The translations under genes and the position numbers were made by a program. From Nocardioides nitrophenolicus (GTDB taxonomy: Bacteria > Actinomycetota > Actinomycetes > Propionibacteriales > Nocardioidaceae), in the NCBI RefSeq assembly GCF_016907515.1, contig NZ_JAFBBY010000001.1, forward strand, positions 1,426,001-1,490,000: 64,000 nt of DNA, given 5' to 3'. How positions within the stretch are numbered: position 1 is the stretch's first letter; the number at the start of each line of letters is the position of its first letter. The notes under the pieces were generated by a model. That model worked only from the letters and a program-made list of their open reading frames with translations. It was not told the origin of the DNA and did no database searches. Of the stretch, positions 1-64,000 are shown in pieces.

Positions 1-162
1 CGGCACGCCGTCCTCGTCCAGCCGAGTCGGCACGTAGACGACCGGCGGACCGGGGACGGTCTTCTCCGCGGGCTGCGAACCGACGCCGACGGTGGTGGGG
101 ACGGCGAAGGTGGCCGGCGCCGGGGGCGGTGGCCCCGGAGGCGGTGGTGGCGGGCTCTGCAC
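1..162 (-). CDS. Partial proline-rich protein, running off the left edge
   Basis: An open frame enters from the left edge on the minus strand and can be followed for 54 codons back to a GTG. The first 16 residues are mostly proline (SPPPPPPGPPPPAPA), then comes a plain stretch ending VVYVPTRLDEDGVP at the window edge. It lies about 58 bases downstream of the lactonase stop and in the same direction, so it could be the next operon member. I do not recognise the family. The start is uncertain because the frame stays open further upstream, and a GC-rich shadow frame cannot be excluded. Confidence 0.3.
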   Translation of the reverse strand, partial: MQSPPPPPPGPPPPAPATFAVPTTVGVGSQPAEKTVPGPPVVYVPTRLDEDGVP

Positions 163-219
163 ACGAGCCGGGTTCCCTCCCGCGAACCGGGTCAAACTGC
201 CGGCGCCGCCCGGGGGCGG

Positions 220-1074
220 TCAGCCGGCGAAGCGGCGGACCGGCACGCCCCGCACGCCCGGCCGGATCTCCAGCACCGACCCCGCGGGCTCGGCGTGATC
301 GGGCGGGAGCGCGTAGCTGGAGCTGGTCACGAACAGCCGGTCGAGGCCGGCGCCCCCGAAGGCCACGGAGGTGGGGCTGGTGACCGGTACGGGTACGACG
401 ACGTCCACCCGGCCGTCGGGCAGGTAGCGCCGCACCTCTCCCGCCTTCAGGACGGCGACCCACACCGCGCCCTCGCGGTCCAGCGCGATGCCGTCGGGCA
501 GCTCGGTCGCCGGGTCCAGCTCGACGAGGGGACCGAGCGGGCGCAGGGTGGTGCCCGGGCCGCGGCGGTAGCGGTCGACGACGGCGCGGCCGGTGTCCAC
601 GGCGTAGAGCAGGTCGCCGTGCCACGCGAGTCCGTTGGAGGCGACCAGGCCGTCGAGGACCTGCTCGGCGGAGCCGTCGGGCCGGACCACGTGCAGCCCG
701 GCGTCCGGCTTCATGCGGGGCGAGTAGGTGCCGACCCAGAGCAGGCCGTCGTCGTCGCAGGCTCCGTCGTTGAGCCGGGTCTCGGGGTTGGTGGCCTCGA
801 CGTCGACCAGGTCCTCGAGCCGGCCGTCGGCGTCGAGCAGGCCGACCCGGTCGACCTGGGTGACGACGAGGCCTCCGGTACGCCGAGGGAGCGCCAGGCT
901 CACCTCGTCGGGGAGCACGGTCTCGGCGGTGCTCCCGCTGGCCGGGTGCCAGCGCCGGACGGCGCGGGCGCGGATGTCGACCCGGACCAGCGTGCCGGTC
1001 CGCTCGTCCCACCACGGCCCCTCGCCCAGCAGGTCGGCCGAGGCGAGCGCCACCACCGGCGCCGCAGGGGTCAT
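220..1074 (-). CDS. SMP-30/gluconolactonase-like lactonase
   Basis: 284 aa, the normal length for SMP-30/gluconolactonase/LRE beta-propellers, which use one divalent metal to hydrolyse lactones. The expected metal-ligand motifs are present: GEGPWW near the N-terminus (Glu), LNDGACD, SNGLAW (Asn) and LPDGIALD (Asp). The start ATG overlaps the stop of the upstream flavin monooxygenase by 4 nt (ATGA at 1071-1074), so the two are translationally coupled. Inference: the monooxygenase could make a lactone by Baeyer-Villiger chemistry and this enzyme could open it. The substrate is not visible. It belongs to the minus-strand unit that starts at the AT-rich site near 2140. Confidence 0.85.
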   Translation of the reverse strand: MTPAAPVVALASADLLGEGPWWDERTGTLVRVDIRARAVRRWHPASGSTAETVLPDEVSLALPRRTGGLVVTQVDRVGLLDADGRLEDLVDVEATNPETRLNDGACDDDGLLWVGTYSPRMKPDAGLHVVRPDGSAEQVLDGLVASNGLAWHGDLLYAVDTGRAVVDRYRRGPGTTLRPLGPLVELDPATELPDGIALDREGAVWVAVLKAGEVRRYLPDGRVDVVVPVPVTSPTSVAFGGAGLDRLFVTSSSYALPPDHAEPAGSVLEIRPGVRGVPVRRFAG

Positions 1075-2108
1075 GCGGGGTCCGCGAGGTCGCGCCGGGC
1101 GGGCTGGGCGCGGAGCGCGGGGAGCACCTCGCGGCCGAAGAGCCGCATCGCGTCGAGGTTCTCCCGGCGGCTCATCGGCGGCCAGCCGAGACGGACCAGG
1201 AGCGGATCGACGGGGAGGTCGCGGACGTAGCCGAGCAGCTCGGCGGTGACCTGCTCGGGGGTGCCGAGGACCGCATGGTCGGCGACGGTCGCGGCGAAGT
1301 CCCGCTCGAGGTCCTCGCCGCTCATCACCTCGAAGCCCTTGCGGGCGTAGGTGAGGTACTTCCCCTGCGCGACGCGCGCGTACTCGGCGACGGCCTCGTC
1401 GCGCGAGGCACCGAGGGTGACATTGCGGCGCAGCGGCTGGGGCCTGAACGCCTTGCCGCGCTCGGCGAAGCCGTCGCGCACGACGGCGAAGCGCTCCGCG
1501 ATGTCGGCCCGGGTGGCCTCCGGTGGCGTGGCGTAGCCGTCGCCGAAGCGGCCGCACCGTCGTACGCCGGGCAGGGCCTGGGCGCCGATCCAGATGGGCG
1601 GGTGCGGGTCCTGGACCGGACGCAGGTGCGGCCGTACGCCGTCGAGCCGCCAGTGGCGCCCGTGGTGGGTGACCTCGTCCTCGGTCCACAGCCGCCGCAT
1701 CAGCTCCAGCGACTCGTCGAACCGGCTGGCCCGCTGTCGGAACGGGACGTCGAGGTGGTCGAACTCCTCGGCGCGGTAGCCGAGGCCGGCGCCGAAGACC
1801 AGCCGGCCCTCGGTGACCACGTCGAGCGTCGCGATCTCCTCGGCGAGCAGCACCGGGTGGTAGAGCGGCGCGACGATGATGTTGGTGACCAGCCGCACGT
1901 GCGGGTCGACCTCGGCGGCCAGCCGCGCCATCAGCGGGACCGGCTGCAGCCAGCGCTGCTCGCCGTAGAGGAAGTGCTGGCCGATCGTGAAGTGGTCGAA
2001 GCCCAGCTCCTGGCCGGCCTCGACGATCGCGAGCACGTCGGCGAACTGCTCGGCGGCCGAGACCGACGCCACCGGCACGTCGCTCAGCAGCAACCCGACA
2101 CTGACCAT
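1071..2108 (-). CDS. Luciferase-like (LLM) flavin-dependent monooxygenase
   Basis: 345 aa bacterial-luciferase-like TIM barrel. Family features are the N-terminal VGLLLSDVP strand, the GQHFLYGEQRWLQPVP segment, the GRLVFGAGLGYR turn and HPPIWIGAQA. It is a close paralogue of the LLM at 31322-32377 and related to those at 10058 and 48621. I chose the ATG at 2108 rather than the one at 2123: GGAGG lies 5 nt before it and the paralogue starts at the same residue (MVQVGLLLSDVP). FMN or F420 use cannot be decided from sequence. It is the first gene of a two-gene unit with the SMP-30 lactonase and is divergent from the ACAD at 2205. Confidence 0.85.
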   Translation of the reverse strand: MVSVGLLLSDVPVASVSAAEQFADVLAIVEAGQELGFDHFTIGQHFLYGEQRWLQPVPLMARLAAEVDPHVRLVTNIIVAPLYHPVLLAEEIATLDVVTEGRLVFGAGLGYRAEEFDHLDVPFRQRASRFDESLELMRRLWTEDEVTHHGRHWRLDGVRPHLRPVQDPHPPIWIGAQALPGVRRCGRFGDGYATPPEATRADIAERFAVVRDGFAERGKAFRPQPLRRNVTLGASRDEAVAEYARVAQGKYLTYARKGFEVMSGEDLERDFAATVADHAVLGTPEQVTAELLGYVRDLPVDPLLVRLGWPPMSRRENLDAMRLFGREVLPALRAQPARRDLADPA

Positions 2109-2133
2109 CTGCGCCTCCGGCATCCTTGACCCC

Positions 2134-2159
2134 GATCAATGCATATTATTAGCATCAAC
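2134..2159. promoter_or_regulatory. AT-rich operator/promoter island a
   Basis: An AT-rich block (read on the minus strand: TAATAATATGCATTGATC) in a GC-rich background, midway between the divergent LLM and ACAD genes. It is one of twelve related islands in the window and probably carries a -10 element overlapping an operator. Proposed by comparison only. Confidence 0.55.
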
Positions 2160-2204
2160 CGGCGACAGCCCGCCAGACTCGGCAGACCAGGAACGAGGAC
2201 GCCC

Positions 2205-3371
2205 GTGGACTTCGGCACCGACTCCCTCCATGAGGACATCCGCTCGGCGGTCCGCGAGATGATGAAGCCGTTCGACGACCAGTACTGGATGGAGCACGAC
2301 CGCGACCACGCCTTCCCGTGGGAGTTCTACGACGCGGTCGCCCAGGCCGGCTGGCTCGGCATCACCATCCCCGAGGAGTACGGCGGCGGCGGGCTGGGCG
2401 TGACCGAGGCCGCGATCGTCGAGCACGAGATCTCCGCATCCGGCGGCGGCATGAACGCCTGCAGCGCCGTGCACATCGGCATCTTCGGGCTCGACCCGAT
2501 CATCCGGCACGGCTCGGAGGACCTGAAGCGACGCTTCCTCCCCCGCGTCCCGAACGGGGACCTGCACATCTCCTTCGCGGTGACCGAGCCGGACGCGGGC
2601 ACCGACACGACCGGCATCTCGACCTTCGCCCGCAAGGTCGACGGCGGCTTCCGGGTGACGGGCAAGAAGGTCTGGATCACCAAGGCCCAGCAGGCCGAGC
2701 GGATGATGCTCCTGGTGCGGACCACCAAGCGCGAGGACTGCGTCAAGCGCACCGACGGGATGACCCTGCTGTTCGCCGAGCTCGACCCCGCGCACGTGCA
2801 GATCCGCGAGATCCCCAAGCTGGGCCGCAACTCCGTGAACACCAACGAGCTGTTCATCGACGACCTGTTCGTCGCCGACGAGGACGTCGTGGGCGAGGTC
2901 GGCAAGGGCTTCAAGGCGATCCTGTCCGGCCTCAACGCCGAGCGGATCCTCGCGTCCAAGGCCGCGCTCGGGATCGGCCGCGCCGCCGTACGCCGGGCGA
3001 CCGAGTACGCCAACGACCGCGAGGTCTTCGGGCGCCCGATCGGCCAGAACCAGGCCATCGCCCACCCGATCGCAGAGGCGATGATGCGGCTCGACGCCGC
3101 CGAGCTCATGGTCGACAAGGCCGCCTGGCTGCTCGACCACGGCTTCGAGTGCGGCAAGGAGGCCAACATGGGGAAGTTCCTGGCCGCCGACGCCGCGTTC
3201 TTCGCCGCGGACCGGGCGCTGCAGACCCACGGCGGCTTCGGCTACGGCAAGGAGTTCCACGTCGAGCGCTACTTCCGCGAGGCCCGCCTCAAGCGCCTGT
3301 CCCCCATCAGCCAGGAGATGGTGCTCAACTACCTCAGTGAGCACGTCCTCGGCCTGCCCCGCTCGTACTGA
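2205..3371 (+). CDS. Acyl-CoA dehydrogenase
   Basis: 388 aa flavoprotein that would introduce an alpha-beta double bond into an acyl-CoA. It has the ACAD signature FAVTEPDAGTD near residue 128 and YANDREVFGRPIGQNQ in the C-terminal helical domain. The GTG at 2205 follows GAGG with good spacing and matches the start of its paralogue at 28479-29645 (same length, same LPRSY end); an upstream ATG at 2139 would read through the operator. The usual YEGT Glu loop is replaced by SPISQEM. A Glu-Arg pair at residue 246 (NAERI) matches the isovaleryl-CoA dehydrogenase position of the catalytic base. It leads a unit with a CitE-like lyase and a MaoC protein. Confidence 0.9.
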   Translation: MDFGTDSLHEDIRSAVREMMKPFDDQYWMEHDRDHAFPWEFYDAVAQAGWLGITIPEEYGGGGLGVTEAAIVEHEISASGGGMNACSAVHIGIFGLDPIIRHGSEDLKRRFLPRVPNGDLHISFAVTEPDAGTDTTGISTFARKVDGGFRVTGKKVWITKAQQAERMMLLVRTTKREDCVKRTDGMTLLFAELDPAHVQIREIPKLGRNSVNTNELFIDDLFVADEDVVGEVGKGFKAILSGLNAERILASKAALGIGRAAVRRATEYANDREVFGRPIGQNQAIAHPIAEAMMRLDAAELMVDKAAWLLDHGFECGKEANMGKFLAADAAFFAADRALQTHGGFGYGKEFHVERYFREARLKRLSPISQEMVLNYLSEHVLGLPRSY

Positions 3372-3413
3372 GCTACCCGCCCACGCCACCGACCGCCGTA
3401 CCCAGGAGTCCTC

Positions 3414-4307
3414 GTGAAGCCCTACCGCACCGTGCTCTTCGTGCCCGCCCACAAGGCGAGCTGGCTCGACAAGGCCGCCGAGGCCGGCGCCGACGCCGTG
3501 TGCCTCGACCTCGAGGACTCCGTCCCCGAGGAGCTCAAGCCCGCCGGGCGCGAGCAGGTCGCCGCCGGCGTCGAGCGGATGGCCGCCTCGCACCCCGCGA
3601 TGGGCGTCTTCGTGCGGGTCAACGCGATCGGGACGCCGCACTTCGGCAACGACCTCGAGGCCGCCGTCCTCCCGGGCGTCACCGGCATCTTCGCGCCGAA
3701 GGTCAACAGCGCCGTCGACGTGCTGCGCTACGACACCATGCTCGACTTCTTCGAGCAGCGCGCCGGCGTCAGCGGCCTGGAGTACATCATCCCCGTCGAG
3801 ACCATCCACGGCATCCAGAACTGCGAGGAGATCGCCGCCGCGTCCCCCCGCGTCGGCGCGATGATCGGCCCGACCGCCGAGCACGCCGACATCGCCAAGG
3901 CGGTGGGCTTCGAGTGGAGCCCCGAGGGCCTGGAGTCGATGGTGCACCGCACCAAGATCATGCTCGCGACGAAGGCGGCCGGCGCGCACCCGCTCACCGC
4001 GCTCTGGGAGCGGACCCGCGACCTCGACGGACTGCGCGAGTTCACCACCCGCGGGCGCAAGATGGGCTTCCGCGGCCAGGTGGTGCTGCACCCGACGCAC
4101 GTACCGGTGGTCAACGAGGTGTTCACACCCGACGCCGAGGCGATCGACTTCTACCGCGGCCTGCTCGAGACCTACCGGGAGGCCGAGAAGCGCGGCGACG
4201 GCGCGGTGATGTACGGCGACATCCACGTCGACAAGGCCCACGCCGACAAGGCGGAGGAGTGGCTGGCCCGCGTCGACGAGCTGGCCGACCTCAACGGCGG
4301 CGTGTGA
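3414..4307 (+). CDS. CitE-like / HpcH-HpaI family CoA-ester lyase
   Basis: 297 aa TIM-barrel lyase of the CitE-like group, which makes or breaks C-C bonds in beta-hydroxyacyl-CoAs (malyl-, citramalyl- or HMG-CoA type) with a divalent metal. Visible signatures are LFVPAHK at the start, CLDLEDSV (acidic metal ligands), VRVNAIGT, IIPVETIHGI (Glu) and the C-terminal VVLHPTHVPVVNEVF. GTG at 3414 with AGGAG 6 nt upstream. Between an ACAD and a MaoC hydratase, it would fit dehydrogenation, hydration and retro-Claisen-type cleavage of a branched acyl-CoA. The exact substrate is unknown. Confidence 0.85.
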   Translation: MKPYRTVLFVPAHKASWLDKAAEAGADAVCLDLEDSVPEELKPAGREQVAAGVERMAASHPAMGVFVRVNAIGTPHFGNDLEAAVLPGVTGIFAPKVNSAVDVLRYDTMLDFFEQRAGVSGLEYIIPVETIHGIQNCEEIAAASPRVGAMIGPTAEHADIAKAVGFEWSPEGLESMVHRTKIMLATKAAGAHPLTALWERTRDLDGLREFTTRGRKMGFRGQVVLHPTHVPVVNEVFTPDAEAIDFYRGLLETYREAEKRGDGAVMYGDIHVDKAHADKAEEWLARVDELADLNGGV

Positions 4308-4357
4308 CCCGCACCCCCACCCCACCGACCCACGCACCGCACCCAGAAGGAGACATC

Positions 4358-4813
4358 ATGGCCGGCCTGTACTTCGAGGACTTCGAGATCGGCAAGCACT
4401 ACAAGCACGAGTGGTCCCGGACGGTCACCGAGACCGACACGATCCTCTACTGCGGCATCACCATGAACCCCGCGCCGATCCACCTGGACCAGCACTACAT
4501 GGAGGGCACCATCCACGGCCAGCGCCTGGTGCCGAGCCTGTGGACCGCCGGGGTCATCGGCGGCATGATCGTGCCGGACCTGACCCTCGGCACCACCCTG
4601 GGCAACCTCGGCTACACCAAGTTCGACTTCCCGAAGCCGGTCTTCCACGGCGACACCCTGCGGGCCGAGAGCACCATCCTCGACAAGCGGGAGTCCAAGA
4701 GCCGCACCGACTCGGGCATCGTCTACTTCGAGCACATCGGCCTCAACCAGCGCGACGAGGTGGTCCACATCGCGCACCGTGCGGGCCTCATGCTCCTTCG
4801 GCCGACCGCCTGA
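4358..4813 (+). CDS. MaoC-like hot-dog dehydratase
   Basis: 151 aa single hot-dog domain, the usual length for MaoC-type (R)-specific enoyl-CoA hydratases or mesaconyl/itaconyl-CoA hydratases. The ITMNPAPIHLDQHYMEGT segment matches the hydratase motif with Asp and His. ATG at 4358 follows AGAAGGAG. It is the last gene of the ACAD, CitE-like, MaoC unit. Itaconyl-CoA-type pathways pair a MaoC hydratase with a CitE-like lyase, so a hydration step before the lyase is likely. Its 3' end overlaps the convergent amidohydrolase by 26 nt. Confidence 0.85.
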   Translation: MAGLYFEDFEIGKHYKHEWSRTVTETDTILYCGITMNPAPIHLDQHYMEGTIHGQRLVPSLWTAGVIGGMIVPDLTLGTTLGNLGYTKFDFPKPVFHGDTLRAESTILDKRESKSRTDSGIVYFEHIGLNQRDEVVHIAHRAGLMLLRPTA

Positions 4814-5651
4814 GCCGGTAGGTCTCCACCGCGACCCCACGCAGGATGCGGTCCTGCTCGGCCGGCGAGAGCCGAGCGAGCAGGACCCGCACGGCGTCGA
4901 CCGTGCGGGCGTACTCCCCCGCGCGACGGCTCACCGGCCAGTCCGACCCGAAGAGCAGCCGGTCCGGACCGAACACGGCCAGCAGGTGGTCGACCCACGG
5001 CTCGAGGTCGGCGATGCTCCAGCGCGCCGGGTCGGCCATCGTGGTCAGTCCCGAGAGCTTGACCCGGAGCTGGGGCAGCTCACCCAGCCGGGCGACCAGC
5101 CGCGCCCACTCCCGGCCAGCCGGCGTACGCCAGCCGCCGGCGACGGGCGGCTTGCCCGCGTGGTCGAGGACCCAGTGCAGCTCGTCGTACGACGCCACCA
5201 CGCCCGCGCACAGCTCGAGCTGGGCCGGGCGCAGCATCAGGTCGCAGGCCAGGTCGCGCTCGGCCAGGGCCCGGGGTCCGGGACCGGCGGCGAAGGCGGC
5301 CAGCCAGGCGCCGGGGTCGGCCTCGGCCTGTGCCTGGTGCCGTACGCCGACCAGTGGACCCCGCGCGGCGAGCTCGTCGAGGCGGTCGCCGACGTCCGGC
5401 GCCAGCAGGTCGGTCCAGCCCACGACCCCGGCCAGCCGGTCGGTGCGCGCGGCGAGGTCGAGGAAGTCCGTCGTCTCGTCGGGATCGTTGACCACCTGCA
5501 CGAGCACCGCCTCGGCCACCCCGGCGGCGTCCAGCCCGGCCTCGAGCTCGGGCCACTCGTGGTCGCGGTGGATGAGCGCCATCGTGGCCGGGTCGAGCCA
5601 GGGCTGCGGCCGGTCGCCGAGCCGCCACAGGTGGGCATGGGCATCGATCAC
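4788..5651 (-). CDS. Amidohydrolase 2 family protein (lactonase-like)
   Basis: 287 aa metal-dependent hydrolase of the amidohydrolase_2 family, which includes 2-pyrone-4,6-dicarboxylate and fuconate lactonases and some decarboxylases. The N-terminal IDAHAHLW gives the HxH metal pair, VLDHAGKP a further His, and LLFGSDWPV the C-terminal Asp typical of the family. It is transcribed alone on the minus strand, divergent from the TMADH-like gene, and overlaps the MaoC gene by 26 nt at the 3' end. A ring-opening or lactone-hydrolysing role would suit the cluster but is inferred. Confidence 0.8.
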   Translation of the reverse strand: MIDAHAHLWRLGDRPQPWLDPATMALIHRDHEWPELEAGLDAAGVAEAVLVQVVNDPDETTDFLDLAARTDRLAGVVGWTDLLAPDVGDRLDELAARGPLVGVRHQAQAEADPGAWLAAFAAGPGPRALAERDLACDLMLRPAQLELCAGVVASYDELHWVLDHAGKPPVAGGWRTPAGREWARLVARLGELPQLRVKLSGLTTMADPARWSIADLEPWVDHLLAVFGPDRLLFGSDWPVSRRAGEYARTVDAVRVLLARLSPAEQDRILRGVAVETYRLRRSAEGA

Positions 5652-5724
5652 GACGAGACCTCCGACTGCGGGTGCGGAGCTCCGGCAGACCTTGCCGTGA
5701 CCCCCGTCACCGACTACCGTGAGC

Positions 5725-5749
5725 GTTAGTAATAATCATACGCATCTAT
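5725..5749. promoter_or_regulatory. AT-rich operator/promoter island b
   Basis: TAATAATCATACGCATC-type island between the divergent amidohydrolase and TMADH-like genes, ending just before the GGAGGA ribosome site at 5751. It shares TAATAATCAT with the islands at 63735 and 15669 (reverse). It probably serves both directions. Confidence 0.6.
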
Positions 5750-5759
5750 TGGAGGATCT

Positions 5760-7757
5760 GTGTCGGACCCGGGCTCCAGCCACCCCCATCTCTTCTCGCC
5801 CATCCGCGTGGGGACGATGGACCTCCGCAGCCGGGTCATGCTCCCACCCCATGCCTCCGCGATCGGCAACATCTACGGCACCGAGGACGAGGCCCGCCGC
5901 AACATCGCCTACTTCGAGCAGCGGGCCGAGGCGGGCGTGGCCTGGGTGGGCAGCCTGTCCACGCACGTGCGCAACCACCTGATCCCCGGCTTCGAGCCCA
6001 CCGGCGTCGGCGCCGCGACGACCGGCTTCTTCCGGCTGCCCTTCTTCGTCGAGCGGGTGCAGGCCTTCTCCGACGCGATGCACGCCCGGGACACCTGCGT
6101 GACGGTGCAGATGGTCCACCAGGGCGGGATGCCGCACGGCGCCTCGCCCGTGATGAGCGCCCCCGTCATCAACCTGATGCCGCACGTGATGGACACCGAC
6201 GACATCGCCGCCTTCGTCGCGGAGTACGCCGCCTCGGCCCGGCTCGCGATGGAGGGCCGCGCCGACGGCGTCGAGCTCCACCTCAACCACGACGACCTCC
6301 ACGAGTGGTTCCTCTCGGCCTACACCAACCACCGCGAGGACGCGTACGGCGGCTCCCTCGAGGCCCGTGCCCGCTTCTCGGTCGAGTGCCTGCGGGCCAT
6401 CCGCGACGTCGTCGGCAGCTCGATGACGGTCGGCATCCGGCTCAACATCCGCGAGGAGATGCCGGAGGGCTACGACGTCGACGGCGGCGTGGAGCTCGCG
6501 CAGTATCTCGAGTCCACCGGCCTGATCGACTACGTGCACGGCGTGGTCGGCTCGCCCTGGGGCAACCCGAGCTACATCCAGCCCACCTACTTCGAGCCGG
6601 GCCGGTTCTCCTCGCTCGCGCAGCGCTTCAAGGACGCGCTGAGTCTCCCGGTCGTGCACACCGGCCGGATCACCTCCCCACGGGTCGCGGAGGACATCCT
6701 CGCGGCGGGGCACGCCGACATCGTCGGCATGGCCCGCGCCCACATCGCCGACGGCGACCTGCTGGTCAAGGCCCGCGAGGGCCGCGAGGACGAGATCCGC
6801 CCGTGCGTCGGCGGCAACGAGTGCATCAGCCGGCGCTATGTCGAGGGCCTGCCGTTCGGGTGCGCGGTCAACCCCGGCACCAGCCACGAGGTCGACGTGC
6901 CCTGGCCGAGCGTCGCGCCGCGCCGCCTGCTGGTCGTCGGCGGCGGCCCCGCCGGCATGGAGCTCGCCGCGCTGAGCGCCGAGGCCGGCTTCGAGGTCGA
7001 CCTGCGCGAGCGCGAGCCGGAGCTCGGCGGTCAGCTGCGCTACGTCATCCGCGCGCCGCGCCACGAGGGCTATGCCGCCTATCTCGACTGGCAGGTACGC
7101 CGGCTGGCCGGCCTGGGCGTCACGGTCACGACGGGCGTGGAGGTGAGCGCCGACGACGTGCGGGCCAGCGGGGCCGACGTGGTCGCGATCGCGACCGGTG
7201 CCCGCGCCCGTCGGCCCGCGATCGCCGGCGTCGACGCACCGCACGTGCTCGACAGTCGCGACGTCCTGGCCGGCGCGGCCGCCCCGGGCGGCCCCGGCTC
7301 CCGAGTGCTGGTGATCGCCCAGGACGACCACGTGGCTCCGCTCTCGGTCGCCGACCACCTCGCCGAGGCCGGTCACGAGGTGACCGTCTGCTACGCGACC
7401 CACCAGCCGGCGCCGCTGCTCGGCCGCTACATCATCGGCGGCATCCTCGGCCGCCTCGACGCCCGCGACGTCCGGATGGTCTTCATGGAGGAGGTGGTGC
7501 GGATCGACGGCCCGAGCGTGACCACCCGCAACGTCTACTCCCAGAAGGTCCGTCCGCTCGGGGAGTTCGACGCCGTCGTCCTCGCCTGCGGCAGCGTCTC
7601 GGAGTCCACGCTCTACGACGAGCTGCGCGGCAGCCTCCCCGAGCTGCACATCCTCGGTGACGCCTACGCACCACGCCGCCTGGTGTTCGCCACCCGCCAG
7701 GCCTACGCGCTCGCCGAGCAGCTCGCCGCCACCCACCGCGCCGCGGCGCTCGCCTGA
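5760..7757 (+). CDS. OYE/TMADH-type NADH:flavin oxidoreductase (2,4-dienoyl-CoA reductase-like)
   Basis: 665 aa, the size of multidomain Old Yellow Enzyme proteins (FadH, trimethylamine dehydrogenase). Residues 1-345 form the FMN barrel (HLFSPIRVGTMDLRSRV start, NHREDAYGGS). An iron-sulfur segment follows at 349-368, then an FAD/NAD(P) module from about residue 390 (VVGGGPAGMELA). The cluster region follows TMADH spacing (C-x2-C-x2-C-x12-C), but the second Cys is Gly: C349, G352, C355, C368. A classical 4Fe-4S site therefore lacks one ligand. GTG start with GGAGGA close upstream. Likely role: reduction of an enone or dienoyl-CoA. It is first in a unit with an SDR. Confidence 0.85.
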   Translation: MSDPGSSHPHLFSPIRVGTMDLRSRVMLPPHASAIGNIYGTEDEARRNIAYFEQRAEAGVAWVGSLSTHVRNHLIPGFEPTGVGAATTGFFRLPFFVERVQAFSDAMHARDTCVTVQMVHQGGMPHGASPVMSAPVINLMPHVMDTDDIAAFVAEYAASARLAMEGRADGVELHLNHDDLHEWFLSAYTNHREDAYGGSLEARARFSVECLRAIRDVVGSSMTVGIRLNIREEMPEGYDVDGGVELAQYLESTGLIDYVHGVVGSPWGNPSYIQPTYFEPGRFSSLAQRFKDALSLPVVHTGRITSPRVAEDILAAGHADIVGMARAHIADGDLLVKAREGREDEIRPCVGGNECISRRYVEGLPFGCAVNPGTSHEVDVPWPSVAPRRLLVVGGGPAGMELAALSAEAGFEVDLREREPELGGQLRYVIRAPRHEGYAAYLDWQVRRLAGLGVTVTTGVEVSADDVRASGADVVAIATGARARRPAIAGVDAPHVLDSRDVLAGAAAPGGPGSRVLVIAQDDHVAPLSVADHLAEAGHEVTVCYATHQPAPLLGRYIIGGILGRLDARDVRMVFMEEVVRIDGPSVTTRNVYSQKVRPLGEFDAVVLACGSVSESTLYDELRGSLPELHILGDAYAPRRLVFATRQAYALAEQLAATHRAAALA

Positions 7758-7804
7758 CCCGACCGACCACGAAGATCACCCTCCCCAGGAAGAGAACCCA
7801 CGTC

Positions 7805-8569
7805 ATGCTGCTCAAGGACAAGATCGCCCTCATCACCGCCGGTGCCTCCGGCATGGGCCGCGCCGGCGCCGAGGCCTTCGCCCGCGAGGGCGCGCACGTC
7901 ATCGTCGTCGACTTCAACGGGGCCGCCGCCAAGGAGACCGTCGCCGGCATCGAGGCCGCCGGCGGCAGCGCCGTCGCGGAGGTGGCGGACGTCCGCGACC
8001 TCAGGGCGCTCAAGGCGCTCGCCGACCGGGTCACGGCCGAGCACGGCAGGCTGCACGTGCTCTACAACAACGTCGGCATCCCCGGCGCCGCCGGCCTGGA
8101 CCTCACCGAGGAGGAGTGGGACCTCGGCCTGGAGGTCAACGGACGCGCCAGCTTCTTCCTCAGTGGCTACCTGATGGACGCGCTCAAGGCCGCGGACGGC
8201 GCCTCGGTGATCTTCACCAGCTCCACCTCCGGCCTAGTCGGCTCGCCCTTCAGCCCGATGTACTCCTTCACCAAGGGTGGCGTGATCGCGCTGGTCCGCT
8301 CGATGGCCCTGGCCCACGCCGCCGACAAGATCCGGGTCAACGCGATCGCGCCCGGATCGGTGGAGACCCCCGGCCTGCCCGGCTTCTTCCGCGTCGACGA
8401 CCCGGAGGAGATCGAGCGACGCAAGGCGGCCTTCTTCGCCACCATCCCCCTCGGCCGGGCCTCGCAGCCCGAGGAGATCGCCCAGGTCGCGCTCTTCCTG
8501 GCCAGCGACATGGCCAGCTACGTCACCGGCGTGACGATCCCGGTCGACGGCGGCATCACCGCCAAGTAG
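7805..8569 (+). CDS. SDR family oxidoreductase
   Basis: 254 aa classical short-chain dehydrogenase. It has the Rossmann glycine motif TAGASGMG (11-18), NNVG at 88-91 and catalytic Tyr153/Lys157 in YSFTK with Ser140 before them. The terminal VTGVTIPVDGG is typical of this group. ATG at 7805 follows GGAAGAGAA. It is 47 nt downstream of the TMADH-like gene and ends at a strong hairpin. It resembles the SDR at 35972 (shared LHVLxN, GSPFSPxYS and IPLGRA blocks). It probably oxidises or reduces a hydroxyl/keto group on a pathway intermediate. Confidence 0.85.
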   Translation: MLLKDKIALITAGASGMGRAGAEAFAREGAHVIVVDFNGAAAKETVAGIEAAGGSAVAEVADVRDLRALKALADRVTAEHGRLHVLYNNVGIPGAAGLDLTEEEWDLGLEVNGRASFFLSGYLMDALKAADGASVIFTSSTSGLVGSPFSPMYSFTKGGVIALVRSMALAHAADKIRVNAIAPGSVETPGLPGFFRVDDPEEIERRKAAFFATIPLGRASQPEEIAQVALFLASDMASYVTGVTIPVDGGITAK

Positions 8570-8597
8570 CACCGTCCGACTGCGCTCGACGACGGGG

Positions 8598-8624
8598 AAG
8601 GGGCCGGCGATCCGCCGGCCCCTT
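8598..8624. terminator. Bidirectional hairpin terminator
   Basis: Perfect 11-bp stem (AAGGGGCCGGC / GCCGGCCCCTT) with a 5-nt loop between the convergent SDR and AhpD-like genes. The A/T ends suggest it works in both directions. Confidence 0.75.
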
Positions 8625-8645
8625 CGCGCTGTCCGGCCGCAGCCC

Positions 8646-9209
8646 TCAGAGCACGTAGTGCGGCCGCTGCGCCCACGGCGACAGCGTCGCCTCGACGTCG
8701 GCGTACTCCTGCGGCAGGTCGTCGACCATGTTCAACGAGGCGGCGAGCCGCCCGTAGCCGACGAAGGTGGCGACCTGGAAGCCGAGGTCCAGGATCTCGC
8801 GGTCGGAGAAGTGGAGTCGCAGGTCGTCGAACATCGCCTCGTCGATGGCGAGGTGGTCGGTGGCGAAGCGGTCGGCGAAGGCGAGCGCGGCCTTCTCGGC
8901 CGCCGTGAGGTCCGGAGCCTCCATCGGCCGCTCCAGCGAGCACACCAGGTCCTCCCCCACGCCCTCGTCGTCGGCGCTCGTGTACCGGATCGCCATGCAG
9001 CTGCGGCACTGGTTGTGGAAGGCGACCCGCAGCCGGAGCAGCTCGAGGAGCCGGTGCGGGAGCTCGGAGCTCTCCCGCAGCGCGCTCATCCAGGTCTGGT
9101 ACGCCGGCACCAGGTGCGGGGCGTTGGCGTAGACCTGCTGGCGGAGCGGGGCGTCCGCGCCGTACAGCGGGACATATGCCTCTGGCGGGGCGGGGGGAAT
9201 GCGTGACAT
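8646..9209 (-). CDS. AhpD-like / carboxymuconolactone decarboxylase family protein
   Basis: 187 aa all-helical AhpD-like protein with the redox motif NQCRSC (Cys68, Cys71), followed by the family's ALAFADRF helix. ATG at 9209 has AAGGAG 7 nt upstream. It is the last gene of the P450-led minus unit, 36 nt after an SDR. AhpD-like proteins act as thiol peroxidases or as small decarboxylase/isomerase-like enzymes; which applies here is not visible. Two more AhpD-like genes lie at 24830-25752. Confidence 0.8.
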   Translation of the reverse strand: MSRIPPAPPEAYVPLYGADAPLRQQVYANAPHLVPAYQTWMSALRESSELPHRLLELLRLRVAFHNQCRSCMAIRYTSADDEGVGEDLVCSLERPMEAPDLTAAEKAALAFADRFATDHLAIDEAMFDDLRLHFSDREILDLGFQVATFVGYGRLAASLNMVDDLPQEYADVEATLSPWAQRPHYVL

Positions 9210-9245
9210 CGGTCGGGTCTCCTTCGGTGCGACGGCAACGGCGGG

Positions 9246-10058
9246 TCAGAGATCGGCGAGCACGCGGTCGATGCGCGCCCGCGCCAGCGGGGCGATCGCC
9301 TCGTCGGTGAGCAGGTACATCCGGTTCGACTCGACGGCGGCGACGACCTGGCCGCCGACCACCTCGGCCGGCACCGGCTCCAGGACGGTCATCGAGGTGG
9401 TCTTCGCCGGTGGTGCGATCGGACCGACGTCGGCGAGCTCCGCGGGCCGGTTGCGTGCGGAGTCGTGGATCTGGCTGGGCACCGGTCCGGGGCACAGCAC
9501 GGTGACCCCCACGGCGGGCGCCACCTCGTCGAGGTCGGCCCGCAGCGTCTCGGAGAGCCCGATGACGCCGTGCTTGCTGGCCGAGTAGGCGGCGTTCCCG
9601 CCGCCGTCCAGGGGGCACAGGCCGGCCATGCTGGACGTGTTGACCACGTGACCGGCTCCGGCGGCGACCATGCTCGGGACGAAGGCCGCGATCCCGTTGG
9701 CCACGCCGATCAGGTTGACGTCGACGGTCCAGCGCCAGTCGTCGGCGGTGTGCTCCCAGACCGGGCGCCGCGCCGCGATCACACCCGCGTTGTTGCACAG
9801 CACGTCCACCCGGCCGTGCTCGGCGAGCACCCGGTCGGCGAGCGCCAGCATCGCGGCGGCGTCGCGTACGTCGACCCGGGCTCCCTCGGCCGTGACGCCG
9901 CGCTCGCGCAGCTCGGCGACCGCGGCGCCGAGCTGCCGCTCCTCGACGTCGACCAGGACCACGGTGAGACCGCGGGCGGCGAGGGCGTCCACGATCCCGC
10001 GCCCGATCCCGCTCGCGCCCCCGGTGACGACGGCGACCTGGCCCGGCTCCAGCCTCAT
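9246..10058 (-). CDS. SDR family oxidoreductase
   Basis: 270 aa short-chain dehydrogenase with TGGASGIG (12-19), CNNAG (88-92), Ser142/143 and Tyr158/Lys162 in YSASK. It is longer at the C-terminus than classical 250 aa members and lacks their VDGG ending, closing instead with a variable tail (MYLLTDEAIAPLARARIDR). Its ATG overlaps the LLM stop by one base (TGATG), so it is translationally coupled. It probably oxidises an alcohol made by the P450 or LLM of the same operon (inference). Confidence 0.85.
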   Translation of the reverse strand: MRLEPGQVAVVTGGASGIGRGIVDALAARGLTVVLVDVEERQLGAAVAELRERGVTAEGARVDVRDAAAMLALADRVLAEHGRVDVLCNNAGVIAARRPVWEHTADDWRWTVDVNLIGVANGIAAFVPSMVAAGAGHVVNTSSMAGLCPLDGGGNAAYSASKHGVIGLSETLRADLDEVAPAVGVTVLCPGPVPSQIHDSARNRPAELADVGPIAPPAKTTSMTVLEPVPAEVVGGQVVAAVESNRMYLLTDEAIAPLARARIDRVLADL

Positions 10059-11059
10059 CAGGCCAGCTCCGGCAGCACCTTGGTGCCGAACTCCTCCAGC
10101 TGCGCCATCGCGTCGCGGTGCGAGAGTCCGGGCCAGTGCGGCTTGTAGACGAAGTGGGTCATGCCGATCTGCTCACCGAGGGCGCCGAGCTGGTCGACGC
10201 ACTCGGCCGCCGAACCCAGGATGAAGCGGTTCTCGATGTCGGCGCGCAGCTCCGCGCCGTCGCCGACCGGCGTGTTCTCACCGGAGAGACCCCACTTCCG
10301 GTAGGTCTCGTAGCGCGCCCGGTAGCGCTCCAGCGCTGCCTGCAGGCCGGCCTCCTTCGACGAGGCGATGAGCAGCTCGCGCCGCACCGGGAAGTCGCCG
10401 TCGAGCGGGAGCCCCGCCTCGGCGCGGGTGTCGAGGAACAGCCGGCGCAGGGACCTCAGCTCGTCGTGGGTGGGGAACGGCGGCGTGTACCAGGCGTCGC
10501 CCAGGCGCGCGGCCCGGCGTACGGCGCCGGCGGCCTGGCCGCCGATCCACACCGGGATGCCGCCCTCCTGGACCGGGCGCACCGACGGACGGGCGCCCGA
10601 CACCGAGAAGAACTCGCCCTCGAAGTCGACGGTGTCGCCGCTCCAGAGCCGGCGGACCAGCGCCAGCGACTCCTCGAAGCGGGCCACCTTGGTGCCCTTC
10701 TCCACGCCGAAGGCCGCGAACTCGTGGGGGCTGTAGCCGAGCCCGACGCCGAACACCGCACGCCCGTCGGTCAACACGTCGAGGGTCGCCATCTGCTCGG
10801 CGATCTCGACCGGGTTGACCATCGAGAGCAGCACGATGCCGGTCGCGGTGCGCATGGTCGGCGCGACGCCGCCCATGTGGGTCAGCCACGGCACCGGCTG
10901 GAAGTAGCGCAGCTCGGAGCCGAGGAAGTGCTGGCCGCAGACCATCGTGTCGAAGCCGAGCTCCTCGGAGGTGCGGACCAGCTCCTCGTGCTCCGCGCGC
11001 TGCACCCGTGGGTCGGTGGTCGCGTCGTACACCGAGGTGAGCAGGATGCCGAACTTCAT
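10058..11059 (-). CDS. Luciferase-like (LLM) flavin-dependent monooxygenase
   Basis: 333 aa LLM-class oxidoreductase. It has MKFGILLTSVYD, CGQHFLGSELRYFQPVPW, GRAVFGVGLGYSPHEF and PVWIGGQAAGAVRRAAR, matching the other three LLM proteins of the window in the same order though more divergent. ATG at 11059 has GAGGAG 6 nt upstream. It is 22 nt downstream of DUF4387 and coupled to the next SDR. Cofactor (FMN or F420) and reaction (hydroxylation, Baeyer-Villiger oxidation, dehydrogenation) are open. Confidence 0.85.
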   Translation of the reverse strand: MKFGILLTSVYDATTDPRVQRAEHEELVRTSEELGFDTMVCGQHFLGSELRYFQPVPWLTHMGGVAPTMRTATGIVLLSMVNPVEIAEQMATLDVLTDGRAVFGVGLGYSPHEFAAFGVEKGTKVARFEESLALVRRLWSGDTVDFEGEFFSVSGARPSVRPVQEGGIPVWIGGQAAGAVRRAARLGDAWYTPPFPTHDELRSLRRLFLDTRAEAGLPLDGDFPVRRELLIASSKEAGLQAALERYRARYETYRKWGLSGENTPVGDGAELRADIENRFILGSAAECVDQLGALGEQIGMTHFVYKPHWPGLSHRDAMAQLEEFGTKVLPELA

Positions 11060-11081
11060 GGGGACTCCTCGAGCGAAGGGC

Positions 11082-11387
11082 TCAGACCAGCTCGGCCTGG
11101 GCGAGCGGGGTGTGCAGGTGGGCGCCGAACAGGTCGGCGCAGAACGGGTCGGTGCTGGAGGACCACCGGACCACCGAGACCTTGGCGGCGTGGATGCGGT
11201 CGTCCCACCACACGCCCTTCACCTGGTCCTCGGTGACGCCGTAGGCGGCCGCCACACCCGCCGGGGTCAGCAGGGTCGAGGACCGGGCGAGCGGGTAGGT
11301 CTCGGCGTCGAAGAACAGGTCCACGGTGACCGCGAACGGTCCGGCGTTCTTGCTGCGGATGATCGTGGCGGCGTCATACAGCTGCAT
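11082..11387 (-). CDS. DUF4387 family protein
   Basis: 101 aa. The opening IIRSKNAGPFAVTVDLFF is the hallmark of DUF4387, a small family usually encoded beside AtuA/DUF1446 proteins, as here. It overlaps the end of the AtuA gene by 14 nt, implying tight co-translation and possibly a complex. No catalytic residues are assigned for the family and I infer none. It occupies the place that the AtuA C-terminal-like proteins take in the other two AtuA operons of the window. Confidence 0.8.
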   Translation of the reverse strand: MQLYDAATIIRSKNAGPFAVTVDLFFDAETYPLARSSTLLTPAGVAAAYGVTEDQVKGVWWDDRIHAAKVSVVRWSSSTDPFCADLFGAHLHTPLAQAELV

Positions 11388-12810
11388 CGGCCGACACCTC
11401 CTCGCGGATCGGGGTCGTCGCTCGCGGGAAGGTGACGACGGTGGTCGGGAACGGCGCCACCGGATCCTCGAGCGGCAGCAGGTGGTAGATGCTGAAGGAG
11501 AAGACGTCGGCGACCGGGACCACGACCGGCATCAGCGGCGCGGCGGCGTTGCCGGCCGTCGTCTTGCGGCCCGGGTAGGGGCCGATGAAGAGCCGGATGA
11601 AGGCGTAGTACGCCGCCTCCTTGGCGAGCTCCTCGGTGTCGGCGACGACGTCGACCAGGACACCGGCCTCGTGACCGGTGATCGCCGGGTTCGGCTCGAG
11701 GTCGCCGAGCACGGCGTCCAGCCCGAAGATCCGGGTCTGCAGGCGCAGCCGGCCCTCACGGACGGCATCGGCGAAGCGGGGCGCCTCGGCGACCGCGCGC
11801 TCCGCCGCGTCGGTCCACGACCGGGCCTGCGCCAGCAGTGCCGGCTCCCGTACGCCGAGCAGCGAGACCGCCCGGAAGCCCTCGCGCCGGGCCCCCTCCA
11901 TCAGCACGGTGTAGGGCGCCTCGTGCCACACCGCGCCCTCGCAGCGCACCTCCGTGCCATGGCCGCGGTCGCGCTCGGCGTACGTCGCCCGGGAGAGGTC
12001 GAGCGCGCCGCCCGGGTTCTCCTCCCAGGTGGGATGGGACCGCTCGTAGAAGGTGTGCGACACCAGGCTGCGGGCCGACGGCGCGGCGCCGACGTGGGGC
12101 GAGCGCACGGTGAAGCCGGTGTCGTCGAGGCTGGCCCAGATGCACCGTCCCGAGTCGCCGGGCTCGAGCGCCAGGCCACCGCACTCCAGCATCTTCCCGG
12201 CGTGCGCGGCGATCGCGGTCGGCAGCCCGCGGAGCATCGGCAGCGCCATGAACAGGCCGATGTCCAGCGCGCGACCGGTGATCACCCCGTCGACGCCCTG
12301 GTCCAGGGCAGCCATCACCGGCTCCGGGCCGATCAGCGCGACGATCCGCTCCGCCTCGGCGACGTCGGCCGCCGTCAGCGGGGTCGCGAGACCCGCGTCG
12401 GTGCTTGCCGGGAGCACCGGCGGGCCGTCGGTGACGGCGGCGCTCAGTGTCTCGGGCGCGATCTCGGACCGGATCACGCCGACCCGCGGCGCCCAGCCGT
12501 TGCGCCGACAGAGCTCGTCGAACGCGGCGAGGCAGGTGTCGAGGTGCGGGTCGCCGCCGGCGATGCCGAAGGAGAACACGAACGGCACGCCGTGGCGCAG
12601 CGCCGCGCGGACGTAGGGCTCGACGTTCGCGGCCTGGTTGGCCGAGGGCTGGTCACCCGAGCCGAGCCAGTAGGGACCCCAGTCGCTGCCGGTGCCCTGG
12701 GCGACGATCACGTCGACGCCCCACGCGAAGGCCCGATCGATCGCCTCCTCGATATCGGGCGACGGTGCGATGTGGTTGACGAATCCGAGTATCCGGACCG
12801 GGTCGGTCAT
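11374..12810 (-). CDS. AtuA-family protein (DUF1446), divergent copy
   Basis: 478 aa. The fold signatures of the AtuA/DUF1446 family are present in order: VDVIVAQGTGSDWGP, FSFGIAGGDPHLDT, ALDQGVDGVITGRALDIGLF, KMLECGGLALEPGD and a long C-terminal half. It is clearly more distant from the AtuA copies at 19452 and 54135 than those are from each other. AtuA is required for citronellol/geraniol use in Pseudomonas, but its reaction is unknown. Start ATG at 12810 overlaps the ligase stop (ATGA). With the ligase upstream and DUF4387 downstream, an acyl-CoA-linked step is likely. Confidence 0.75.
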   Translation of the reverse strand: MTDPVRILGFVNHIAPSPDIEEAIDRAFAWGVDVIVAQGTGSDWGPYWLGSGDQPSANQAANVEPYVRAALRHGVPFVFSFGIAGGDPHLDTCLAAFDELCRRNGWAPRVGVIRSEIAPETLSAAVTDGPPVLPASTDAGLATPLTAADVAEAERIVALIGPEPVMAALDQGVDGVITGRALDIGLFMALPMLRGLPTAIAAHAGKMLECGGLALEPGDSGRCIWASLDDTGFTVRSPHVGAAPSARSLVSHTFYERSHPTWEENPGGALDLSRATYAERDRGHGTEVRCEGAVWHEAPYTVLMEGARREGFRAVSLLGVREPALLAQARSWTDAAERAVAEAPRFADAVREGRLRLQTRIFGLDAVLGDLEPNPAITGHEAGVLVDVVADTEELAKEAAYYAFIRLFIGPYPGRKTTAGNAAAPLMPVVVPVADVFSFSIYHLLPLEDPVAPFPTTVVTFPRATTPIREEVSADAAV

Positions 12811-14360
12811 CGAGCCTCCTGCGAGCGGGTGGTGGTCAGGGCGGGCGTGGGGGCGAGCTGCTCGCGCACCTGGCGGCGCAGCACCTTGCCGGTGGCGTTG
12901 CGGGGCAGCTCCGCGAGGACCCGGACCAGGCGGGGCCGCTTGTAGCCGGCCAGGTGCGCCGCGGCCCAGGCGACCAGCTCGTCGGGGGCCAGCCCGCTGC
13001 CGGGGCGCAGCACCACCGCGGCGCCGACCCCCTCGCCCCAGGTCGGGTCGGGCACGCCGACGACGGAGACGTCGGCCACCTCGGGGTGGCGGCGCAGCAC
13101 CTGCTCGACCTCGGCCGGGTAGACGTTCTCGCCGCCGGTGATGATGAGGTCCTTGATCCGGTCGGTGAGGAACAGGTAGCCGTCCTCGTCGAGGTGGCCG
13201 CCGTCGCCGGTGCGCAGCCAGCCGTCCCCGGTCAGCAGCTCGGCCGTCTCCGCGGGCCGCCCGTGGTAGCCGAGGGTGTTCTGGGCGGACCGGGTCCACA
13301 CCTCGCCGAACTCCCCCGGCGCGCGGCGCCGGCCGCTCTCGGGGTCGCGGATCTCCAGCTCCACCCACGGATAGGCGCGGCCCGCCGAACGCCACCGGGG
13401 CGCGCTGGGGTCCAGGTCGTGCTGGGCGGGCATCTCGGTGAAGGCGCCGGTGGTCTCGGAGAGCCCGTAGAGCTGGCGCAGCACCGGGCCGAACAGGCGG
13501 TACGCCGCCTGCTGGGTCTCCGCGGCGATCGGCGACGCACCGAACATGACGCCTTCGAGATGGCCGAAGGAGAGCCCGTCGGTCGCGGCCGCGCACAGGC
13601 GCTGGATCATCGCCGGCACCAGGAAGGTGTGGGTGATCCGGTCGGCGACCAGGTGCTCGATCAGCGTGCCGGCCGTGGTGTCGGTGGTCAGCACCGTCGT
13701 GGCGCCCGCGTGCAGCCCGACCAGGGCCCAGCTGAGCCCGCCGACGTGGAAGAGCGGCGTGGCCAGCAGGGTGCGGCTGTCGGCGCGCACGCCCCACCAC
13801 GGCGTCACCGCCGGCACCTTCGCGCCGAGGTTGGCGTCGGTGAGCAGCACGCCCTTCGGGGCGCCGCTCGTGCCCGAGGTGTAGACCTGCAGCACGGTCC
13901 GGCCGGGGGCGCGCACCCAGCCCGGCTCGGCGTGCGCCGGCTGCGCGGCGAGCCAGGTCTCGTAGTCGTCGCCGAGGTGGAGCACCAGGCACGGCTCGCC
14001 GTCGACGGCCAGCGCGTCGTGCAGCGCGGTGGTCGCCGGGGACACCAGGAAGTGCCGGATGCCCGCGTCGGCGACGACGCCGGCGAGCTCGGACGGCGCC
14101 AGCCGCCAGTTGAGCGGCACCGCGACCGCGCCGGCGCGCGCCGTCCCGATCAGCGCCTCGAGGTACTCCGGCACATTGGGCAGCAGCAGGCCGACCCGGT
14201 CGCCGTCGCCGACGCCGGCCCGGCGCAGCCCGGCGGCGAACCGGTCCGCGCGCCCGTCGACGTCGCGGAAGCTCAGCGTCCGGCCGGCGTACAGCACGGC
14301 CGGGTGGTCGGCCCGTTCGCCGGTCGGGCGGGCCTGGTCGGCGAGTCGGTAGCCCGCCAC
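12807..14360 (-). CDS. AMP-forming acyl-CoA ligase
   Basis: 517 aa member of the adenylate-forming superfamily, which activates a carboxylic acid as acyl-AMP and then acyl-CoA. The P-loop-like motif VYTSGTSGAPKG, LYGLSETTG, the GDGWLRTGD motif (hinge region follows), LIITGGENVYPAEVE and the catalytic-lysine segment NATGKVLRR are all intact. GTG at 14360, 5 nt after the P450 stop; its own stop overlaps the AtuA start. Substrate not predictable; it is the first CoA-activation step available to the P450/AtuA unit. Confidence 0.9.
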   Translation of the reverse strand: MAGYRLADQARPTGERADHPAVLYAGRTLSFRDVDGRADRFAAGLRRAGVGDGDRVGLLLPNVPEYLEALIGTARAGAVAVPLNWRLAPSELAGVVADAGIRHFLVSPATTALHDALAVDGEPCLVLHLGDDYETWLAAQPAHAEPGWVRAPGRTVLQVYTSGTSGAPKGVLLTDANLGAKVPAVTPWWGVRADSRTLLATPLFHVGGLSWALVGLHAGATTVLTTDTTAGTLIEHLVADRITHTFLVPAMIQRLCAAATDGLSFGHLEGVMFGASPIAAETQQAAYRLFGPVLRQLYGLSETTGAFTEMPAQHDLDPSAPRWRSAGRAYPWVELEIRDPESGRRRAPGEFGEVWTRSAQNTLGYHGRPAETAELLTGDGWLRTGDGGHLDEDGYLFLTDRIKDLIITGGENVYPAEVEQVLRRHPEVADVSVVGVPDPTWGEGVGAAVVLRPGSGLAPDELVAWAAAHLAGYKRPRLVRVLAELPRNATGKVLRRQVREQLAPTPALTTTRSQEAR

Positions 14361-14365
14361 CGCGC

Positions 14366-15637
14366 TCAGCCCCGGTCCCGACCGAGATCGGTCGGGAGCG
14401 AGCGGATGGCGCGCAGCATCGCGCTGCCGGCGTACGTCGGCCGGTCGTCGAGGAGCCGCGCGTCCGGGAAGCGGCGCAGCAGCGTGGAGAACACCACGTC
14501 GCCCTCGATCCGGGCCAGGGCCGCGCCGAGGCAGTAATGGGCACCGAACGCGAAGGACAGGTGCTCGTTCTTGTTCTCCCGCGTGACGTCGAGCCGGTCC
14601 GGATCGGCGAACACCTCGGGGTCGCGGTTCGCCGCGCCCATCACGACGATGACCGTCTGGCCGCGGCCCACCTCCACCCCGTTGATCTCGAAGTCGCCGT
14701 CGGCGACCCGCGGCAGGTAGTGGTGGGGCGAGTCGTAGCGGATCAGCTCGTCGATCGCCCCCGGCACCAGGTCCGGCCGCTCACGCAGCAGGTCCCACTG
14801 GGCCCGGTGCCGCTGGAGCGCGAGGAAGCCGTTGCCGAGCAGGTTGGTCGTGGTCTCGCTGCCGCCGAAGAGGATGAGCAGGTACATCGCGACCAGCTCG
14901 TCCTCGGTCAGCGCCTCGTTGTCCCGCTGCTCCAGCATCGCCTTGGCGAGGTCCGGCGCCTCGCCGGTCGCCCGGAACCGGTGGACGGTCCGGCCGACGT
15001 ACTCGCGGAAGGCGTCGATCGCCCGGTCCGCCTCGGTGAGCGACCGCTCGTCGAGCGAGAACAGCCGGCCGACGGCCTCCGACCACTCCCAGATCAGCTC
15101 ACGGTCGGACTGCGGTACGCCGAGCATGTCGACGATCACCCGGACGGGCAGCTTGTTGGCGAGATCGCGCTTCACGTCGGCCTCGGGAGCGGCGACCATC
15201 TCGCCGATCAGCTCGTCGACGTGATGCTGGATCGACTCCCGCAGCTGCGCGATGCGGCGTGCCGTGAACGCCCGGGCCGCGATCCGGCGCAGCCGCGCGT
15301 GCGCCTCGGCCGACTGGCGGCTCATGAACAGGCTCTCGAAGTCGAGGACCTTGAAGAACGTCTCGTGGTGCGCCAGCGGCAGCCGGGCGATGGTGCCCTC
15401 CGCGAGCTCGCCGAAGCGGTAGGCGTTCTGGCCGATCGGGTAGCGCCCGCTCATCACGTCCTTGACGTCGCGGTAGCGGGTCACGACGGTCGCCGGGCCG
15501 CCCTGCCAGCGCACGATGCCGGTCCCCCCACGCCACCGCTCGTACATCGGATAGGGCCACGCGATCGTCGCCGGATCGGCGGCGAAGAAGGCGCCGATCT
15601 CCTCGTCCTGAACCGGGGACACAGTGGGGGCGGTCAT
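14366..15637 (-). CDS. Cytochrome P450
   Basis: 423 aa bacterial class I P450. The I-helix oxygen-activation motif FGGSETTT keeps the acidic residue, the ExxR motif is ELIR, and the haem loop FAFGAHYCLGAA gives the thiolate Cys369. An alternative TTG start at 15664 would add nine residues. I prefer the ATG at 15637: GGAGGAG lies upstream, though with a long spacer, and the TTG abuts the operator island. It is first gene of a seven-gene unit. No ferredoxin is adjacent, so it may share the ferredoxin and reductase at 55-60 kb. Confidence 0.88.
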   Translation of the reverse strand: MTAPTVSPVQDEEIGAFFAADPATIAWPYPMYERWRGGTGIVRWQGGPATVVTRYRDVKDVMSGRYPIGQNAYRFGELAEGTIARLPLAHHETFFKVLDFESLFMSRQSAEAHARLRRIAARAFTARRIAQLRESIQHHVDELIGEMVAAPEADVKRDLANKLPVRVIVDMLGVPQSDRELIWEWSEAVGRLFSLDERSLTEADRAIDAFREYVGRTVHRFRATGEAPDLAKAMLEQRDNEALTEDELVAMYLLILFGGSETTTNLLGNGFLALQRHRAQWDLLRERPDLVPGAIDELIRYDSPHHYLPRVADGDFEINGVEVGRGQTVIVVMGAANRDPEVFADPDRLDVTRENKNEHLSFAFGAHYCLGAALARIEGDVVFSTLLRRFPDARLLDDRPTYAGSAMLRAIRSLPTDLGRDRG

Positions 15638-15668
15638 GTCAGCGGCAGGCTCCTCCGCACTCAACGGT

Positions 15669-15695
15669 GCATATCTTGATCATGGTTATCCTCAA
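15669..15695. promoter_or_regulatory. AT-rich operator/promoter island c
   Basis: Read on the minus strand it contains GGATAACCATGATCAAGATA, almost the same as islands k (55787) and d (23987). It sits in the 59 bp between the MFS gene and the P450, so the P450 operon probably has its own promoter although genes upstream run the same way. Confidence 0.65.
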
Positions 15696-15696
15696 C

Positions 15697-17172
15697 TTAG
15701 GCCGCCGTCGCCGGGGTGTCAACGGTCACCTCCGCCGCTCCGTCCGGGTCTCCCGCGCCGCGGCCGGTGCCTCGCGGCAGCAGCAGGAGCGCGACCAGGG
15801 CCGCGACCAGGGCGCCACCGCTGGCGAACACGGCGGCCAGCACGAAGCCGGTCTCCGCCGGGTCGTGGGCGCCGGGTCGGGTGTGCGCGGCCAGGATCGC
15901 GGCGACGACCGCACCCCCCGCGCTGCCGCCGGCGAGGCGGAGCACCTGGTTGACCCCCATCGCGGTCCCGACCCGCTCGTACGGCGTGACCGCCACGACC
16001 ACCGCCGGCATCACCGAGTAGGCGAGGCCGACGCCCACGCCCATGACGACCATCATCACCACGATGTCGAGGATGCTGTCGTGCCAGCGGGCGAAGTAGC
16101 CGAAGGCGCAGGCGGTGGTCAGCGCACCGGCGGCGAGGACCACCCGGTAGCCGATCCGGCGCGCGGCCCACAGGCCGACCGGTGGCGTCACCAGGCTGAC
16201 CAGCGCCATCGGCAGCATCAGCAGGCCCGCCACGAACACCGACCGGCCCAGTCCGACGCCGTGCTCGGTGGGGGTCTGCACCAGCACCATCACGGTGCTG
16301 GCGCCGGCGAACATGCCGATCCCGATCAGCATGGCCACGACGTTGACCCCGAGCAGGGTGCGGCTGCAGACCAGCCGCAGGTCGACCAGCGGCGCCGTGA
16401 CCCGCAGCTCGACCAGCGCCCAGACGGCGAGCAGGGCCACGCCGGCGCCACCGACCAGCACGGTGGCGATCGAGGTCCAGCCCCACACGCCGCCGCGGGC
16501 CACGGCCAGCAGCAGCGCGCCGAGCCCGAGCGCGAGGAGCGCTGCCCCGGGCAGGTCCACGGCGACCCGGGGATCGCCCCGCGGCGCGGCGGGGACGGTC
16601 CGGGCAACCAGCCACGCCGCGGTGAGGCCGACGACGGTGACGAGGAGGAAGGGAGCCCGGTAGCCCGCGACGCCCACCAGCAGGCCGATCATCGGGTTGC
16701 CGAGGCCGACGCCGAGCGAGACGCTCAGCGAGAGCATGGCCAGGGTCCGCGTCAGCACCTCGCCGCCGAGATGCGCCCGCGCCAAGGAGACGGTCAGCGG
16801 CACCAGCGCATAGCCGAGGCCCTGGACCGACCGGGTCGCGATCACGGCCGGGAAGGTGGGGATCAACGCCACCGCGCTGGCCAGCCCGAGCACGAGCAGG
16901 GTGCCGATCAGCACGCGCTTGCGGGCCGGGCCGTCGGCCAGCCGGGACAGCACCGGCGTGCCGACCGCGCCGGCGAGCAGGGTCGCGATCACCATCCACT
17001 GCGCGTCCACGACCGGTACGTCGCGGGCCACCGAGACCTCGTAGATGAGCGGGTTGCCGAGGCCCGCGACCACGCCGCCGGTGAGGGCGGCGTAGGCCAG
17101 GCAGACGACCAGGGCCCGCGTGGAGACCTGCTCGGAGCGGGCCCCCGTCTCAGCCTGGACCCGCTCGGTCAC
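15697..17172 (-). CDS. MFS transporter
   Basis: 491 aa membrane protein with many hydrophobic segments, probably 14 by its length and layout (DHA2-like drug/metabolite antiporters). Conserved loops include LSRLADGPARKRVL after the second helix and RSVQGLGYALVPLTVSLAR. GTG at 17172 overlaps the thiolase stop by 4 nt. As last gene of the unit that begins at 23951, it could import the substrate or export an intermediate; direction is not visible. Confidence 0.85.
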   Translation of the reverse strand: MTERVQAETGARSEQVSTRALVVCLAYAALTGGVVAGLGNPLIYEVSVARDVPVVDAQWMVIATLLAGAVGTPVLSRLADGPARKRVLIGTLLVLGLASAVALIPTFPAVIATRSVQGLGYALVPLTVSLARAHLGGEVLTRTLAMLSLSVSLGVGLGNPMIGLLVGVAGYRAPFLLVTVVGLTAAWLVARTVPAAPRGDPRVAVDLPGAALLALGLGALLLAVARGGVWGWTSIATVLVGGAGVALLAVWALVELRVTAPLVDLRLVCSRTLLGVNVVAMLIGIGMFAGASTVMVLVQTPTEHGVGLGRSVFVAGLLMLPMALVSLVTPPVGLWAARRIGYRVVLAAGALTTACAFGYFARWHDSILDIVVMMVVMGVGVGLAYSVMPAVVVAVTPYERVGTAMGVNQVLRLAGGSAGGAVVAAILAAHTRPGAHDPAETGFVLAAVFASGGALVAALVALLLLPRGTGRGAGDPDGAAEVTVDTPATAA

Positions 17173-18314
17173 ACCAGCTCGAACAGGGTGGCGTTCGCCA
17201 TGCCGCCGCCCTCGCACATGGTCTGCAGGCCGTAGCGTTGGCCCTCGCGACGCATCCGGTGCAGCAGCGTGGTGGCGAGTCGCGCACCCGTGCCCCCGAG
17301 CGGGTGACCGAGGGCGATCGCGCCACCCTGCGGATTGGTGCGGGCCGGGTCCGCACCGGTCTCCGCGAGCCAGGCCATCGGGACGCTGGCGAATGCCTCG
17401 TTGACCTCGAACGAGCCGATCTCGTCGAGCGCCACGCCGGAGCGGGCGAGCAGCTGCTCGGTCGCCGGGATCGGCCCGGTGAGCATCAGCACCGGGTCGG
17501 AGCCGGCCACCGTCATCGTGTGCACCCGCGCCATCGGCGTCAGGCCGTGCCGCTCGACCGCGTCCGCCGAGGCGACCAGGAGGGCGGCGGCCCCGTCGGA
17601 GACCTGGCTCGCCAGGGCCGCCGTCAGCCGGCCGTCCTCGCGCAGGGTGGCCAGCGTGGCGAGCTTCTCCGCCGTGGTGCCAGCCCGCGGCCCCTCGTCG
17701 GCGCCGAGCCCGGCGACCTCGACGATCTCGTCGTCGAACTGCCCCGCGGCGGCGGACGCGAGCGCGCGGCGGTGGCTCTCGAGCGCGTACGCCTCCATCG
17801 CCTCCCGGGACAGGCCCCACTTCTCCGCGATCAGCTCGGCGCCGCGGAACTGGGAGATCTCCTGCTCGCCGTACCGCTCGCGGTAGCCCTCGCCCGCCCG
17901 CGGGTGCGCCAGGTCGTGCTGCAGCGCGAGGGTGGTCGGCGAGGCGATCGGCACCTGGCTCATCACCTCGACGCCGCCGGCGACGACCAGGTCCTGCACG
18001 CCGGACATGACGGCCTGGGCGGCGAAGTGCAGGGCCTGCTGGGACGAGCCGCACTGGCGGTCGATGGTCGAGCCGGGGACCGACTCGGGCAGACCCGCGG
18101 TCAGCACCGTGGTGCGCGCGATGTTCGACGCCTGCGGCCCGATCTGGCCGACACAGCCCCAGAGCACGTCGTCGATCGCCGCCGGGTCGACGGCCGTGCG
18201 ACGGACCAGCTCGCGCAGCACCGCCGCGCCCAGGTCGGCCGGGTGCACGGCGGACAGCGCGCCCCCGCGCTTGCCCACGGCCGAGCGCACGGCTCCGACG
18301 ACGAATGCATCCAT
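17169..18314 (-). CDS. Acetyl-CoA acyltransferase (thiolase)
   Basis: 381 aa degradative thiolase for CoA-dependent cleavage of a 3-ketoacyl-CoA. Nucleophile Cys88 is in DRQCGSSQQ, the His337 loop in GGAIALGHPLGG and the second Cys367 in MCEGGGMAN, so the active site is complete. ATG at 18314 follows AGGAGAG. Two nt separate it from the crotonase stop and it overlaps the MFS start. The second thiolase (37866) has the same layout. Confidence 0.92.
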   Translation of the reverse strand: MDAFVVGAVRSAVGKRGGALSAVHPADLGAAVLRELVRRTAVDPAAIDDVLWGCVGQIGPQASNIARTTVLTAGLPESVPGSTIDRQCGSSQQALHFAAQAVMSGVQDLVVAGGVEVMSQVPIASPTTLALQHDLAHPRAGEGYRERYGEQEISQFRGAELIAEKWGLSREAMEAYALESHRRALASAAAGQFDDEIVEVAGLGADEGPRAGTTAEKLATLATLREDGRLTAALASQVSDGAAALLVASADAVERHGLTPMARVHTMTVAGSDPVLMLTGPIPATEQLLARSGVALDEIGSFEVNEAFASVPMAWLAETGADPARTNPQGGAIALGHPLGGTGARLATTLLHRMRREGQRYGLQTMCEGGGMANATLFELV

Positions 18315-18316
18315 GG

Positions 18317-19138
18317 TCACTCTCCTGTTCCGGTGGGGGCGCCCGCTGCCCGGGCGGCCGGCGTCCACGGCGCGGGCCGGCGGTCGAGGAAGGCGGCCGC
18401 CCCCTCCGCCAGGTCGGTGCCGTGGAAGAACGCGAGGTTGAGGAACTGCGCGGCGTCGAGCGCCTGCGGTGCGGGCAGGTCGGCGAGCAGCCCGAACGCC
18501 CGCCGGCCCAGCCGGAGCGCGTCGGGGCTGGTCTCCTCGAACATCGCGGCGTAGTCGTCGGCGGCCGCCCAGAGCGCCTCCTCGTCGGCGCAGACCCGGG
18601 CCACCAGGCCCACCCGGGCGGCCTCCTCGGCGTCGATGGCGCGACCGGTCAGCATCAGGTCGAGCAGCACCTTGCGCGGCAGCGCGCGGACCAGGTGCGC
18701 CACGATGATCATCGGGAACAGCCCGAGCCGCACCTCGGGCATCGCGAAGCTCGCGCGCGGTCCGGCCAGCACGATGTCGCACGCGCCGGCCAGGCCCATG
18801 CCACCGGCGAAGGCCGGGCCGTCGACCACCGCGATCAGCGGCTTGGGCGACTCCAGGGCGAGCTGGTGCAGCTCGACGATCCCGGCCGGCCAGGCCCAGG
18901 CCGCGGCGGCCGGCATCGCGGCGAGCTCGCGCATCTGGCGCAGGTCCCCGCCCGCGGAGAAGGCGCTGCCGGCGGCGGCGATCGCCACCGAGCGGACGCC
19001 GTCGTCGGCGTACGCCTCGCGCAGGCCGACGAGCAGCGCCGCGCTCAGCTCGGCGTTGAGGGGGTTGCGCTCGTCGGGACGGTTCAGGGTGAGCACCGCC
19101 AGCGAGCCGCGTCGGGACGCGACGACGGCCGGGCCCAT
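18317..19138 (-). CDS. Enoyl-CoA hydratase/isomerase (crotonase)
   Basis: 273 aa crotonase. Oxyanion-hole segments are SAFSAGGDL and GPAFAGGMGLAGACD; the MPEVRLGLFP loop carries the position of the second catalytic Glu. The tail PAFLDRRPAPW-like ending is typical of mycobacterial EchA proteins. ATG at 19138 overlaps the AtuA-C stop by one base. It would hydrate the enoyl-CoA made by the ACADs upstream in the operon and feed the thiolase downstream. Confidence 0.88.
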   Translation of the reverse strand: MGPAVVASRRGSLAVLTLNRPDERNPLNAELSAALLVGLREAYADDGVRSVAIAAAGSAFSAGGDLRQMRELAAMPAAAAWAWPAGIVELHQLALESPKPLIAVVDGPAFAGGMGLAGACDIVLAGPRASFAMPEVRLGLFPMIIVAHLVRALPRKVLLDLMLTGRAIDAEEAARVGLVARVCADEEALWAAADDYAAMFEETSPDALRLGRRAFGLLADLPAPQALDAAQFLNLAFFHGTDLAEGAAAFLDRRPAPWTPAARAAGAPTGTGE

Positions 19139-19455
19139 CAGGCCCCGCCCGCCAGCTCCATCCGGAGCAGCCAGGCGTACATCACCTTGCCGAGGTGGTC
19201 GGACCGGAGCGAGAGCGTCCCGCCGCCGTCGAGCGCGCCGGTCAGGACGAAGTTGAGGGCGCGGATGCCGGGCAGCTCGTACCGGGTCACCGAGCCGCGG
19301 ACCAGGCTGCCGAAGTGGGCGGCGACCCGCTCCTCGGTGAGCTCGCGGCACAGGGTCCGGTAGCCGTCGTCGTCCCAGGCGACCAGTCCGACATTGCAGA
19401 TGTCGCCCTTGTCGCCGGAGCGACCGTGGGCGAGGTCGACGACCCGCATGCTCAC
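19138..19455 (-). CDS. AtuA C-terminal-like small protein
   Basis: 105 aa, starting at a GTG that overlaps the AtuA stop by 4 nt; an internal ATG at 19449 is possible. It matches the C-terminal ferredoxin-fold-like domain of AtuA proteins: HGRSGDKGDICN near the start, then LVRGSVTRYELPGIRALNF. The same blocks appear in the protein at 53827. In other bacteria this region can be fused to AtuA; here it is a separate gene directly behind it, so a two-subunit protein is likely. Function unknown. Confidence 0.8.
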   Translation of the reverse strand: MSMRVVDLAHGRSGDKGDICNVGLVAWDDDGYRTLCRELTEERVAAHFGSLVRGSVTRYELPGIRALNFVLTGALDGGGTLSLRSDHLGKVMYAWLLRMELAGGA

Positions 19456-20825
19456 ACCTCCACGATCTCGACGGACTGCACGACGTGCTCGCGCGGGATG
19501 AGCGCCGGCCAGATGGCGTAGAGCTCCTTCAGCGGCGGGCGGGTGCCGATGCCGGCGATGCCGGCGGGTCCGTTGTTGTAGAGAGGCACGCTCTCGGTGA
19601 AGACCTTGCGCGCCTCGTCGGCGTCGGGGCAGCGGGCGGCGTAGCGCACCACGACCTCCGGCAGGTCCGGGTCGTCGGGCGGCGGCACGCGGTCACCCCA
19701 CATCGAGCTGTGGCCGGGGTACTCGACGAGGTCCTCGCTGTACCTGAAGTCCGCCGCGGCGAGCCGCCGGCGCAGGAACTCCAGCCCCCGCCGGGCCTTC
19801 TCGACCGCGCGCGGCCAGGTGTAGGTGAACTGCGCCTCGCCGACGAAGCCGGCGCGGTAGCCCATGTTGACCTTGAGCGTGGCGGGGGCCGGACCGCCGG
19901 TGCCTCCGGTGATCCGGACCCGGTCCGGCCCGATCTCCTCGAGCCGGACCTGGGTGAAGTCGGCCGTGACGTCGGCGGTCAGGTAGCGGGCCGGGTCGAG
20001 GATCTCGTAGACGAGCTGCTCGCTCACCGTGCCGACGTCGACGCGACCCCCGGTGCCCGGGGTCTTGGTGAGGACGGCGGTGCCGTCCTCCGCGACCTCC
20101 GCGATCGGGTAGCCGAGGTCCTCGAGACCAGCCACACCGGCCCAGTCGCCGTCGTACAGGCCGCCGGTGGCCTGGCCCCCGCACTCGATCGCGTGAGCGA
20201 CGACGGTCGCCATGCCGAGCCGGTCCCAGTCGTCGCGCGCCCAGCCGAACTCGTGGATCAGCGGGCCGAGATAGAGCGCGATGTCGGTGACCCGGCCGCA
20301 GATGACGATCTGCGCGCCCTGGCCCAGCGCCTCGACGATGCCCTCGCAGCCGGTGTAGACGGCCGCATGGGTCAGCCGCTCGCGCACCTCGGCCAGCGGC
20401 CGGCCGGTGTCGAGGTTCTCGAAGCTGACGCCTCGCTCCATCAGGTCGTCGATGTCGGCCTCGATGTCGTCGCCGGTCACGACGGCGATCCGCAGCCCGG
20501 ACAGGCCGAGCTCCTTGGCGAGGTCCGCGACCGCGGCCGCGGCGGCCCGGGGATTGGCTCCCCCGGAGTTGGTGACGACCTTGATCCCCTTGGCCACGAT
20601 GCCGGGGAGCGCGCCGCGCAGCAGGTCGAGGATGTCGCGGGTGTAGCCGCGGTCGCCGCCGCGGGCGCGCTGCTTGGCCAGGATCGACATGGTCAGCTCG
20701 GCCAGGTGGTCGCAGCACAGGTAGTCGATGTCGCCACGCTCGACCATGTCGATGGCCGGCTGGACCCGGTCGCCCCAGAACGCCATCCCGGCGCCGAGCC
20801 GGACGGTCTTGGCCGGCGCGGTCAC
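19452..20825 (-). CDS. AtuA-family protein (DUF1446)
   Basis: 457 aa. Typical AtuA/DUF1446 blocks: RLGAGMAFWGDRVQPA, GDIDYLCCDHLAELTM, VVTNSGGANP, GCEGIVEALGQGAQIVICGR and IECGGQATGG. GTG at 20825 overlaps the amidohydrolase stop. Colinear with the copy at 54135, each followed by its small C-terminal partner. AtuA is needed for acyclic terpene use in Pseudomonas but its chemistry is not established. This operon has two ACADs, a crotonase and a thiolase but no carboxylase. Confidence 0.82.
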   Translation of the reverse strand: MTAPAKTVRLGAGMAFWGDRVQPAIDMVERGDIDYLCCDHLAELTMSILAKQRARGGDRGYTRDILDLLRGALPGIVAKGIKVVTNSGGANPRAAAAAVADLAKELGLSGLRIAVVTGDDIEADIDDLMERGVSFENLDTGRPLAEVRERLTHAAVYTGCEGIVEALGQGAQIVICGRVTDIALYLGPLIHEFGWARDDWDRLGMATVVAHAIECGGQATGGLYDGDWAGVAGLEDLGYPIAEVAEDGTAVLTKTPGTGGRVDVGTVSEQLVYEILDPARYLTADVTADFTQVRLEEIGPDRVRITGGTGGPAPATLKVNMGYRAGFVGEAQFTYTWPRAVEKARRGLEFLRRRLAAADFRYSEDLVEYPGHSSMWGDRVPPPDDPDLPEVVVRYAARCPDADEARKVFTESVPLYNNGPAGIAGIGTRPPLKELYAIWPALIPREHVVQSVEIVEV

Positions 20826-21610
20826 GAGATCCCCAGGATCCGGGCGATGTTGCCGCCGAGGATCCCCTCGGTCTCCTCCTCGGTCAGTCCGAGCGCGCGC
20901 ACCGCCGCGATCTCGGCGGCCGGGTCGGCCATCGGCCAGTCCGACCCGTAGACGACGCGGTCGGCGCCGTGGCGCCGGATCAGCTCGACCAGGCGGGCCT
21001 TGTCGAGGTCGCCGACGGTGGGCGGCCACGAGGTCTCGAGCAGTACCCGCGACGCGACGACGTGCTGCTCCGCCTCGTCGAGCGCGTGGTAGCCGCCGAA
21101 GTGGCAGGCGATCAGGGTCAGCTCGGGCACCTTGCGGACCAGCGCCGCCAGGTGGTGGGGCGCGCCCCGCTCGTTGGCGTCGTCGTCGCCGCCGGAGCCG
21201 ACATGGGTGATCACGGGCATCCCGGCCTCGGCCAGGCCGTGCAGGATGTCCTCGACGCGCGGGTCGGCCAGCGAGAGGCTCTGGAAGAGCGGGTGCAGCT
21301 TGACGCCGACGATCCCGTTGTCCTTCAGGATCGTGAGGTTCTCCTCGACCGACAGCTCCGGGTGCACGGTCCCGAACGGGATGAGGCGGTCCCGCGGCAC
21401 GCCGCCGATGAACTCGTTGGTGCGGGCCACGACCGACGCCTTGATCCCGACGCCGAGGGCGAAGCCCTTGTCGATGCCCGCCTCGTCCATGGTCTCGAGG
21501 AGGCCGGACAGCTTGCCGTTGAAGCGCAGCGGCATCCCCGCCGGGCGCTGGGCCTGCATCGCGTCGGCGATGTGGTCCGGCCAGACGTGGAGATGGCAGT
21601 CGATGATCAC
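20822..21610 (-). CDS. Amidohydrolase 2 family protein
   Basis: 262 aa metal-dependent hydrolase: N-terminal IDCHLHVWPDH (HxH), VGVKLHPLFQS, LIACHFGGYH and the C-terminal VVYGSDWPMAD with the metal Asp. GTG at 21610 overlaps the ACAD stop and its own stop overlaps the AtuA start, so it sits in a fully coupled run. The family includes decarboxylases and hydrolases of cyclic acids; a ring-hydrolysing or decarboxylating step is plausible. Distant relative of the amidohydrolase at 4788. Confidence 0.82.
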   Translation of the reverse strand: MIIDCHLHVWPDHIADAMQAQRPAGMPLRFNGKLSGLLETMDEAGIDKGFALGVGIKASVVARTNEFIGGVPRDRLIPFGTVHPELSVEENLTILKDNGIVGVKLHPLFQSLSLADPRVEDILHGLAEAGMPVITHVGSGGDDDANERGAPHHLAALVRKVPELTLIACHFGGYHALDEAEQHVVASRVLLETSWPPTVGDLDKARLVELIRRHGADRVVYGSDWPMADPAAEIAAVRALGLTEEETEGILGGNIARILGIS

Positions 21611-22773
21611 CGCTCGCCCTCCGCCTCGAAGTCCTTGACCAGCTTCTTGGCGAGGGAGTCGAGGATGACCTCGGTGGAGCCCTCGTAGATCCGCATCGGC
21701 CGGGCGTCGCGGTAGAAGCGCTCGATGTCGCTGCCGCGCACCAGTCCGAACCGGCCCATCACCTGGACCGCGCGGTCGACGACCCGACCGCATGCCTCGG
21801 TGGCGCCCACCTTCGCGATCGACGACAGGTGCAGGCCGGCGAGCGGGTCGCGGGCGGAGGCCGCGGCGGCGCGGTAGGTCATCGCGCGCGCCATCTCGAT
21901 CTCGACCCAGCAGCTCGCCAGCGACTCGGGTACGCCGCCCAGCCGGGCCAGCGGCTTGCCGAACAGCTCGCGCCGGGTGGCGTGCCCGAGCGCCTCGCGC
22001 AGCGCGGCCTCGGCCAGGCCGACCGCGGCTCCGGCCACCGAGACCCGGAAGGTGGCCAGGGTCTGCAGCATCAGGCCGAAGCCCGCGCCGGCCTCGCCGA
22101 TGCGGTGGTCGAGCGGGACCCGCACGTCCTGGAGGACCACGTCGCCGAGCACATGGGGCGCGATGATCTGGTGCGGCGAGGTGACGCTGACCCCTGGCGC
22201 GTCGGCCGGCACGAAGACCAGCGAGTAGCCGGCGCCCTCCTTGGCCAGGATGGCGAAGAAGGAGGCGTCGGGAGCATTGGTGATGAACGACTTGTGCCCG
22301 TTGACGACCAGCGCGCCGTCCTCCTCGACCACGGTGGTGGAGATCGCGCGGAGGTCGGAGCCGACGTCGGGCTCGGTCAGGCCGATGGCGGCGACCGCCT
22401 CCAGCGAGGCGACGCGCGGGAGCCACTCCTTGCGCACGCTCTCGCTGGCGGCACGGGTGACGCAGAAGCTGCCGATGCCCTGCATCGCGAACATCGAGTC
22501 GAGATGGGCGCTCACCCCGGCGAGCGCCTCGCGGACCACCGTCACCGCGAGTGCGTCGACGGCCTCGAACCGGCCGCCGTACTCGGCCGGTACGACGACC
22601 CCGGCGAGACCCGAGGCGACCAGCCGCTCCCGCACGTCGGGGTCGAACCGGTCGGCCTCGTCGGCGCGCGCCGCGATGTCCCGACAGGACTCGGCGAGCG
22701 CCCGCGCCTCGGCCTGCAGGTCGAGATAGCGCTGGGGGAGCTGGAACAGGGCCGTCTCGTCGTCGCCGGTCAC
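21607..22773 (-). CDS. Acyl-CoA dehydrogenase
   Basis: 388 aa ACAD with IGLTEPDVGSDLRA in the middle domain and the canonical catalytic loop RIYEGSTEVI (Glu364) near the end. The helix-G position that carries Glu in the two 388 aa paralogues is FRVSV here, so this one uses the usual C-terminal base. GTG at 22773 overlaps the stop of the ACAD upstream. Two different ACADs in tandem suggest either a heteromer or two successive dehydrogenations. Confidence 0.9.
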   Translation of the reverse strand: MTGDDETALFQLPQRYLDLQAEARALAESCRDIAARADEADRFDPDVRERLVASGLAGVVVPAEYGGRFEAVDALAVTVVREALAGVSAHLDSMFAMQGIGSFCVTRAASESVRKEWLPRVASLEAVAAIGLTEPDVGSDLRAISTTVVEEDGALVVNGHKSFITNAPDASFFAILAKEGAGYSLVFVPADAPGVSVTSPHQIIAPHVLGDVVLQDVRVPLDHRIGEAGAGFGLMLQTLATFRVSVAGAAVGLAEAALREALGHATRRELFGKPLARLGGVPESLASCWVEIEMARAMTYRAAAASARDPLAGLHLSSIAKVGATEACGRVVDRAVQVMGRFGLVRGSDIERFYRDARPMRIYEGSTEVILDSLAKKLVKDFEAEGER

Positions 22774-23951
22774 TTGATGATCGCCTCCGCGGGCCGCTGG
22801 TTGAAGTTGCGGCCGAACATGTCCGCGGCGATCCGGACCCGCTGGATCGCCGGCGTGCCGCCTGCGATGGCCCAGCCGTGGGAGTCACGGTGCAGCCGCT
22901 CCAGACCGTACTCCTCGGTGTAGCCGTTGCCACCGTGCATCTGCATGCCGAGGTCGGTCACCACCTTGGCCATCTCGTTGGCGTAGCACTTCGCCAGGGA
23001 GGTCTCGTAGGAGTTGGGCAGGCCGGCCCCCGCGTTGACCGCGGCCCGGTAGATGAGCAGCCGGCTCGCCTCGACCTGCATCGCCATGGTGGCGACGGTC
23101 ATCTGCACGTTCTGGAACTCGATGAGGGGGCGGCCGAACTGGTGCCGCTCCTCGACGTAGCGACGGGTCCGGTCCAGCGCCGCCTGCGCCAGGGCCAGCG
23201 ACATGGTGGCATTGCCCAGGCGCTCGATGGCGAAGACGCCGAAGAGCTTGCTGAAGCCGCCGGCCTCGACGACCAGGTCGCCGATCGGCACCCGCACGTC
23301 GTCGAAGTAGATGTCCGCGCTCGGGATGCCGCGGAAGCCCATCAGCTTCTCGGTCGCGCCGAACGAGACGCCGGGGGCGTCGGCCGGCACGATCACCGCG
23401 CCGATCCCCTTGGAGCCGGGCTCGTCGTTGAGCCGGCAGTAGACGAGGTAGTGGCTGGAGGCTCCGCCGTTGGAGATCCAGCGCTTGTTGCCGTTGATCA
23501 CGATCTCGTCGCCCTCGATCCGGGCGCGGGTCTTCATGTCGGTCGCCGCGGAGCCGGCGTCGGGCTCGGAGATGCCGATCGCCATCTCGAGGTCACCGGT
23601 GGCGACCTTGGGCAGGTACTCCTTCTTCTGCTCCTCGGTGCCGAAGAACTCCAGGACGCGGCACGGGCCGACATTGGACTCGAAGACGTGGAAGGCCGCC
23701 TGCCGGTTCTCCTTGGCGATCTCCTCCTGCACGATCAGCGCGTCGAGCAGCGAACCACCGTGGCCGCCGTACTCCTCCGGGGTGGTGATCCCGAGGAAGC
23801 CGAGGTCGGCGAGGCGCTTGAGCTCGTCGTGGGGCAGGGGGGTGCGGTTGAGGTCCCAGTCGGCCGCGAGGGGCGCGTACACCTCCACCGCCACCTGGCG
23901 CGCGAGCTCGCGCAGCTGCTTCTGCTCCGGGGAGAGGTCGAATCCGAACAC
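22770..23951 (-). CDS. Acyl-CoA dehydrogenase
   Basis: 393 aa ACAD with IGISEPDAGSAATDM, RRYVEERHQFGRPLIEFQ and MQMHGGNGYTEEYG. Where most members have YEGT it reads AGGTPAIQ, so the usual Glu is Gly; Glu243 in AIERLGN is at the isovaleryl-CoA dehydrogenase position and may be the base. The GTG at 23951 follows AGGAGA. An ATG at 24032 opens the frame earlier but would translate the operator island. First gene of an eight-gene coupled unit. Confidence 0.9.
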   Translation of the reverse strand: MFGFDLSPEQKQLRELARQVAVEVYAPLAADWDLNRTPLPHDELKRLADLGFLGITTPEEYGGHGGSLLDALIVQEEIAKENRQAAFHVFESNVGPCRVLEFFGTEEQKKEYLPKVATGDLEMAIGISEPDAGSAATDMKTRARIEGDEIVINGNKRWISNGGASSHYLVYCRLNDEPGSKGIGAVIVPADAPGVSFGATEKLMGFRGIPSADIYFDDVRVPIGDLVVEAGGFSKLFGVFAIERLGNATMSLALAQAALDRTRRYVEERHQFGRPLIEFQNVQMTVATMAMQVEASRLLIYRAAVNAGAGLPNSYETSLAKCYANEMAKVVTDLGMQMHGGNGYTEEYGLERLHRDSHGWAIAGGTPAIQRVRIAADMFGRNFNQRPAEAIIK

Positions 23952-23986
23952 GGCGTCTCCTGCCTTGGATGCCTTGGCACCCGAAT

Positions 23987-24016
23987 GGATGATAACTATG
24001 ATCACCATATAGATAG
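23987..24016. promoter_or_regulatory. AT-rich operator/promoter island d
   Basis: GATAACTATGATCACCATAT between the divergent ACAD (minus) and SDR (plus) genes. One of the clearest copies; it shares ATGATCAC with islands k and f. Confidence 0.68.
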
Positions 24017-24053
24017 ATTGAGCCCGCGGCAAGCGACCCGATAGGAATCAGCC

Positions 24054-24830
24054 ATGACCGAACAGCCCCCGCCCTCCCCCGCGCCCCACTTCGACCTGAC
24101 CGGCAAGGTCGCCCTCGTCACCGGCGGCAGCCGAGGCCTCGGCCGCGCCATGGCCCTCGGGCTGGCACAGTGCGGCGCGGACCTGATCGTCGCCAGCAGG
24201 AACGGCGAGGCCTGCGAGGAGTACGCCGCCGAGCTGCGCGCGGCGACCGGCCGCCGCGCCGTCGGCATCGGCGCGCACGTCGGTCGGTGGGACGCGCTCG
24301 AGGGACTCGTCGACCAGGCCTACGACACCTTCGGCAAGGTGGACGTGCTGATCAACAACGCCGGGATGTCGCCGCTCTACGACAAGGTCACCGACGTGAC
24401 CGAGGCACTCTTCGACAAGGTGCTCGACGTCAACCTCAAGGGACCCTTCCGGCTGACCGCCCTGATCGGCGAGCGGATGGCCGCCGGCGACGGCGGCTCG
24501 ATCATCAACATCACCAGCATGGGCGCGGTCCGCCCGCGCCCGGCGATCCTCCCCTACTCCGCGGCCAAGGCCGGGCTCAACGCCCTCACCATCGGCTTCG
24601 CGCACACCTTCGGGCCCAGCGTGCGGGTCAACGCGATCATGGCCGGCACCTTCCTCACCGACGTCAGCAAGGCATGGGACGCCGAGGCCTTCGCCCGGCG
24701 CGCGCAGGGCTTCGCCGCGAAGCGCGGCGGCGAGCCCGAGGAGATCGTCGGCGCCGCGCTCTACCTCGCGAGCGACCTGTCGTCGTACACGACGGGGTCG
24801 GTCATCGCGGTCGACGGCGGCCAGCCCTGA
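24054..24830 (+). CDS. SDR family oxidoreductase
   Basis: 258 aa classical SDR with TGGSRGLG (23-30), INNAG (100-104), Ser155 and Tyr168/Lys172 in YSAAK, ending in SVIAVDGGQP. AGGAA lies before the ATG at 24054. Its stop overlaps the next start by one base (TGATG). Acting on a hydroxyl or keto group of an intermediate is likely; the coupling to two AhpD-like proteins is unusual. Confidence 0.88.
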   Translation: MTEQPPPSPAPHFDLTGKVALVTGGSRGLGRAMALGLAQCGADLIVASRNGEACEEYAAELRAATGRRAVGIGAHVGRWDALEGLVDQAYDTFGKVDVLINNAGMSPLYDKVTDVTEALFDKVLDVNLKGPFRLTALIGERMAAGDGGSIINITSMGAVRPRPAILPYSAAKAGLNALTIGFAHTFGPSVRVNAIMAGTFLTDVSKAWDAEAFARRAQGFAAKRGGEPEEIVGAALYLASDLSSYTTGSVIAVDGGQP

Positions 24831-25243
24831 TGTCCGCCGAGGGTCGCGCCGCCCTCGCCGCGGTCGCGCCCGCGACCGCGGCGGCCCTGGCCGAGGTGGA
24901 GCGGGTCGCCGCGACGACCGCGGACGCCGCCACCCGCGAGCTCGTCGCCCGCCGGGTGGCCGGCCTGCTCGGGCTGCCCGCGCCGGCCGGCGGCGCGCTG
25001 CCGGACACCTGGGTGTGCGAGCTCGACGAGTGGCACGCCTCGACCCTCTTCGACGAGGCGACCCGGGGCCTGCTGGCGTTCGTCGACCAGTTCGTGTTCG
25101 CCGTCGGGAGCATGGGCGACGACGAGGTGGCCGCCCTGCTCGCCACCCGCTCGCCGCGCGAGGTGCACGAGCTGTGCAATGTGGTCTGGTCGATCGACCT
25201 GGCCCTGCGTGCCGACCACGTCGCGGCGCGGGTGCTGGCATGA
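24830..25243 (+). CDS. AhpD-like protein lacking the CxxC motif
   Basis: 137 aa helical protein. The second half (EATRGLLAFVDQFVFAV and REVHELCNVVWSIDLAL) resembles the helices that follow the active site in carboxymuconolactone decarboxylase/AhpD proteins, but there is no CxxC. It is coupled on both sides: TGATG with the SDR and ATGA with the next AhpD-like gene, which does have CxxC. A hetero-oligomer of the two is a reasonable guess. Family assignment is by pattern only. Confidence 0.65.
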   Translation: MSAEGRAALAAVAPATAAALAEVERVAATTADAATRELVARRVAGLLGLPAPAGGALPDTWVCELDEWHASTLFDEATRGLLAFVDQFVFAVGSMGDDEVAALLATRSPREVHELCNVVWSIDLALRADHVAARVLA

Positions 25244-25752
25244 CCGGCCCCCGGATCCCGCTGCCCGACGACCCGTCGGTGCCCAAGTACGGTACGCCGA
25301 TCGACTACGCCGTCGCGGACTTCGCGGCCACCGCGATGCGTGCGGAGCGGCTCGACCCGGTCGTCACCGAGCTGGTCCGGCTGCGTTGCGCGCGGATCCA
25401 CGACTGCCGGCTGTGCCGCTCGCTGCGGACCGCGCCCGACCGGCTCGACGAGGAGACGGCGGCGAAGATCGACCACTACGAGGCCAGCGACCTGCCCGAG
25501 CGGGCCAAGGTGGCCCTGCGCCTGACCGACGCGGTCATCCTCGACCCGGCCGGCGCCGGCCCCGAGCTGCGCACCGCGGCGCACGCGCACTTCACCCCCG
25601 CCGAGATCGGCGAGCTGCTCCTCGACGTCGTCAAGTGGAGCCAGCAGAAGGCATCGGTGGCGCTGCGCATCGAGCCGCCGCCCCACGAGGGCCTGAGCCG
25701 GCTCCGGTTCGACGCGTCGGGCCACCCGAGCATCGGCGCGCCGCTCGGCTGA
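25240..25752 (+). CDS. AhpD-like / carboxymuconolactone decarboxylase family protein
   Basis: 170 aa with the AhpD redox motif in RIHDCRLCRSL (Cys56, Cys59), followed by ERAKVALRLTDAVI and the EIGELLLDVVKWSQQKA helix. ATG at 25240 overlaps the previous stop. It ends 32 bp from the convergent CaiB-like gene, with no clear hairpin between them. Probably a thiol-dependent peroxidase-like partner or a small CMD-type enzyme. Confidence 0.8.
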   Translation: MTGPRIPLPDDPSVPKYGTPIDYAVADFAATAMRAERLDPVVTELVRLRCARIHDCRLCRSLRTAPDRLDEETAAKIDHYEASDLPERAKVALRLTDAVILDPAGAGPELRTAAHAHFTPAEIGELLLDVVKWSQQKASVALRIEPPPHEGLSRLRFDASGHPSIGAPLG

Positions 25753-25784
25753 GCCCGCCCGGCCCGGACGCCGAACGGCCCGGC

Positions 25785-26954
25785 TCAGCCGAGCAGCTCG
25801 GCCAGCACCTCGTCGGTGTGCTCGCCGATCGACGGCACCCCGTGGTACCCCGGGCCGTCGTAGCCCTCGACGTGGAGGACCGGGCCGGGCGTGAGCACCC
25901 GGCCGAGCGCCTGGCTGCCGGTGATCTCCACCAGGGTCCGCTCCAGGAAGTGCGGGTCCACGACGATGTCGCTGGCGTCGTTGACCTGCGAGCAGACCAC
26001 CTCGAACTTGTCGAGGACGTCGAGGACCTCCGCGCGCGGACGCTCCGCCACCCAGCTCTTGACGATCTCCTGCAGCTCGTCGTTGTGCTGCATCCGGACC
26101 TCGTTGGTCGCGTAGCGCGGGTCCTCGATCATCTCGGGGCGCCCCATCGCGGCGAACAGCCGCTTGGCGATGCCCTGGTTGGACGCCGCGATCGAGAGCC
26201 ACTTCCCGTCGGCCGCCTCGTAGACGCCGCGCGGCGACGCCGAGCCGGTGCCGTTGCCGACCCGGCCCTGGACGAAGCCGGTGCCGCTGTAGTTGATGAT
26301 CATGTCGCCGATGATGAACATCAGCGGCTCGTAGAGCGCGACGTCGACATGGTCGCCCTGCCCGCTGCGCTCACGCCGGTAGAGCGCCATCGAGGTGCCC
26401 ATGGCGGCCGCGATGCCGGCGATCGAGTCGGCGAAGCCGAACGGCGGCGAGGTCGGCGGGGTCTCCGGCCAGCCGTTGATGTAGGCGAAGCCGCTGCCGG
26501 TCTCGGCGACCGTCCCGAAGCCCGGGCGCTCCCGGTTCGGGCCGGTCTGGCCGAAGCCGCTGACGCTGGTCATGACCAGGCCGGGGTTGTCGGCGGCGAG
26601 CGCCTCGTAGCCGAGGCCCCACTCCTCCATCCGGCCGGGCCGGAAGGACTGGATGACCACGTCGACCCTGCCCGCGAGGCGGCGGACCAGGTCCTTGCCC
26701 TCGGCGGAGCGCAGGTCGACGCCGACCGAGCGCTTGCCGCTGTTGAGGCGGGCGAAGCCGAGGGACTGGCCGTTCTTCATCGGCGTCCACTGACGGGCGT
26801 AGTCGCCGGTCGCGGGATCCTCGACCTTGATCACGTCGGCGCCGAAGTCGCGCAGCATCCGCCCGCAGGTCGGCGCGGCGTACATGGTGCCGAGCTCCAG
26901 CACCCGGATCCCGGCCAGCGGCCCGCGGGACCGGTCGTGGCTCTGGTCGGTCAT
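25785..26954 (-). CDS. CaiB/BaiF family CoA-transferase
   Basis: 389 aa family III CoA-transferase-like protein: GPLAGIRVLELGTMYAAPTCGRMLRDFGADVIKVE is the N-terminal fold signature (only part quoted as motif: LADFGADVIKVE-type). Asp176 in FGFADSIAG is at the position of the aspartate that forms the acyl anhydride. It lacks the GHDINY His motif of racemases, unlike the gene at 49639. One-base overlap with the upstream ALDH. It would move CoA between acids of the pathway. Confidence 0.85.
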   Translation of the reverse strand: MTDQSHDRSRGPLAGIRVLELGTMYAAPTCGRMLRDFGADVIKVEDPATGDYARQWTPMKNGQSLGFARLNSGKRSVGVDLRSAEGKDLVRRLAGRVDVVIQSFRPGRMEEWGLGYEALAADNPGLVMTSVSGFGQTGPNRERPGFGTVAETGSGFAYINGWPETPPTSPPFGFADSIAGIAAAMGTSMALYRRERSGQGDHVDVALYEPLMFIIGDMIINYSGTGFVQGRVGNGTGSASPRGVYEAADGKWLSIAASNQGIAKRLFAAMGRPEMIEDPRYATNEVRMQHNDELQEIVKSWVAERPRAEVLDVLDKFEVVCSQVNDASDIVVDPHFLERTLVEITGSQALGRVLTPGPVLHVEGYDGPGYHGVPSIGEHTDEVLAELLG

Positions 26955-28435
26955 CACAGCCTCCACTGGATGTGCTTGACCTCGAGGTACTCCTTCATGC
27001 CCCACTCGCCGAGCTCGCGGCCCACGCCGGAGCGGCCGTAGCCGCCGAAGGGGGCGTCGGGACGCATCGCGCCGCCGCCGTTGATCCAGACCGTGCCGGC
27101 ACGCACCTGCTCGGCGATCCGGCGCGCCTCGACCAGGTCGTCGCACCACACATTCGCCGCGAGTCCGTACGCCGTGTCGTTGGCCAGGCGGATCGCCTCC
27201 TCGGTGTCCTTGAACGGCACGATGACCGCGACCGGGCCGAAGATCTCCTCCTGCACCGCGCGAGCCGAGTGGGGCAGGTTGCCGAGCAGCACCGGGTTCA
27301 CGAAGAAGCCCTTCTCGGGCACCGGCTTGGTGACCTCGAGCAGCTTCGCGCCGCCCTCGGCCACGGAGCCGTCGATGAAGCCCTGGACCCGCGCCCGGTG
27401 GTCGGCGCGGATCATCGGGCCGATGTTGGTGGCGCGGTCCCACGGGTCGCCCACGACCATCTGGTCGAACGCCGCGGCGCCGGCCTCGAGGAACTCGTCG
27501 TACTGGCTCTCGTGGACCAGCAGCCGGGCCAGCGCGGCGCAGCCCTGGCCGCCGTTGCGGGCCCAGCGCAGGTGCATCTCGACGGCGATCTTCTTCACGT
27601 CCACGTCGTCGGTGACGATGCTCGGCGACTTGCCGCCGAGCTCGAGCGTCACGCCGACGAGGTTCTCGGCCGCCTGCGCCATGATCTTCGAGCCGACGCC
27701 GTCGGAGCCGGTGAAGGACACCCGGTCGACGCCGCGGTGCGAGCTGAGCTGAACGCCCACCTCGGTGCCGCCGACGATCACGTTCATGACACCCGGCGGC
27801 AGGCCGGCCTCCTGGATCAGCTCGCCCAGGAACAGGGTGGTGAGCGGGGTCCGCGGCGAGGGGAAGAGCACCACCGTGCAGCCGGCGGCCAGCGCGGCGC
27901 CGAACTTGAAGATGGCCAGGTTCAGCGGGTAGTTGTAGCCGGTGATCGCGGCGACCACGCCGACCGGCTGGTGCACGACGTCGCTCTCGGTCGGGTGCGG
28001 CTTGTCGTAGCCGCCGAGGTGGACGGTGCGGTCCACCTTGGCCGCCTCGGCCGCCCAGCGCAGGTGCTCGTCGACGGCCATCTTCACCTGGAGGTACTCC
28101 GCCAGGGAGACCGGCGTGCCGACCTCGTTGACGATCGAGGGCAACAGCCGGTCGGCCGCCTTCTCCAGGACGTCGGCCAGGCGGTGGATGTGGCGCGAGC
28201 GCTCCTCGCCCGAGAGTGCCGCCCAGGCCGGGAAGGCGTCGCGGGCGGCGGACACGGCCGCGTCGACCTGGTCCGGCGTCGCGCCGCCGACGGTCGCGAT
28301 CACCTCCTCGGTCGCCGGGTTGAGGACGTCCCACTGCTCACCCCGCGGGTCGACCATCTGGCCGCCGATCAGCAGGGTTCGGGTCGTGGGCACCCAGGAG
28401 CGCAGCTCCTCGGTGCGGGCGTCGGTCGCGGTCAT
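26954..28435 (-). CDS. Aldehyde dehydrogenase
   Basis: 493 aa NAD(P)-dependent ALDH. Catalytic Cys299 is in GGQGCAAL, the general base Glu in LELGGKSP, and ITGYNYPLN replaces the usual PWN-type segment. The end INGGGAMRPDAPFGGYGRSG is typical. ATG at 28435, 43 nt after the ACAD stop. It is paralogous to the ALDH at 52343; both lie in operons that also carry a ligase and a CaiB/BaiF protein. It would oxidise an aldehyde to the acid that the ligase activates. Confidence 0.92.
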   Translation of the reverse strand: MTATDARTEELRSWVPTTRTLLIGGQMVDPRGEQWDVLNPATEEVIATVGGATPDQVDAAVSAARDAFPAWAALSGEERSRHIHRLADVLEKAADRLLPSIVNEVGTPVSLAEYLQVKMAVDEHLRWAAEAAKVDRTVHLGGYDKPHPTESDVVHQPVGVVAAITGYNYPLNLAIFKFGAALAAGCTVVLFPSPRTPLTTLFLGELIQEAGLPPGVMNVIVGGTEVGVQLSSHRGVDRVSFTGSDGVGSKIMAQAAENLVGVTLELGGKSPSIVTDDVDVKKIAVEMHLRWARNGGQGCAALARLLVHESQYDEFLEAGAAAFDQMVVGDPWDRATNIGPMIRADHRARVQGFIDGSVAEGGAKLLEVTKPVPEKGFFVNPVLLGNLPHSARAVQEEIFGPVAVIVPFKDTEEAIRLANDTAYGLAANVWCDDLVEARRIAEQVRAGTVWINGGGAMRPDAPFGGYGRSGVGRELGEWGMKEYLEVKHIQWRL

Positions 28436-28478
28436 GGTTCTCTCTTTCGGCGCTCGTTGGTCTCGGGGTGACGACTGG

Positions 28479-29645
28479 TCAGTAGCTGCGCGGCAGGCCG
28501 AGCACGTGCTCGGCGACGTAGTTGAGCACCATCTCCTGGCTGATCGGCGCGATCCGCATCAGCCGCGCCTCCCGGAAGTAGCGCTCGACGTGGTACTCCT
28601 TGCTGTAGCCCATGCCGCCGTGGACCTGGAGCGCGACGTCGGCGGCGTAGAAGCCCGCCTCGGCGCACAGCCACTTGGCGTAGTTGGCCTCGGCCCCGCA
28701 CGGCTGCTGCTGGTCCACCAGCCAGGTGGCCTTCTGCAGGACCGCGTCGGCGGCCTCGATGCGGATCTTGGCCTCGGCCAGCTGGAACGCCAGGCCCTGG
28801 TTCTGCCCGATCGGACGCCCGAACACCACGCGCTCGTTGGCGTAGCGCACGCCCCTGCGCAGCGCGGCCTCGCCGATCCCGAGCATGGCGTTGGCGGCCA
28901 CGACCCGCTCCGCGTTGAGGCCGGTGAGGATCACCTTGAAGCCCTTGCCGACCTCGCCGACCACGTCCTCGTCGGCGACGAACAGGTCGTCGATGAACAG
29001 CTCGTTGCTGTCGACGGAGTTGCGGCCCATCTTCGGGATCGACCGGATCGTGACCCGCTCCCGGTCGATCGGGGCGAAGAACACGGTGAGCCCGTCGGTG
29101 CGCTTGGCGCAGTCCTGCTTCGGCGTGGTCCGGGCGAGCAGGAGCATCCGCTCGGCCTGCTGCGCGTTCGAGATCCACACCTTCTTGCCCGACACCAGCC
29201 AGCCGCCGTCGACCTTGCGGGCGAAGGTCGAGATGTTCGTGGTGTCCGTGCCGGCGTCGGGCTCGGTCACCGCGAAGGAGATCTGGAGGTCGCCCGTGGG
29301 GACGCGGGGCAGGAAGCGGCGCTTCAGGTCCTCGCTGCCGTGGTGGAGGATCGGCTCGAAGCCGAAGATGCCGATGTGGACCGAGCTGCAGCCGCCCATG
29401 CCCGCCCCGGAGCTCGCGATCTCGCGCTCGACGATGGCCGCCTCGGTCACGCCGAGTCCGCCGCCGCCGTACTCCTCGGGGATGGTCAGCCCGAGCCAGC
29501 CGCCGTCGGTGATCGCCCGGTAGAAGTCCCACGGGAACTCGTGCTTCTCGTCCCGCTCGGCCCAGTACTCGTCGGGGAAGCGCTCGCACAGGGTGCGCAT
29601 CCCCTGGCGGATGTCCTCGTGCACCGGGTCCGGGTTGTAGTCCAT
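28479..29645 (-). CDS. Acyl-CoA dehydrogenase (paralogue of 2205-3371)
   Basis: 388 aa, same length as the ACAD at 2205 and matching it over nearly the whole chain (HIGIFG, HGSEDLKRRFLPRVP, ELFIDDLFVADEDVVGEV, VAEHVLGLPRSY). FAVTEPDAGTDTT is the family signature. As in that paralogue the YEGT loop is absent (APISQEM) and a Glu in NAERVV takes the isovaleryl-CoA dehydrogenase position. ATG at 29645, 28 nt after the ligase stop. Confidence 0.9.
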   Translation of the reverse strand: MDYNPDPVHEDIRQGMRTLCERFPDEYWAERDEKHEFPWDFYRAITDGGWLGLTIPEEYGGGGLGVTEAAIVEREIASSGAGMGGCSSVHIGIFGFEPILHHGSEDLKRRFLPRVPTGDLQISFAVTEPDAGTDTTNISTFARKVDGGWLVSGKKVWISNAQQAERMLLLARTTPKQDCAKRTDGLTVFFAPIDRERVTIRSIPKMGRNSVDSNELFIDDLFVADEDVVGEVGKGFKVILTGLNAERVVAANAMLGIGEAALRRGVRYANERVVFGRPIGQNQGLAFQLAEAKIRIEAADAVLQKATWLVDQQQPCGAEANYAKWLCAEAGFYAADVALQVHGGMGYSKEYHVERYFREARLMRIAPISQEMVLNYVAEHVLGLPRSY

Positions 29646-29673
29646 GCTCGTCCTTCGTGTTCGCGGGGGCCGC

Positions 29674-31320
29674 TCAGGCCCGGGAGCTGTCGTAGGTGTC
29701 CGTCGTGACGCCCTCGTCGCGCAGGGCCGCCTTGCGGACCTTCTCCGACGGCGTCTTGGGCAGGGCGTCGGCGACCCGCAGGTAGCGCGGGATGGCGAAG
29801 GCCGGGATCTTGCCGCGGCACCACTCGAGGATCTCGGCGGGCTCGGCGGCCTCCTGGGTGACCACGACGGCGAGCACCTCGTCCTCGCCCGCCTCCTGGT
29901 CCGCGGGGACGCCGATCACCGCCGCCTCGACCACGGCCGGGTGACCGAGCAGGGCCTGCTCGACCTCGTAGGAGCTGATGTTCTCGCCGCGGCGCCGCAG
30001 GGCGTCCTTGTAGCGGTCGATGAAGTAGAACCAGCCGTCCTCGTCCTTGCGCAGCGCGTCGCCGGTGTGGAACCACAGGTTGCGCCAGGCCTCGACGGTC
30101 TTCTCGGGCATGTTGTAGTAGCCCTGGCTGCAGGTCCACGGGTGCACCGGCCGGACCACGAGCTCGCCGACCTCGCCGACCGCGACCTCGCGGTCGGTCT
30201 CCGGGTCGACCAGCCGGATGTCGAACCACTCCTTGTTCTGCAGGCCCGCGGCACCGGCCGGCCGGGGCACGCCGTACGGCGACATGATCGGCGCGCTGGT
30301 CTCGGTGAGGCCGAAGGCGTCGACGAACGCCTCGATGCCGTAGCGCTCCTTGAACTGCTCGACGATCGTGCTGGCCGTGGGCGCGGCGTAGACGACCCGC
30401 AGGCTGTTGTCGCGGTCGTCGCGGCGCGGCTCCTGCTTCCAGGCGAAGTCCATCATCACGCCCACGAAGTTGGTCGCGGTCACGCCGGAGTCGCGGACGT
30501 GGTCGATCCAGCGGCTGGCGCTGAACTTCGAGCGGATCACGGCCCGGCCGCCGGCGACGATCACCGGGTAGACGGCCATGAAGGTCGCGTTGCCGTGGAA
30601 CAGCGGGGTGGTCGTGAGGTAGACGTCGTCCTCGGTCAGCCGGGTCAGGCTGACCACGATCTGGGCGAAGAAGTAGAGCTGGGAGTGCGGCATCGCGACG
30701 CCCTTGGACGGACCGGTCGTCCCCGAGGTGTAGAAGATCGCGCCGAGGTCCTGCGGCCTCGGCGTCGGCAGCGCGGTGACCTCCGCGGCCTCCAGGTCCT
30801 CCCAGGGCGCGGCCTGCCAGCCGTTCTCGACCAGCAGGTCGACGGCCTTGTCGCGCACGCCGGCACCGGTGTCGATGACCCAGAACTTCTCGATGCCGCG
30901 CGCGTGCTCGGCCACGGCCACCCACCGCTCGGCGAGGTGGTCGTCGATCACCGCCCAGCGGGCCTGGGCCACGTCGAGCTGGTGGCGCAGGAACTCGCCC
31001 TCGTAGTTGGTGTTGATCGGGACCTCGACCAGGCCGCCCACGGCGGTGCCCCACCAGGTCCGCACGAAGCGCGAGGAGTTGGCCGCCATCAGCACCACGC
31101 GGTCGCCCTGCCGGGCACCGGCGGAGTACACCGCCGAGGCGACCCGCTCGGCGGAGTCGAGCGCCTCGGCGTAGGTGATCCGCAGGTCCTCCTCCGGGAA
31201 CTCCAGGCAGTCCTTGTCGGGGGTGCGGGCCGCGTGGTGGCGCAGCACGTGGTCGAGGGTCCAGGTCTCCGGGTCCGGGAAGTGCGGGACCAGCCCGGTG
31301 TAGTACTGCATCTCCCCCAC
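29674..31320 (-). CDS. AMP-forming acyl-CoA ligase
   Basis: 548 aa adenylate-forming enzyme: FYTSGTTGPSKG, AFGLTETSAP, WFHTGDALRKDEDG, RRRGENISSYEVE and the lysine segment PSEKVRKAAL. GTG at 31320 has GGAGG 6 nt upstream, inside the end of the LLM gene one base away; an ATG at 31311 is less well placed. It resembles the ligase at 50814 (TPLFHGNATF, KFSASRWID). It would activate the acid made by the ALDH or provided by transport. Confidence 0.9.
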   Translation of the reverse strand: MGEMQYYTGLVPHFPDPETWTLDHVLRHHAARTPDKDCLEFPEEDLRITYAEALDSAERVASAVYSAGARQGDRVVLMAANSSRFVRTWWGTAVGGLVEVPINTNYEGEFLRHQLDVAQARWAVIDDHLAERWVAVAEHARGIEKFWVIDTGAGVRDKAVDLLVENGWQAAPWEDLEAAEVTALPTPRPQDLGAIFYTSGTTGPSKGVAMPHSQLYFFAQIVVSLTRLTEDDVYLTTTPLFHGNATFMAVYPVIVAGGRAVIRSKFSASRWIDHVRDSGVTATNFVGVMMDFAWKQEPRRDDRDNSLRVVYAAPTASTIVEQFKERYGIEAFVDAFGLTETSAPIMSPYGVPRPAGAAGLQNKEWFDIRLVDPETDREVAVGEVGELVVRPVHPWTCSQGYYNMPEKTVEAWRNLWFHTGDALRKDEDGWFYFIDRYKDALRRRGENISSYEVEQALLGHPAVVEAAVIGVPADQEAGEDEVLAVVVTQEAAEPAEILEWCRGKIPAFAIPRYLRVADALPKTPSEKVRKAALRDEGVTTDTYDSSRA

Positions 31321-31321
31321 C

Positions 31322-32377
31322 TCAGGCCTCCTCGGGCACGGCGAAGGCGGCCTCGTCGATGGTGGTGCGGGCCTCGAGCGGCAGCAGCGCGGGCACGACG
31401 TCCTTGCCGAGCCGGTTGATCGCGGCGATCGTCTCGTCGCCGTCCATGGTGGGCCACTGCGGGCGCAGCAGGATCGGGTCGACCGGCAGCTTCGCGACGT
31501 AGTCGGTCAGGCTGGCGACGACGTCGTCGGGCGTGCCGATGACCGCGTGGCCCGACACCGCCTTCGCGAACTCGTTCTCCAGGTCGGTGTCCTTCATGAC
31601 GTCCAGGCCCTTGTTGGCATAGGTGAGATAGCGGCCCTGGGCGACCCGGGCGAACTCGACGATCGCCTCCTCGCGGGTGTCGGCGACCAGGCAGTTGCGC
31701 CGCAGCGGCTGGGGCGTGAACTCCTTGCCCCGCTCGGCGAAGCCCTCCATCACGATCTGGTGGCGCACCGCGATCTCGTGCATCGGGGTCTCCGGCGGGC
31801 AGGCGTACGCGTCGCCGTACTTCGCGCAGCGGCGTACGCCGGGGATCGCGTGGGCGCCGATCCAGATCGGCGGGTGCGGGTCCTGGACCGGGAACAGGTG
31901 GGGCTTGACGTCGTCGAGCTGCCAGTACTTCCCGTCGTGGGTCACCGACTCCTGGGTCCACAGCTTCTTCATCAGCTCCAGTGACTCGTCGAACCGGCCG
32001 GCGCGCTCCTTGTAGGGGACGCCGAGGTAGTCGAACTCCTCGGGCCGGTAGCCGAGCCCGGCGCCGAAGATCAGCCGGCCCTCGGTGACCACGTCGAGCG
32101 TCGCGATCTCCTCGGCGAGCATCACCGGGTGGTAGAGCGGCGCGATCATGATCTGGGTGGCCAGCCGCACGTTCGGGTCGACCTCGGCCGCGATCCGCGC
32201 CAGGAGCGGGACCGGCTGGAGCCAGCGCAGCTCGCCGTAGAGGAAGTGCTGGCCGATCGCGATGTAGGTGAAGCCGTTGGCCTGCGCGGCCTCGACGATG
32301 CGCAGCACGTCCTTGAACTGCTGAGCGGGCGTCACCGACTTCGGGACGTCGCTGAGGAGAAGACCGACCTGGACCAT
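31322..32377 (-). CDS. Luciferase-like (LLM) flavin-dependent monooxygenase
   Basis: 351 aa LLM protein, closest to the one at 1071-2108: MVQVGLLLSDVP, IGQHFLYGELRWLQPVP, IAPLYHPVMLAEEIATLD, GRLIFGAGLGYRPEEFD and QDPHPPIWIGAHAIPG are nearly the same in both. ATG at 32377 follows AAAGG. It is second in the unit after the SDR. The paralogue at 1071 is paired with a lactonase; this one is paired with a ligase, so the two may act on related intermediates at different stages. Confidence 0.87.
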   Translation of the reverse strand: MVQVGLLLSDVPKSVTPAQQFKDVLRIVEAAQANGFTYIAIGQHFLYGELRWLQPVPLLARIAAEVDPNVRLATQIMIAPLYHPVMLAEEIATLDVVTEGRLIFGAGLGYRPEEFDYLGVPYKERAGRFDESLELMKKLWTQESVTHDGKYWQLDDVKPHLFPVQDPHPPIWIGAHAIPGVRRCAKYGDAYACPPETPMHEIAVRHQIVMEGFAERGKEFTPQPLRRNCLVADTREEAIVEFARVAQGRYLTYANKGLDVMKDTDLENEFAKAVSGHAVIGTPDDVVASLTDYVAKLPVDPILLRPQWPTMDGDETIAAINRLGKDVVPALLPLEARTTIDEAAFAVPEEA

Positions 32378-32458
32378 GCTGGTGCCTTTCGTGAACGGGA
32401 GCCCGGACGAGACCGCTCGGGCGACGAACGAGGTGGGTTGTCGGGTGGGGCGGTCGTC

Positions 32459-33253
32459 TCAGACCTGGGCCGGCAGCCCCGCGGCCGCCCAGCCGCCGTC
32501 GACCGGCAGCACCACGCCCGAGATGTAGCGGGCCTGCGGGGAGATGAGGAAGGCGGCGGCATTGCCGATGTCGGAGGGCGCGCCGACCTTGTTCATCGGG
32601 ATCCGCTCGAGATAGCCGGCGACCGACACCCGGCCGCTGGCGATCATCGACTGCTGCATCTCGGTCTCGATGGTGCCGGGCGCGATCCCGTTGACCCGGA
32701 CGCCCTGCGGCGCCCACTCGGTCGAGAGCGAGCGGACCAGGCCGTCGACGCCGGACTTGGACGCGCAGTACGACGCCCGCGCGCCGAAGCCCTGCGAGGC
32801 GCAGATCGAGCTCAGCATGACCATGCTGCCGCCCTCGCCGAGATAGGGGCGGGCGGCCTGCGCGCCGATGAAGGTGCCGCGCAGGTTGACGCCGATGACC
32901 CGGTCCCACTCGTCGAGCGGGTAGCCCTCGGTCGGCCCGGGCGAGATCACGCCGGCGTTGAAGACCGCCGCGCGCAGGCCGTCGCCGGCCTCGGCCGCGA
33001 GCCGGCAGGCCCGGTCGATCACCGCCGGGTCGCACACGTCGCCCACCACCGAGCCGTGCCCGTCGCCGAGCCCGGTCACCAGGCCCTCGACGTCGGGGCT
33101 GAGGTCCACCGCGACCACGGCGTGGCCCGCGGCCGCGAGCACCTCCACGATGCCCTTGCCGAGCCCGCGGGCACCCCCGGTGACGACCACGCCCCGGGCG
33201 TCCGGGCCGGCAGCGCTCGGTCGCGGGTCCAGCTCCTGGGCGGGCGCGGTCAT
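32459..33253 (-). CDS. SDR family oxidoreductase
   Basis: 264 aa SDR with TGGARGLG (25-32), FNAG (98-101, an NNAG variant), Ser148/149 and Tyr162/Lys166 in YCASK, ending GVVLPVDGGWAAAG. ATG at 33253 with AGGAGGAG only 2 nt upstream. First gene of the six-gene minus unit that runs to 25785 (SDR, LLM, ligase, ACAD, ALDH, CaiB), divergent from the SnoaL-like gene. Confidence 0.87.
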   Translation of the reverse strand: MTAPAQELDPRPSAAGPDARGVVVTGGARGLGKGIVEVLAAAGHAVVAVDLSPDVEGLVTGLGDGHGSVVGDVCDPAVIDRACRLAAEAGDGLRAAVFNAGVISPGPTEGYPLDEWDRVIGVNLRGTFIGAQAARPYLGEGGSMVMLSSICASQGFGARASYCASKSGVDGLVRSLSTEWAPQGVRVNGIAPGTIETEMQQSMIASGRVSVAGYLERIPMNKVGAPSDIGNAAAFLISPQARYISGVVLPVDGGWAAAGLPAQV

Positions 33254-33312
33254 GGCTCCTCCTGAGATCGTCGAGCCCCGAACGGGGTGTGGCGACGCTA
33301 ACACTCTTTCGC

Positions 33313-33340
33313 CTATTCTGACAATGATCCGCCTAGATAC
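33313..33340. promoter_or_regulatory. AT-rich operator/promoter island e (weak)
   Basis: CTATTCTGACAATGATCCGC between the divergent SDR and SnoaL-like genes. It keeps an ATGATC core but is the weakest of the twelve islands. Confidence 0.4.
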
Positions 33341-33353
33341 CGGAAGGGCCCCC

Positions 33354-33932
33354 GTGAACCTCGACGACACGACCACGACCATCCTCGCCACCGACGAGAC
33401 GAGCACCCGGCGAGCGCTGCGCGAGCTGGCCGACAAGGACGCGATCCGCGCCCTCGGCGCGCTCTACTCGATCGCCGTCGACGACCACGACCTGGCCACC
33501 GTCGTGCGCTGCTTCGCCGACGACGGCTCGTTCACCCGCGCCGGCACGACGTACGCCGGGCACGCGGTGCTGCGGGAGTTCTACGCCGGGATGATGGACC
33601 GGTACGTGACGACCCTGCACATCCCGAACTCCCACGTCATCGACGTCGACACCGAGGCCGGCACCGCGACCGGCCTGCTCACCGGCCAGGCCGAGCTCGC
33701 CCTCGGGAACCAGCTGCTGATGGCCGCCTACCGCTACGACGACAGCTACCTGCGCCTCGACACCGGGCGCTGGGTGTTCGCCGCGCGGGAGCTGCGGTTC
33801 ATGTACAACCTGCCGGTCGAGCAGATGCCGACCGGGTTCGCGGACGCACGACGGATCCGGCTGCCCGGGACGGCTCCGGTCGAGGGGGACTTCCCGGAGA
33901 CGCTGCCGACCTGGTCGACCTACCGGGGGTGA
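33354..33932 (+). CDS. SnoaL-like (NTF2-fold) protein
   Basis: 192 aa. The segment ALRELADKDAIRALGALYSIAVDD followed by FADDGSF is the usual beginning of SnoaL-like polyketide-cyclase/nuclear-transport-factor-2-fold proteins, which act as small isomerases, hydratases or dehydratases. GTG at 33354 has GGAAGGG 5 nt upstream and is preferred over the in-frame ATG at 33324, which lies in the operator island. Its end is 3 bp from the convergent DUF222 gene. Related small folds are at 35517 and 61379. Confidence 0.8.
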   Translation: MNLDDTTTTILATDETSTRRALRELADKDAIRALGALYSIAVDDHDLATVVRCFADDGSFTRAGTTYAGHAVLREFYAGMMDRYVTTLHIPNSHVIDVDTEAGTATGLLTGQAELALGNQLLMAAYRYDDSYLRLDTGRWVFAARELRFMYNLPVEQMPTGFADARRIRLPGTAPVEGDFPETLPTWSTYRG

Positions 33933-33935
33933 GCT

Positions 33936-35210
33936 TCAGGGCCGTCGGTGGAAGCGGATCTCGCCGCTGGCCATGCTTTGGTGGGTGTAGCGGTGGTCGT
34001 GGATGCGGTGGTGGTGGAACCCGCACAGGGTCACGGCTCGATCGAGGTCGGTCGATCCACCCCGGGACCAGGGGTCCTCGTGGTGGAGATGGCACCAACG
34101 AGCGGGGACGGCGCAGCCCTCGGCGCGGCAGGTGTGGTCGCGCAGCCGGGCCGCGACCCGCTGAGCGGGTCGGAACAGCCGCGCGGAACGCCCCAGGTCG
34201 AGCGGACGACTGCGCCCGTCGAGAACGACCGGGATGATCCGGGCCTGACACGCCAGGCGCCGGGCCTCGCTGGCCGAGATGGCCTGGTCGCCGTCGTCGG
34301 CAAGGACGCCGGCGGCGGCCAGGTCGGCCCGCAGCTCCGCCAGCCCGACCGTGACACTGACCTGGGTCGCGTCGCCACCGTGTTCGGGCAGCCGGTCGGG
34401 GTCGAGCGGCTCGAGCAGCTCGAGGAACACCCAGGCCCGGCGGCGGCGTAACGGCGTTCGCGCGAGGTCGGGATTCGCCTCACGGTTCGGATCGTCGCCG
34501 GGGCCGGCGGGGTCGGGGCGGGCGGGGTTGGCGAAGGCGTCGAGGTAGCCCTTGAGCCGCTCCACCCCAGCCCTGGGCAGCACACCGGAGAACCGGGACC
34601 TTCCGTCGCCGAGGTCACGGAAGGTCAACGACGCCCGCTCACGGGCAGCCGTCTCTTCGGCCTCGAGCCTGCGGGCGAGCTCTCCCTCGGCGATCTCGGG
34701 AGCCACCACGTCGAGGATCCGCCGCCCCAGCCGGCGCAGCTCGACCGGACCGAACTCGCCGGCGTATGCCACCAGCCGGGCCTCGGCGTCGGCCCGGACC
34801 TCGGGCCCGAGCGCGGCGGGCAGGTCCGCCACCGCGGCCGCGATCACCCGCGCCTGCGCGGGATTCACCGCCCCGGTCCGCATCCCCGCCGCCACGGCCG
34901 GCCGTTCGCCCAAGGCGCGGGCCAGCTTCAGATCGGCCCGCGTGGCGACGGGATCCAGGTGGGCGGCATGAGCCAGCCACACCCCCGCGTCACGAGCACC
35001 GTGCACGGCAGCGACGTCACCCGCATCACCCAGAGCCCGCAGCCGCAGCTCCTCGACCTGGGCGGCCAGCGCGCTCGCCTCCAGGAGCAGCCGTTCCTTC
35101 TCGGCGGTCGACAGGTACAGCGGCTGCAGATCCCCGACCCGGGCCAGCGCGGCGCGCGCCTCGGCCACCGCGGCCAGCAACGGCTGGACGGACAGTGGCG
35201 TGACGGACAT
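33936..35210 (-). CDS. DUF222/HNH endonuclease-domain protein (13E12-like)
   Basis: 424 aa. The long helical N-terminal part is the DUF222 type; the C-terminal part has the HNH nuclease motif (CHLHHEDPWSRGG, then VTLCGFHHHRIH) with paired Cys/His. This is the layout of the repeated 13E12 proteins of mycobacteria. ATG at 35210 follows GGAAGG; the frame continues upstream but through the LexA box. It has nothing to do with catabolism and sits alone between catabolic units, so it was probably inserted there. LexA control (site at 35258) suggests expression after DNA damage. Confidence 0.88.
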   Translation of the reverse strand: MSVTPLSVQPLLAAVAEARAALARVGDLQPLYLSTAEKERLLLEASALAAQVEELRLRALGDAGDVAAVHGARDAGVWLAHAAHLDPVATRADLKLARALGERPAVAAGMRTGAVNPAQARVIAAAVADLPAALGPEVRADAEARLVAYAGEFGPVELRRLGRRILDVVAPEIAEGELARRLEAEETAARERASLTFRDLGDGRSRFSGVLPRAGVERLKGYLDAFANPARPDPAGPGDDPNREANPDLARTPLRRRRAWVFLELLEPLDPDRLPEHGGDATQVSVTVGLAELRADLAAAGVLADDGDQAISASEARRLACQARIIPVVLDGRSRPLDLGRSARLFRPAQRVAARLRDHTCRAEGCAVPARWCHLHHEDPWSRGGSTDLDRAVTLCGFHHHRIHDHRYTHQSMASGEIRFHRRP

Positions 35211-35230
35211 GGAGCGGCCTTCCCGAGATT

Positions 35231-35242
35231 CGACGTACGTCG
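35231..35242. repeat. 12-bp palindrome CGACGTACGTCG
   Basis: Perfect palindrome 15 bp downstream (toward the DUF222 gene) of the LexA box. It could be a second regulator site or just part of the leader; no function can be shown. Confidence 0.4.
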
Positions 35243-35257
35243 ACCCTACCACGGAAG

Positions 35258-35273
35258 TCGAACATATGTTCGA
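35258..35273. promoter_or_regulatory. LexA (SOS) box
   Basis: TCGAACATATGTTCGA is a perfect 16-bp palindrome that fits the actinobacterial/Gram-positive SOS box TCGAAC-N4-GTTCGA exactly. It lies 48 bp upstream of the DUF222/HNH start codon, a normal operator distance. 13E12-family genes in mycobacteria are often LexA-controlled. Confidence 0.85.
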
Positions 35274-35359
35274 ACAGGGCGCGAGCCCGTGGCCGGCGCG
35301 GGTCATGTCTCAGGACAGCGGTGACACCTCCGTGGCCTGGGCGGTGGCACGGCGCGCCC

Positions 35360-35475
35360 ACAGCTCGCGGGAAGAGGCGGTTCCACCAGACCCTGTCCTC
35401 CCGACTCGACCAGCAGCCTCGGGCCGCCACGCTCGCCGAGCCGCAGGCACAGCTCGACGCGTTCGGCCGCCCCCG
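35360..35475 (+). pseudogene. IS481-family transposase remnant
   Basis: A plus-strand scrap reading GKRRFHQTLSSRLDQQPRAA then TLAEPQAQLDAF matches the C-terminal part of IS481-type DDE transposases (ERFHQTLKxWLxxQP...TLAELQAxLDAF). The upstream catalytic domain and downstream end are missing. It lies between the LexA-box DUF222 gene and the SnoaL-like gene, marking an old insertion point. Confidence 0.6.
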
Positions 35476-35516
35476 CGCCGGGCCGGCCGACGTGGCCTGC
35501 CCGCCGCGGCGGGTGG

Positions 35517-35975
35517 TCACTTGCCGACGTGCACGTGCGTGGCGCCGGCGGGCGGCAGGTGCAGGGTCCGCTGCACCCGGATCCGCTTGTGGGCGAGCTT
35601 GAGCTCCCCGTCGACCTCGCGGTGGACGTCGTCGTACACCCCGATGATCACGCGGGTGCCCTCCTCCTCGAGCATGGTGGCCTCGAAGTAGGCATGGGTC
35701 ACGACGTCGTCGCCGTCGCGCTCGGCGAGCACATTGGTGACGACGTGCTTGCAGACCGGGATGCCGAGGGCGTTGTGTGCCCGGTACACGTCGAGGAATG
35801 CCTCGACGCCGTCCTCGGTCGGGTGGTCGCCCCGGGTGATCTTGATGTCGTCGGTGACCAGCGCGCGCAGGGTGTCGAGGTCGCCCTCGTCGACCGCGCG
35901 GGCATAGCGGAAGTACACCCGGGCGCTGCGGGCGCCGAGCACTCCGAGGTCGTCGGTCAGGTCGGTGGTGGTCAT
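35517..35975 (-). CDS. SnoaL-like (NTF2-fold) protein
   Basis: 152 aa small alpha+beta protein: VYFRYARAVDEGDLDTLRALVTDD at the start is characteristic of SnoaL-like/NTF2 folds (ketosteroid-isomerase type). The later part has regular strands (THAYFEATMLEEEGTRVIIG). ATG at 35975 overlaps the SDR stop (ATGA). Last gene of a four-gene unit. A role as isomerase or dehydratase on a pathway intermediate is possible; no catalytic residue assignment is safe. Confidence 0.78.
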   Translation of the reverse strand: MTTTDLTDDLGVLGARSARVYFRYARAVDEGDLDTLRALVTDDIKITRGDHPTEDGVEAFLDVYRAHNALGIPVCKHVVTNVLAERDGDDVVTHAYFEATMLEEEGTRVIIGVYDDVHREVDGELKLAHKRIRVQRTLHLPPAGATHVHVGK

Positions 35976-36760
35976 TTCGCGGTCTGTCCTCCGTCGATCG
36001 GGATGGTCACGCCGGTCACGAAGCCGGCGTCGTCACTGGCGAGGAAGGCGACGACCCCGGCGATCTCGTCGGGACTGGCGGCCCTCCCCAGGGGGATGAG
36101 CGAGATGAAGGTGCCCATCAGGTCGGCGACGTCGGCGCCGGGATCGCGCCCGAAGAAGGTCGGCAGCATGGGCGTGTCGACCGGCCCCGGGCAGATGCAG
36201 TTGACCCGCACTCCCTCCGGACCGCCCACCAGCGCGAGCGCGCGGGTGTACGCCGTGAGCGCGCCCTTGCACAGCGAGTAGAGCGGGCTGAAGGGCGAGC
36301 CGATCAGGGCGGCGGTCGAGGCGGTCATCGTGATCGACCCCGTGCCACCGGCTCTCTTGACCAGGTCGTAGCCGAGCGAGGCGACGAAGAAGGCGCTCTT
36401 GACGTTGACGTCGATCGAGCGCTGGAAGTCGTCCTCGGTGACGTCGATGCCGCCGGCGCCGGGCATGCCGACCTGGTTGTGCAGCACGTGCAGCCGGCCG
36501 TGCTCGGTCTCGATCCGCGCGTAGAACGCGCGCAGCGCGTCGTTGTCGGTGGCGTCGAGCCCGACGCCCGTGGCCGCTCCCCCGGCGGCCACGATGTCGC
36601 CGGCCACGGCGTCGGCCGCCTCCACGGACAGGTCGGCCACGTAGACGTGTGCGCCCTCGGCCGCGAGCCGGAGCGACACCGCCCGGCCCATGCCGGAGCC
36701 GCCGCCGACCACGGCCGCCACCCGGTCGGCGAGCCGGGGCCCGACGCCCCGGGGGCTCAT
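35972..36760 (-). CDS. SDR family oxidoreductase
   Basis: 262 aa SDR: GGGSGMG (19-25), NQVG (95-98, in place of NNAG), Ser148 and Tyr161/Lys165 in YSLCK, ending GVTIPIDGGQTAK. It resembles the SDR at 7805-8569, which follows the TMADH-like gene. ATG at 36760 overlaps the previous gene's stop and its own stop overlaps the SnoaL-like start. Confidence 0.85.
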   Translation of the reverse strand: MSPRGVGPRLADRVAAVVGGGSGMGRAVSLRLAAEGAHVYVADLSVEAADAVAGDIVAAGGAATGVGLDATDNDALRAFYARIETEHGRLHVLHNQVGMPGAGGIDVTEDDFQRSIDVNVKSAFFVASLGYDLVKRAGGTGSITMTASTAALIGSPFSPLYSLCKGALTAYTRALALVGGPEGVRVNCICPGPVDTPMLPTFFGRDPGADVADLMGTFISLIPLGRAASPDEIAGVVAFLASDDAGFVTGVTIPIDGGQTAK

Positions 36761-37146
36761 CGGTCGCTCCCGAGGAGTCGCCGCGACACCTGGGCCTCCC
36801 CGGTCGCACTGAAGAAGCCGACCAGGAAGGTGGAGGGGTCGAGGCTGTCGGAGACCGACACCAGCGGCTCCCGCCCGGTCGCGGCGGCCTCGGCCCGGTC
36901 CCGGCGACCGTGCAGGAAGCCGGCGTAGGCATCCTCCAGCCGGTCCTCCTCGACCTCGTAGACGGCGAGATAGCGGTACGGCATCTCCGGCGCGTCCGGC
37001 AGTGCGGCCCGCTCGAACCGCTGCCCGGTCGCGAAGCCGTCGAGCTTGTCGATGGTGTCGACCAGGTGGGCGTCGTACCAGCGGTTGAACTCGTCCTCGC
37101 GGTCCGGCCTGGCGTTCGAGAGGACGACCATCAGGTGCCGGGCCAC
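36757..37146 (-). CDS. Small dimeric alpha/beta-barrel protein (EthD/Dabb-like)
   Basis: 129 aa. VVLSNARPDREDEFNRWYDAHL followed by LDGFATGQRFE is the layout of ferredoxin-like dimeric alpha/beta-barrel proteins such as EthD and Dabb. The start is a GTG 2 nt after the PPOX stop; an ATG at 37131 is possible. Such proteins accompany degradative P450 and hydroxylase systems in actinobacteria with mostly unknown roles. The family call is by pattern. Confidence 0.6.
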   Translation of the reverse strand: MARHLMVVLSNARPDREDEFNRWYDAHLVDTIDKLDGFATGQRFERAALPDAPEMPYRYLAVYEVEEDRLEDAYAGFLHGRRDRAEAAATGREPLVSVSDSLDPSTFLVGFFSATGEAQVSRRLLGSDR

Positions 37147-37148
37147 GC

Positions 37149-37727
37149 TCAGGCTCCCGCGCTCGTGGAGGACGAGACGGCCTCGCCCTTCGCGCGCCCG
37201 ACGTCGGCGCCCTTGGCCATGCCCCGGCCGTTGCCGGGGATCTTGCGCTGGTCGTGGCTGGCGGTGATGCCGACCGGGCGCACCTCGAAGACCACCCGCT
37301 GGGGGCTGTCGAGCAGGGCGCGCCAGGAGTCCGGGTCGGCCGGCTGGAGAGCGCGGGTGAACCGGTCCAGGAACCAGTCGACGGTCTCCCGGTCGCGGTG
37401 GACGGTGACCTGCCCGCGCACCGACAGCATCCGGCGTCCCTCGAGCCCGCTGCCGGTGCTGGAGACGACGATCGAGACCCGCTGGTCGGCGGCCAGCGCC
37501 CGGACGTGGCCGCGGCCCTCGACCGCGGTCAGCCAGAAGGTGCCGTCGACGTTGATGTAGCTCATCACGACGCCGCACGGCCAGCCCTGGTCGTTGACGT
37601 AGACGAAGGTGCACTCCGTCTGGGTGTCGAGCAGCTCCACCCGGTCGCTCAGGTCGAGCTGGGTGCCGGCGAGCTTCTCGAGGTTCTGGGTGCCGAGCTC
37701 CGTGGCCGGCTGGGCGGGCTGGGACAT
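37149..37727 (-). CDS. Pyridoxamine 5'-phosphate oxidase-fold flavoprotein
   Basis: 192 aa split-barrel protein of the PNPOx/FDOR group: LLDTQTECTFVYVNDQGWPCGVV at the start, FWLTAVEGRGHVRALAADQRVSIVV in the middle. These bind FMN or F420 and reduce or oxidise small substrates. The C-terminal tail is basic and low in structure (KGADVGRAKGEAVSSSTSA). ATG at 37727 has GGAGG upstream. First gene of the minus unit, divergent from the thiolase. Confidence 0.78.
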   Translation of the reverse strand: MSQPAQPATELGTQNLEKLAGTQLDLSDRVELLDTQTECTFVYVNDQGWPCGVVMSYINVDGTFWLTAVEGRGHVRALAADQRVSIVVSSTGSGLEGRRMLSVRGQVTVHRDRETVDWFLDRFTRALQPADPDSWRALLDSPQRVVFEVRPVGITASHDQRKIPGNGRGMAKGADVGRAKGEAVSSSTSAGA

Positions 37728-37770
37728 GACGCCTCCTCGCGGTCGCGACGGGCGCGGGGCCCCGTCGCTG

Positions 37771-37794
37771 GATCTGTGATCATGATTACACGAG
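37771..37794. promoter_or_regulatory. AT-rich operator/promoter island f
   Basis: GTGATCATGATTACACGAG, on the minus strand GTGTAATCATGATCAC, about 45 bp upstream of the PPOX gene. TAATCATGATCAC is close to the consensus. Paired with island g in the same intergenic region, each facing its own gene. Confidence 0.66.
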
Positions 37795-37826
37795 ATTTCC
37801 GTCTTCCCGCAAGAGCCCGACCACGA

Positions 37827-37850
37827 TAGGATAATGATGATCATCAATGA
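37827..37850. promoter_or_regulatory. AT-rich operator/promoter island g
   Basis: GGATAATGATGATCATCAAT upstream of the thiolase, including the perfect palindrome TGATGATCATCA (37835-37846). The palindromic copy suggests a dimeric regulator. Confidence 0.68.
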
Positions 37851-37865
37851 GACTCGGAGGTTCCC

Positions 37866-39050
37866 ATGACCGATGCCGTCATCGTCGACGCGGTCCGCAC
37901 CCCCATGGGCAGGGGCAAGCCGGGCGGCGCACTGTCCGAGGTCCACGCCGTGGACCTCCTCGCGGCGGCACTGCAGGGCCTGGTCCGGCGTACCGGCATC
38001 GATCCCGGCACCGTCGAGGACTTCATGGTCGGCTGCGTGAGCCAGGCCGGCGAGCAGTCGGCCACGCCGGGCCGCCAGGCCTGGCTCGCGTCCGGCTATC
38101 CCGTGCACGTGCCGTCGGTGACGATCGAGCGCAAGTGCGGCTCGGGTCAGCAGGCCCTCGAGTTCGCCGCGCAGGCGGTCCGCGCCGGGGTGCACGACAT
38201 CGTCGTCGCCGGCGGCATCGAGTCGATGAGCCGGGTGCCGATGGGCTCGGCCCGGATGGGCGCGGACCCGCACGGGCCCGCCGTCCACGCGCGGTTCCCG
38301 CACCTGAGCGGTCAGGGCGTCGCCGCCGAGCTGGTCGCCGACAAGTGGGGACTGAGCCGGCGCGGGCTCGACGAGTACTCCGCGCGCTCCCACGAGCTCG
38401 CCGCCGCGGCGGCCGACTCCGGGGGCTTCGACGACGAGATCGTCCCCGTGACCACGCCCGACGGCGGCGTCGTGGCACTCGACGAGTCCATCCGGCGCGG
38501 TACGACGGCCGACCGGCTCGGCGAGCTGCGGGCGGTCTTCGGCACCGACGAGAACCGCGCGGCCCACCCGCAGGTCGACTGGAAGGTCACCGCGGGCAAC
38601 TCCAGCCAGATCACCGACGGTGCCGGCGCCGTCCTGGTCATGAGCGCGACCAGGGCGGCCGAGCTCGGGCTGCGCCCCCGCGCCCGGATCGTCGCGTCCT
38701 CGGTCGTCGGCGACGACCCCACGCTGATGCTCACCGGCCCGATCCCCGCGACCGCCAAGGCGCTGGCCCGCGCCGGGCTGTCGATCGACCAGATGGACGC
38801 GGTCGAGATCAACGAGGCGTTCGCGCCGGTCCCGCTCGCCTGGGCCGCGGAGTTCCCCGGCCTGCCCGCGGAGCGGCTCAACCCGCGGGGCGGGGCGATC
38901 GCGCTGGGCCACCCGCTGGGCGCCTCGGGCATCCGCCTGATGACCACCCTGATCAACCACCTCGAGCAGACCGGCGGCCGCTACGGCCTGCAGTCGATGT
39001 GCGAGGCGGGCGGCATGGCCAACGCCACCATCATCGAGATCCTCTCCTGA
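37866..39050 (+). CDS. Acetyl-CoA acyltransferase (thiolase)
   Basis: 394 aa thiolase: nucleophile Cys91 in ERKCGSGQQ, His349 in GGAIALGHPLGA and Cys379 in MCEAGGMAN, so fully active by motif. ATG at 37866 follows CGGAGG. First gene of a three-gene unit (thiolase, SDR, crotonase) with a strong terminator at its end. Together with the convergent ACAD/BadI-like pair this makes a full beta-oxidation set. Confidence 0.92.
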   Translation: MTDAVIVDAVRTPMGRGKPGGALSEVHAVDLLAAALQGLVRRTGIDPGTVEDFMVGCVSQAGEQSATPGRQAWLASGYPVHVPSVTIERKCGSGQQALEFAAQAVRAGVHDIVVAGGIESMSRVPMGSARMGADPHGPAVHARFPHLSGQGVAAELVADKWGLSRRGLDEYSARSHELAAAAADSGGFDDEIVPVTTPDGGVVALDESIRRGTTADRLGELRAVFGTDENRAAHPQVDWKVTAGNSSQITDGAGAVLVMSATRAAELGLRPRARIVASSVVGDDPTLMLTGPIPATAKALARAGLSIDQMDAVEINEAFAPVPLAWAAEFPGLPAERLNPRGGAIALGHPLGASGIRLMTTLINHLEQTGGRYGLQSMCEAGGMANATIIEILS

Positions 39051-39066
39051 CCCGAAAGGCAGCACC

Positions 39067-39834
39067 GTGATCCTCAGCAGCGCAGGCTCCGCCATCGTCA
39101 CCGGCGGGGCCTCCGGCCTCGGCCTGGCCACCGTCACCCGACTGGTGGACCGGGGCGTCCCGACCACGATCGTCGACCTCCCCGGCTCGGCCGGGGCCGA
39201 GGTGGCCGAGAAGCTGGGTGAGCTGGCCAGCTTCGCGCCGGCCGACGTGCGCGACGCCGATGCGGTCGGCCGGGCGGTCGACCTCGCGACCCAGCGGGCA
39301 CCGCTTCGTCACCTGGTGCACTGCGCCGGTCGCGGTGGCACGGTACGGGTCGTCAACCGCGACGGCAGCGCCGGCGACTACGACGCGTACCGGGAGATCG
39401 TCGACATCAACCTCAACGGCACCTTCAACGTGCTGCGCCTCGCGGCCGCGAGCATGGCGGCCAACGAGCCGGAGGACGGCCAGCGCGGGGCCTGCGTGCT
39501 GACCGCGTCCGTGGCCGCGTGGGAGGGCCAGGTCGGCCAGCTGCCGTACGCCTCGGCCAAGGCCGGCGTGGTCGGGCTGACCGTCGTGGCGGCTCGCGAC
39601 CTGGCCCGCTCCCTGGTGCGGGTCTGCAGCATCGCGCCCGGTGTCTTCGACACCCCGATCCTCAGCCGGCACGGCGACGAGGTCATCGCCAAGCTCGGCG
39701 CCCAGGTGCCCCACCCGTCACGGCTGGGCCGCCCCGAGGAGTACGCCAGCACCGCGCTGCACATCCTCGAGAACGACTACCTCAACGGCGAGACGATCCG
39801 CCTCGACGGCGCGATCCGGATGGCGCCGCGGTGA
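39067..39834 (+). CDS. SDR, probable 3-hydroxyacyl-CoA dehydrogenase (HSD10 type)
   Basis: 255 aa SDR with TGGASGLG (12-19), CAG (86-88, a NAG variant), Ser148 and Tyr161/Lys165 in YASAK. The block [15 protein letters not shown] and the [24 protein letters not shown] tail are those of type II 3-hydroxyacyl-CoA dehydrogenases. GTG at 39067. Its position between thiolase and crotonase fits the hydroxyacyl-CoA oxidation step. The stop overlaps the crotonase GTG by 4 nt. Confidence 0.85.
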
Positions 39835-40604
39835 GCGAGGAGCTCGGCCCGGTCCGCACCGAGGTGAGCGACGGCGTCCTCGTCATCACCATCGACCGGC
39901 CCGATGCGCGCAACGCCATCGACACCGTGACCGCCGTGGCCGTCGGTGCGGCGATCGACCGCCTGGACGCCGACCCCTCACTCGTGTCCGGCGTGATCAC
40001 CGGCGCCAACGACACCTTCTGTGCGGGCATGGACCTCAAGGCGTTCCTGGCCGGCGAGAAGCCGTCGATCCCCGGCCGCGGGTTCGCCGGCATCGTCGAG
40101 GGCCCGCCGGAGAAGCCGATCATCGCCGCGGTGGAGGGCTACGCCCTGGCGGGCGGGTTCGAGATCGCGCTCGCGTGCGACATGATCGTGGCCGCCGAGA
40201 ACGCCAGGTTCGGCCTGCCCGAGGTCAAGCGCGGCCTGGTCGCCGCCGGCGGCGGGCTGATGCGGCTGCCCGAGCGGGTGCCGTACCACCTGGCGATGGA
40301 GTGGGCGCTCACCGGCGCGATGATCAGCGCCGAGCAGGCCGCCGCGGTCCACCTGGTCAACCGGGTGACCGCGCCGGGGGGCGCGCTCGCCGGCGCGCTC
40401 GAGATCGCTCGGGCGATCGCCGAGAACGGACCGCTGGCCGTGCGCGCCACGAAGCAGATCATCGTCGAGTCGCCCGCGTGGACCCGCGCCGAGATGTTCG
40501 ACAAGCAGCGCGAGATCAGTCTCCCGGTCCGCGCCTCGGAGGACGCGCGCGAGGGCGCCACCGCGTTCAAGGAGAAGCGCGCGCCGCGCTGGACCGGTCG
40601 CTGA
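39831..40604 (+). CDS. Enoyl-CoA hydratase (crotonase)
   Basis: 257 aa crotonase: oxyanion segments DTFCAGMDLKAF and GYALAGGFEIALACD, and LPEVKRGLVAAGG with the hydratase Glu position. The C-terminal EGATAFKEKRAPRW is typical. GTG at 39831 overlaps the SDR stop (GTGA). It supplies hydration in the same unit as the thiolase and dehydrogenase. Confidence 0.9.
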   Translation: MSEELGPVRTEVSDGVLVITIDRPDARNAIDTVTAVAVGAAIDRLDADPSLVSGVITGANDTFCAGMDLKAFLAGEKPSIPGRGFAGIVEGPPEKPIIAAVEGYALAGGFEIALACDMIVAAENARFGLPEVKRGLVAAGGGLMRLPERVPYHLAMEWALTGAMISAEQAAAVHLVNRVTAPGGALAGALEIARAIAENGPLAVRATKQIIVESPAWTRAEMFDKQREISLPVRASEDAREGATAFKEKRAPRWTGR

Positions 40605-40620
40605 CCGGGCTCCGCACGCG

Positions 40621-40663
40621 ACGAGGGCCGGTCGCCACCTCCGCGGTGGCGACCGGCCCTCGT
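40621..40663. terminator. Bidirectional hairpin terminator
   Basis: Perfect 19-bp stem (left arm begins ACGAGGGCCGGTCGCCACC) with a 5-nt loop between the convergent crotonase genes. Confidence 0.8.
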
Positions 40664-40686
40664 GCTCGTCCCAGGCTCAGCCAGGT

Positions 40687-41451
40687 TCAGGCCGGGTCGG
40701 GGAAGCGCGGCTTGCGCTTCTCCATGAACGACGCGGCCCCCTCGCGCATGTCGGGGCTGCCGATCGCCTGCACCAGCATGCCGAGACCGTTGGAGAAGGA
40801 GTCGCGGGCGGCGTTCCACCACAGGTTGCTGCTGATCTTGGTGATCTCGACGTAGCGCGGGCTGAGCCGCGTGAGCTCCTCGACCATCCCGTCCACGGTC
40901 GCCTCGAGCTGGTCGTCGTCGACGACCTCGTTGACCAGGCCCATCTCGTACGCGCGCTCGGCCGAGTAGCGGCGGCACAGCATCGCCAGCTCCTTGGCGC
41001 GCTTCTCCCCGATCTGCACGCCCATCACGTTGGTGGCACCGGTGACCGGGGAGCTGCCGACCTTGGGGCCGGTCTGGCCGAAGGTCGCCGAGCGGGCGGC
41101 CACGGCCAGGTCGCAGGCGACGACCAGCTCGTTGCCGCCACCGGCAGCGGCGCCGTTGACCGCCGCGATCACCGGCCGCGGGCAGGTCCGCACCGCGTCG
41201 AAGAGGCGCAGCGAGGAGCGGTAGAGCCCGCGCATCGACGCCATGTCGGGCTCGCTGAGGTTCGTCAGCGCGCCTCCCGCGCAGAAGGAGCCACCCGAGC
41301 CGGTGATCACCACCGCGTGGTACGTCGAGGTGTCCTCGAGCGCCTCCGTGATCGCGGCAGCCATCGGGGCGTCGTACGCATTGCGTCGCTCCGGGCGGTT
41401 CAGCCGGATCCACAGCGCGGCGCCGCGCTCCTCGATCAGCACGTCGTTCAT
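40687..41451 (-). CDS. MenB/BadI-like crotonase (possible ring-opening hydrolase)
   Basis: 254 aa crotonase that is not an ordinary hydratase. The block FGQTGPKVGS (124-133) is the signature of naphthoyl-CoA synthase (MenB) and of the ring-opening 2-ketocyclohexanecarboxyl-CoA hydrolase BadI. After it the usual DGG residues are replaced by SPVTG. Oxyanion segments are SFCAGGAL and AAAGGGNELVVACD; LCRRYSAERAYEMGLVNEVV also matches MenB/BadI. ATG at 41451 overlaps the ACAD stop. In a menaquinone operon it would be MenB, but here it lies with beta-oxidation genes, so C-C hydrolysis of a cyclic ketoacyl-CoA is more likely. Confidence 0.8.
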   Translation of the reverse strand: MNDVLIEERGAALWIRLNRPERRNAYDAPMAAAITEALEDTSTYHAVVITGSGGSFCAGGALTNLSEPDMASMRGLYRSSLRLFDAVRTCPRPVIAAVNGAAAGGGNELVVACDLAVAARSATFGQTGPKVGSSPVTGATNVMGVQIGEKRAKELAMLCRRYSAERAYEMGLVNEVVDDDQLEATVDGMVEELTRLSPRYVEITKISSNLWWNAARDSFSNGLGMLVQAIGSPDMREGAASFMEKRKPRFPDPA

Positions 41452-42656
41452 GCCATCACCTCCGTCTTGAGCACCGAGCGGTGCCGGTCCATGTCCTTCC
41501 AGCCCAGTGCGTCGTCCGCGATCAGCACCGCCTGGATGTTCGCCGAGCCCTCCCCCGTCTGCCAGAGCTTGGCGAAGTTGAGGTAGAGCCCGATCGGGAG
41601 GTCGTCGCTGAACGCCGCACCCCCGAAGATCTCGGCGGTCGCCTGCGCCGCCCGGTTGCAGACCTCGCCCGCGTAGTACTTGGCGATCGAGCTCTGCCGG
41701 GTCGCCAGGTCGCCGTCGTCGTAACGGGCGGCCGCGGCCTGCACCAGCGAGCGGGCGGCGGCGACCTCGACCGTCATGTCGGCCAGCTGCTTCTTGACCA
41801 TCTGGAAGGAGCCGATCGGCTCGCCGAAGGCCGTGCGCTGGTTGGCGTACTCCAGCGCGGCGTCGAGGCAGGCCTGCGCCAGGCCGACCGAGCGGGAGGC
41901 CACGGTCAGGCGGCCGTAGTCCATCGCGTTCATCGCCACGACGAAGCCACCTCCCTCCTCGCCGAGCACGGCGTCCGCCGGCACCCGGACGTCGGTGAGG
42001 CTGACCGCGTTGGTCGGCATCAGCTTGCCGAGGCCCCGGCAGGGCACCCGGGTCGCCTCGAAGCCGGGAGTGTCGGTCGGCACCAGGAAGGCCGTGACGC
42101 CCCGGTGCCCCGCGGCGGGGTCGGTCTTGGCGTAGACGATGACCACGTCGGCCACGTTGGCGTTGGTGATCCACAGCTTCGCGCCGTTGATGACGTAGGA
42201 GTCCCCGTCGCGGACCGCGCGGGTGCGCATCGCGCCCAGGAAGTCCGACCCGCCGTCGGGCTCGGTCATCGCGTTGGCGCCGAGCAGCTCGCCGCCGATC
42301 AGTCCCGGCACCCAGCGCTCGGCCTGGGTGGGCGAGCCCCAGTTCGCGATGGTCAACGGGACCGTCGCGGCCTGCAGGTTCATCGACGCGGACAGCGGCG
42401 GATAGACCCAGGCCAGCGACTCGGACACCGCGGCCAACGCCCGGAACCCGGCCCCGGTGCCGCCGTACCGCTCGGCGAAGCAGCAGCCGAAGAAGCCCAG
42501 CTCACCCATCTCGCGATAGAGGTCGCGCGGGAACTCCCCAGCGGCCTCACGGTCGGCTACGGTGGGCCGCACTTCGCGAAGGCCCCAGGAGCGGACCAGC
42601 GCGCCGATCTCAGCGGCCACGGACTCCTGGTCGTCCCTCTCGGTTGTTGCGGTCAT
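41448..42656 (-). CDS. Acyl-CoA dehydrogenase
   Basis: 402 aa ACAD: NAMTEPDGGSDFLGA, LWITNANVADVVIV and YANQRTAFGEPIGSFQ. The catalytic loop reads WQTGEGSANIQ with Glu369 in the canonical place; the helix-G site is DYGRL (no Glu). ATG at 42656 follows AAAGGGA. Co-transcribed with the BadI/MenB-like crotonase, it would fit dehydrogenation of an alicyclic acyl-CoA before ring opening. Divergent from the GntR gene. Confidence 0.9.
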   Translation of the reverse strand: MTATTERDDQESVAAEIGALVRSWGLREVRPTVADREAAGEFPRDLYREMGELGFFGCCFAERYGGTGAGFRALAAVSESLAWVYPPLSASMNLQAATVPLTIANWGSPTQAERWVPGLIGGELLGANAMTEPDGGSDFLGAMRTRAVRDGDSYVINGAKLWITNANVADVVIVYAKTDPAAGHRGVTAFLVPTDTPGFEATRVPCRGLGKLMPTNAVSLTDVRVPADAVLGEEGGGFVVAMNAMDYGRLTVASRSVGLAQACLDAALEYANQRTAFGEPIGSFQMVKKQLADMTVEVAAARSLVQAAAARYDDGDLATRQSSIAKYYAGEVCNRAAQATAEIFGGAAFSDDLPIGLYLNFAKLWQTGEGSANIQAVLIADDALGWKDMDRHRSVLKTEVMA

Positions 42657-42751
42657 CGCGATCCCTTTCTTGTTCGATCATCTCGGCACCCGGGCCCACG
42701 GAAGGAGTCCCTTCGGCACTACTCGCGGATCAGGCCGTCCGGGCGGCTCGT

Positions 42752-42775
42752 TCTGTAATAATGTTCGGCATCGAT
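42752..42775. promoter_or_regulatory. AT-rich operator/promoter island h
   Basis: TCTGTAATAATGTTCGGCATC, 19 bp before the GntR start codon. It resembles island a (TAATAAT core) and overlaps the likely -10 of the regulator gene, as expected for autoregulation. Confidence 0.5.
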
Positions 42776-42793
42776 TTACTGGAGGGCATCCCA

Positions 42794-43552
42794 ATGACGT
42801 CTCTGAACCAGTCGGCGGCGCAGCGGCCGCCGAAGGCAGCCATGCTGGTGGCCCAGCGGATCGTCCAGGACGCCCTGCGCGCGGGACTCGGGGAGGGCGA
42901 CCTGCTGGCGCCCGAGAAGGTGATGCTGGAGAAGTACCAGACCGGCCGCGGGACGCTGCGCGAAGCGCTGCGCCTGCTGGAGTTCCAGGGAGTCATCGCC
43001 CTCAAGCCCGGTCCCCGCGGCGGCCCGGTCCTGCAGAGCCCCAGCGCCACCCACCTCGGCAGCACGCTGGTGCTGCTCATGCAGCTGCGCTCGGCGCCCT
43101 TCCGGACGATCGTCGAGGTGCGCTCGGCCGTGGAGCCGATGATCAGCAGCATGGCCGCCAACAAGATGACCGACGAGGAGCTCCTCGAGCTGCGCGGCAC
43201 GGTCGACCAGATGCGCGACGAGATCGACGACCAGTACTCCTTCCTCGACGCCAACAAGCGCTTCCACGACGTCATCGCCTGGTCGTCCGGCAACGCGCTG
43301 TTCGGCTACCTCATCGAGTCGCTGCTCTCGATCATGGACGGCACCCTGATCGGCATCGACTACCCGCAGTACCGCCGCGAGGCGATCCTCAAGGCCCACC
43401 AGGAGATCTACGACGCCCTCGAGTCCCGCGACCCCGATGTCGCGATGGACCGGATGCGCGAGCACATCCAGGCCTACGAGCGGTACGCCGAGCGCAAGTT
43501 CCCCCAGGTGATGAACGAGATCATCCCGTGGGAGCAGCGCTTCTTCTCCTGA
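42794..43552 (+). CDS. GntR family regulator, FadR/FCD subfamily
   Basis: 252 aa. N-terminal winged helix about residues 15-80 (LLAPEKVMLEKYQTGRGTLR, EALRLLEFQGVIAL) followed by a helical FCD ligand-binding domain (VRSAVEPMISSMAANKM, DANKRFHDVIAWSSGN, HQEIYDAL, MREHIQAYERYAE). FCD proteins bind carboxylates, often with a metal held by Asp/His, and usually repress. ATG at 42794 follows GGAGGG. It is the only DNA-binding regulator in the window and is flanked by island h, so it is the leading candidate for control of the whole cluster. Confidence 0.9.
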   Translation: MTSLNQSAAQRPPKAAMLVAQRIVQDALRAGLGEGDLLAPEKVMLEKYQTGRGTLREALRLLEFQGVIALKPGPRGGPVLQSPSATHLGSTLVLLMQLRSAPFRTIVEVRSAVEPMISSMAANKMTDEELLELRGTVDQMRDEIDDQYSFLDANKRFHDVIAWSSGNALFGYLIESLLSIMDGTLIGIDYPQYRREAILKAHQEIYDALESRDPDVAMDRMREHIQAYERYAERKFPQVMNEIIPWEQRFFS

Positions 43553-43573
43553 GCCCGGGCCGCGACGGACGCG

Positions 43574-43616
43574 ACGAGAGGTCGCGTCGGGACGACCTCC
43601 CGGCGCGACCTCTCGT
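43574..43616. terminator. Hairpin terminator
   Basis: 13-bp stem (ACGAGAGGTCGCG / CGCGACCTCTCGT) with a 17-nt loop between the convergent GntR and livF genes. Confidence 0.65.
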
Positions 43617-43626
43617 GTCATCTCGC

Positions 43627-44349
43627 TCAGCGCGGCTCGGCGAGGGCGGCCTCGCCCAGGAAGGCCCGCAGGACCGAGGCGTTGTTGCGGGCCTCGCTCG
43701 CCTTCCCGGTGTAGACCACCTCGCCGCGGGCCACCGCCACCACGTCGTCCGCGATGTCGAGCCCGGCCTCGGCGTTCTGCTCCACCATGAGGATCGCGAT
43801 GCCGGAGTCGGCCATCTCGCGGGCCTTGGCGAGGATCGAGTCGACGACCGCGGGCGCCAGGCCCATCGACGGCTCGTCGAGCAGCATCACCTTCGGCTGC
43901 GACATCAGCGCCCGGCCGAAGGCCAGCATCTGCTGCTCGCCGCCGCTCAGCAGGCCCGCCGCCGAGTTGGCCCGATCCTTGAGGATGGGGAACATCTCGT
44001 GCACCCGCGCCAGGGTCTCGGCCATCTCGGCCTTCGCCGCGGTGTAGGCGCCCATCCGGAGGTTCTCGGCCACCGTGAGCGGACCGAAGACCCGCCGCCC
44101 CTCGGGCACCAGGGCCACCCCGCGCCGCACGATCCGGTGCGGCGCCATGCCGGCGATCTCGACGCCCTCGAGCCGCACGCTGCCCGAGTCCGGCCGGAGC
44201 AGCCCGGCCACCGCGTTCATCGAGGTCGTCTTCCCCGCGCCGTTGGCGCCGAGGACCAGCGTGATCCGTCCCGGGTGCGCCGCCATGGACACCCCACGGA
44301 CCGCCTGGACCTTGCCGTAGCTGACATGCAGGTCGTCGATCTCAAGCAT
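43627..44349 (-). CDS. livF: Branched-chain-type ABC transporter ATPase (LivF-like)
   Basis: 240 aa ATPase of the high-affinity branched-chain amino acid/amide importer family: Walker A GANGAGKTT, Q-loop, signature LLSGGEQQML, Walker B VMLLDEPS. ATG at 44349 overlaps livG by 8 nt. Last gene of the transport unit. In catabolic clusters of actinobacteria such Liv-type systems often import aromatic or alicyclic acids rather than leucine. Confidence 0.92.
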   Translation of the reverse strand: MLEIDDLHVSYGKVQAVRGVSMAAHPGRITLVLGANGAGKTTSMNAVAGLLRPDSGSVRLEGVEIAGMAPHRIVRRGVALVPEGRRVFGPLTVAENLRMGAYTAAKAEMAETLARVHEMFPILKDRANSAAGLLSGGEQQMLAFGRALMSQPKVMLLDEPSMGLAPAVVDSILAKAREMADSGIAILMVEQNAEAGLDIADDVVAVARGEVVYTGKASEARNNASVLRAFLGEAALAEPR

Positions 44350-45145
44350 GCTCGCGCCACTTCCTTCCGAGGTAGGCCTCCTGGACCTGGGGATCGCGGA
44401 CCACGTCCTCGGGGCGTCCCTGCGCGATCAGCTTGCCGAAGTTCATCGCGAAGACGTGGTCACAGGTGTCGATCATCATCTGGACGTCGTGCTCGACCAG
44501 GAGCTGGCACAGGCCTTCCGAGCGCAGCTGCTTGAGCAGCGCGCTGATCTCCGCGCGCTCGGTCTGGTTCATGCCCGCGGTCGGCTCGTCGAGCAGGAGC
44601 AGGCGGGGGTCGGTCGCGATCGCCCGCGCGATCTCGACGCGCCGCTGCGTCCCGTACGACAGCTCCGAGGGGTAGAACGACTCGAAGCCGGTCAGGTCGG
44701 CCCGCTTGATCGCCTCCTCGGTGGCCGGCGAGCTGCCGGTCCCCAGGATCCGCGCGACCAGGCCGGGCCGCTCGTCCTTGCGGCCGTCCGCACCCAACCG
44801 CACGTTCGCGCGCACGTCCAGGTCCGGCAGCAGCCGCACCGTCTGGAAGGTGCGCGCCACCCGCTTGCGCGCGATCGCCGAGGCCGGCGCGTTCTGGTAC
44901 GGCTCACCGTCGAACAGCAGCTCGCCGCTGGTCAGCCTCGTCAGCCGGGTCATCGCGCCGATCAGGGTGCTCTTGCCCGAGCCGTTGGGCCCGATGATGC
45001 CGTAGATGAGGCCCGGCATGAGCTGGAGCGAGACGCCGTCGACGGCCTTGACGCCACCGAAGTGCACCTTGACGTCGCGGGCCTCGAAGACCGGCGTACC
45101 GGTCGCGGGGACGGCGGGCGTCGGGTCGGAGATCGAGGTCGTCAC
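44342..45145 (-). CDS. livG: Branched-chain-type ABC transporter ATPase (LivG-like)
   Basis: 267 aa ATPase: Walker A GPNGSGKST, signature LSYGTQRRVEIA (the LivG form, with Y-G-T in place of the plain LSGGQ), Walker B LLLLDEPTAGMN, and a long N-terminal extension of about 20 residues rich in Pro/Thr. Overlaps livM by 4 nt upstream and livF by 8 nt downstream. Second ATPase of the LivFG heterodimer. Confidence 0.92.
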   Translation of the reverse strand: MTTSISDPTPAVPATGTPVFEARDVKVHFGGVKAVDGVSLQLMPGLIYGIIGPNGSGKSTLIGAMTRLTRLTSGELLFDGEPYQNAPASAIARKRVARTFQTVRLLPDLDVRANVRLGADGRKDERPGLVARILGTGSSPATEEAIKRADLTGFESFYPSELSYGTQRRVEIARAIATDPRLLLLDEPTAGMNQTERAEISALLKQLRSEGLCQLLVEHDVQMMIDTCDHVFAMNFGKLIAQGRPEDVVRDPQVQEAYLGRKWREHA

Positions 45146-46122
45146 AGCTTGGCTCCCATCGGCTCGTCACCGCGATGCGCGGCCTCGGCCATCGTGCTCT
45201 CGACGTGCGGACCGTCGTCGCCGGACTCGCGCGCCTCCTCGGCGGCCATCGCCGCCCTGACCTCACTGCTCCCGGCCCGTCGCCGGCGCAGCACCGCCAG
45301 CTTGCCCTGGACGTAGAGGCCGTAGATGCCGCGCGGCATCAGGACCGCCGCGAAGGCGACGATGACGCCGTACACGAGCTCCTGCCACTCGCCGATGACC
45401 TGGAGCACGTCGGGCAGCCAGGTGAAGACGACCGCGCCGATGACCGCGCCCTTCCACGACAGCGAGCCGCCGACGATGATCATCGTGAGCGCGAGGACGA
45501 TCAGGTGGAAGCCGATGTCGAGCGGCGTCACGGCGCTGCGCACCAGGATGTTCATCGCGCCGGCGCAGGCGCCGAGCGCGCCGCTGACCGTGAACGCGAC
45601 CAGGCGGTAGCGGCGCACCCGGATGCCGACCGAGGCCGCGAGCTCCGGGTCGTCGCGCACGGCGTCCACCCGGCGGCCGATCTTGCCCCGCTCGCTCAAC
45701 GCGACCAGCACCAGGACCACCACGAGGAAGGTCCACATATGGGTCATCGTGAAGTCCGTGATCACGCCGTAGCGGCCGGTCGCACCGCCGGTGGTCTCCC
45801 CACCGTTGATGGCGACCACGCTGATGATCAGGTCGAAGGCGACCGTGGCCATGGCGAGGGTGAGGCCGTTGAGCCGGTTGATGAGGAGACCGACGATCAG
45901 GACGACGACGGCGCCGAGCACCGTCGTGATCAGGATCGTCGGGAGGGCCGTCATCTCGTGGTCGAGGACCAGGACGGCCCCGGCGTAGCAGCCGATGCCG
46001 TAGGCACCGACGCCCGCGAAGGAGAACACTCCCATCCGGAGCGGGACCTGGATGCTGAGGGCCAGCAGCAGGCCGGTGATGCTCGCCTGGATGAGGACGA
46101 GGTTGGTGTCATACCAGCTCAC
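45142..46122 (-). CDS. livM: Branched-chain-type ABC transporter permease (LivM-like)
   Basis: 326 aa permease with about nine hydrophobic segments and the family loop ERGKIGRRVDAVRDDPELAASVGI. The C-terminus carries a charged cytoplasmic tail of about 50 residues that is longer than usual. The GTG at 46122 overlaps the livH stop and follows GGAGG; an upstream ATG at 46248 lies inside livH and is rejected. Confidence 0.9.
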   Translation of the reverse strand: MSWYDTNLVLIQASITGLLLALSIQVPLRMGVFSFAGVGAYGIGCYAGAVLVLDHEMTALPTILITTVLGAVVVLIVGLLINRLNGLTLAMATVAFDLIISVVAINGGETTGGATGRYGVITDFTMTHMWTFLVVVLVLVALSERGKIGRRVDAVRDDPELAASVGIRVRRYRLVAFTVSGALGACAGAMNILVRSAVTPLDIGFHLIVLALTMIIVGGSLSWKGAVIGAVVFTWLPDVLQVIGEWQELVYGVIVAFAAVLMPRGIYGLYVQGKLAVLRRRRAGSSEVRAAMAAEEARESGDDGPHVESTMAEAAHRGDEPMGAKL

Positions 46123-47006
46123 GTACGACGCACCTCCTTGCGCCCGAAGACGCCGGTCGGACGGACGAGAAGGACGAGGAAGATGAGGCCGAAGGACACG
46201 GCCTCGACCCAGGAGCCACTGGTCTGGGTGAGGACCCACACCTCGCACGCGGCCAGCACGTAGGCGCCGAAGGCGACGCCGCGCATGCTGCCCACGCCGC
46301 CGAGGATGATGCAGGCGAAGGCCTTGACGAGCAGGGTGTCACCGCTCTCCGCGGTGATGGCGCCCAGCCCGAAGGTGAACAGGATGCCGGCGAGGCCGGC
46401 GAGACCACCCGAGACCGCCATCGTCGCCAGGGCGAGCCGGCGACGGTGCACGCCCATCAGCGAGGCCACCTCGGTGTCGACGCCGATCGCGCGCAGGGCC
46501 AGGCCCTGACGGGAGCGGCGCAGCCAGAAGGCCATCGCCGCCCACAGGATCGCGGCCAGCACGATGGTGATCACCGCGATGTTGGTGATCCGCAGGTCGC
46601 CGACCTGCCAGGTGTGGACCGTGAAGGACGACTCCCGCAGCCCGAACGGGACGGAGTGCGTGTTGTGCTGGGCGATGGCCAGCGGGATGATCGCGATCCC
46701 GATGCCGCCGATGAGCACCTGCATCTCGGCGGTGCGCTTGTCACGTGCGCGTCTGATGATCTGCTCGAAGGCGAGCACCTGGACCAACAGGGACATCACG
46801 GCGCCGACGGCGATGCCGATCAGCAGCACGGGGACGAACGGCAGCGTGGTGTGCTCCAGGATCAGGTATCCGGAGAAGACCGAGAACATGAAGATCGAGC
46901 CGTGGGAGAAGTTCAGGATGTCGATCGTGCCCCAGGTGAGGCTCATCCCGAGGGCGAACAGCAGATAGATGGAGCCCAGGGTCACGACGCTCAGCAGGTC
47001 CTGCAC
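46119..47006 (-). CDS. livH: Branched-chain-type ABC transporter permease (LivH-like)
   Basis: 295 aa permease: the N-terminal LGSIYLLFALGMSLTWGTIDILNFSHG is the LivH hallmark, and LALRAIGVDTEVASLMGVHRRRLALA the cytoplasmic coupling loop. GTG at 47006 with GGAGGAG 3 nt upstream. It follows livK after a 94-bp gap that holds a very stable hairpin, so it is probably made at a lower level than the binding protein. Confidence 0.9.
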   Translation of the reverse strand: MQDLLSVVTLGSIYLLFALGMSLTWGTIDILNFSHGSIFMFSVFSGYLILEHTTLPFVPVLLIGIAVGAVMSLLVQVLAFEQIIRRARDKRTAEMQVLIGGIGIAIIPLAIAQHNTHSVPFGLRESSFTVHTWQVGDLRITNIAVITIVLAAILWAAMAFWLRRSRQGLALRAIGVDTEVASLMGVHRRRLALATMAVSGGLAGLAGILFTFGLGAITAESGDTLLVKAFACIILGGVGSMRGVAFGAYVLAACEVWVLTQTSGSWVEAVSFGLIFLVLLVRPTGVFGRKEVRRT

Positions 47007-47052
47007 AGCTCCTCCAATCAGGTGACGGGGATGGTCGGGTGGTGGACGAGAA

Positions 47053-47094
47053 CCGGTGCGGCGAGGGGTCGGGACCGACCCCTCGCCGCACCGG
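47053..47094 (-). terminator. Strong hairpin between livK and livH
   Basis: A perfect 20-bp inverted repeat with a 2-nt centre just after the livK stop. Probably a partial terminator or mRNA stabiliser that lets livK be made in excess over the permease and ATPases, as is common for binding proteins. Confidence 0.7.
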
Positions 47095-47100
47095 CCGGGA

Positions 47101-48291
47101 TCACTCGCCAGAGCCCTCGTAGAGGATGTGCTCGCCGCCGTCGCGGTACTCGATCACGACGCCGGGGACCACGAGGTCCTGGTCGACCCACTTCAGGTCG
47201 GTGCCGAGCGCGCCGTCGAAGGACGACTCGGCGACCTTGGCCATCGCGTCCTTGATCGACTCGCGGTCGGCGGACTGCGCCTCCTTGAGCGAGCGGGCGA
47301 GGAACCACGCGGCGTCGTACGCCTCGGCCGCGTAGTTCAGCGGCGCCTCGCCGTACTCGTCCTGGTAGAGCTTCGTGAAGGTCTGGCTCGACTCCGCCGA
47401 CATCGCCGAGTTGAAGTCGGCCGCCCACACCATGCCGTCGGCGTCCGCGCCGGCCGGCTTGAGGTTGCCGGCGCTGGCGCCCGAGTTGCCGAGCACCGGG
47501 CCGTCGTACCCGGCCTGGCGCAGCTGCGTCATCGCGGTCGGGTTGGACGCGCCCACCAGCAGGATCGAGACGATGTCGGGCTTGGACTTGAGGATCTGCG
47601 AGATCGGCGCGGAGAAGTCCTGCGTGGTCGCCTGGGTGCCGACCGAGGCGGTGACCTCGATGCCGAGGTCCTTGGCCATGCCCGGCAGGGTGTTCTTGCC
47701 GATGTCCTGCAGGGTCGGCGTGGCCTCGGTGTAGATGATGCCGATCGACTTGGCGCCGCTGTCCTTCAGGTACTTGGTCAGGTTGGTGTAGTACTCGCGC
47801 ATCAGCGGCGTCGCGCGCCAGGTGTAGTCACCGACCACGACGCCGTCCGAGCCGGCCTGGGTGTAGATGGTCGGCATCTTCTGCTTCTCGGCCAGCGGCG
47901 ACATGGCCACCGCCTCGTTGCTGGAGACCGAGCCGAAGACGGCCGAGATGTCGCCGCCGGTGGTCGCCTTGGTCATCTCCTGGGCAGCGGTCTGGGGCTC
48001 GCTCTTGGTGTCCTTGAGGTCCAGCTCCAGCTTCGAGCCCTCGAGGAAGTCGGTGTCGTTGATCTCCTTGATCGCCAGCTGGTAGCCCTTGTTGGCCGAG
48101 TTGCCGGCGAAGGCCACCACGCCGGTGGTCGGGTTGATCGACACGACCTTGATGGTCTTGGGCAGCTCGTCGCCCGCGGCCGGTCCGGCACCGCTTCCCG
48201 ACCCGCCACACGCAGACAGGGCGAACAGCGCGACCGCCGCCACCCCCGCCGCGGCTCCGCGACGCGTTCCGCGCCCGAAGATCCGGCCCAT
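47101..48291 (-). CDS. livK: Liv-type substrate-binding lipoprotein
   Basis: 396 aa periplasmic-binding-like protein, membrane-anchored: signal peptide with lipobox LSAC (Cys28), followed by a Gly/Ser linker. The mature part matches type 1 Liv-family binding proteins (VVSINPTTGVVAFAGNSANK, GYQLAIKEIND, VFGSVSSNEAVAMSPLAEK). ATG at 48291 follows AGGAGG; longer frames upstream are ignored because they cross the promoter. The ligand is probably the cluster's substrate or a derived acid. Confidence 0.9.
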   Translation of the reverse strand: MGRIFGRGTRRGAAAGVAAVALFALSACGGSGSGAGPAAGDELPKTIKVVSINPTTGVVAFAGNSANKGYQLAIKEINDTDFLEGSKLELDLKDTKSEPQTAAQEMTKATTGGDISAVFGSVSSNEAVAMSPLAEKQKMPTIYTQAGSDGVVVGDYTWRATPLMREYYTNLTKYLKDSGAKSIGIIYTEATPTLQDIGKNTLPGMAKDLGIEVTASVGTQATTQDFSAPISQILKSKPDIVSILLVGASNPTAMTQLRQAGYDGPVLGNSGASAGNLKPAGADADGMVWAADFNSAMSAESSQTFTKLYQDEYGEAPLNYAAEAYDAAWFLARSLKEAQSADRESIKDAMAKVAESSFDGALGTDLKWVDQDLVVPGVVIEYRDGGEHILYEGSGE

Positions 48292-48310
48292 GGGATACCT
48301 CCTGAGGTTC

Positions 48311-48342
48311 TTGATATTCATGCGCATCATTCGCATGTGATC
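48311..48342. promoter_or_regulatory. AT-rich operator/promoter island i
   Basis: TTGATATTCATGCGCATCAT and the following CGCATGTGATCC, 20 bp upstream of the livK start codon. Contains two half-site-like units (ATGCGCATCAT and CGCATGTGATC). Probably the livK promoter/operator. Confidence 0.55.
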
Positions 48343-48570
48343 CACACCATAGGCCCCCGGAAACGTCCTTGTCCAGCAATCTGTCGCGCGGATTGCCGAT
48401 CCGGCCCAAACCGGCGTCAGGACATGCCCAGGAAACGCACGAGGGCCGTCGAGCGTCCCCGCGCGAAACGACGCGGGACTCCGACGACCGGGGCGAGAAC
48501 GTCGAGACCGTGGATGGCGCCGGCGCACCCGCGGGCCTCGACGGGCCCGCGCTCACGTCCGTCGCACCAA
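48343..48570. other. Gene-free spacer between divergent livK and LLM units
   Basis: About 230 bp of GC-rich sequence between islands i and j. Frames that cross it have no recognisable protein and no ribosome site. I see nothing else in it. Confidence 0.5.
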
Positions 48571-48596
48571 TCCATGATTATGATAAGAATCATCTT
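48571..48596. promoter_or_regulatory. AT-rich operator/promoter island j
   Basis: ATGATT (48574-48579) and AATCAT (48588-48593) form an inverted repeat with an 8-nt spacer, 28 bp upstream of the LLM start. A good dimer-binding site candidate. Confidence 0.65.
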
Positions 48597-48620
48597 AGCC
48601 GACCGAGAGGCGAGTAGACG

Positions 48621-49652
48621 ATGCAGATCGGCGTGATCCTGGGCGACGTCCATGCGAGCGTGTCCCCCGTCGACCACCTCGACGGGCTGCTGCGCCAGGT
48701 CGAGGCCGCCCAGCGGGCGGGCGTCAGCCACATCACCATGGGCCAGCACTTCCTCTACGGCGACCTGCGCTGGCTCCAGCCGATCCCGACCCTGGCCCGG
48801 ATCGCCGCGGAGCTCGACGACCACGTCACCGTGGCGACCACCGTCGTCCAGGTGCCGCTGTACCACCCGGTGATGCTGGCCGAGGATCTCGCGACCCTCG
48901 ACATCCTCACCCGCGGGCGGCTCGTCGTCGGTGCCGGCGCCGGCTACCGCGAGGACGAGTTCGTCGCGCTCGGCGTCGACTTCTCCCGCCGTTTCGCGAT
49001 GTTCGACGAGGCGATCGAGCTGATGAAGCAGGCCTGGACCGCCGACACCGTCGAGTTCGAGGGCGCCTTCTGGACGGTCCGCGACGGCCAGCCGCACATC
49101 CGCCCGGTCCAGTCGCCCCACCCCCCGATCTGGATCGGCGCCCTCAAGGACCAGGGCGTACGCCGCTCGGCCCGGTTGGGCGACGGCTGGCCGATCACCC
49201 CCGAGACCCGGCTGCCCGAGCTGCTCCGGCTGCTCGCCGTCTACGAGGACGAGCGTGAGCGCCTGGGTCGACCCCAGGTCAAGCACCCGCTGCGGCGCGA
49301 GATCATCCCGGCCGCCACCACCGACGCGGCCTTCGCCCGCTTCGAGGGGATGGCCAAGGAGCGCCTCCTCGCCTACGCCAACCGCCAGCTCGCGACCCGC
49401 GACGCCGACGAGATCGCCCGCGAGTTCAGGGAGGTCGCCCGCAAGGAGACCTTCATCGGCACCCCCGACGAGTGCGTCGCCCAGATCACCGAGTTCGCCG
49501 CCCTGGCGCCGGTCGACACGATCCTGGTCCGCGCCCAGTGGCCGCACATGAGCTCGGACGAGGTGGTGGCCTACCTCGACGACCTCGGTCGCGACATCGT
49601 CCCCGCCGTCGCTGGCATCAGCAGCGTGAACCGGGTGGTCAGGCCGGGCTGA
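48621..49652 (+). CDS. Luciferase-like (LLM) flavin-dependent monooxygenase
   Basis: 343 aa LLM protein: MQIGVILGDVHASVSP, TMGQHFLYGDLRWLQPIP, GRLVVGAGAGYREDEF and SPHPPIWIGALKDQGVRRSAR match the other three copies. ATG at 48621 follows AGAGGCGAG. A single-gene unit, with its 3' end overlapping the convergent racemase by 14 nt. Cofactor and reaction as open as for its paralogues. Confidence 0.87.
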   Translation: MQIGVILGDVHASVSPVDHLDGLLRQVEAAQRAGVSHITMGQHFLYGDLRWLQPIPTLARIAAELDDHVTVATTVVQVPLYHPVMLAEDLATLDILTRGRLVVGAGAGYREDEFVALGVDFSRRFAMFDEAIELMKQAWTADTVEFEGAFWTVRDGQPHIRPVQSPHPPIWIGALKDQGVRRSARLGDGWPITPETRLPELLRLLAVYEDERERLGRPQVKHPLRREIIPAATTDAAFARFEGMAKERLLAYANRQLATRDADEIAREFREVARKETFIGTPDECVAQITEFAALAPVDTILVRAQWPHMSSDEVVAYLDDLGRDIVPAVAGISSVNRVVRPG

Positions 49653-50817
49653 GCCCGACCACGCCATCAGCGGCCAGCCGCGCGACCTCGTCGGCGTCGC
49701 GGCCCAGCTCACCCAGGATGCTCGCCGTGTCGGCGCCGGGCACGGGCGCCGCGGCCGGCAGCGGGGTGGCCGAGCGGCTGAAGCGCGGCGCCGGTGCCGC
49801 CTGGGCCATGTCGGACCCGGGGATCGGCGCGTATCCCCGCCGGGCGACGGCGTGCTCGTGCCGGGCCGCCTCGTCGAGGTCGAGCACCGGGGTCACGCAG
49901 GACTCGACGCCGGCGAAGGCGGCGGTCCACGCGTCGCGGTCCCGCGACGCGAACGCCGTGGTCAGGGCCGCCCGCAGGGCGGGCCAGTGCTCGGGGACCT
50001 TGTGCGCGCCGAGCAGATCGTCGCGGTCGCCGAGGCCGAGGACGACCAGGGCATTGCGGAAGAACCGCTCCTCGATGGCGCCGAAGGCCATCCAGCGCCC
50101 GTCGGCGCAGGTGTAGACGTCGTAGAACGGGGCGCCGGTGTCCAGCAGGTTCGCACCGCGCTCGGTCGACCACCGCCCCTGGGCTCGCAGGCCGTGGATC
50201 AGCCCCATCAGGCCGGCGGTCGACTCGAGGACGTTGGCGTCGACGACCTGTCCCTGCCCGGAGGTCCGCGACTCCCACAGTGCGCAGACGACGCCGAACG
50301 CCAGCGAGGCGGCGCCGCCGCCGAAGTCGCCGACCAGGTTCAACGGCGGGACCGGCCGCTCGCCGGCTCGGCCGATCGCGTGCAGGGCGCCGGTGAGGCC
50401 GATGTAGTTGATGTCGTGGCCGACGACCTGCGCCCACGGCCCGTCCTGGCCCCAGGCGGAGAGCCGTCCGTAGACCAGGCGCGGGTTGCGTCGCGCACAC
50501 TCGTCGGGGCCGATGCCGAGGCGCTCCGCGACGCCGGGACGGTAGCTCTCGACGAGGACGTCGGCGGTCTCGACCAGGTCGAGCAGGACGGCGACGCCCG
50601 CCGCCGCCTTCAGGTCCAGGGCGATCGAGCGGCGACCGCGCTCGATGACCGGGTTGGGCGTGTAGTCGGCGCCGGGGCCGGTGACCCGGTCGACCCGGAT
50701 CACCTCGGCCCCCATGTCGGCCAGCATCATCACCGCGAACGGTCCGGGGCCGATCCCGGCCAGCTCGACCACGCGGACGCCGGCGAGCGGCCCCGGCGTC
50801 GTACCCGGCTCGCTCAT
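49639..50817 (-). CDS. Alpha-methylacyl-CoA racemase-like CaiB/BaiF protein
   Basis: 392 aa. The three catalytic residues of Mycobacterium MCR are present with constant spacing: His134 in GHDINYIGLTGAL, Asp164 in NLVGDFGGG and Glu249 in GAIEERFF (His126/Asp156/Glu241 in MCR, all shifted by 8). It would epimerise a 2-methylacyl-CoA so that stereospecific ACADs can act, as in breakdown of branched isoprenoid or steroid side chains. ATG at 50817 overlaps the ligase stop. Confidence 0.88.
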   Translation of the reverse strand: MSEPGTTPGPLAGVRVVELAGIGPGPFAVMMLADMGAEVIRVDRVTGPGADYTPNPVIERGRRSIALDLKAAAGVAVLLDLVETADVLVESYRPGVAERLGIGPDECARRNPRLVYGRLSAWGQDGPWAQVVGHDINYIGLTGALHAIGRAGERPVPPLNLVGDFGGGAASLAFGVVCALWESRTSGQGQVVDANVLESTAGLMGLIHGLRAQGRWSTERGANLLDTGAPFYDVYTCADGRWMAFGAIEERFFRNALVVLGLGDRDDLLGAHKVPEHWPALRAALTTAFASRDRDAWTAAFAGVESCVTPVLDLDEAARHEHAVARRGYAPIPGSDMAQAAPAPRFSRSATPLPAAAPVPGADTASILGELGRDADEVARLAADGVVGLSPA

Positions 50818-52346
50818 CCGCGCCCCTCCTCGGTCTCGCGACGCAGCTGCTCGCGCAGCGCCGCCTTGGCGACCTTGTCCAGGGTCGAGCGGGGCAGCTC
50901 CTCGACGACCCGGATCTCCCGGGGCCTCTTGAAGTCGGCCAGCAGCAGCTCGCACCGGGCCGCGACCTCGGCGGCCGCGACCCGCTCCCCCGGCCGCGCC
51001 GTCACGAAGGCCACCGGGACCTCGCCGAGCATCGGGTCCGGACGGCCGACGACGACGGCCTCGCGCACCCCCGGCGCGCCGAGCAGCACCCGCTCGATCT
51101 CCGGGGCGCCGATGTTCTCGCCGCCCACCTTGAGCACGTCCTTGTCGCGCTCGACGAACCACCACTCGCCGTGCTCGTCGCAGCGAACCCGGTCACCGGT
51201 GCGGAAGCGGCCCTGCTCGTCGAACGCGGCCCGGGTCTGCTCGGGCGCGTGGAGGTACTCGGCGAACAGCGAGATCCCGCGGCGCCCGTGTACCCGGAGC
51301 TCGCCGACCTCGCCGGGTGCCAGCGGGGCGCCGGACTCGTCGGTGAGGCTGACGCCGTACTCGGGCGCGGCCCGCCCCATCGCGCCGGGCGAGCCGGGAT
51401 GCAGCAGCTCGCTGACGATCGGGTGGCTCACGGTCTCGGTCATGCCGAACCAGCCCAGGACCGGCACGCCTCCGGTGACCGGCGCCGGCGCCACCACCGC
51501 ACTGTTGCCCCAGCCCCGGTAGCGGTGCCGCTCCGGCACCTCGCGCCCGTCGAGCGCGCGCAGGCAGAAGGAGACCACCGAGGTCCAGGTGACGCCGTGC
51601 GCGAGCGAGACGTCCCAGAACCGGCTCGCGGAGAACTTCGGGGTCAGCACCAGGGTCCCGCCCGACCACAGCGAGGACAGGAACGAGTACGACAGCGCAT
51701 TGGTGTGGAACAGGGGCAGGTGGACCAGGTTCACGTCGCTGGGCCCCAGGCCCTGGTGGCCGGCGCCGACCTGCCCCGCCCACAGACAGTTGGCCTGGGT
51801 CCAGACGACGCCCTTGGGACGTGCCGTCGTGCCCGAGGTGTACTGGATGCTGGCCGGCGCCGCGGGCCCGGCGGGCCGGGGCCGGGGCTCGACCTCCGAG
51901 CCCAGGAGTACGTCGAAGCCGTCGGGCCCGCCGTGCGGCCCGGTCGGCAGCACCCGCGCCTCCGGCCGCACCACCGCGACGTCCTCGGCCCGGTCCGGCT
52001 CGGCCACGACCAGGGTGACCTCGCTGTGCCCGAGCGCGTAGCCGAGCTCGTCGCGGCTCAGCCCGGGGTTGAGACAGACGGCGACCGCGCCGAGCGAGGT
52101 GGCCGCGCACCAGGCGAGCAGGAACTCGGGACGGTTCGGCAGCACCAGGCCGAGCCGGTCGCCCGGTCCGAGGCCGCGGGCCCGCAGGCCGGATGCGACC
52201 CGGGCGACGGCCTCGGCGAACTCGGCGCGGGTCCAGGTCCGGGCCGGCTCGTCGAACGGCGCCCACACCAGGAACGGGCGGTCCGGCTCCCGGCGGGCCC
52301 AGGTCTCGACCAGCCATCCGGTGTCCCGGCCGGCATACCCGCTCAC
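50814..52346 (-). CDS. AMP-forming acyl-CoA ligase
   Basis: 510 aa adenylate-forming enzyme: QYTSGTTARPKGVVW, WFGMTETVSHP, RFRTGDRVRCDEHGEWW, KVGGENIGAPEIE and STLDKVAKAALRE with the terminal lysine. GTG at 52346 overlaps the ALDH stop. Related to the ligase at 29674 (HTNALSYSFLSSLWSGGT, KFSASRFWDVS). Sits between an ALDH and the racemase, so the order aldehyde, acid, acyl-CoA, epimerised acyl-CoA can be read off the operon. Confidence 0.9.
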   Translation of the reverse strand: MSGYAGRDTGWLVETWARREPDRPFLVWAPFDEPARTWTRAEFAEAVARVASGLRARGLGPGDRLGLVLPNRPEFLLAWCAATSLGAVAVCLNPGLSRDELGYALGHSEVTLVVAEPDRAEDVAVVRPEARVLPTGPHGGPDGFDVLLGSEVEPRPRPAGPAAPASIQYTSGTTARPKGVVWTQANCLWAGQVGAGHQGLGPSDVNLVHLPLFHTNALSYSFLSSLWSGGTLVLTPKFSASRFWDVSLAHGVTWTSVVSFCLRALDGREVPERHRYRGWGNSAVVAPAPVTGGVPVLGWFGMTETVSHPIVSELLHPGSPGAMGRAAPEYGVSLTDESGAPLAPGEVGELRVHGRRGISLFAEYLHAPEQTRAAFDEQGRFRTGDRVRCDEHGEWWFVERDKDVLKVGGENIGAPEIERVLLGAPGVREAVVVGRPDPMLGEVPVAFVTARPGERVAAAEVAARCELLLADFKRPREIRVVEELPRSTLDKVAKAALREQLRRETEEGRG

Positions 52347-53830
52347 GCCACGGGCTCCGCCGGCCACTGCAGGTGCTTGACCGTGAAGAACTCGGCGAAG
52401 CCGTCGGAGCCCATCTCCATGCCGACGCCCGACTGCTTGGCGCCGACCCACGGGACGTCCGGGCGCGCACCGCCGCCGCCGTTGATCGCCACCGTTCCGG
52501 TCTCCAGGCGCAGCGCGACCTCGACGGCCTCCTCGTGCGGCCCCCAGACCAGGGCGTTGAGGCCGTAGCGCGAGTCGTTGGCGATCGCCACCGCCTGGTC
52601 CACGTCGTCGTACGGCAGCAGCACGGCCACCGGCGCGAACAGCTCGTCCTGGCAGATCTCGTGGCCCGGCTCGACCCCGGTCACCAGCGTCGGCCGGAGG
52701 TACCAGCCGGCGAGGTCGGGCCGGTCGCCGCCGTAGGCGAGGGTGGCGCCGTCGGCGACCGCGCGCTCGAGATAGCCCTCGACCCGGGCCCGGTGCTCCG
52801 CGGAGATCAGCGGGCCGACCTCCGTGCGCTCGTCGGTCGGGTCCCCGACCGGGACGTGCTCGTCGAGGAAGGCGGTCGCCGCCGCGACGAACTCCTCCAT
52901 CCGGTCGCGGGGGACGACGATCCGGGTGGTCGCGCCGCAGCCCTGGCCGGCGTTGCGGCAGAAGCGGAGCAGCGACGGCCCGACCGCGCGGGCCAGGTCG
53001 GCGCCGGGCAGGATCACCGTCGGCGACTTCCCGCCCAGCTCCAGCACCACCTTCTTGCTCGTCGGCGCGGCCGCCTTCATCACCGTCTCGCCGACCGCGT
53101 TGGAGCCGGTGAAGGTCACCATGTCGACGGACGGGTGCGTGCTGAGGAGCCGGCCCAGGTCGGCGCCGCCGACCACGACGTTGAGCACCCCGGGCGGCAG
53201 GCCCGCCTCGGCCGCGAGGCGCGCGAACGCCAGGGTGCACAGGGTTCCCCGCGGCGACGGCAGCAGCACGACGGAGCAGCCGGCCGCGAGCGCCGGGCCG
53301 ACCTTCCAGGCGACCATGTTGATCGGGTAGTTGTACGGCGTGATGGCGGCGACGACGCCGATCGGCTCGCGCAGCAGGACGCTCTCCGAGGCGGCGGGCG
53401 GGCCGGCCGCGGGCAGGTGCTCGCGGTAGCCACCGCGCGGCCCCGCCTCGGCCATGTCGGCGGCCCAGCGGAAGTTCGCGACCGGGGTGGCGGTCTGCAG
53501 GCTGCGCGCCAGCGTGATGGGCGAGCCGACCTCGGCGGTGACGAGCCGGGCCAGGCGCTCGTGGTCGGCCTCGAGCAGGTCGGCGATCCGGCGCAGCACG
53601 GCGGCCCGCTCGGCGGGCGCGCGCCGGGCCCAGCGGCCGTCGTCGAGGGAGGCACGGGCGGCGGCGATCGCCGCCTCCGCCTGCGTCGTCGACGAGCCGG
53701 TCCACCGCGCCAGCTCGCGTCCGGTCGCCGGGTCGACGGAGCCGAACCCCTCCCCCTCACCGGGACGCCAGCGGCCGTCGACGTAGGTGGTGGCGCTCAG
53801 GTCCAGGCCGGTCAGCCGGGCGTCGCTCAC
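52343..53830 (-). CDS. Aldehyde dehydrogenase
   Basis: 495 aa ALDH with Cys298 in NAGQGCGATT, Glu in LELGGKSPTVI, and ITPYNYPINM. Paralogue of 26954 (shared SPRGTLCT/SPRTPLTT, PPGVLNVVVGG, INGGGGARPD). GTG at 53830 overlaps the AtuA-C stop. It would oxidise an aldehyde, possibly one made by the P450 encoded divergently. Confidence 0.92.
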   Translation of the reverse strand: MSDARLTGLDLSATTYVDGRWRPGEGEGFGSVDPATGRELARWTGSSTTQAEAAIAAARASLDDGRWARRAPAERAAVLRRIADLLEADHERLARLVTAEVGSPITLARSLQTATPVANFRWAADMAEAGPRGGYREHLPAAGPPAASESVLLREPIGVVAAITPYNYPINMVAWKVGPALAAGCSVVLLPSPRGTLCTLAFARLAAEAGLPPGVLNVVVGGADLGRLLSTHPSVDMVTFTGSNAVGETVMKAAAPTSKKVVLELGGKSPTVILPGADLARAVGPSLLRFCRNAGQGCGATTRIVVPRDRMEEFVAAATAFLDEHVPVGDPTDERTEVGPLISAEHRARVEGYLERAVADGATLAYGGDRPDLAGWYLRPTLVTGVEPGHEICQDELFAPVAVLLPYDDVDQAVAIANDSRYGLNALVWGPHEEAVEVALRLETGTVAINGGGGARPDVPWVGAKQSGVGMEMGSDGFAEFFTVKHLQWPAEPVA

Positions 53831-54138
53831 GACTCGTCCTCCAGCTCGTAGTCGAGGATCAGGGACTGGTAGGACTTGCCGTGCGGGTCGGCCCGCAGCG
53901 TCATCGAGACCCCACCGCCGAGCGCCCCCTCGAGCACGAAGTTGAGCCCGTGGACGTTGGGGAGCTCGTAGCGGGTGACGGCTCCGCGGACCAGGTCGCC
54001 GAAGTGCGCCTCGACCGCCTCCGCGGTGAGCTGGCGGACCAGTCGCGGGTAGTCCGCCTCGTCGTAGACGAAGACGCAGATGTTGCTGACGTCGCCCTTG
54101 TCGCCCGACCGGCTGGCCGCGATCTCCCGGAGTCTCAT
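53827..54138 (-). CDS. AtuA C-terminal-like small protein
   Basis: 103 aa, colinear with the 105 aa protein at 19138: ASRSGDKGDVSN, then LVRGAVTRYELPNVHGLNF and GALGGGVSMTLRADPHGK. ATG at 54138 overlaps the AtuA stop (ATGA). The strictly kept SGDKGD motif suggests a binding or catalytic loop. Separate-gene form of the AtuA C-terminal domain. Function unknown. Confidence 0.8.
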   Translation of the reverse strand: MRLREIAASRSGDKGDVSNICVFVYDEADYPRLVRQLTAEAVEAHFGDLVRGAVTRYELPNVHGLNFVLEGALGGGVSMTLRADPHGKSYQSLILDYELEDES

Positions 54139-55481
54139 GTCTCGACCACCTCCGTGGTCACCGGCACCAGCTCGCGCGGCACGTACGCCGGCGTGACGCC
54201 GAGCGCGGGCACGACCGAGGTGACGTTGCCGCCGCCGCCCGCGGGTCCGAAGTAGAGCAGCTCGGTCTCGTGGGCGGCGCGGCGCGCCAGCTCGAGCGAG
54301 CCGGTGCGCGCCGCGAGCCGCAGCCGGACCTCGGCGGGATAGCCGCCGGCCATCCGGTCGCCGAAGAGCGAGTCGACGCCCCGCAGGTCGATCCGCAGCT
54401 CGTCGAGCTCCGAGGCGTAGGGCTCCAGCCGGGCGCGGACGATGTCGGCGGCGCGCCGAGCCCGCTCGACGCAGCCGGGGCCGCCATACGACATCTCCCC
54501 GGTCGCCTTCCAGCCCTGGTCCACCCCGACCAGAACCTTGAGGGTGTCGGGGCGTGCGGTGCCCCGCGCGCCGGAGAGCCGCACCCGGTCCCCGCCGAGG
54601 TCCTCGACCCGGATGTCGGTGAAGTCGGCGGTGACATCGGGCGTGAGGTAGCGCGCCGGGTCGTGGATCTCGTAGTAGAGCTGGGTCTTCATCGTCATCG
54701 CGTCGACCAGCCCACCCGTGCCGGGCAGCTTGGTGACGACGACCGAGTCCTCGTCGACCTCGGCGATGGGGAAGCCGAGGTCGTGGGGGTTCGGCACCAC
54801 CCGGTACGGCGGGTCCTCGTAGTTCCCGCCCGTGGAGTGCACCCCGCACTCGAGCAGGTGACCGACCATGGTCGCGTGCCCGAGCCGGTCCCAGTCGTCG
54901 AGCTCCCAGCCCAGCTCGTGACACAGCGGGCCGACGAAGAGCGACGGATCGGCGAGCCTGCCGCCGAGCACGACCTGGGCGCCGTCGCGCAGGCACTCGA
55001 CGATGCCGTCGGCGCCGATGTAGGCGTTGGCCGAGACCAGCCGGTCGCCCAGCGCGCCGACGGTCGTCCCGAGCTCGGGCAGCTCCGCATCGACGTCCCT
55101 CACCAGGTCGCGCACGTCGTCGCCGTGGATCACGCCGATCCGCACCCCCGGCAGCCCGACCTCCCTGAGCGCCCGCTCGAAGTCCTCGCGGGCGGCGTCG
55201 GGGTTGGCGGCGCCGAAGTTGCCGACGACCTTGCCGCCGCCCGCGAGGTACTCCCGCAGCAGCGGCACCAGCTCGGCGATGCGCCGGTCCTGGCCGGCGT
55301 GCGGGTCGTCCTGGCGGCGCTGCTGCGCCAGCGCCATGGTGCGCTCGGCGAGGCAGTCGAAGCCGATGTAGCCGACGCGGCCGCTGGCGGCCATCGCGAC
55401 GACCGGGTCGAGCCGGTCGTCGGCGTACGCCGAGCCGGCTCCCAGGCTCACGCGTGCCGGGGAGGGCGTGGGGGCAGCCAT
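54135..55481 (-). CDS. AtuA-family protein (DUF1446)
   Basis: 448 aa: SLGAGSAYADDRLDPVVAMA, VGYIGFDCLAERTMALAQ, VGNFGAANPDAAR, GADGIVECLRDGAQVVLGGR, LLECGVHSTGGNYED and KLPGTGGLVDAMTMKTQLYY all match the AtuA/DUF1446 pattern and the copy at 19452. ATG at 55481 lies 5 nt after the ferredoxin stop. The presence of a P450 ferredoxin in front of AtuA is notable. Confidence 0.82.
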   Translation of the reverse strand: MAAPTPSPARVSLGAGSAYADDRLDPVVAMAASGRVGYIGFDCLAERTMALAQQRRQDDPHAGQDRRIAELVPLLREYLAGGGKVVGNFGAANPDAAREDFERALREVGLPGVRIGVIHGDDVRDLVRDVDAELPELGTTVGALGDRLVSANAYIGADGIVECLRDGAQVVLGGRLADPSLFVGPLCHELGWELDDWDRLGHATMVGHLLECGVHSTGGNYEDPPYRVVPNPHDLGFPIAEVDEDSVVVTKLPGTGGLVDAMTMKTQLYYEIHDPARYLTPDVTADFTDIRVEDLGGDRVRLSGARGTARPDTLKVLVGVDQGWKATGEMSYGGPGCVERARRAADIVRARLEPYASELDELRIDLRGVDSLFGDRMAGGYPAEVRLRLAARTGSLELARRAAHETELLYFGPAGGGGNVTSVVPALGVTPAYVPRELVPVTTEVVET

Positions 55482-55486
55482 CGGCC

Positions 55487-55678
55487 TCAGTCGACCTCGA
55501 TGGCCAGCTCCGGGCAGCTGTCGGCCGCGAGCTGCGCCTCGTCCTCCTGGCCCGCCGGGACGATCTCGTCCTTGACGTAGGCGTTGCCGTCCTCCTCGCG
55601 CGCGAAGAAGAGGTCGGGCGCGCTGATCCGGCACAGACCGTGACCCTGGCACCGCTCGTCGTCGACCTTGACCCGCAT
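55487..55678 (-). CDS. P450-type [3Fe-4S] ferredoxin
   Basis: 63 aa acidic ferredoxin of the kind that serves actinobacterial P450s. The cluster ligands are Cys10, Cys16 and Cys55 (CQGHGLC, then SCPELAI); His13 stands where a fourth Cys would be, as in several mycobacterial P450 ferredoxins, so a 3Fe-4S cluster is expected. ATG at 55678. Divergent from the P450 at 55848 and probably the electron carrier between it and the reductase at 58809. Confidence 0.9.
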   Translation of the reverse strand: MRVKVDDERCQGHGLCRISAPDLFFAREEDGNAYVKDEIVPAGQEDEAQLAADSCPELAIEVD

Positions 55679-55786
55679 GGCTGCTCCTCCTCGGTTCCCG
55701 CCGGCGATCCGCCGACCGTTCGGTGCTCGCCCCCACCCTCGTCGGCGACGATTCGCGGGGTCCGCCGGATTGACAGCGAGCGAATC

Positions 55787-55812
55787 GAGTATAACCATGA
55801 TCACATTCATGG
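55787..55812. promoter_or_regulatory. AT-rich operator/promoter island k
   Basis: TATAACCATGATCACATTCA between the divergent ferredoxin and P450 units. One of the strongest copies of the consensus; TATAAC could double as a -10 element. Confidence 0.68.
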
Positions 55813-55847
55813 GAACCCCCCTGAACCTGCGATCACGAGGACCAGCG

Positions 55848-57122
55848 ATGACCGAAACCGCCGCGACCCAGGGCCGCTGCCCCGTCGTCCACTTCGACCA
55901 CAACTCGGCCGAGCACTCCAAGGATCCCGCAGCGTCGTACCGCGCCCTCCGCGAGGAGCACCCGGTCGCCTGGACCGATGCCCACGGCGGCTACTGGGTG
56001 CTGTCAGGCTACAAGCCCGTCTTCGAGGCGGCGCGCGACGACGACACCTTCTCCTCCGAGCGCAACAGCTACGGGGGCGAGGGCCTGTCCGTCGTGATCC
56101 CCAAGACGCCGGCGCCCTTCCACATCCCGATCGAGATCGATCCCCCGAACTTCCGCAAGTGGCGCAAGCTGATCAACCCGATCACCGCCCCGGCCCACGT
56201 GGCGCGGATGGAGGAGATCGTGAAGTTCTTCGTCACCAAGTTCGTCGACGACATCATCGAGTCCGGCGAGGCCGACATGACGTCGGTCATCGGCGTCCCC
56301 GCGATCATCACCGTCGACTGGCTCGGCCTCCCGATCGAGCACTGGGAGCGCTACGCCTCGGCGTTCCACGCCCTGCTGGTCGAGGTGCAGGGCACCGAGG
56401 GCTTCCGCAAGGCCGTCGAGGAGGACCTGCCCTTCCTCGAGGGCGTCACCCGGCAGATCATCGCCGCCCGCCGCGCCGAACCGCAGGACGACATCATCAG
56501 CTACCTGGTCAAGCAGGAGGTCGACGAGCGTCCGGTCACCGACGACGAGGTCTTCGCGATCGTCGACCTGCTGCTCTCGGGCGGCGTCGGCACCACCGCC
56601 TCCCTGGTGAGCAACACCGTCGTCTGGCTCTACCAGAACCAGGAGGTGCGCCAGGACCTGATCGAGCACCCCGAGAAGCTCCAGCGGGCGATCGAGGAGT
56701 TCCTCCGCTTCTTCTCCCCGACCCAGGGGCTGGCCCGCACCGTGACCAAGGACGTCGAGTTCGAGGGCTGCCCGATGCAGAAGGGCGACCGGGTGCTGCT
56801 CTCGTGGGCGTCGGCCAACCGCGACACCGAGCAGTTCGAGAACCCCGACGAGGTCGACATCGAGCGCTGGCCGAACCGCCACACCGCCTTCGGCATCGGC
56901 ATCCACCGGTGCGCGGGATCGAACCTCGGCCGGGCGATGGCCCACGAGCTGCTGAGCCAGATCCTGGCCCGGATGGGCGACTACGTCGTCGACGAGTCGG
57001 CGCTGGAGGCCTACCCGCACCAGGGCACCAACAACGGCTGGAAGTCGATCCCCGCCACCTTCACCCCCGGCCCGCGCGTGCTTCCCGCCGACGCGAGGAA
57101 GCCCGCCGACATCCGCTACTGA
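55848..57122 (+). CDS. Cytochrome P450 with altered I-helix
   Basis: 424 aa class I P450. ExxR is EFLR and the haem loop FGIGIHRCAGSN gives the thiolate Cys355. In the I-helix the oxygen-activation motif reads GGVGTT (245-250): the usual acidic residue is Gly248, unlike the intact GGSETT of the P450 at 14366. ATG at 55848 follows CACGAGG; an upstream ATG at 55797 is in the operator. First gene of a unit with a KstD-like protein, its own ferredoxin reductase and an MFS protein. Confidence 0.9.
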   Translation: MTETAATQGRCPVVHFDHNSAEHSKDPAASYRALREEHPVAWTDAHGGYWVLSGYKPVFEAARDDDTFSSERNSYGGEGLSVVIPKTPAPFHIPIEIDPPNFRKWRKLINPITAPAHVARMEEIVKFFVTKFVDDIIESGEADMTSVIGVPAIITVDWLGLPIEHWERYASAFHALLVEVQGTEGFRKAVEEDLPFLEGVTRQIIAARRAEPQDDIISYLVKQEVDERPVTDDEVFAIVDLLLSGGVGTTASLVSNTVVWLYQNQEVRQDLIEHPEKLQRAIEEFLRFFSPTQGLARTVTKDVEFEGCPMQKGDRVLLSWASANRDTEQFENPDEVDIERWPNRHTAFGIGIHRCAGSNLGRAMAHELLSQILARMGDYVVDESALEAYPHQGTNNGWKSIPATFTPGPRVLPADARKPADIRY

Positions 57123-57171
57123 CCGCGACCGCGGGCTCGGCCCGCGGAAGCAGAGAGCAGGCACCGCACCG

Positions 57172-58812
57172 ATGGATCAGCACTACGACGTCGTCGTGCT
57201 CGGCTCGGGGGCGGCGGGACTCACCGCCGCCCTCGCCGCGGCACACTCGGGGGCTCGCGTCGCACTCGTGGAGAAGGCCGACAAGGTCGGCGGGACCACC
57301 GCACTGTCGAGCGCCGTGGTCTGGCTGCCCGCCAACCGCTACGGCCGCGCGGCCGGGGTGACCGACTCCCGCGAGGCCGGGCTCGCCTACCTCGAGTCCC
57401 TGTCCCACGGCCTGATCCTCCCCGAGCTCGCCGAGGCCTTCGTCGACACCGTCGACGAGCTGACCGACTGGCTCGAGGAGAGCACGCCCTCCCATTTCCA
57501 GCTGGTCGCCGGCTTCCCCGACTACCACCCCGAGCATCCCGGCGGGATGCCCGGCGGCGGCCGGTCGATCGAGCCCCGGCTGTTCTCGTTCGACGCCCTG
57601 CCCGGCTGGGCCGACCGCGTGGTCGGGACGCCCCGCCGGATGAACGTGTCCGACACCCCCACCGGCGGCGGCACCGGCGTGATCGACGCCGAGGAGCTCG
57701 CCCGCCGCGAGGCCGCCGGGCTGGAGGGCCTCGGCCGGGCACTCGTCGGCAGCCTGCTGGCCGGGTGTCTGGAGCGCGGCGTGACGGTCCGGACCGGCGC
57801 CCGCGCGACCCGGCTGCTGACCGAGCACGGGCAGGTCACCGGCGTCGAGGTCGAGGCCGACGACGGCCCGGCGACGATCGGGGCCGGCGCGGTCGTCCTG
57901 GCCACCGGCGGCTTCGAGTACGACGACGACCTGGTCCGCGACTTCCTGCGCGGCCCGATGCGCCGGCCCGCCGGCGTACCGACCAACACCGGCGACGGCC
58001 TCCGGATGGCCATGCGGCTGGGCGCCGCGCTCGGCAACATGCGCGAGGCGTGGTGGGTGCCGGTCGTCGAGCTCCCGGGCGAGCGGGCCGACGGCGGCAA
58101 CAACGTCTTCCTGATCCTGCGCGAGCGCACCCTCCCCGGTTCGCTCATCGTCAACGACCAGGGCCGGCGGTTCACCAACGAGGCCGCCAACTACAACGCC
58201 CTCGGTGGCGCCTTCCATGCCTTCGACCCGTCGTCCTTCCGCTACCAGAACCAGCCCTGCTGGCTGGTCTTCCACCACGGCTTCGCGACCCGCTACGGCT
58301 GCTTCGGCAACGCCCCGGGGGCGCCGGTGCCCGACTTCGTCGAACGTGCCGACACCCTCGCCGAACTGGCCGTGACGATCGGCGTGCCACCCGACGCCCT
58401 GGAGGCGACCGTCCGGCGCTGGAACGACCAGGTCGGCGAGGGCCGGGACAGCGACTTCGGGCGCGGCGACAGCGCGTACGACGGCTGGTGCGGCGACCGC
58501 AGCCGCTATCCCGGTCGGGCCGCCACCCTGGGCGCCCTCGACGAGGCGCCCTACTACGCCGTCCCCCTCGTGTCCTCGACCCTCGGCACCAAGGGCGGTC
58601 CCCGAACCGACGTCGACGGCCGGGTCCTCGACGTCGACGGCGCGGTCATCCCCGGGCTGTTCGCCGCCGGCAACGTGATGGCCGCACCCACCGGCATGGT
58701 CTACGGAGGCGCGGGCGGCACCCTCGGCCCCGCCATGGTGTTCGGCTACCGCGCCGGCCGCGCGGCGAGCGCCGTCGCCCGCACGGCCGTCCGCGCGGAG
58801 CAGGCGTCGTGA
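57172..58812 (+). CDS. FAD-binding dehydrogenase, 3-ketosteroid delta-1-dehydrogenase (KstD)-like
   Basis: 546 aa flavoprotein of the fumarate reductase/KstD family. FAD motif GSGAAG (11-16) with Glu in LVEKADKVGGTT, and the C-terminal GTKGGPRTDVDGRVL and LFAAGNVMAAPTG. The loop MVYGGAGGT has Tyr511 and Gly515 with the Tyr-x3-Gly spacing of Tyr487/Gly491 in Rhodococcus KstD, so delta-1 desaturation of a cyclic enone or ketone is possible. It may also work on a smaller ring. 49 nt after the P450 and overlapping the reductase by 4 nt. Confidence 0.85.
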   Translation: MDQHYDVVVLGSGAAGLTAALAAAHSGARVALVEKADKVGGTTALSSAVVWLPANRYGRAAGVTDSREAGLAYLESLSHGLILPELAEAFVDTVDELTDWLEESTPSHFQLVAGFPDYHPEHPGGMPGGGRSIEPRLFSFDALPGWADRVVGTPRRMNVSDTPTGGGTGVIDAEELARREAAGLEGLGRALVGSLLAGCLERGVTVRTGARATRLLTEHGQVTGVEVEADDGPATIGAGAVVLATGGFEYDDDLVRDFLRGPMRRPAGVPTNTGDGLRMAMRLGAALGNMREAWWVPVVELPGERADGGNNVFLILRERTLPGSLIVNDQGRRFTNEAANYNALGGAFHAFDPSSFRYQNQPCWLVFHHGFATRYGCFGNAPGAPVPDFVERADTLAELAVTIGVPPDALEATVRRWNDQVGEGRDSDFGRGDSAYDGWCGDRSRYPGRAATLGALDEAPYYAVPLVSSTLGTKGGPRTDVDGRVLDVDGAVIPGLFAAGNVMAAPTGMVYGGAGGTLGPAMVFGYRAGRAASAVARTAVRAEQAS

Positions 58813-60062
58813 GCGCGACCGCTCCCCGCATCGTCGTCGTCGGCGCCGGCCTGGCCGGCCTCCGCGTCTGCGAGCGGCTCCGCGCCGCGGGACACGACGG
58901 GCCGATCACGGTCTTCGGCGACGAGGAGCACCCGCCCTACAACCGGCCGCCACTCTCCAAGGAGCTGCTGCGGGGCACGACCACGGTCGACAAGCTCGCC
59001 TTCAAGCAGCGCCCGGCCACCGAGGACGTCACCTGGCTCCTCGGCACGCCGGTGACGGCGGTCGACCTGACCCGGCGCGAGGTGACCCTCGCCGACGGCT
59101 CCTCGGCGGCGTACGACGGCCTGGTGGTCGCCACCGGGGTCCGCGCCCGGCGGCTGAGCCTGGACGGCGAGCCCGGCACCCGGCACACGATCCGCACCAT
59201 CGAGGACGCGCAGCGGGTGGCCCGCAACCTCACCGCCGGCACTCGGGTGGTCGTCATCGGGGCCGGCTTCATCGGCTGCGAGGTCGCCGCGACCGCGGTC
59301 GGCCTCGGCTGCGACGTGACGGTCGTCGAGCCGCTCAGCGCTCCGCTCGAGCGCGCGGTCGGCGTCGAGGTCGGTCGCGAGGTGCAGCGCCGCCACGAGG
59401 TGCGCGGCGTCCGGTTCGCCCTCGGCCGGACCGTGACCGCGGTGATCGACGCCGGGGAGCATCTGGAGATCGAACTCGACCGCGGCTCCCGGATCCCCGC
59501 CGACGTGGTCATCGAGGCGGTCGGCTCGCAGGCCAACACCGAGCCGCTCGCCGGGCAGGGACTCGACCTGTCGAACGGCGTGCTCTGCGACGCCGGGCTG
59601 CATCCGCTGCGCGACGGACGGGCCGTGCTCGACGTCGTCGTGGTGGGCGACGTGGCGCGCTTCCCGGTCCACGGCTTCGGCGAGCTGCCCCTGCGGGTCG
59701 AGCACTGGACGATGCCGACGGACATGGCCGCGCACGCGGCCGCGAGCCTGTTGGCGGGCATCGCCGGCGGCCGGGCCGACGAGGCCGGCTTCGCCCCACT
59801 GCCGACCTTCTGGAGCGAGCAGTACGGCGTGCGGATGCAGTCCTTCGGCGTCCCGAGCCAGGGCCTCGACGACGTCCGGGTGCTCGAGGGCACGCTGGGC
59901 GAGGAGGCCGCGGTCGGCTATCACCGGGACGGTCGGCTGGTCGGCGTGGTGCTGATCGGGATGGCCCGCCGGATGGTCGACTTCCGCACCGCCGTGTCCG
60001 ACGCCCGCCTCACCGAGCTCGCCGAGCTCGCCCCGATCGACGCGACCGTGGCCGCCGGGTGA
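58809..60062 (+). CDS. FAD-dependent ferredoxin reductase (rhodocoxin/putidaredoxin-reductase type)
   Basis: 417 aa with FAD motif VVVGAGLAGLR at the start, the YNRPPLSKELL loop, NAD motif VVIGAGFIGCEVAA near residue 150 and a C-terminal interface domain (TFWSEQYGVRMQSFG). This is the standard partner passing electrons from NADH to P450 ferredoxins. GTG at 58809 overlaps the KstD-like stop. With the ferredoxin at 55487 it completes a redox chain for both P450s. Confidence 0.9.
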   Translation: MSATAPRIVVVGAGLAGLRVCERLRAAGHDGPITVFGDEEHPPYNRPPLSKELLRGTTTVDKLAFKQRPATEDVTWLLGTPVTAVDLTRREVTLADGSSAAYDGLVVATGVRARRLSLDGEPGTRHTIRTIEDAQRVARNLTAGTRVVVIGAGFIGCEVAATAVGLGCDVTVVEPLSAPLERAVGVEVGREVQRRHEVRGVRFALGRTVTAVIDAGEHLEIELDRGSRIPADVVIEAVGSQANTEPLAGQGLDLSNGVLCDAGLHPLRDGRAVLDVVVVGDVARFPVHGFGELPLRVEHWTMPTDMAAHAAASLLAGIAGGRADEAGFAPLPTFWSEQYGVRMQSFGVPSQGLDDVRVLEGTLGEEAAVGYHRDGRLVGVVLIGMARRMVDFRTAVSDARLTELAELAPIDATVAAG

Positions 60063-61306
60063 GCTCGCCCGCGGTCCCGACACCCTCCCCGGCCCGCTCC
60101 CCGGCGACCGTCCGCCGCCCCGGCGCGCTGCCCGCCTGGCTGATCGTGCTCCTCGTCACCGTCGTCGGCCTGAACCTGCGCGCCAGCCTCGGCTCGTTCC
60201 CGCCGCTGCTCGACGACATGGCCGGCGACCTGCCGCTCAGCAACACCGCGGCCGGCCTGCTCACCTCGGTCGCCGTCGTGTTCATGGGCCTGTGCGCCCC
60301 CGTCGGGCAGCGGCTCGGCACCCGCGTCGGTGCCGAGATGGCCGTCGGGCTGATGATGCAGGTGCTGGCGCTCGCCGGCATCATGCGGATCGTCGCGTGG
60401 GGCGGGCTGCCCCTGCTGTTCGTGTCGGTGGCGCTGGCGGGTGCGGCGATGGGCGGCATCTCCTCGCTGATGCCGGCCCTCATCGCGCACCACGTGCCCC
60501 GCATCCGGGGCCTGACCGTCGGCCTCTACTCCACCGGGCTCGCGAGCGGCGTGGCGATCGCCGCCGCCGTCGCGGTGCCCTGGGAGCACCTGCTCGGCGG
60601 CTGGCGGGCCTCGGTCGCCGCCTGGGGCTTCATCGCCGCCGCGACCGGGGCGCTGTGGCTGCTCGCCGTGCCGCGACTGCGCGCCTCGACCGAGGGCGCC
60701 CCCGCGGCCACGGTGGTGGTCGACCACCGGATGCCGCTGCGCTCGCGCACCGCCTGGTGGGTGACCGCGTTCACCACCGGCAACATGATCGTCGGGTTCA
60801 GCGGCCTGGCCTGGGTCACGCCGCTCTACGCCTCGCTCGGCAAGAGCCCCCACGAGGCCGCCTCGATGCTGGTGCTCTTCCAGATCGTCCAGCTGCTCGC
60901 GATGCTGACCCTGCCGGCGATCACCGACTTCACCACCGACCGGCGTCCGATGCTGGCCCTGATGGTGCTGGCGACCTGCGCCGGCATCGCCCTGCTCCTG
61001 CTGGACCCGATCACCTGGGCGGTGCCCGCCGTCGTCCTGTTCGGCATCGGCGTCGGTGGCGGCTCCACCCTCGGCCTGGTCCTGATCGTGGACTGCACCG
61101 ACAGCCAGGCCGACGCGGCCCGGCTCGGTGCGATGACCCTGCTCATCGCCTTCCTCGCCGGAGCGCTGGGACCCTTCGTGCTCGGCCTGCTGCGCGACCT
61201 CAGCGGCGGCTTCACCGCCGGGTACGCCGTGATGCTCGCCCTGGCCGGCGCGATGCTCGCCGTGGTCTTCCGGTTCCGCCCCGGTCGCACGATCCACGAC
61301 GCCTGA
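60059..61306 (+). CDS. MFS transporter (CynX/NimT-like)
   Basis: 415 aa, about 12 hydrophobic segments. The first loop LNLRASLGSFPPLLDDMAGDL is typical of CynX/NimT transporters, which move small organic anions. GTG at 60059 overlaps the reductase stop. It ends just before a strong hairpin. Could import the substrate or export a by-product. Confidence 0.87.
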   Translation: MSSPAVPTPSPARSPATVRRPGALPAWLIVLLVTVVGLNLRASLGSFPPLLDDMAGDLPLSNTAAGLLTSVAVVFMGLCAPVGQRLGTRVGAEMAVGLMMQVLALAGIMRIVAWGGLPLLFVSVALAGAAMGGISSLMPALIAHHVPRIRGLTVGLYSTGLASGVAIAAAVAVPWEHLLGGWRASVAAWGFIAAATGALWLLAVPRLRASTEGAPAATVVVDHRMPLRSRTAWWVTAFTTGNMIVGFSGLAWVTPLYASLGKSPHEAASMLVLFQIVQLLAMLTLPAITDFTTDRRPMLALMVLATCAGIALLLLDPITWAVPAVVLFGIGVGGGSTLGLVLIVDCTDSQADAARLGAMTLLIAFLAGALGPFVLGLLRDLSGGFTAGYAVMLALAGAMLAVVFRFRPGRTIHDA

Positions 61307-61312
61307 GCACGC

Positions 61313-61343
61313 GAACGCCCGCGGCCGGCGGCCGCGGGCGTTC
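61313..61343. terminator. Bidirectional hairpin terminator
   Basis: 14-bp perfect stem (GAACGCCCGCGGCC / GGCCGCGGGCGTTC) with a 3-nt loop between the convergent MFS and SnoaL-like genes. Confidence 0.75.
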
Positions 61344-61378
61344 GGTCTCCTCCGGCGAGGCCGGTCGGGTGGGCTCGA

Positions 61379-61948
61379 TCAGACCCAGGCGCGCAGCCAG
61401 TCGCTGCCGGCGTCGGAGCGCAGCGTGACCGGCCAGTCCGCCGGGCGCTGGTCGCCATAGGCCCGCACCGCCCGGTCGCCGTGGCCGAGCTCGGACAGCT
61501 CGGCGATCGGCAGGTAGTACATGTAGGACATCGTGCGCGCCGAGAACCTCCAGCGCCCGCCGTCGCGGCGGTACTCGTCGACGTACCGCAACGCGACCTG
61601 CATCGCCACCCCGTTGCGGTCCACCTCGGCGTGGCTGGCGAGCAGCCCGCGGGCCAGGTCCGGGTCGGCGGCGTCGAACCGGACGACGTGGCCATGGCTG
61701 AAGTGGTTGGTCGGGCCGAGGGCCGCGAACCGGCCGAGATAGGTCTCGACGATGGCGTCCAGCCCGTCGGCCGCGAAGACGCCGTCGGCCGAGCGGAGGG
61801 TCGCGTCGGCCGTGAAGATCCGCCGGATGCCCTCCTCGTCGCGCTCGTCCATGATGTAGCCGTAGAGCACGGCCAGCTCCTGGATCTCGGCCCGGTCCTC
61901 GGCGCGCTGCAGGCGCCGGAGCAGGTCGGTGTCGGCGGTCGCGGTCAT
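61379..61948 (-). CDS. SnoaL-like (NTF2-fold) protein
   Basis: 189 aa: RAEIQELAVLYGYIMDERDEEGI and IFTADATLRSADG are the family's opening blocks; the middle (LGPTNHFSHGHVV) and WRFSARTMSYMYYLP end fit as well. ATG at 61948 overlaps the KstD-like stop. It has the same end (RELRFMYNLP/RTMSYMYYLP) as the SnoaL-like protein at 33354, so those two are relatives. Likely an isomerase or hydratase acting with the flavoprotein. Confidence 0.8.
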   Translation of the reverse strand: MTATADTDLLRRLQRAEDRAEIQELAVLYGYIMDERDEEGIRRIFTADATLRSADGVFAADGLDAIVETYLGRFAALGPTNHFSHGHVVRFDAADPDLARGLLASHAEVDRNGVAMQVALRYVDEYRRDGGRWRFSARTMSYMYYLPIAELSELGHGDRAVRAYGDQRPADWPVTLRSDAGSDWLRAWV

Positions 61949-63672
61949 GCTCGGTTCTCCTTGGTGGTGGTCGGGACCGGGTCGCCACACAGCTCCCGGC
62001 TGACGAGATAGGCGAGGGCGAGTCCCCGCCCGAGGGCGATGCCGGAGTTGTAGCCGGTGCCCACCGTGGTCAGCGCCGCGCACGAGCCGACGGCGTACAG
62101 CCCGGCGATCGGCGTACCGCTCTCGTCGAGGACGTGACCGTCGCCGTCGATGTGCACGCCGCTCGAGCCGATGCCGGTGCCGACGAAGCGCAGCCGGAAG
62201 CCGTGGAAGGGCGCCTGCTCGATCGGGCCGAGCACCGGGTTGGGCTGCTGGGCGGGGTCTCCGGCGAAGCGCCGGACATAGGCGACCGAGCCGCGGCCGA
62301 AGTCGGGGTCCTCCCCGGCCCGGGCGTGCTCGCTGAACGCCGCGGCACTCACCTCGAGCTGCTCGCCGTCGATGCCGAGCGCCGCGCCGAGCTCGCGCAG
62401 GGTGGCGGCCGAGGTCACCAGCCCGTCCGGGTAGTCGCCGCCCGGCGGGGTGACCCCGAGGCCGTACTTCTGGTGGTGCTGCTCGTCGAAGACGAGGAAG
62501 AACGGGAGGTGCGGGTCGTCGGGAGCCATCGTCTTCGCGACGATGTCGACCCAGTAGGAGTCGTCGCAGTAGCGGCGACCGGTCCGGTCGACGATCATCG
62601 CGTGCGGCATGGCGTAGTCGGGGCCGTAGGCGTAGCCCGAGCCGATGCTGGACTTCCACCCGGGAAGCATCGGGATGGCCGTGGGCGGGAGGACGGCGAC
62701 CGCTCCCCCGACCGAGCGGGCGAGCCGGATGCCGTCGCCGCGGATGCTGTCCGGGGCGACGCTGCCGAAGTCGTCCTCGCCGAGCCCCACGAGCTCGCGC
62801 ACCAGCTCGGCGTCCCAGTCGTAGGTGCTCGTGGCCAGCACCACCGGCCCGCGGCGCTCGACGACGGCGCCGTCGGGGGAGGTGGCCCGCAGGCCCAGGA
62901 CGTCGCCGGATCCGTCGGCGAGGAGCTCGGTGACCGGGTGGCCGGTGTGGATGGTGATCCGCTCCTCGCGCAGCACCCGGCGCAGGAAGCTCGCCACGAC
63001 GCCGGTCCCGAAGGTCAGCGGATCGCCGCTGCGCTCCTCCGCTCCGGCGTCCTCGCGCCGCTCGGGGAGCCCGAACGCCTGGACGCCGGCCTGCTCGTCA
63101 CCCGTCTCGTTGTCGTCGACGTAGGTGAGCCGGCGGCCCTTCACGAACATGTCGGCGTAGGTCGTGCCCACCGGGAAGTAGGGGCTGACCCGCAGCCGGT
63201 CGCGCCACTCGCCGAGCTCGCCGCCGTCGATGACCTCGTTGGTCAGGTAGCGCCCCGCGGGCAGGGCGCCGTCCGCCTCGTTGTGGTAGTCGGCGAGGCC
63301 GGGGATGACCGTCCAGCGGATCGCGCCCTCGTCCTCCCAGTACTTCGTCGCCTCCGGGGAGACGGCGAGCCAGCGGCGCAGCGCGTCCTCGTCGAGCACC
63401 TCGGGATGGTCGTGGGCGATCGCCCGGACGTAGCGCTCGGCGAGCTCGAGGGTGTCGTCCTCGATGCCCTCGCGACGGGCCACGTGGTTGGCGCCCACCC
63501 AGACCTGGCCACCCGAGTAGGCGGCCGCGCCGCCCACCAGGTCGGCCGCCTCGAACACCTCGGCGCTCCCGCCCCGCAGCGCCACCCCGAGCGCGGTCGC
63601 CAGGCCGGACAGCCCGGCCCCCACGACGAGCACCGCGGTGTCCTGGGCGCTGGCACTTCCTCCGGTCGTCAC
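61945..63672 (-). CDS. FAD-binding dehydrogenase (fumarate reductase/KstD family)
   Basis: 575 aa: FAD motif VVGAGLSGLA with GG(A/S)A in VGGAAAYSGGQVWVGAN, a large substrate domain and the C-terminal GLYAVGSCAALTT loop. The active-site loop reads GTGYNSGIALGR: Tyr is kept but the Gly four residues on is Ile, unlike the KstD-like protein at 57172, so the reaction may differ. The GTG at 63672 follows AGGAG and is preferred to the GTG at 63717. Divergent from the KorA-like gene. Confidence 0.82.
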   Translation of the reverse strand: MTTGGSASAQDTAVLVVGAGLSGLATALGVALRGGSAEVFEAADLVGGAAAYSGGQVWVGANHVARREGIEDDTLELAERYVRAIAHDHPEVLDEDALRRWLAVSPEATKYWEDEGAIRWTVIPGLADYHNEADGALPAGRYLTNEVIDGGELGEWRDRLRVSPYFPVGTTYADMFVKGRRLTYVDDNETGDEQAGVQAFGLPERREDAGAEERSGDPLTFGTGVVASFLRRVLREERITIHTGHPVTELLADGSGDVLGLRATSPDGAVVERRGPVVLATSTYDWDAELVRELVGLGEDDFGSVAPDSIRGDGIRLARSVGGAVAVLPPTAIPMLPGWKSSIGSGYAYGPDYAMPHAMIVDRTGRRYCDDSYWVDIVAKTMAPDDPHLPFFLVFDEQHHQKYGLGVTPPGGDYPDGLVTSAATLRELGAALGIDGEQLEVSAAAFSEHARAGEDPDFGRGSVAYVRRFAGDPAQQPNPVLGPIEQAPFHGFRLRFVGTGIGSSGVHIDGDGHVLDESGTPIAGLYAVGSCAALTTVGTGYNSGIALGRGLALAYLVSRELCGDPVPTTTKENRA

Positions 63673-63734
63673 ACCATCACTCCTGTCGCTGTCGCGGCCG
63701 CCGCGGGCCGACGGCACCGGCCCCTCGCGCTAGC

Positions 63735-63761
63735 AGGATAATCATATTCATGGATAATGGT
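63735..63761. promoter_or_regulatory. AT-rich operator/promoter island l
   Basis: GGATAATCATATTCATGGAT between the divergent flavoprotein and KorA-like genes. Shares GATAATCAT with islands b and g; extends the putative regulon to the right edge of the window. Confidence 0.65.
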
Positions 63762-63796
63762 CCAGAGTCCTGGCCAGCACGAAGGAGATCAGCCAG

Positions 63797-64000
63797 ATGA
63801 GCAGCACGGTGACCGAGCTCGACCGGGTCGTCATCCGCTTCGCGGGAGACTCGGGCGACGGCATGCAGCTGACCGGCGACCGGTTCACCCAGGAGGCGGC
63901 GGTCTTCGGGAACGACCTGTCGACCCTGCCGAACTTCCCGGCCGAGATCCGGGCGCCCCAAGGCACCATCCCCGGCGTCTCGTCCTTCCAGCTGCACTTC
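63797..64000 (+). CDS. 2-oxoacid:ferredoxin oxidoreductase alpha (KorA-like), partial at right edge
   Basis: 68 codons of an open frame from ATG at 63797, preceded by GAAGGAG, to the end of the window. [20 protein letters not shown] and [19 protein letters not shown] are the N-terminal gamma-domain signature of KorA-type subunits, which with KorB decarboxylate a 2-oxoacid to acyl-CoA and reduce ferredoxin. A korB gene should follow outside the window. Its promoter carries island l, so it seems part of the same regulon. It could be the tail end of the pathway or a source of reduced ferredoxin. Confidence 0.85.

Follow-up and report, generated by a model that had tools for sequence, protein, structure and literature searches.

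A shared AT-rich dyad in a 60-kb catabolic cluster of Nocardioides nitrophenolicus and its probable GntR/FCD regulator

FadR is a repressor of the FCD subfamily of the GntR superfamily. Many actinobacterial catabolic regulons are run by TetR proteins; in those of KstR and similar regulators, one TetR-family repressor acts on many scattered operators in one large cluster. Acyclic terpene utilization in Pseudomonas is under the TetR-family repressor AtuR, and its cluster carries AtuA-type proteins and acyl-CoA dehydrogenases. Atu1419, a GntR/FCD repressor of Agrobacterium fabrum, controls the hydroxycinnamic acid degradation region through a 10-bp operator, ATGTATACAT (PMC7797058).

We analyzed a stretch of 64,000 nt (the window) from N. 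nitrophenolicus GCF_016907515.1 (NZ_JAFBBY010000001.1, positions 1,426,001–1,490,000, forward strand). Pfam scans, with thresholds from 1e-5 to 1e-12, covered 60 of its 61 gene calls plus two small genes added later. The cluster, the regulator, and a separate box are located as follows:

220..63717, catabolic cluster, from Pfam/NCBIfam scans
42794..43552 (+), GntR/FCD (FadR-type) transcriptional regulator, proposed binder (PF07729, PF00392)
35258..35273, LexA-type box TCGAACATATGTTCGA upstream of the DUF222 gene 33936–35210 (−; PF02720), only exact match in the window

The cluster encodes acyl-CoA dehydrogenases, ligases, thiolases, enoyl-CoA hydratases, two P450s, a ferredoxin, AtuA and AtuA-ferredoxin proteins, luciferase-like oxidoreductases, KstD-like flavoproteins, and a branched-chain-type ABC importer. 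It possibly serves the breakdown of a terpenoid-like compound. Genes 24830 and 36757 had no Pfam match even at 0.01. The window resembles the AtuR system in its AtuA (PF07287), AtuA-ferredoxin, and acyl-CoA dehydrogenase genes, but the AtuR regulator is of the TetR family and the one found here is GntR/FCD. It would share with the KstR regulons a single repressor with many operators inside a large catabolic cluster; KstR differs in its TetR family and unrelated operator sequence. Atu1419 has the same architecture (winged-helix GntR plus FCD) and comparable sites, with short palindromes over the −10 or between −35 and −10, several per regulon and also in its own promoter region; its site is 10 bp, whereas the dyad of the window is AT-rich, longer (15–16 bp), and spread over 60 kb in ten promoter regions.

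Operator sites in the window

The initial annotation had proposed twelve AT-rich islands as shared operators. All twelve are present, within a few bases of where it had placed them, and the two dyads that it quoted are real (TGATGATCATCA at 37835; ATGATT-N8-AATCAT at 48574). Ten of the islands held up as putative operators; the two remaining ones (33.3 and 42.75 kb) score weakly in the window and were kept for their conservation. It had counted ten divergent regions with an island; with our gene calls there are nine, two of which hold two islands each, and the P450 leader has one in addition, as had been said.

Two matrices were used. The relatives-only matrix was trained on three other Nocardioides species and scored on 487 upstream regions of the N. 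nitrophenolicus genome (18 in the window and 469 outside, covering 1.26 Mb); the wider matrix, used for the 64-kb scan, draws in part on four relatives with promoters homologous to those of the window. Identities below refer to the closer relatives G192, G068, G079, and G085.

2140..2154, operator TGCATATTATTAGCA, between luciferase-like 1071–2123 (−) and acyl-CoA dehydrogenase 2184–3371 (+); 18.7 bits, relatives-only matrix; 15/15 in G192, 12/15 in G068, absent (4/15) at probable paralogs in G079 and G085
5730..5744, operator TAATAATCATACGCA, between amidohydrolase 4788–5651 (−) and OYE-type flavoprotein 5760–7757 (+); 18.5 bits, relatives-only matrix; 15/15 in G192, 13/15 in G085, 8/15 in G068
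15668..15691, two overlapping operator-like 15-mers (15668, 15677), leader of P450 gene 14366–15637 (−); 16.8 bits, relatives-only matrix, and 17.6 and 19.3 bits, wider matrix; 12–13/15 in G068/G079
23990..24004, operator TGATAACTATGATCA, between acyl-CoA dehydrogenase 22770–23951 (−) and SDR 24054–24830 (+); 19.6 bits, relatives-only matrix
33319..33333, weak operator TGACAATGATCCGCC, between SDR 32459–33253 (−) and SnoaL-like 33354–33932 (+); region best 11.0 bits, relatives-only matrix; 13–14/15 kept in relatives, Plantactinospora counterpart TGACAATCATGCGCC
37777..37791, operator TGATCATGATTACAC, upstream of PNPOx-like 37149–37727 (−); 17.9 bits, wider matrix; 10–14/15 in relatives
37829..37843, operator GGATAATGATGATCA, upstream of thiolase 37866–39050 (+); 22.9 bits, wider matrix; TAGGAT overlaps its left end; 10–13/15 in relatives
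42756..42770, degenerate operator TAATAATGTTCGGCA, upstream of the GntR gene and acyl-CoA dehydrogenase 41448–42656 (−); region best 11.5 bits, relatives-only matrix, 14.0 bits, wider matrix; 11–12/15 conserved
48312..48326, operator TGATATTCATGCGCA, upstream of ABC substrate-binding protein 47101–48288 (−); 17.0 bits, wider matrix, second match at 48321; 12–13/15 in three relatives with flanks at 53–61%, thus not outstanding by rank
48575..48589, operator TGATTATGATAAGAA, upstream of luciferase-like 48621–49652 (+); 21.0 bits, relatives-only matrix; 10–12/15 in relatives
55789..55803, operator GTATAACCATGATCA, upstream of P450 55848–57122 (+) and ferredoxin 55487–55678 (−); 16.4 bits, relatives-only matrix; 14–15/15 in four relatives; TTGACA 14 bp before TATAACC
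63736..63750, operator GGATAATCATATTCA, between FAD-dependent oxidoreductase 61945–63717 (−) and the next gene, 63809 (+); 20.0 bits, relatives-only matrix; 10/15 against 27% in the flank in G192, the sole relative with a usable ortholog

The exact string TAAYNATGATCAY was found four times in the window (23993, 37776 on the minus strand, 37832, and 55792) with no further match in the 5,815,017-bp genome, and all five matches of TAAYNATNATCA in 5.8 Mb were inside the window. When up to three mismatches were allowed, TAAYNATGATCAY matched every island and also many coding GATGATC/ATCATC runs (84 matches in total; 15.4 expected from shuffles), so that the loose consensus is weak evidence alone. 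The de novo search gave the palindrome tgatnATsATnatca from 62 regions of the relatives alone, where the window sequence entered only the background model, and AtgatnaTsAtnatcaT from the window alone. The motif of the initial annotation is real, but its consensus is better written as a dyad of 15–16 bp, TGATnATnATnATCA or AATnATGATCATnATT, which is the probable form of the operator, with an unsettled centre of symmetry; in the larger relatives set, the likelihood was higher for even-length dyads than for odd-length dyads of about the same size. The best 11 matches of the wider matrix in the 64 kb, homologous promoters of the relatives being part of that matrix, were all islands already named.

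At least 16 bits were reached with the relatives-only matrix in eight of the 18 window regions and in two of the 469 others (p = 2.6e-11), in line with the claim that the motif exceeds chance. The DUF222 gene, said to have a LexA box instead, does carry TCGAACATATGTTCGA, which we take to fit the actinobacterial LexA box consensus, and the relatives-only matrix found no operator in its upstream region (best 2.4 bits).

Conservation and linkage to the regulator

Over 51 ortholog pairs from the four closer relatives, the 15-bp sites were 83% identical (634/765) and their flanks 51% (2550/5011). In 34 of these pairs the site ranked among the top 10% of 15-bp windows, and in the other 17 it ranked lower. 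Among 215 Nocardioides genomes, 28 have an ortholog of the GntR/FCD regulator and 187 do not. The variant at the second P450, TATAACYATNATCA, was present in 11/28 of the former and 1/187 of the latter (p = 2.7e-10; the count takes in the genome under study). Its 12 matches in the 11 regulator-bearing genomes, one of them possibly an assembly duplicate, all lie 3.5–50 kb from the regulator gene. It was missing from the other 17, in which either the operator has drifted or there is no P450 unit. Exact TAAYNATGATCAY occurred in six of the 28 and in five of the 187.

The promoters of the regulator orthologs had a best motif score of at least 8 bits in 19/28 genomes, one of these with its match at the start codon; nine scored lower, three of them without any AT-rich stretch. 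With only 11.5 bits, the site that the regulator has at its own promoter in the window is degenerate; other species have TGCTAATGTTTGGCA and similar forms, and TGCTAATnTTnnnCA was found at GntR promoters in some other genera.

Outside the genus, the motif was found around regulator orthologs in Rhodococcus, Gordonia, Amycolatopsis, Prauserella, Plantactinospora, and others; these loci were fetched through the ortholog, so co-occurrence of regulator and motif there is by construction. Within the same loci, at least 14 bits were reached upstream of 52/108 cluster-homologous genes versus 14/122 non-homologous genes. The cross-genus de novo consensus was tgataATsATtatca. Two of the 24 loci outside the genus (L141 and L160) had no match reaching 10 bits.

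The proposed regulon and its alternatives

Our results make it probable that the islands are operators of one cluster-wide regulon under the GntR/FCD repressor, which would also act at its own promoter. The sites are best read as one regulon, as first proposed, a view supported by their concentration, their conservation, and their linkage to the regulator across genera. The shared signal at the cluster promoters, together with its recurrence near the same regulator in relatives, suggests that one regulator probably turns the entire pathway on and off. The protein would bind the dyad as a dimer, on the core promoters of nine divergent pairs (its own included) and the P450 leader, and would control as many as 19 transcription units. 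It would block RNA polymerase as long as substrate is missing; an intermediate of the pathway, either an acid or a CoA thioester held in the FCD pocket, would release it, and the whole 60-kb pathway, importer included, would be induced together. The binder, control in both directions of each pair, and induction by an intermediate are predicted, and repression is what we infer from site position alone.

Could the islands be ordinary AT-rich −10 core promoters of a high-GC genome, with no specific shared operator? They do overlap promoter positions: at 2140, TTGACC lies upstream and TAGCAT overlaps the site, and the element TATAAC[CT]ATNA[TG]CA (26 occurrences in 25 records) has TTGACA exactly 14 bp upstream in 17/26 cases, counted by eye, which places it over the −10/+1 region as in a repressor site. 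Under a harsher control, column-permuted palindromic matrices on a 150-region background sample, the real count was reached in 4/300 trials. However, when regions with an AT-rich island (at least 0.62 over 24 bp) were compared, 8/10 in the window and 2/68 elsewhere reached 16 bits (p = 8e-8, relatives-only matrix), so that within the 1.26 Mb scored the motif did better than AT-rich promoters in general. In addition, TGATAACTATGATCA is 15/15 identical in four species (G079, G085, G068, and G192) between flanks at 43–68%, and the motif recurs at the same genes in other genera. We give the promoter explanation hardly any credence. The Fur/Zur box, TGATAATnATTATCA (TGA[AT]AATnATT[AT]TCA-like, a 7-1-7 dyad), is likewise an odd-centred AT-rich 15-bp dyad with TGA...TCA ends, close to the cross-genus consensus, and would put the cluster under metal or iron control. 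The two best background matches (2311371 and 2312354) flank Peripla_BP_2 binding protein and FecCD permease genes, a typical Fur-family target. Linkage and targets differ, though: TATAACYATNATCA follows the GntR ortholog in a way that a near-universal metal regulator leaves unexplained, and the genes targeted in the window code for catabolic enzymes and a branched-chain-type importer, not for metal uptake or storage. Many conserved sites (TGCTAATGTTTGGCA, TATAACCATGATCA, TATAACCATNATCA, TGCTAATnTTnnnCA, and TGCATATTATTAGCA) depart from the Fur box, and no Fur-family domain was found by Pfam among the scanned window proteins. Metal-regulator boxes are thus very improbable.

One regulon with a binder encoded outside the cluster, for example of the TetR family, the GntR gene being only a target, would agree with the weak site of that gene. 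We consider it unlikely: the motif-first search over the 215 genomes placed TATAACYATNATCA within 50 kb of the regulator in 11 of 12 genomes, the regulator sits in motif-bearing clusters of several genera (though by construction), and a stretch that we assign as its putative recognition helix is invariant in 15 homologs. Support for the GntR protein as candidate binder, independent of the initial annotation, thus comes from comparative sequence data, in which the motif tracks its orthologs in the congeneric genomes, at many of their own promoters, and in other genera. GntR/FCD was the sole regulator family in the Pfam scans of the window, and no TetR domain appeared among the 60/61 called genes at any threshold used. 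Its FCD domain (PF07729) is clear (E 1.3e-25, residues 106–226) and its winged helix (PF00392) borderline (27.1 bits, cut-off 27, residues 19–73). In the 15 homologs, D152 is nearly invariant and H158, H202, and H224 are invariant, and we take them to fit the Asp-His-His-His metal site of the FCD pocket. The protein resembles solved structures only weakly (best E 7e-15); NanR and PdhR are among its PDB relatives.

The regulator of this cluster seems unstudied, and our literature search by operator strings and by topic found the site in no paper of the collection searched, which agrees with its description as apparently new. We lean toward a broader proposal, in which this GntR/FCD protein acts through a double-dyad operator that is AT-rich and, at 15–16 bp, unusually long, and is the master switch of a complete uncharacterized catabolic pathway for terpenoid or alicyclic acids; the pair would be kept across Actinobacteria and beyond, and wherever it occurs the operator could be used to trace the entire pathway. 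With one operator defined, a 60-kb stretch of obscure function becomes a pathway that has limits, can be tested, and comes with a named candidate for its regulator; the operator also flags matching gene sets in several other genera. Substrate discovery becomes practical as well, since the inducer would be revealed by a reporter placed at the 55789 or the 37829 promoter, and a biosensor candidate is gained. The locus may further be a case of a GntR/FCD operator drifting between species while regulator and pathway stay together.

The range of the pair, taken as such a switch, would include Nocardioides, Rhodococcus, Gordonia, Amycolatopsis, Prauserella, Plantactinospora, Planosporangium, and a Chloroflexi MAG, and more weakly Conexibacter.

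Candidate operators of the catabolic cluster

Judged by sequence comparison, the set of sites is real and beyond chance, is conserved across genera, and is tied to the GntR gene as candidate operators. All twelve AT-rich islands resembling TAAYNATGATCAY that the initial annotation placed before nearly all catabolic units are present in the 64-kb window (72% GC). Ten divergent island-bearing regions had been claimed and the count is nine; the P450 leader at 15.67 kb has an island, as proposed. By our own gene calls, two of the nine, at 37.8 and 48.4 kb, contain two islands each. Exact TAAYNATGATCAY had four matches in the window and zero elsewhere in the 5.8-Mb genome, and all five genome matches to the relaxed form TAAYNATNATCA fall inside the window.

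Because TAAYNATGATCAY was derived from the window itself, the motif was tested with material from elsewhere. The first motif search kept 30 coding bases per region and yielded mostly codon-like patterns; it was redone with all coding bases removed and a second-order background model. De novo analysis of 62 upstream regions from the clusters of three relatives gave tgatnATsATnatca, with zero window regions in the set and the window sequence entering the background model only. The window alone gave AtgatnaTsAtnatcaT. With a matrix trained only on relatives (three other Nocardioides species), 8 of the 18 upstream regions in the window reached at least 16 bits versus 2 of 469 elsewhere (1.26 Mb of the genome, window included; 19/506 upstream regions were discarded as too short). 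A smaller first scoring run, at 14 bits or more, gave 7/20 against 0/129 and 0/46. Under the harshest control, 4 of 300 column-permuted palindromic matrices equalled the real one. The eleven top-scoring places in the entire window with a seven-relative matrix, four of whose seven relatives have promoters homologous to those of the window, were all islands of the initial annotation.

The islands could be plain promoters of AT-rich composition. When only regions with an AT-rich island were compared, the relatives-only matrix reached 16 bits in 8/10 of those in the window versus 2/68 elsewhere in the 1.26 Mb scored; this AT-matched control rejects that reading. The single regulon with an apparently undescribed site, as proposed in the initial annotation, is the best reading. 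Fur/Zur boxes are another reading, as Fur-family boxes genuinely resemble the cluster motif and a FecCD/Peripla_BP_2 transporter owns the two best matches outside the window; the linkage of the motif to the regulator gene speaks against it, and we disfavor it. At that transporter (locus L086, 11371-12369; G000:C1:2311371 and 2312354 in the own genome), the dyads GAGAATCATTCTC and AATGATAATCATT adjoin the genes for a Peripla_BP_2 protein and a FecCD permease. They look like Fur-family boxes and reach 16.7-17.7 bits when scored with the cluster matrix, so genome-wide matrix scans will also collect such boxes.

The loose dyad TGATNATNATNATCA had 104 matches in the own genome with up to two mismatches and 1135 with up to three, and 55-239 matches per genome across 59 genomes of the genus; swamped by coding GAT/ATC/ATG codon runs, it was useless as a co-occurrence marker. 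Overlapping pairs of operator-like 15-mers were seen in the P450 leader (15668-15691) and in the promoter of an ABC binding protein (48312-48335), which suggests paired or cooperative binding.

Association with the GntR/FCD regulator gene

Read as candidate operators, the sites would be bound by a protein encoded inside the cluster:

42794-43552 (+), GntR/FCD regulator

Of the 215 genomes of the genus, 28 carried an ortholog of the regulator (E ≤ 1e-50), the own genome counted. Four distant orthologs (54-57% identity) sit in related, rearranged clusters, three of which supplied the 62 upstream regions for the de novo motif. The string TATAACYATNATCA was found in 12 of the 215 genomes: 11/28 with the regulator and 1/187 without it, the latter being G004 (460 contigs, 85% complete). 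In the 11 genomes, all 12 matches are 3.5-50 kb away from the gene for the regulator. For TAAYNATGATCAY the numbers were 6/28 versus 5/187 (p 8e-4), or 5/27 versus 5/187 with the own genome removed (p 4e-3). Nine TAAYNATGATCAY matches, one possibly an assembly duplicate, lie 6-57 kb from the regulator gene in four closer relatives, G079, G085, G068, and G192 (regulator identity 83%, 82%, 74%, and 66%, respectively). The match and the regulator gene are on different contigs in genome G152, and the search of genome G231 (69% regulator identity) returned zero TAAYNATGATCAY matches.

The region upstream of the regulator gene scored at least 8 bits in 19 of the 28 orthologs (three of the 28 belonged to the matrix training set, and one of the 19 matches was at a start codon) versus 57/469 background regions, rates that are not strictly comparable since the regulator stretches, at 330 bp, exceed most of the background regions in length. 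In several other species the regulator's own candidate site reads TGCTAATnTTnnnCA; the window copy is degenerate.

Two features of these assemblies were observed. The final 200 bases of the single-contig G085 genome (C1 end, L125) repeat a stretch near its start (L121), which may reflect either an unresolved overlap of the contig ends or duplication of a P450 promoter. The regulator ortholog match of Nocardioides sp. TF02-7 (G192:C1:2643322-2644089, L057/L155; genome 70% complete) contains three in-frame TGA codons, possibly sequencing errors.

A scan of the genome collection gave 27 loci, three of them from Nocardioides; the others belong to Rhodococcus, Gordonia, Amycolatopsis, Prauserella, Plantactinospora, Planosporangium, Virgisporangium, Nonomuraea, Streptomyces, Conexibacter, and Aeromicrobium, and to MAGs, one of them Chloroflexi. 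With the three Nocardioides loci left out, 52/108 genes with at least 55% identity to a window gene had an upstream match of at least 14 bits versus 14/122 without a homolog (p 5e-10), counts that are non-independent because divergent genes share regions and same-genus strains are related. The de novo motif across these 24 loci was tgataATsATtatca. No match of 10 bits or more was found in Aeromicrobium L160 (42% identity) or in one Virgisporangium locus (L141), and none of 14 bits or more in Conexibacter L159.

Conservation and placement of the sites on promoters

Promoters of 51 ortholog pairs between the window and the four closer relatives were aligned blind to the motif (9 of 60 gene-genome pairs were excluded for no match, low identity, or a late-starting alignment). 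The 15-bp sites were identical at 634/765 positions (83%) versus 2550/5011 (51%) in the flanks. Ranked against every 15-bp window, the site came in the top tenth in 34 pairs and fell outside it in 17, the 48312 and 37829 sites included. TGATAACTATGATCA at 23990 was identical in all four relatives. Two of the 51 pairs, those of the 2184 gene with its G079 and G085 counterparts, showed no site; at 66-68% identity, these counterparts look like paralogs.

In the relatives set, the even-centred form AATnATGATCATnATT was likelier than the odd-centred TGATnATnATnATCA for each of the lengths 16, 18, and 20; the window alone gave no clear winner. One variant lies mostly before homologs of the second P450:

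55848-57122 (+), second P450, with its site at 55789

This variant, TATAAC[CT]ATNA[TG]CA, occurs 26 times in 25 records. Counted by eye, TTGACA stands exactly 14 bp upstream in 17 of the 26; one of the remainder has TTGACA at 12 bp, three have TTGACT at 10 bp, and in five none was seen. This spacing indicates that the element spans the -10/+1 region. Site 2140 has TTGACC upstream and TAGCAT overlapping it.

The regulator contains GntR and FCD domains and conserves the Asp/His/His/His set that binds metal in FCD proteins. Such core-promoter placement fits a repressor: the regulator is predicted to sit on the -10/+1 region and repress, and its inducer would likely be a pathway acid or CoA ester. 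Short palindromes over core promoters are known for FCD-GntR repressors and are of the same kind as those here. One example is Atu1419, whose palindrome ATGTATACAT is reported to cover the -10 box and also to lie in the spacer from -35 to -10 (PMC7797058). No description of the operator strings, the regulator clade, or the pathway was found in the literature searched, which lay mostly outside subscription journals.

Cluster content and possible substrate

Pfam searches assigned to the cluster acyl-CoA dehydrogenases, AMP ligases, class III CoA-transferases, thiolases, hydratases, HpcH/HpaI and MaoC proteins, a branched-chain-type ABC importer, two P450s, a ferredoxin, AtuA and AtuA-ferredoxin proteins, KstD-like flavoproteins, and luciferase-like oxidoreductases. 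NCBIfam gave sub-threshold matches only (KstD/4-oxocyclohexanecarboxylate-dehydrogenase-like and mycofactocin-OYE-like), and comparison of the P450s with solved structures indicated no substrate. The substrate could plausibly be an isoprenoid or an alicyclic acid.

A mycofactocin biosynthesis operon lies inside the cluster of one relative, G018 (L044:13930-18193), with MftB, MftD, MftE, a radical SAM MftC-type maturase, and a mycofactocin-coupled SDR, each of which scored higher than its curated cut-off. Its position suggests that the pathway uses mycofactocin-dependent alcohol oxidation. Genes in the G036 and G023 clusters match this operon by size and order.

A perfect palindromic LexA-type box, TCGAACATATGTTCGA, is located at 35258-35273, upstream of a DUF222 gene inside the catabolic cluster. 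Homologs of this gene (48-52% identity) also lie within the G014 and G023 clusters.
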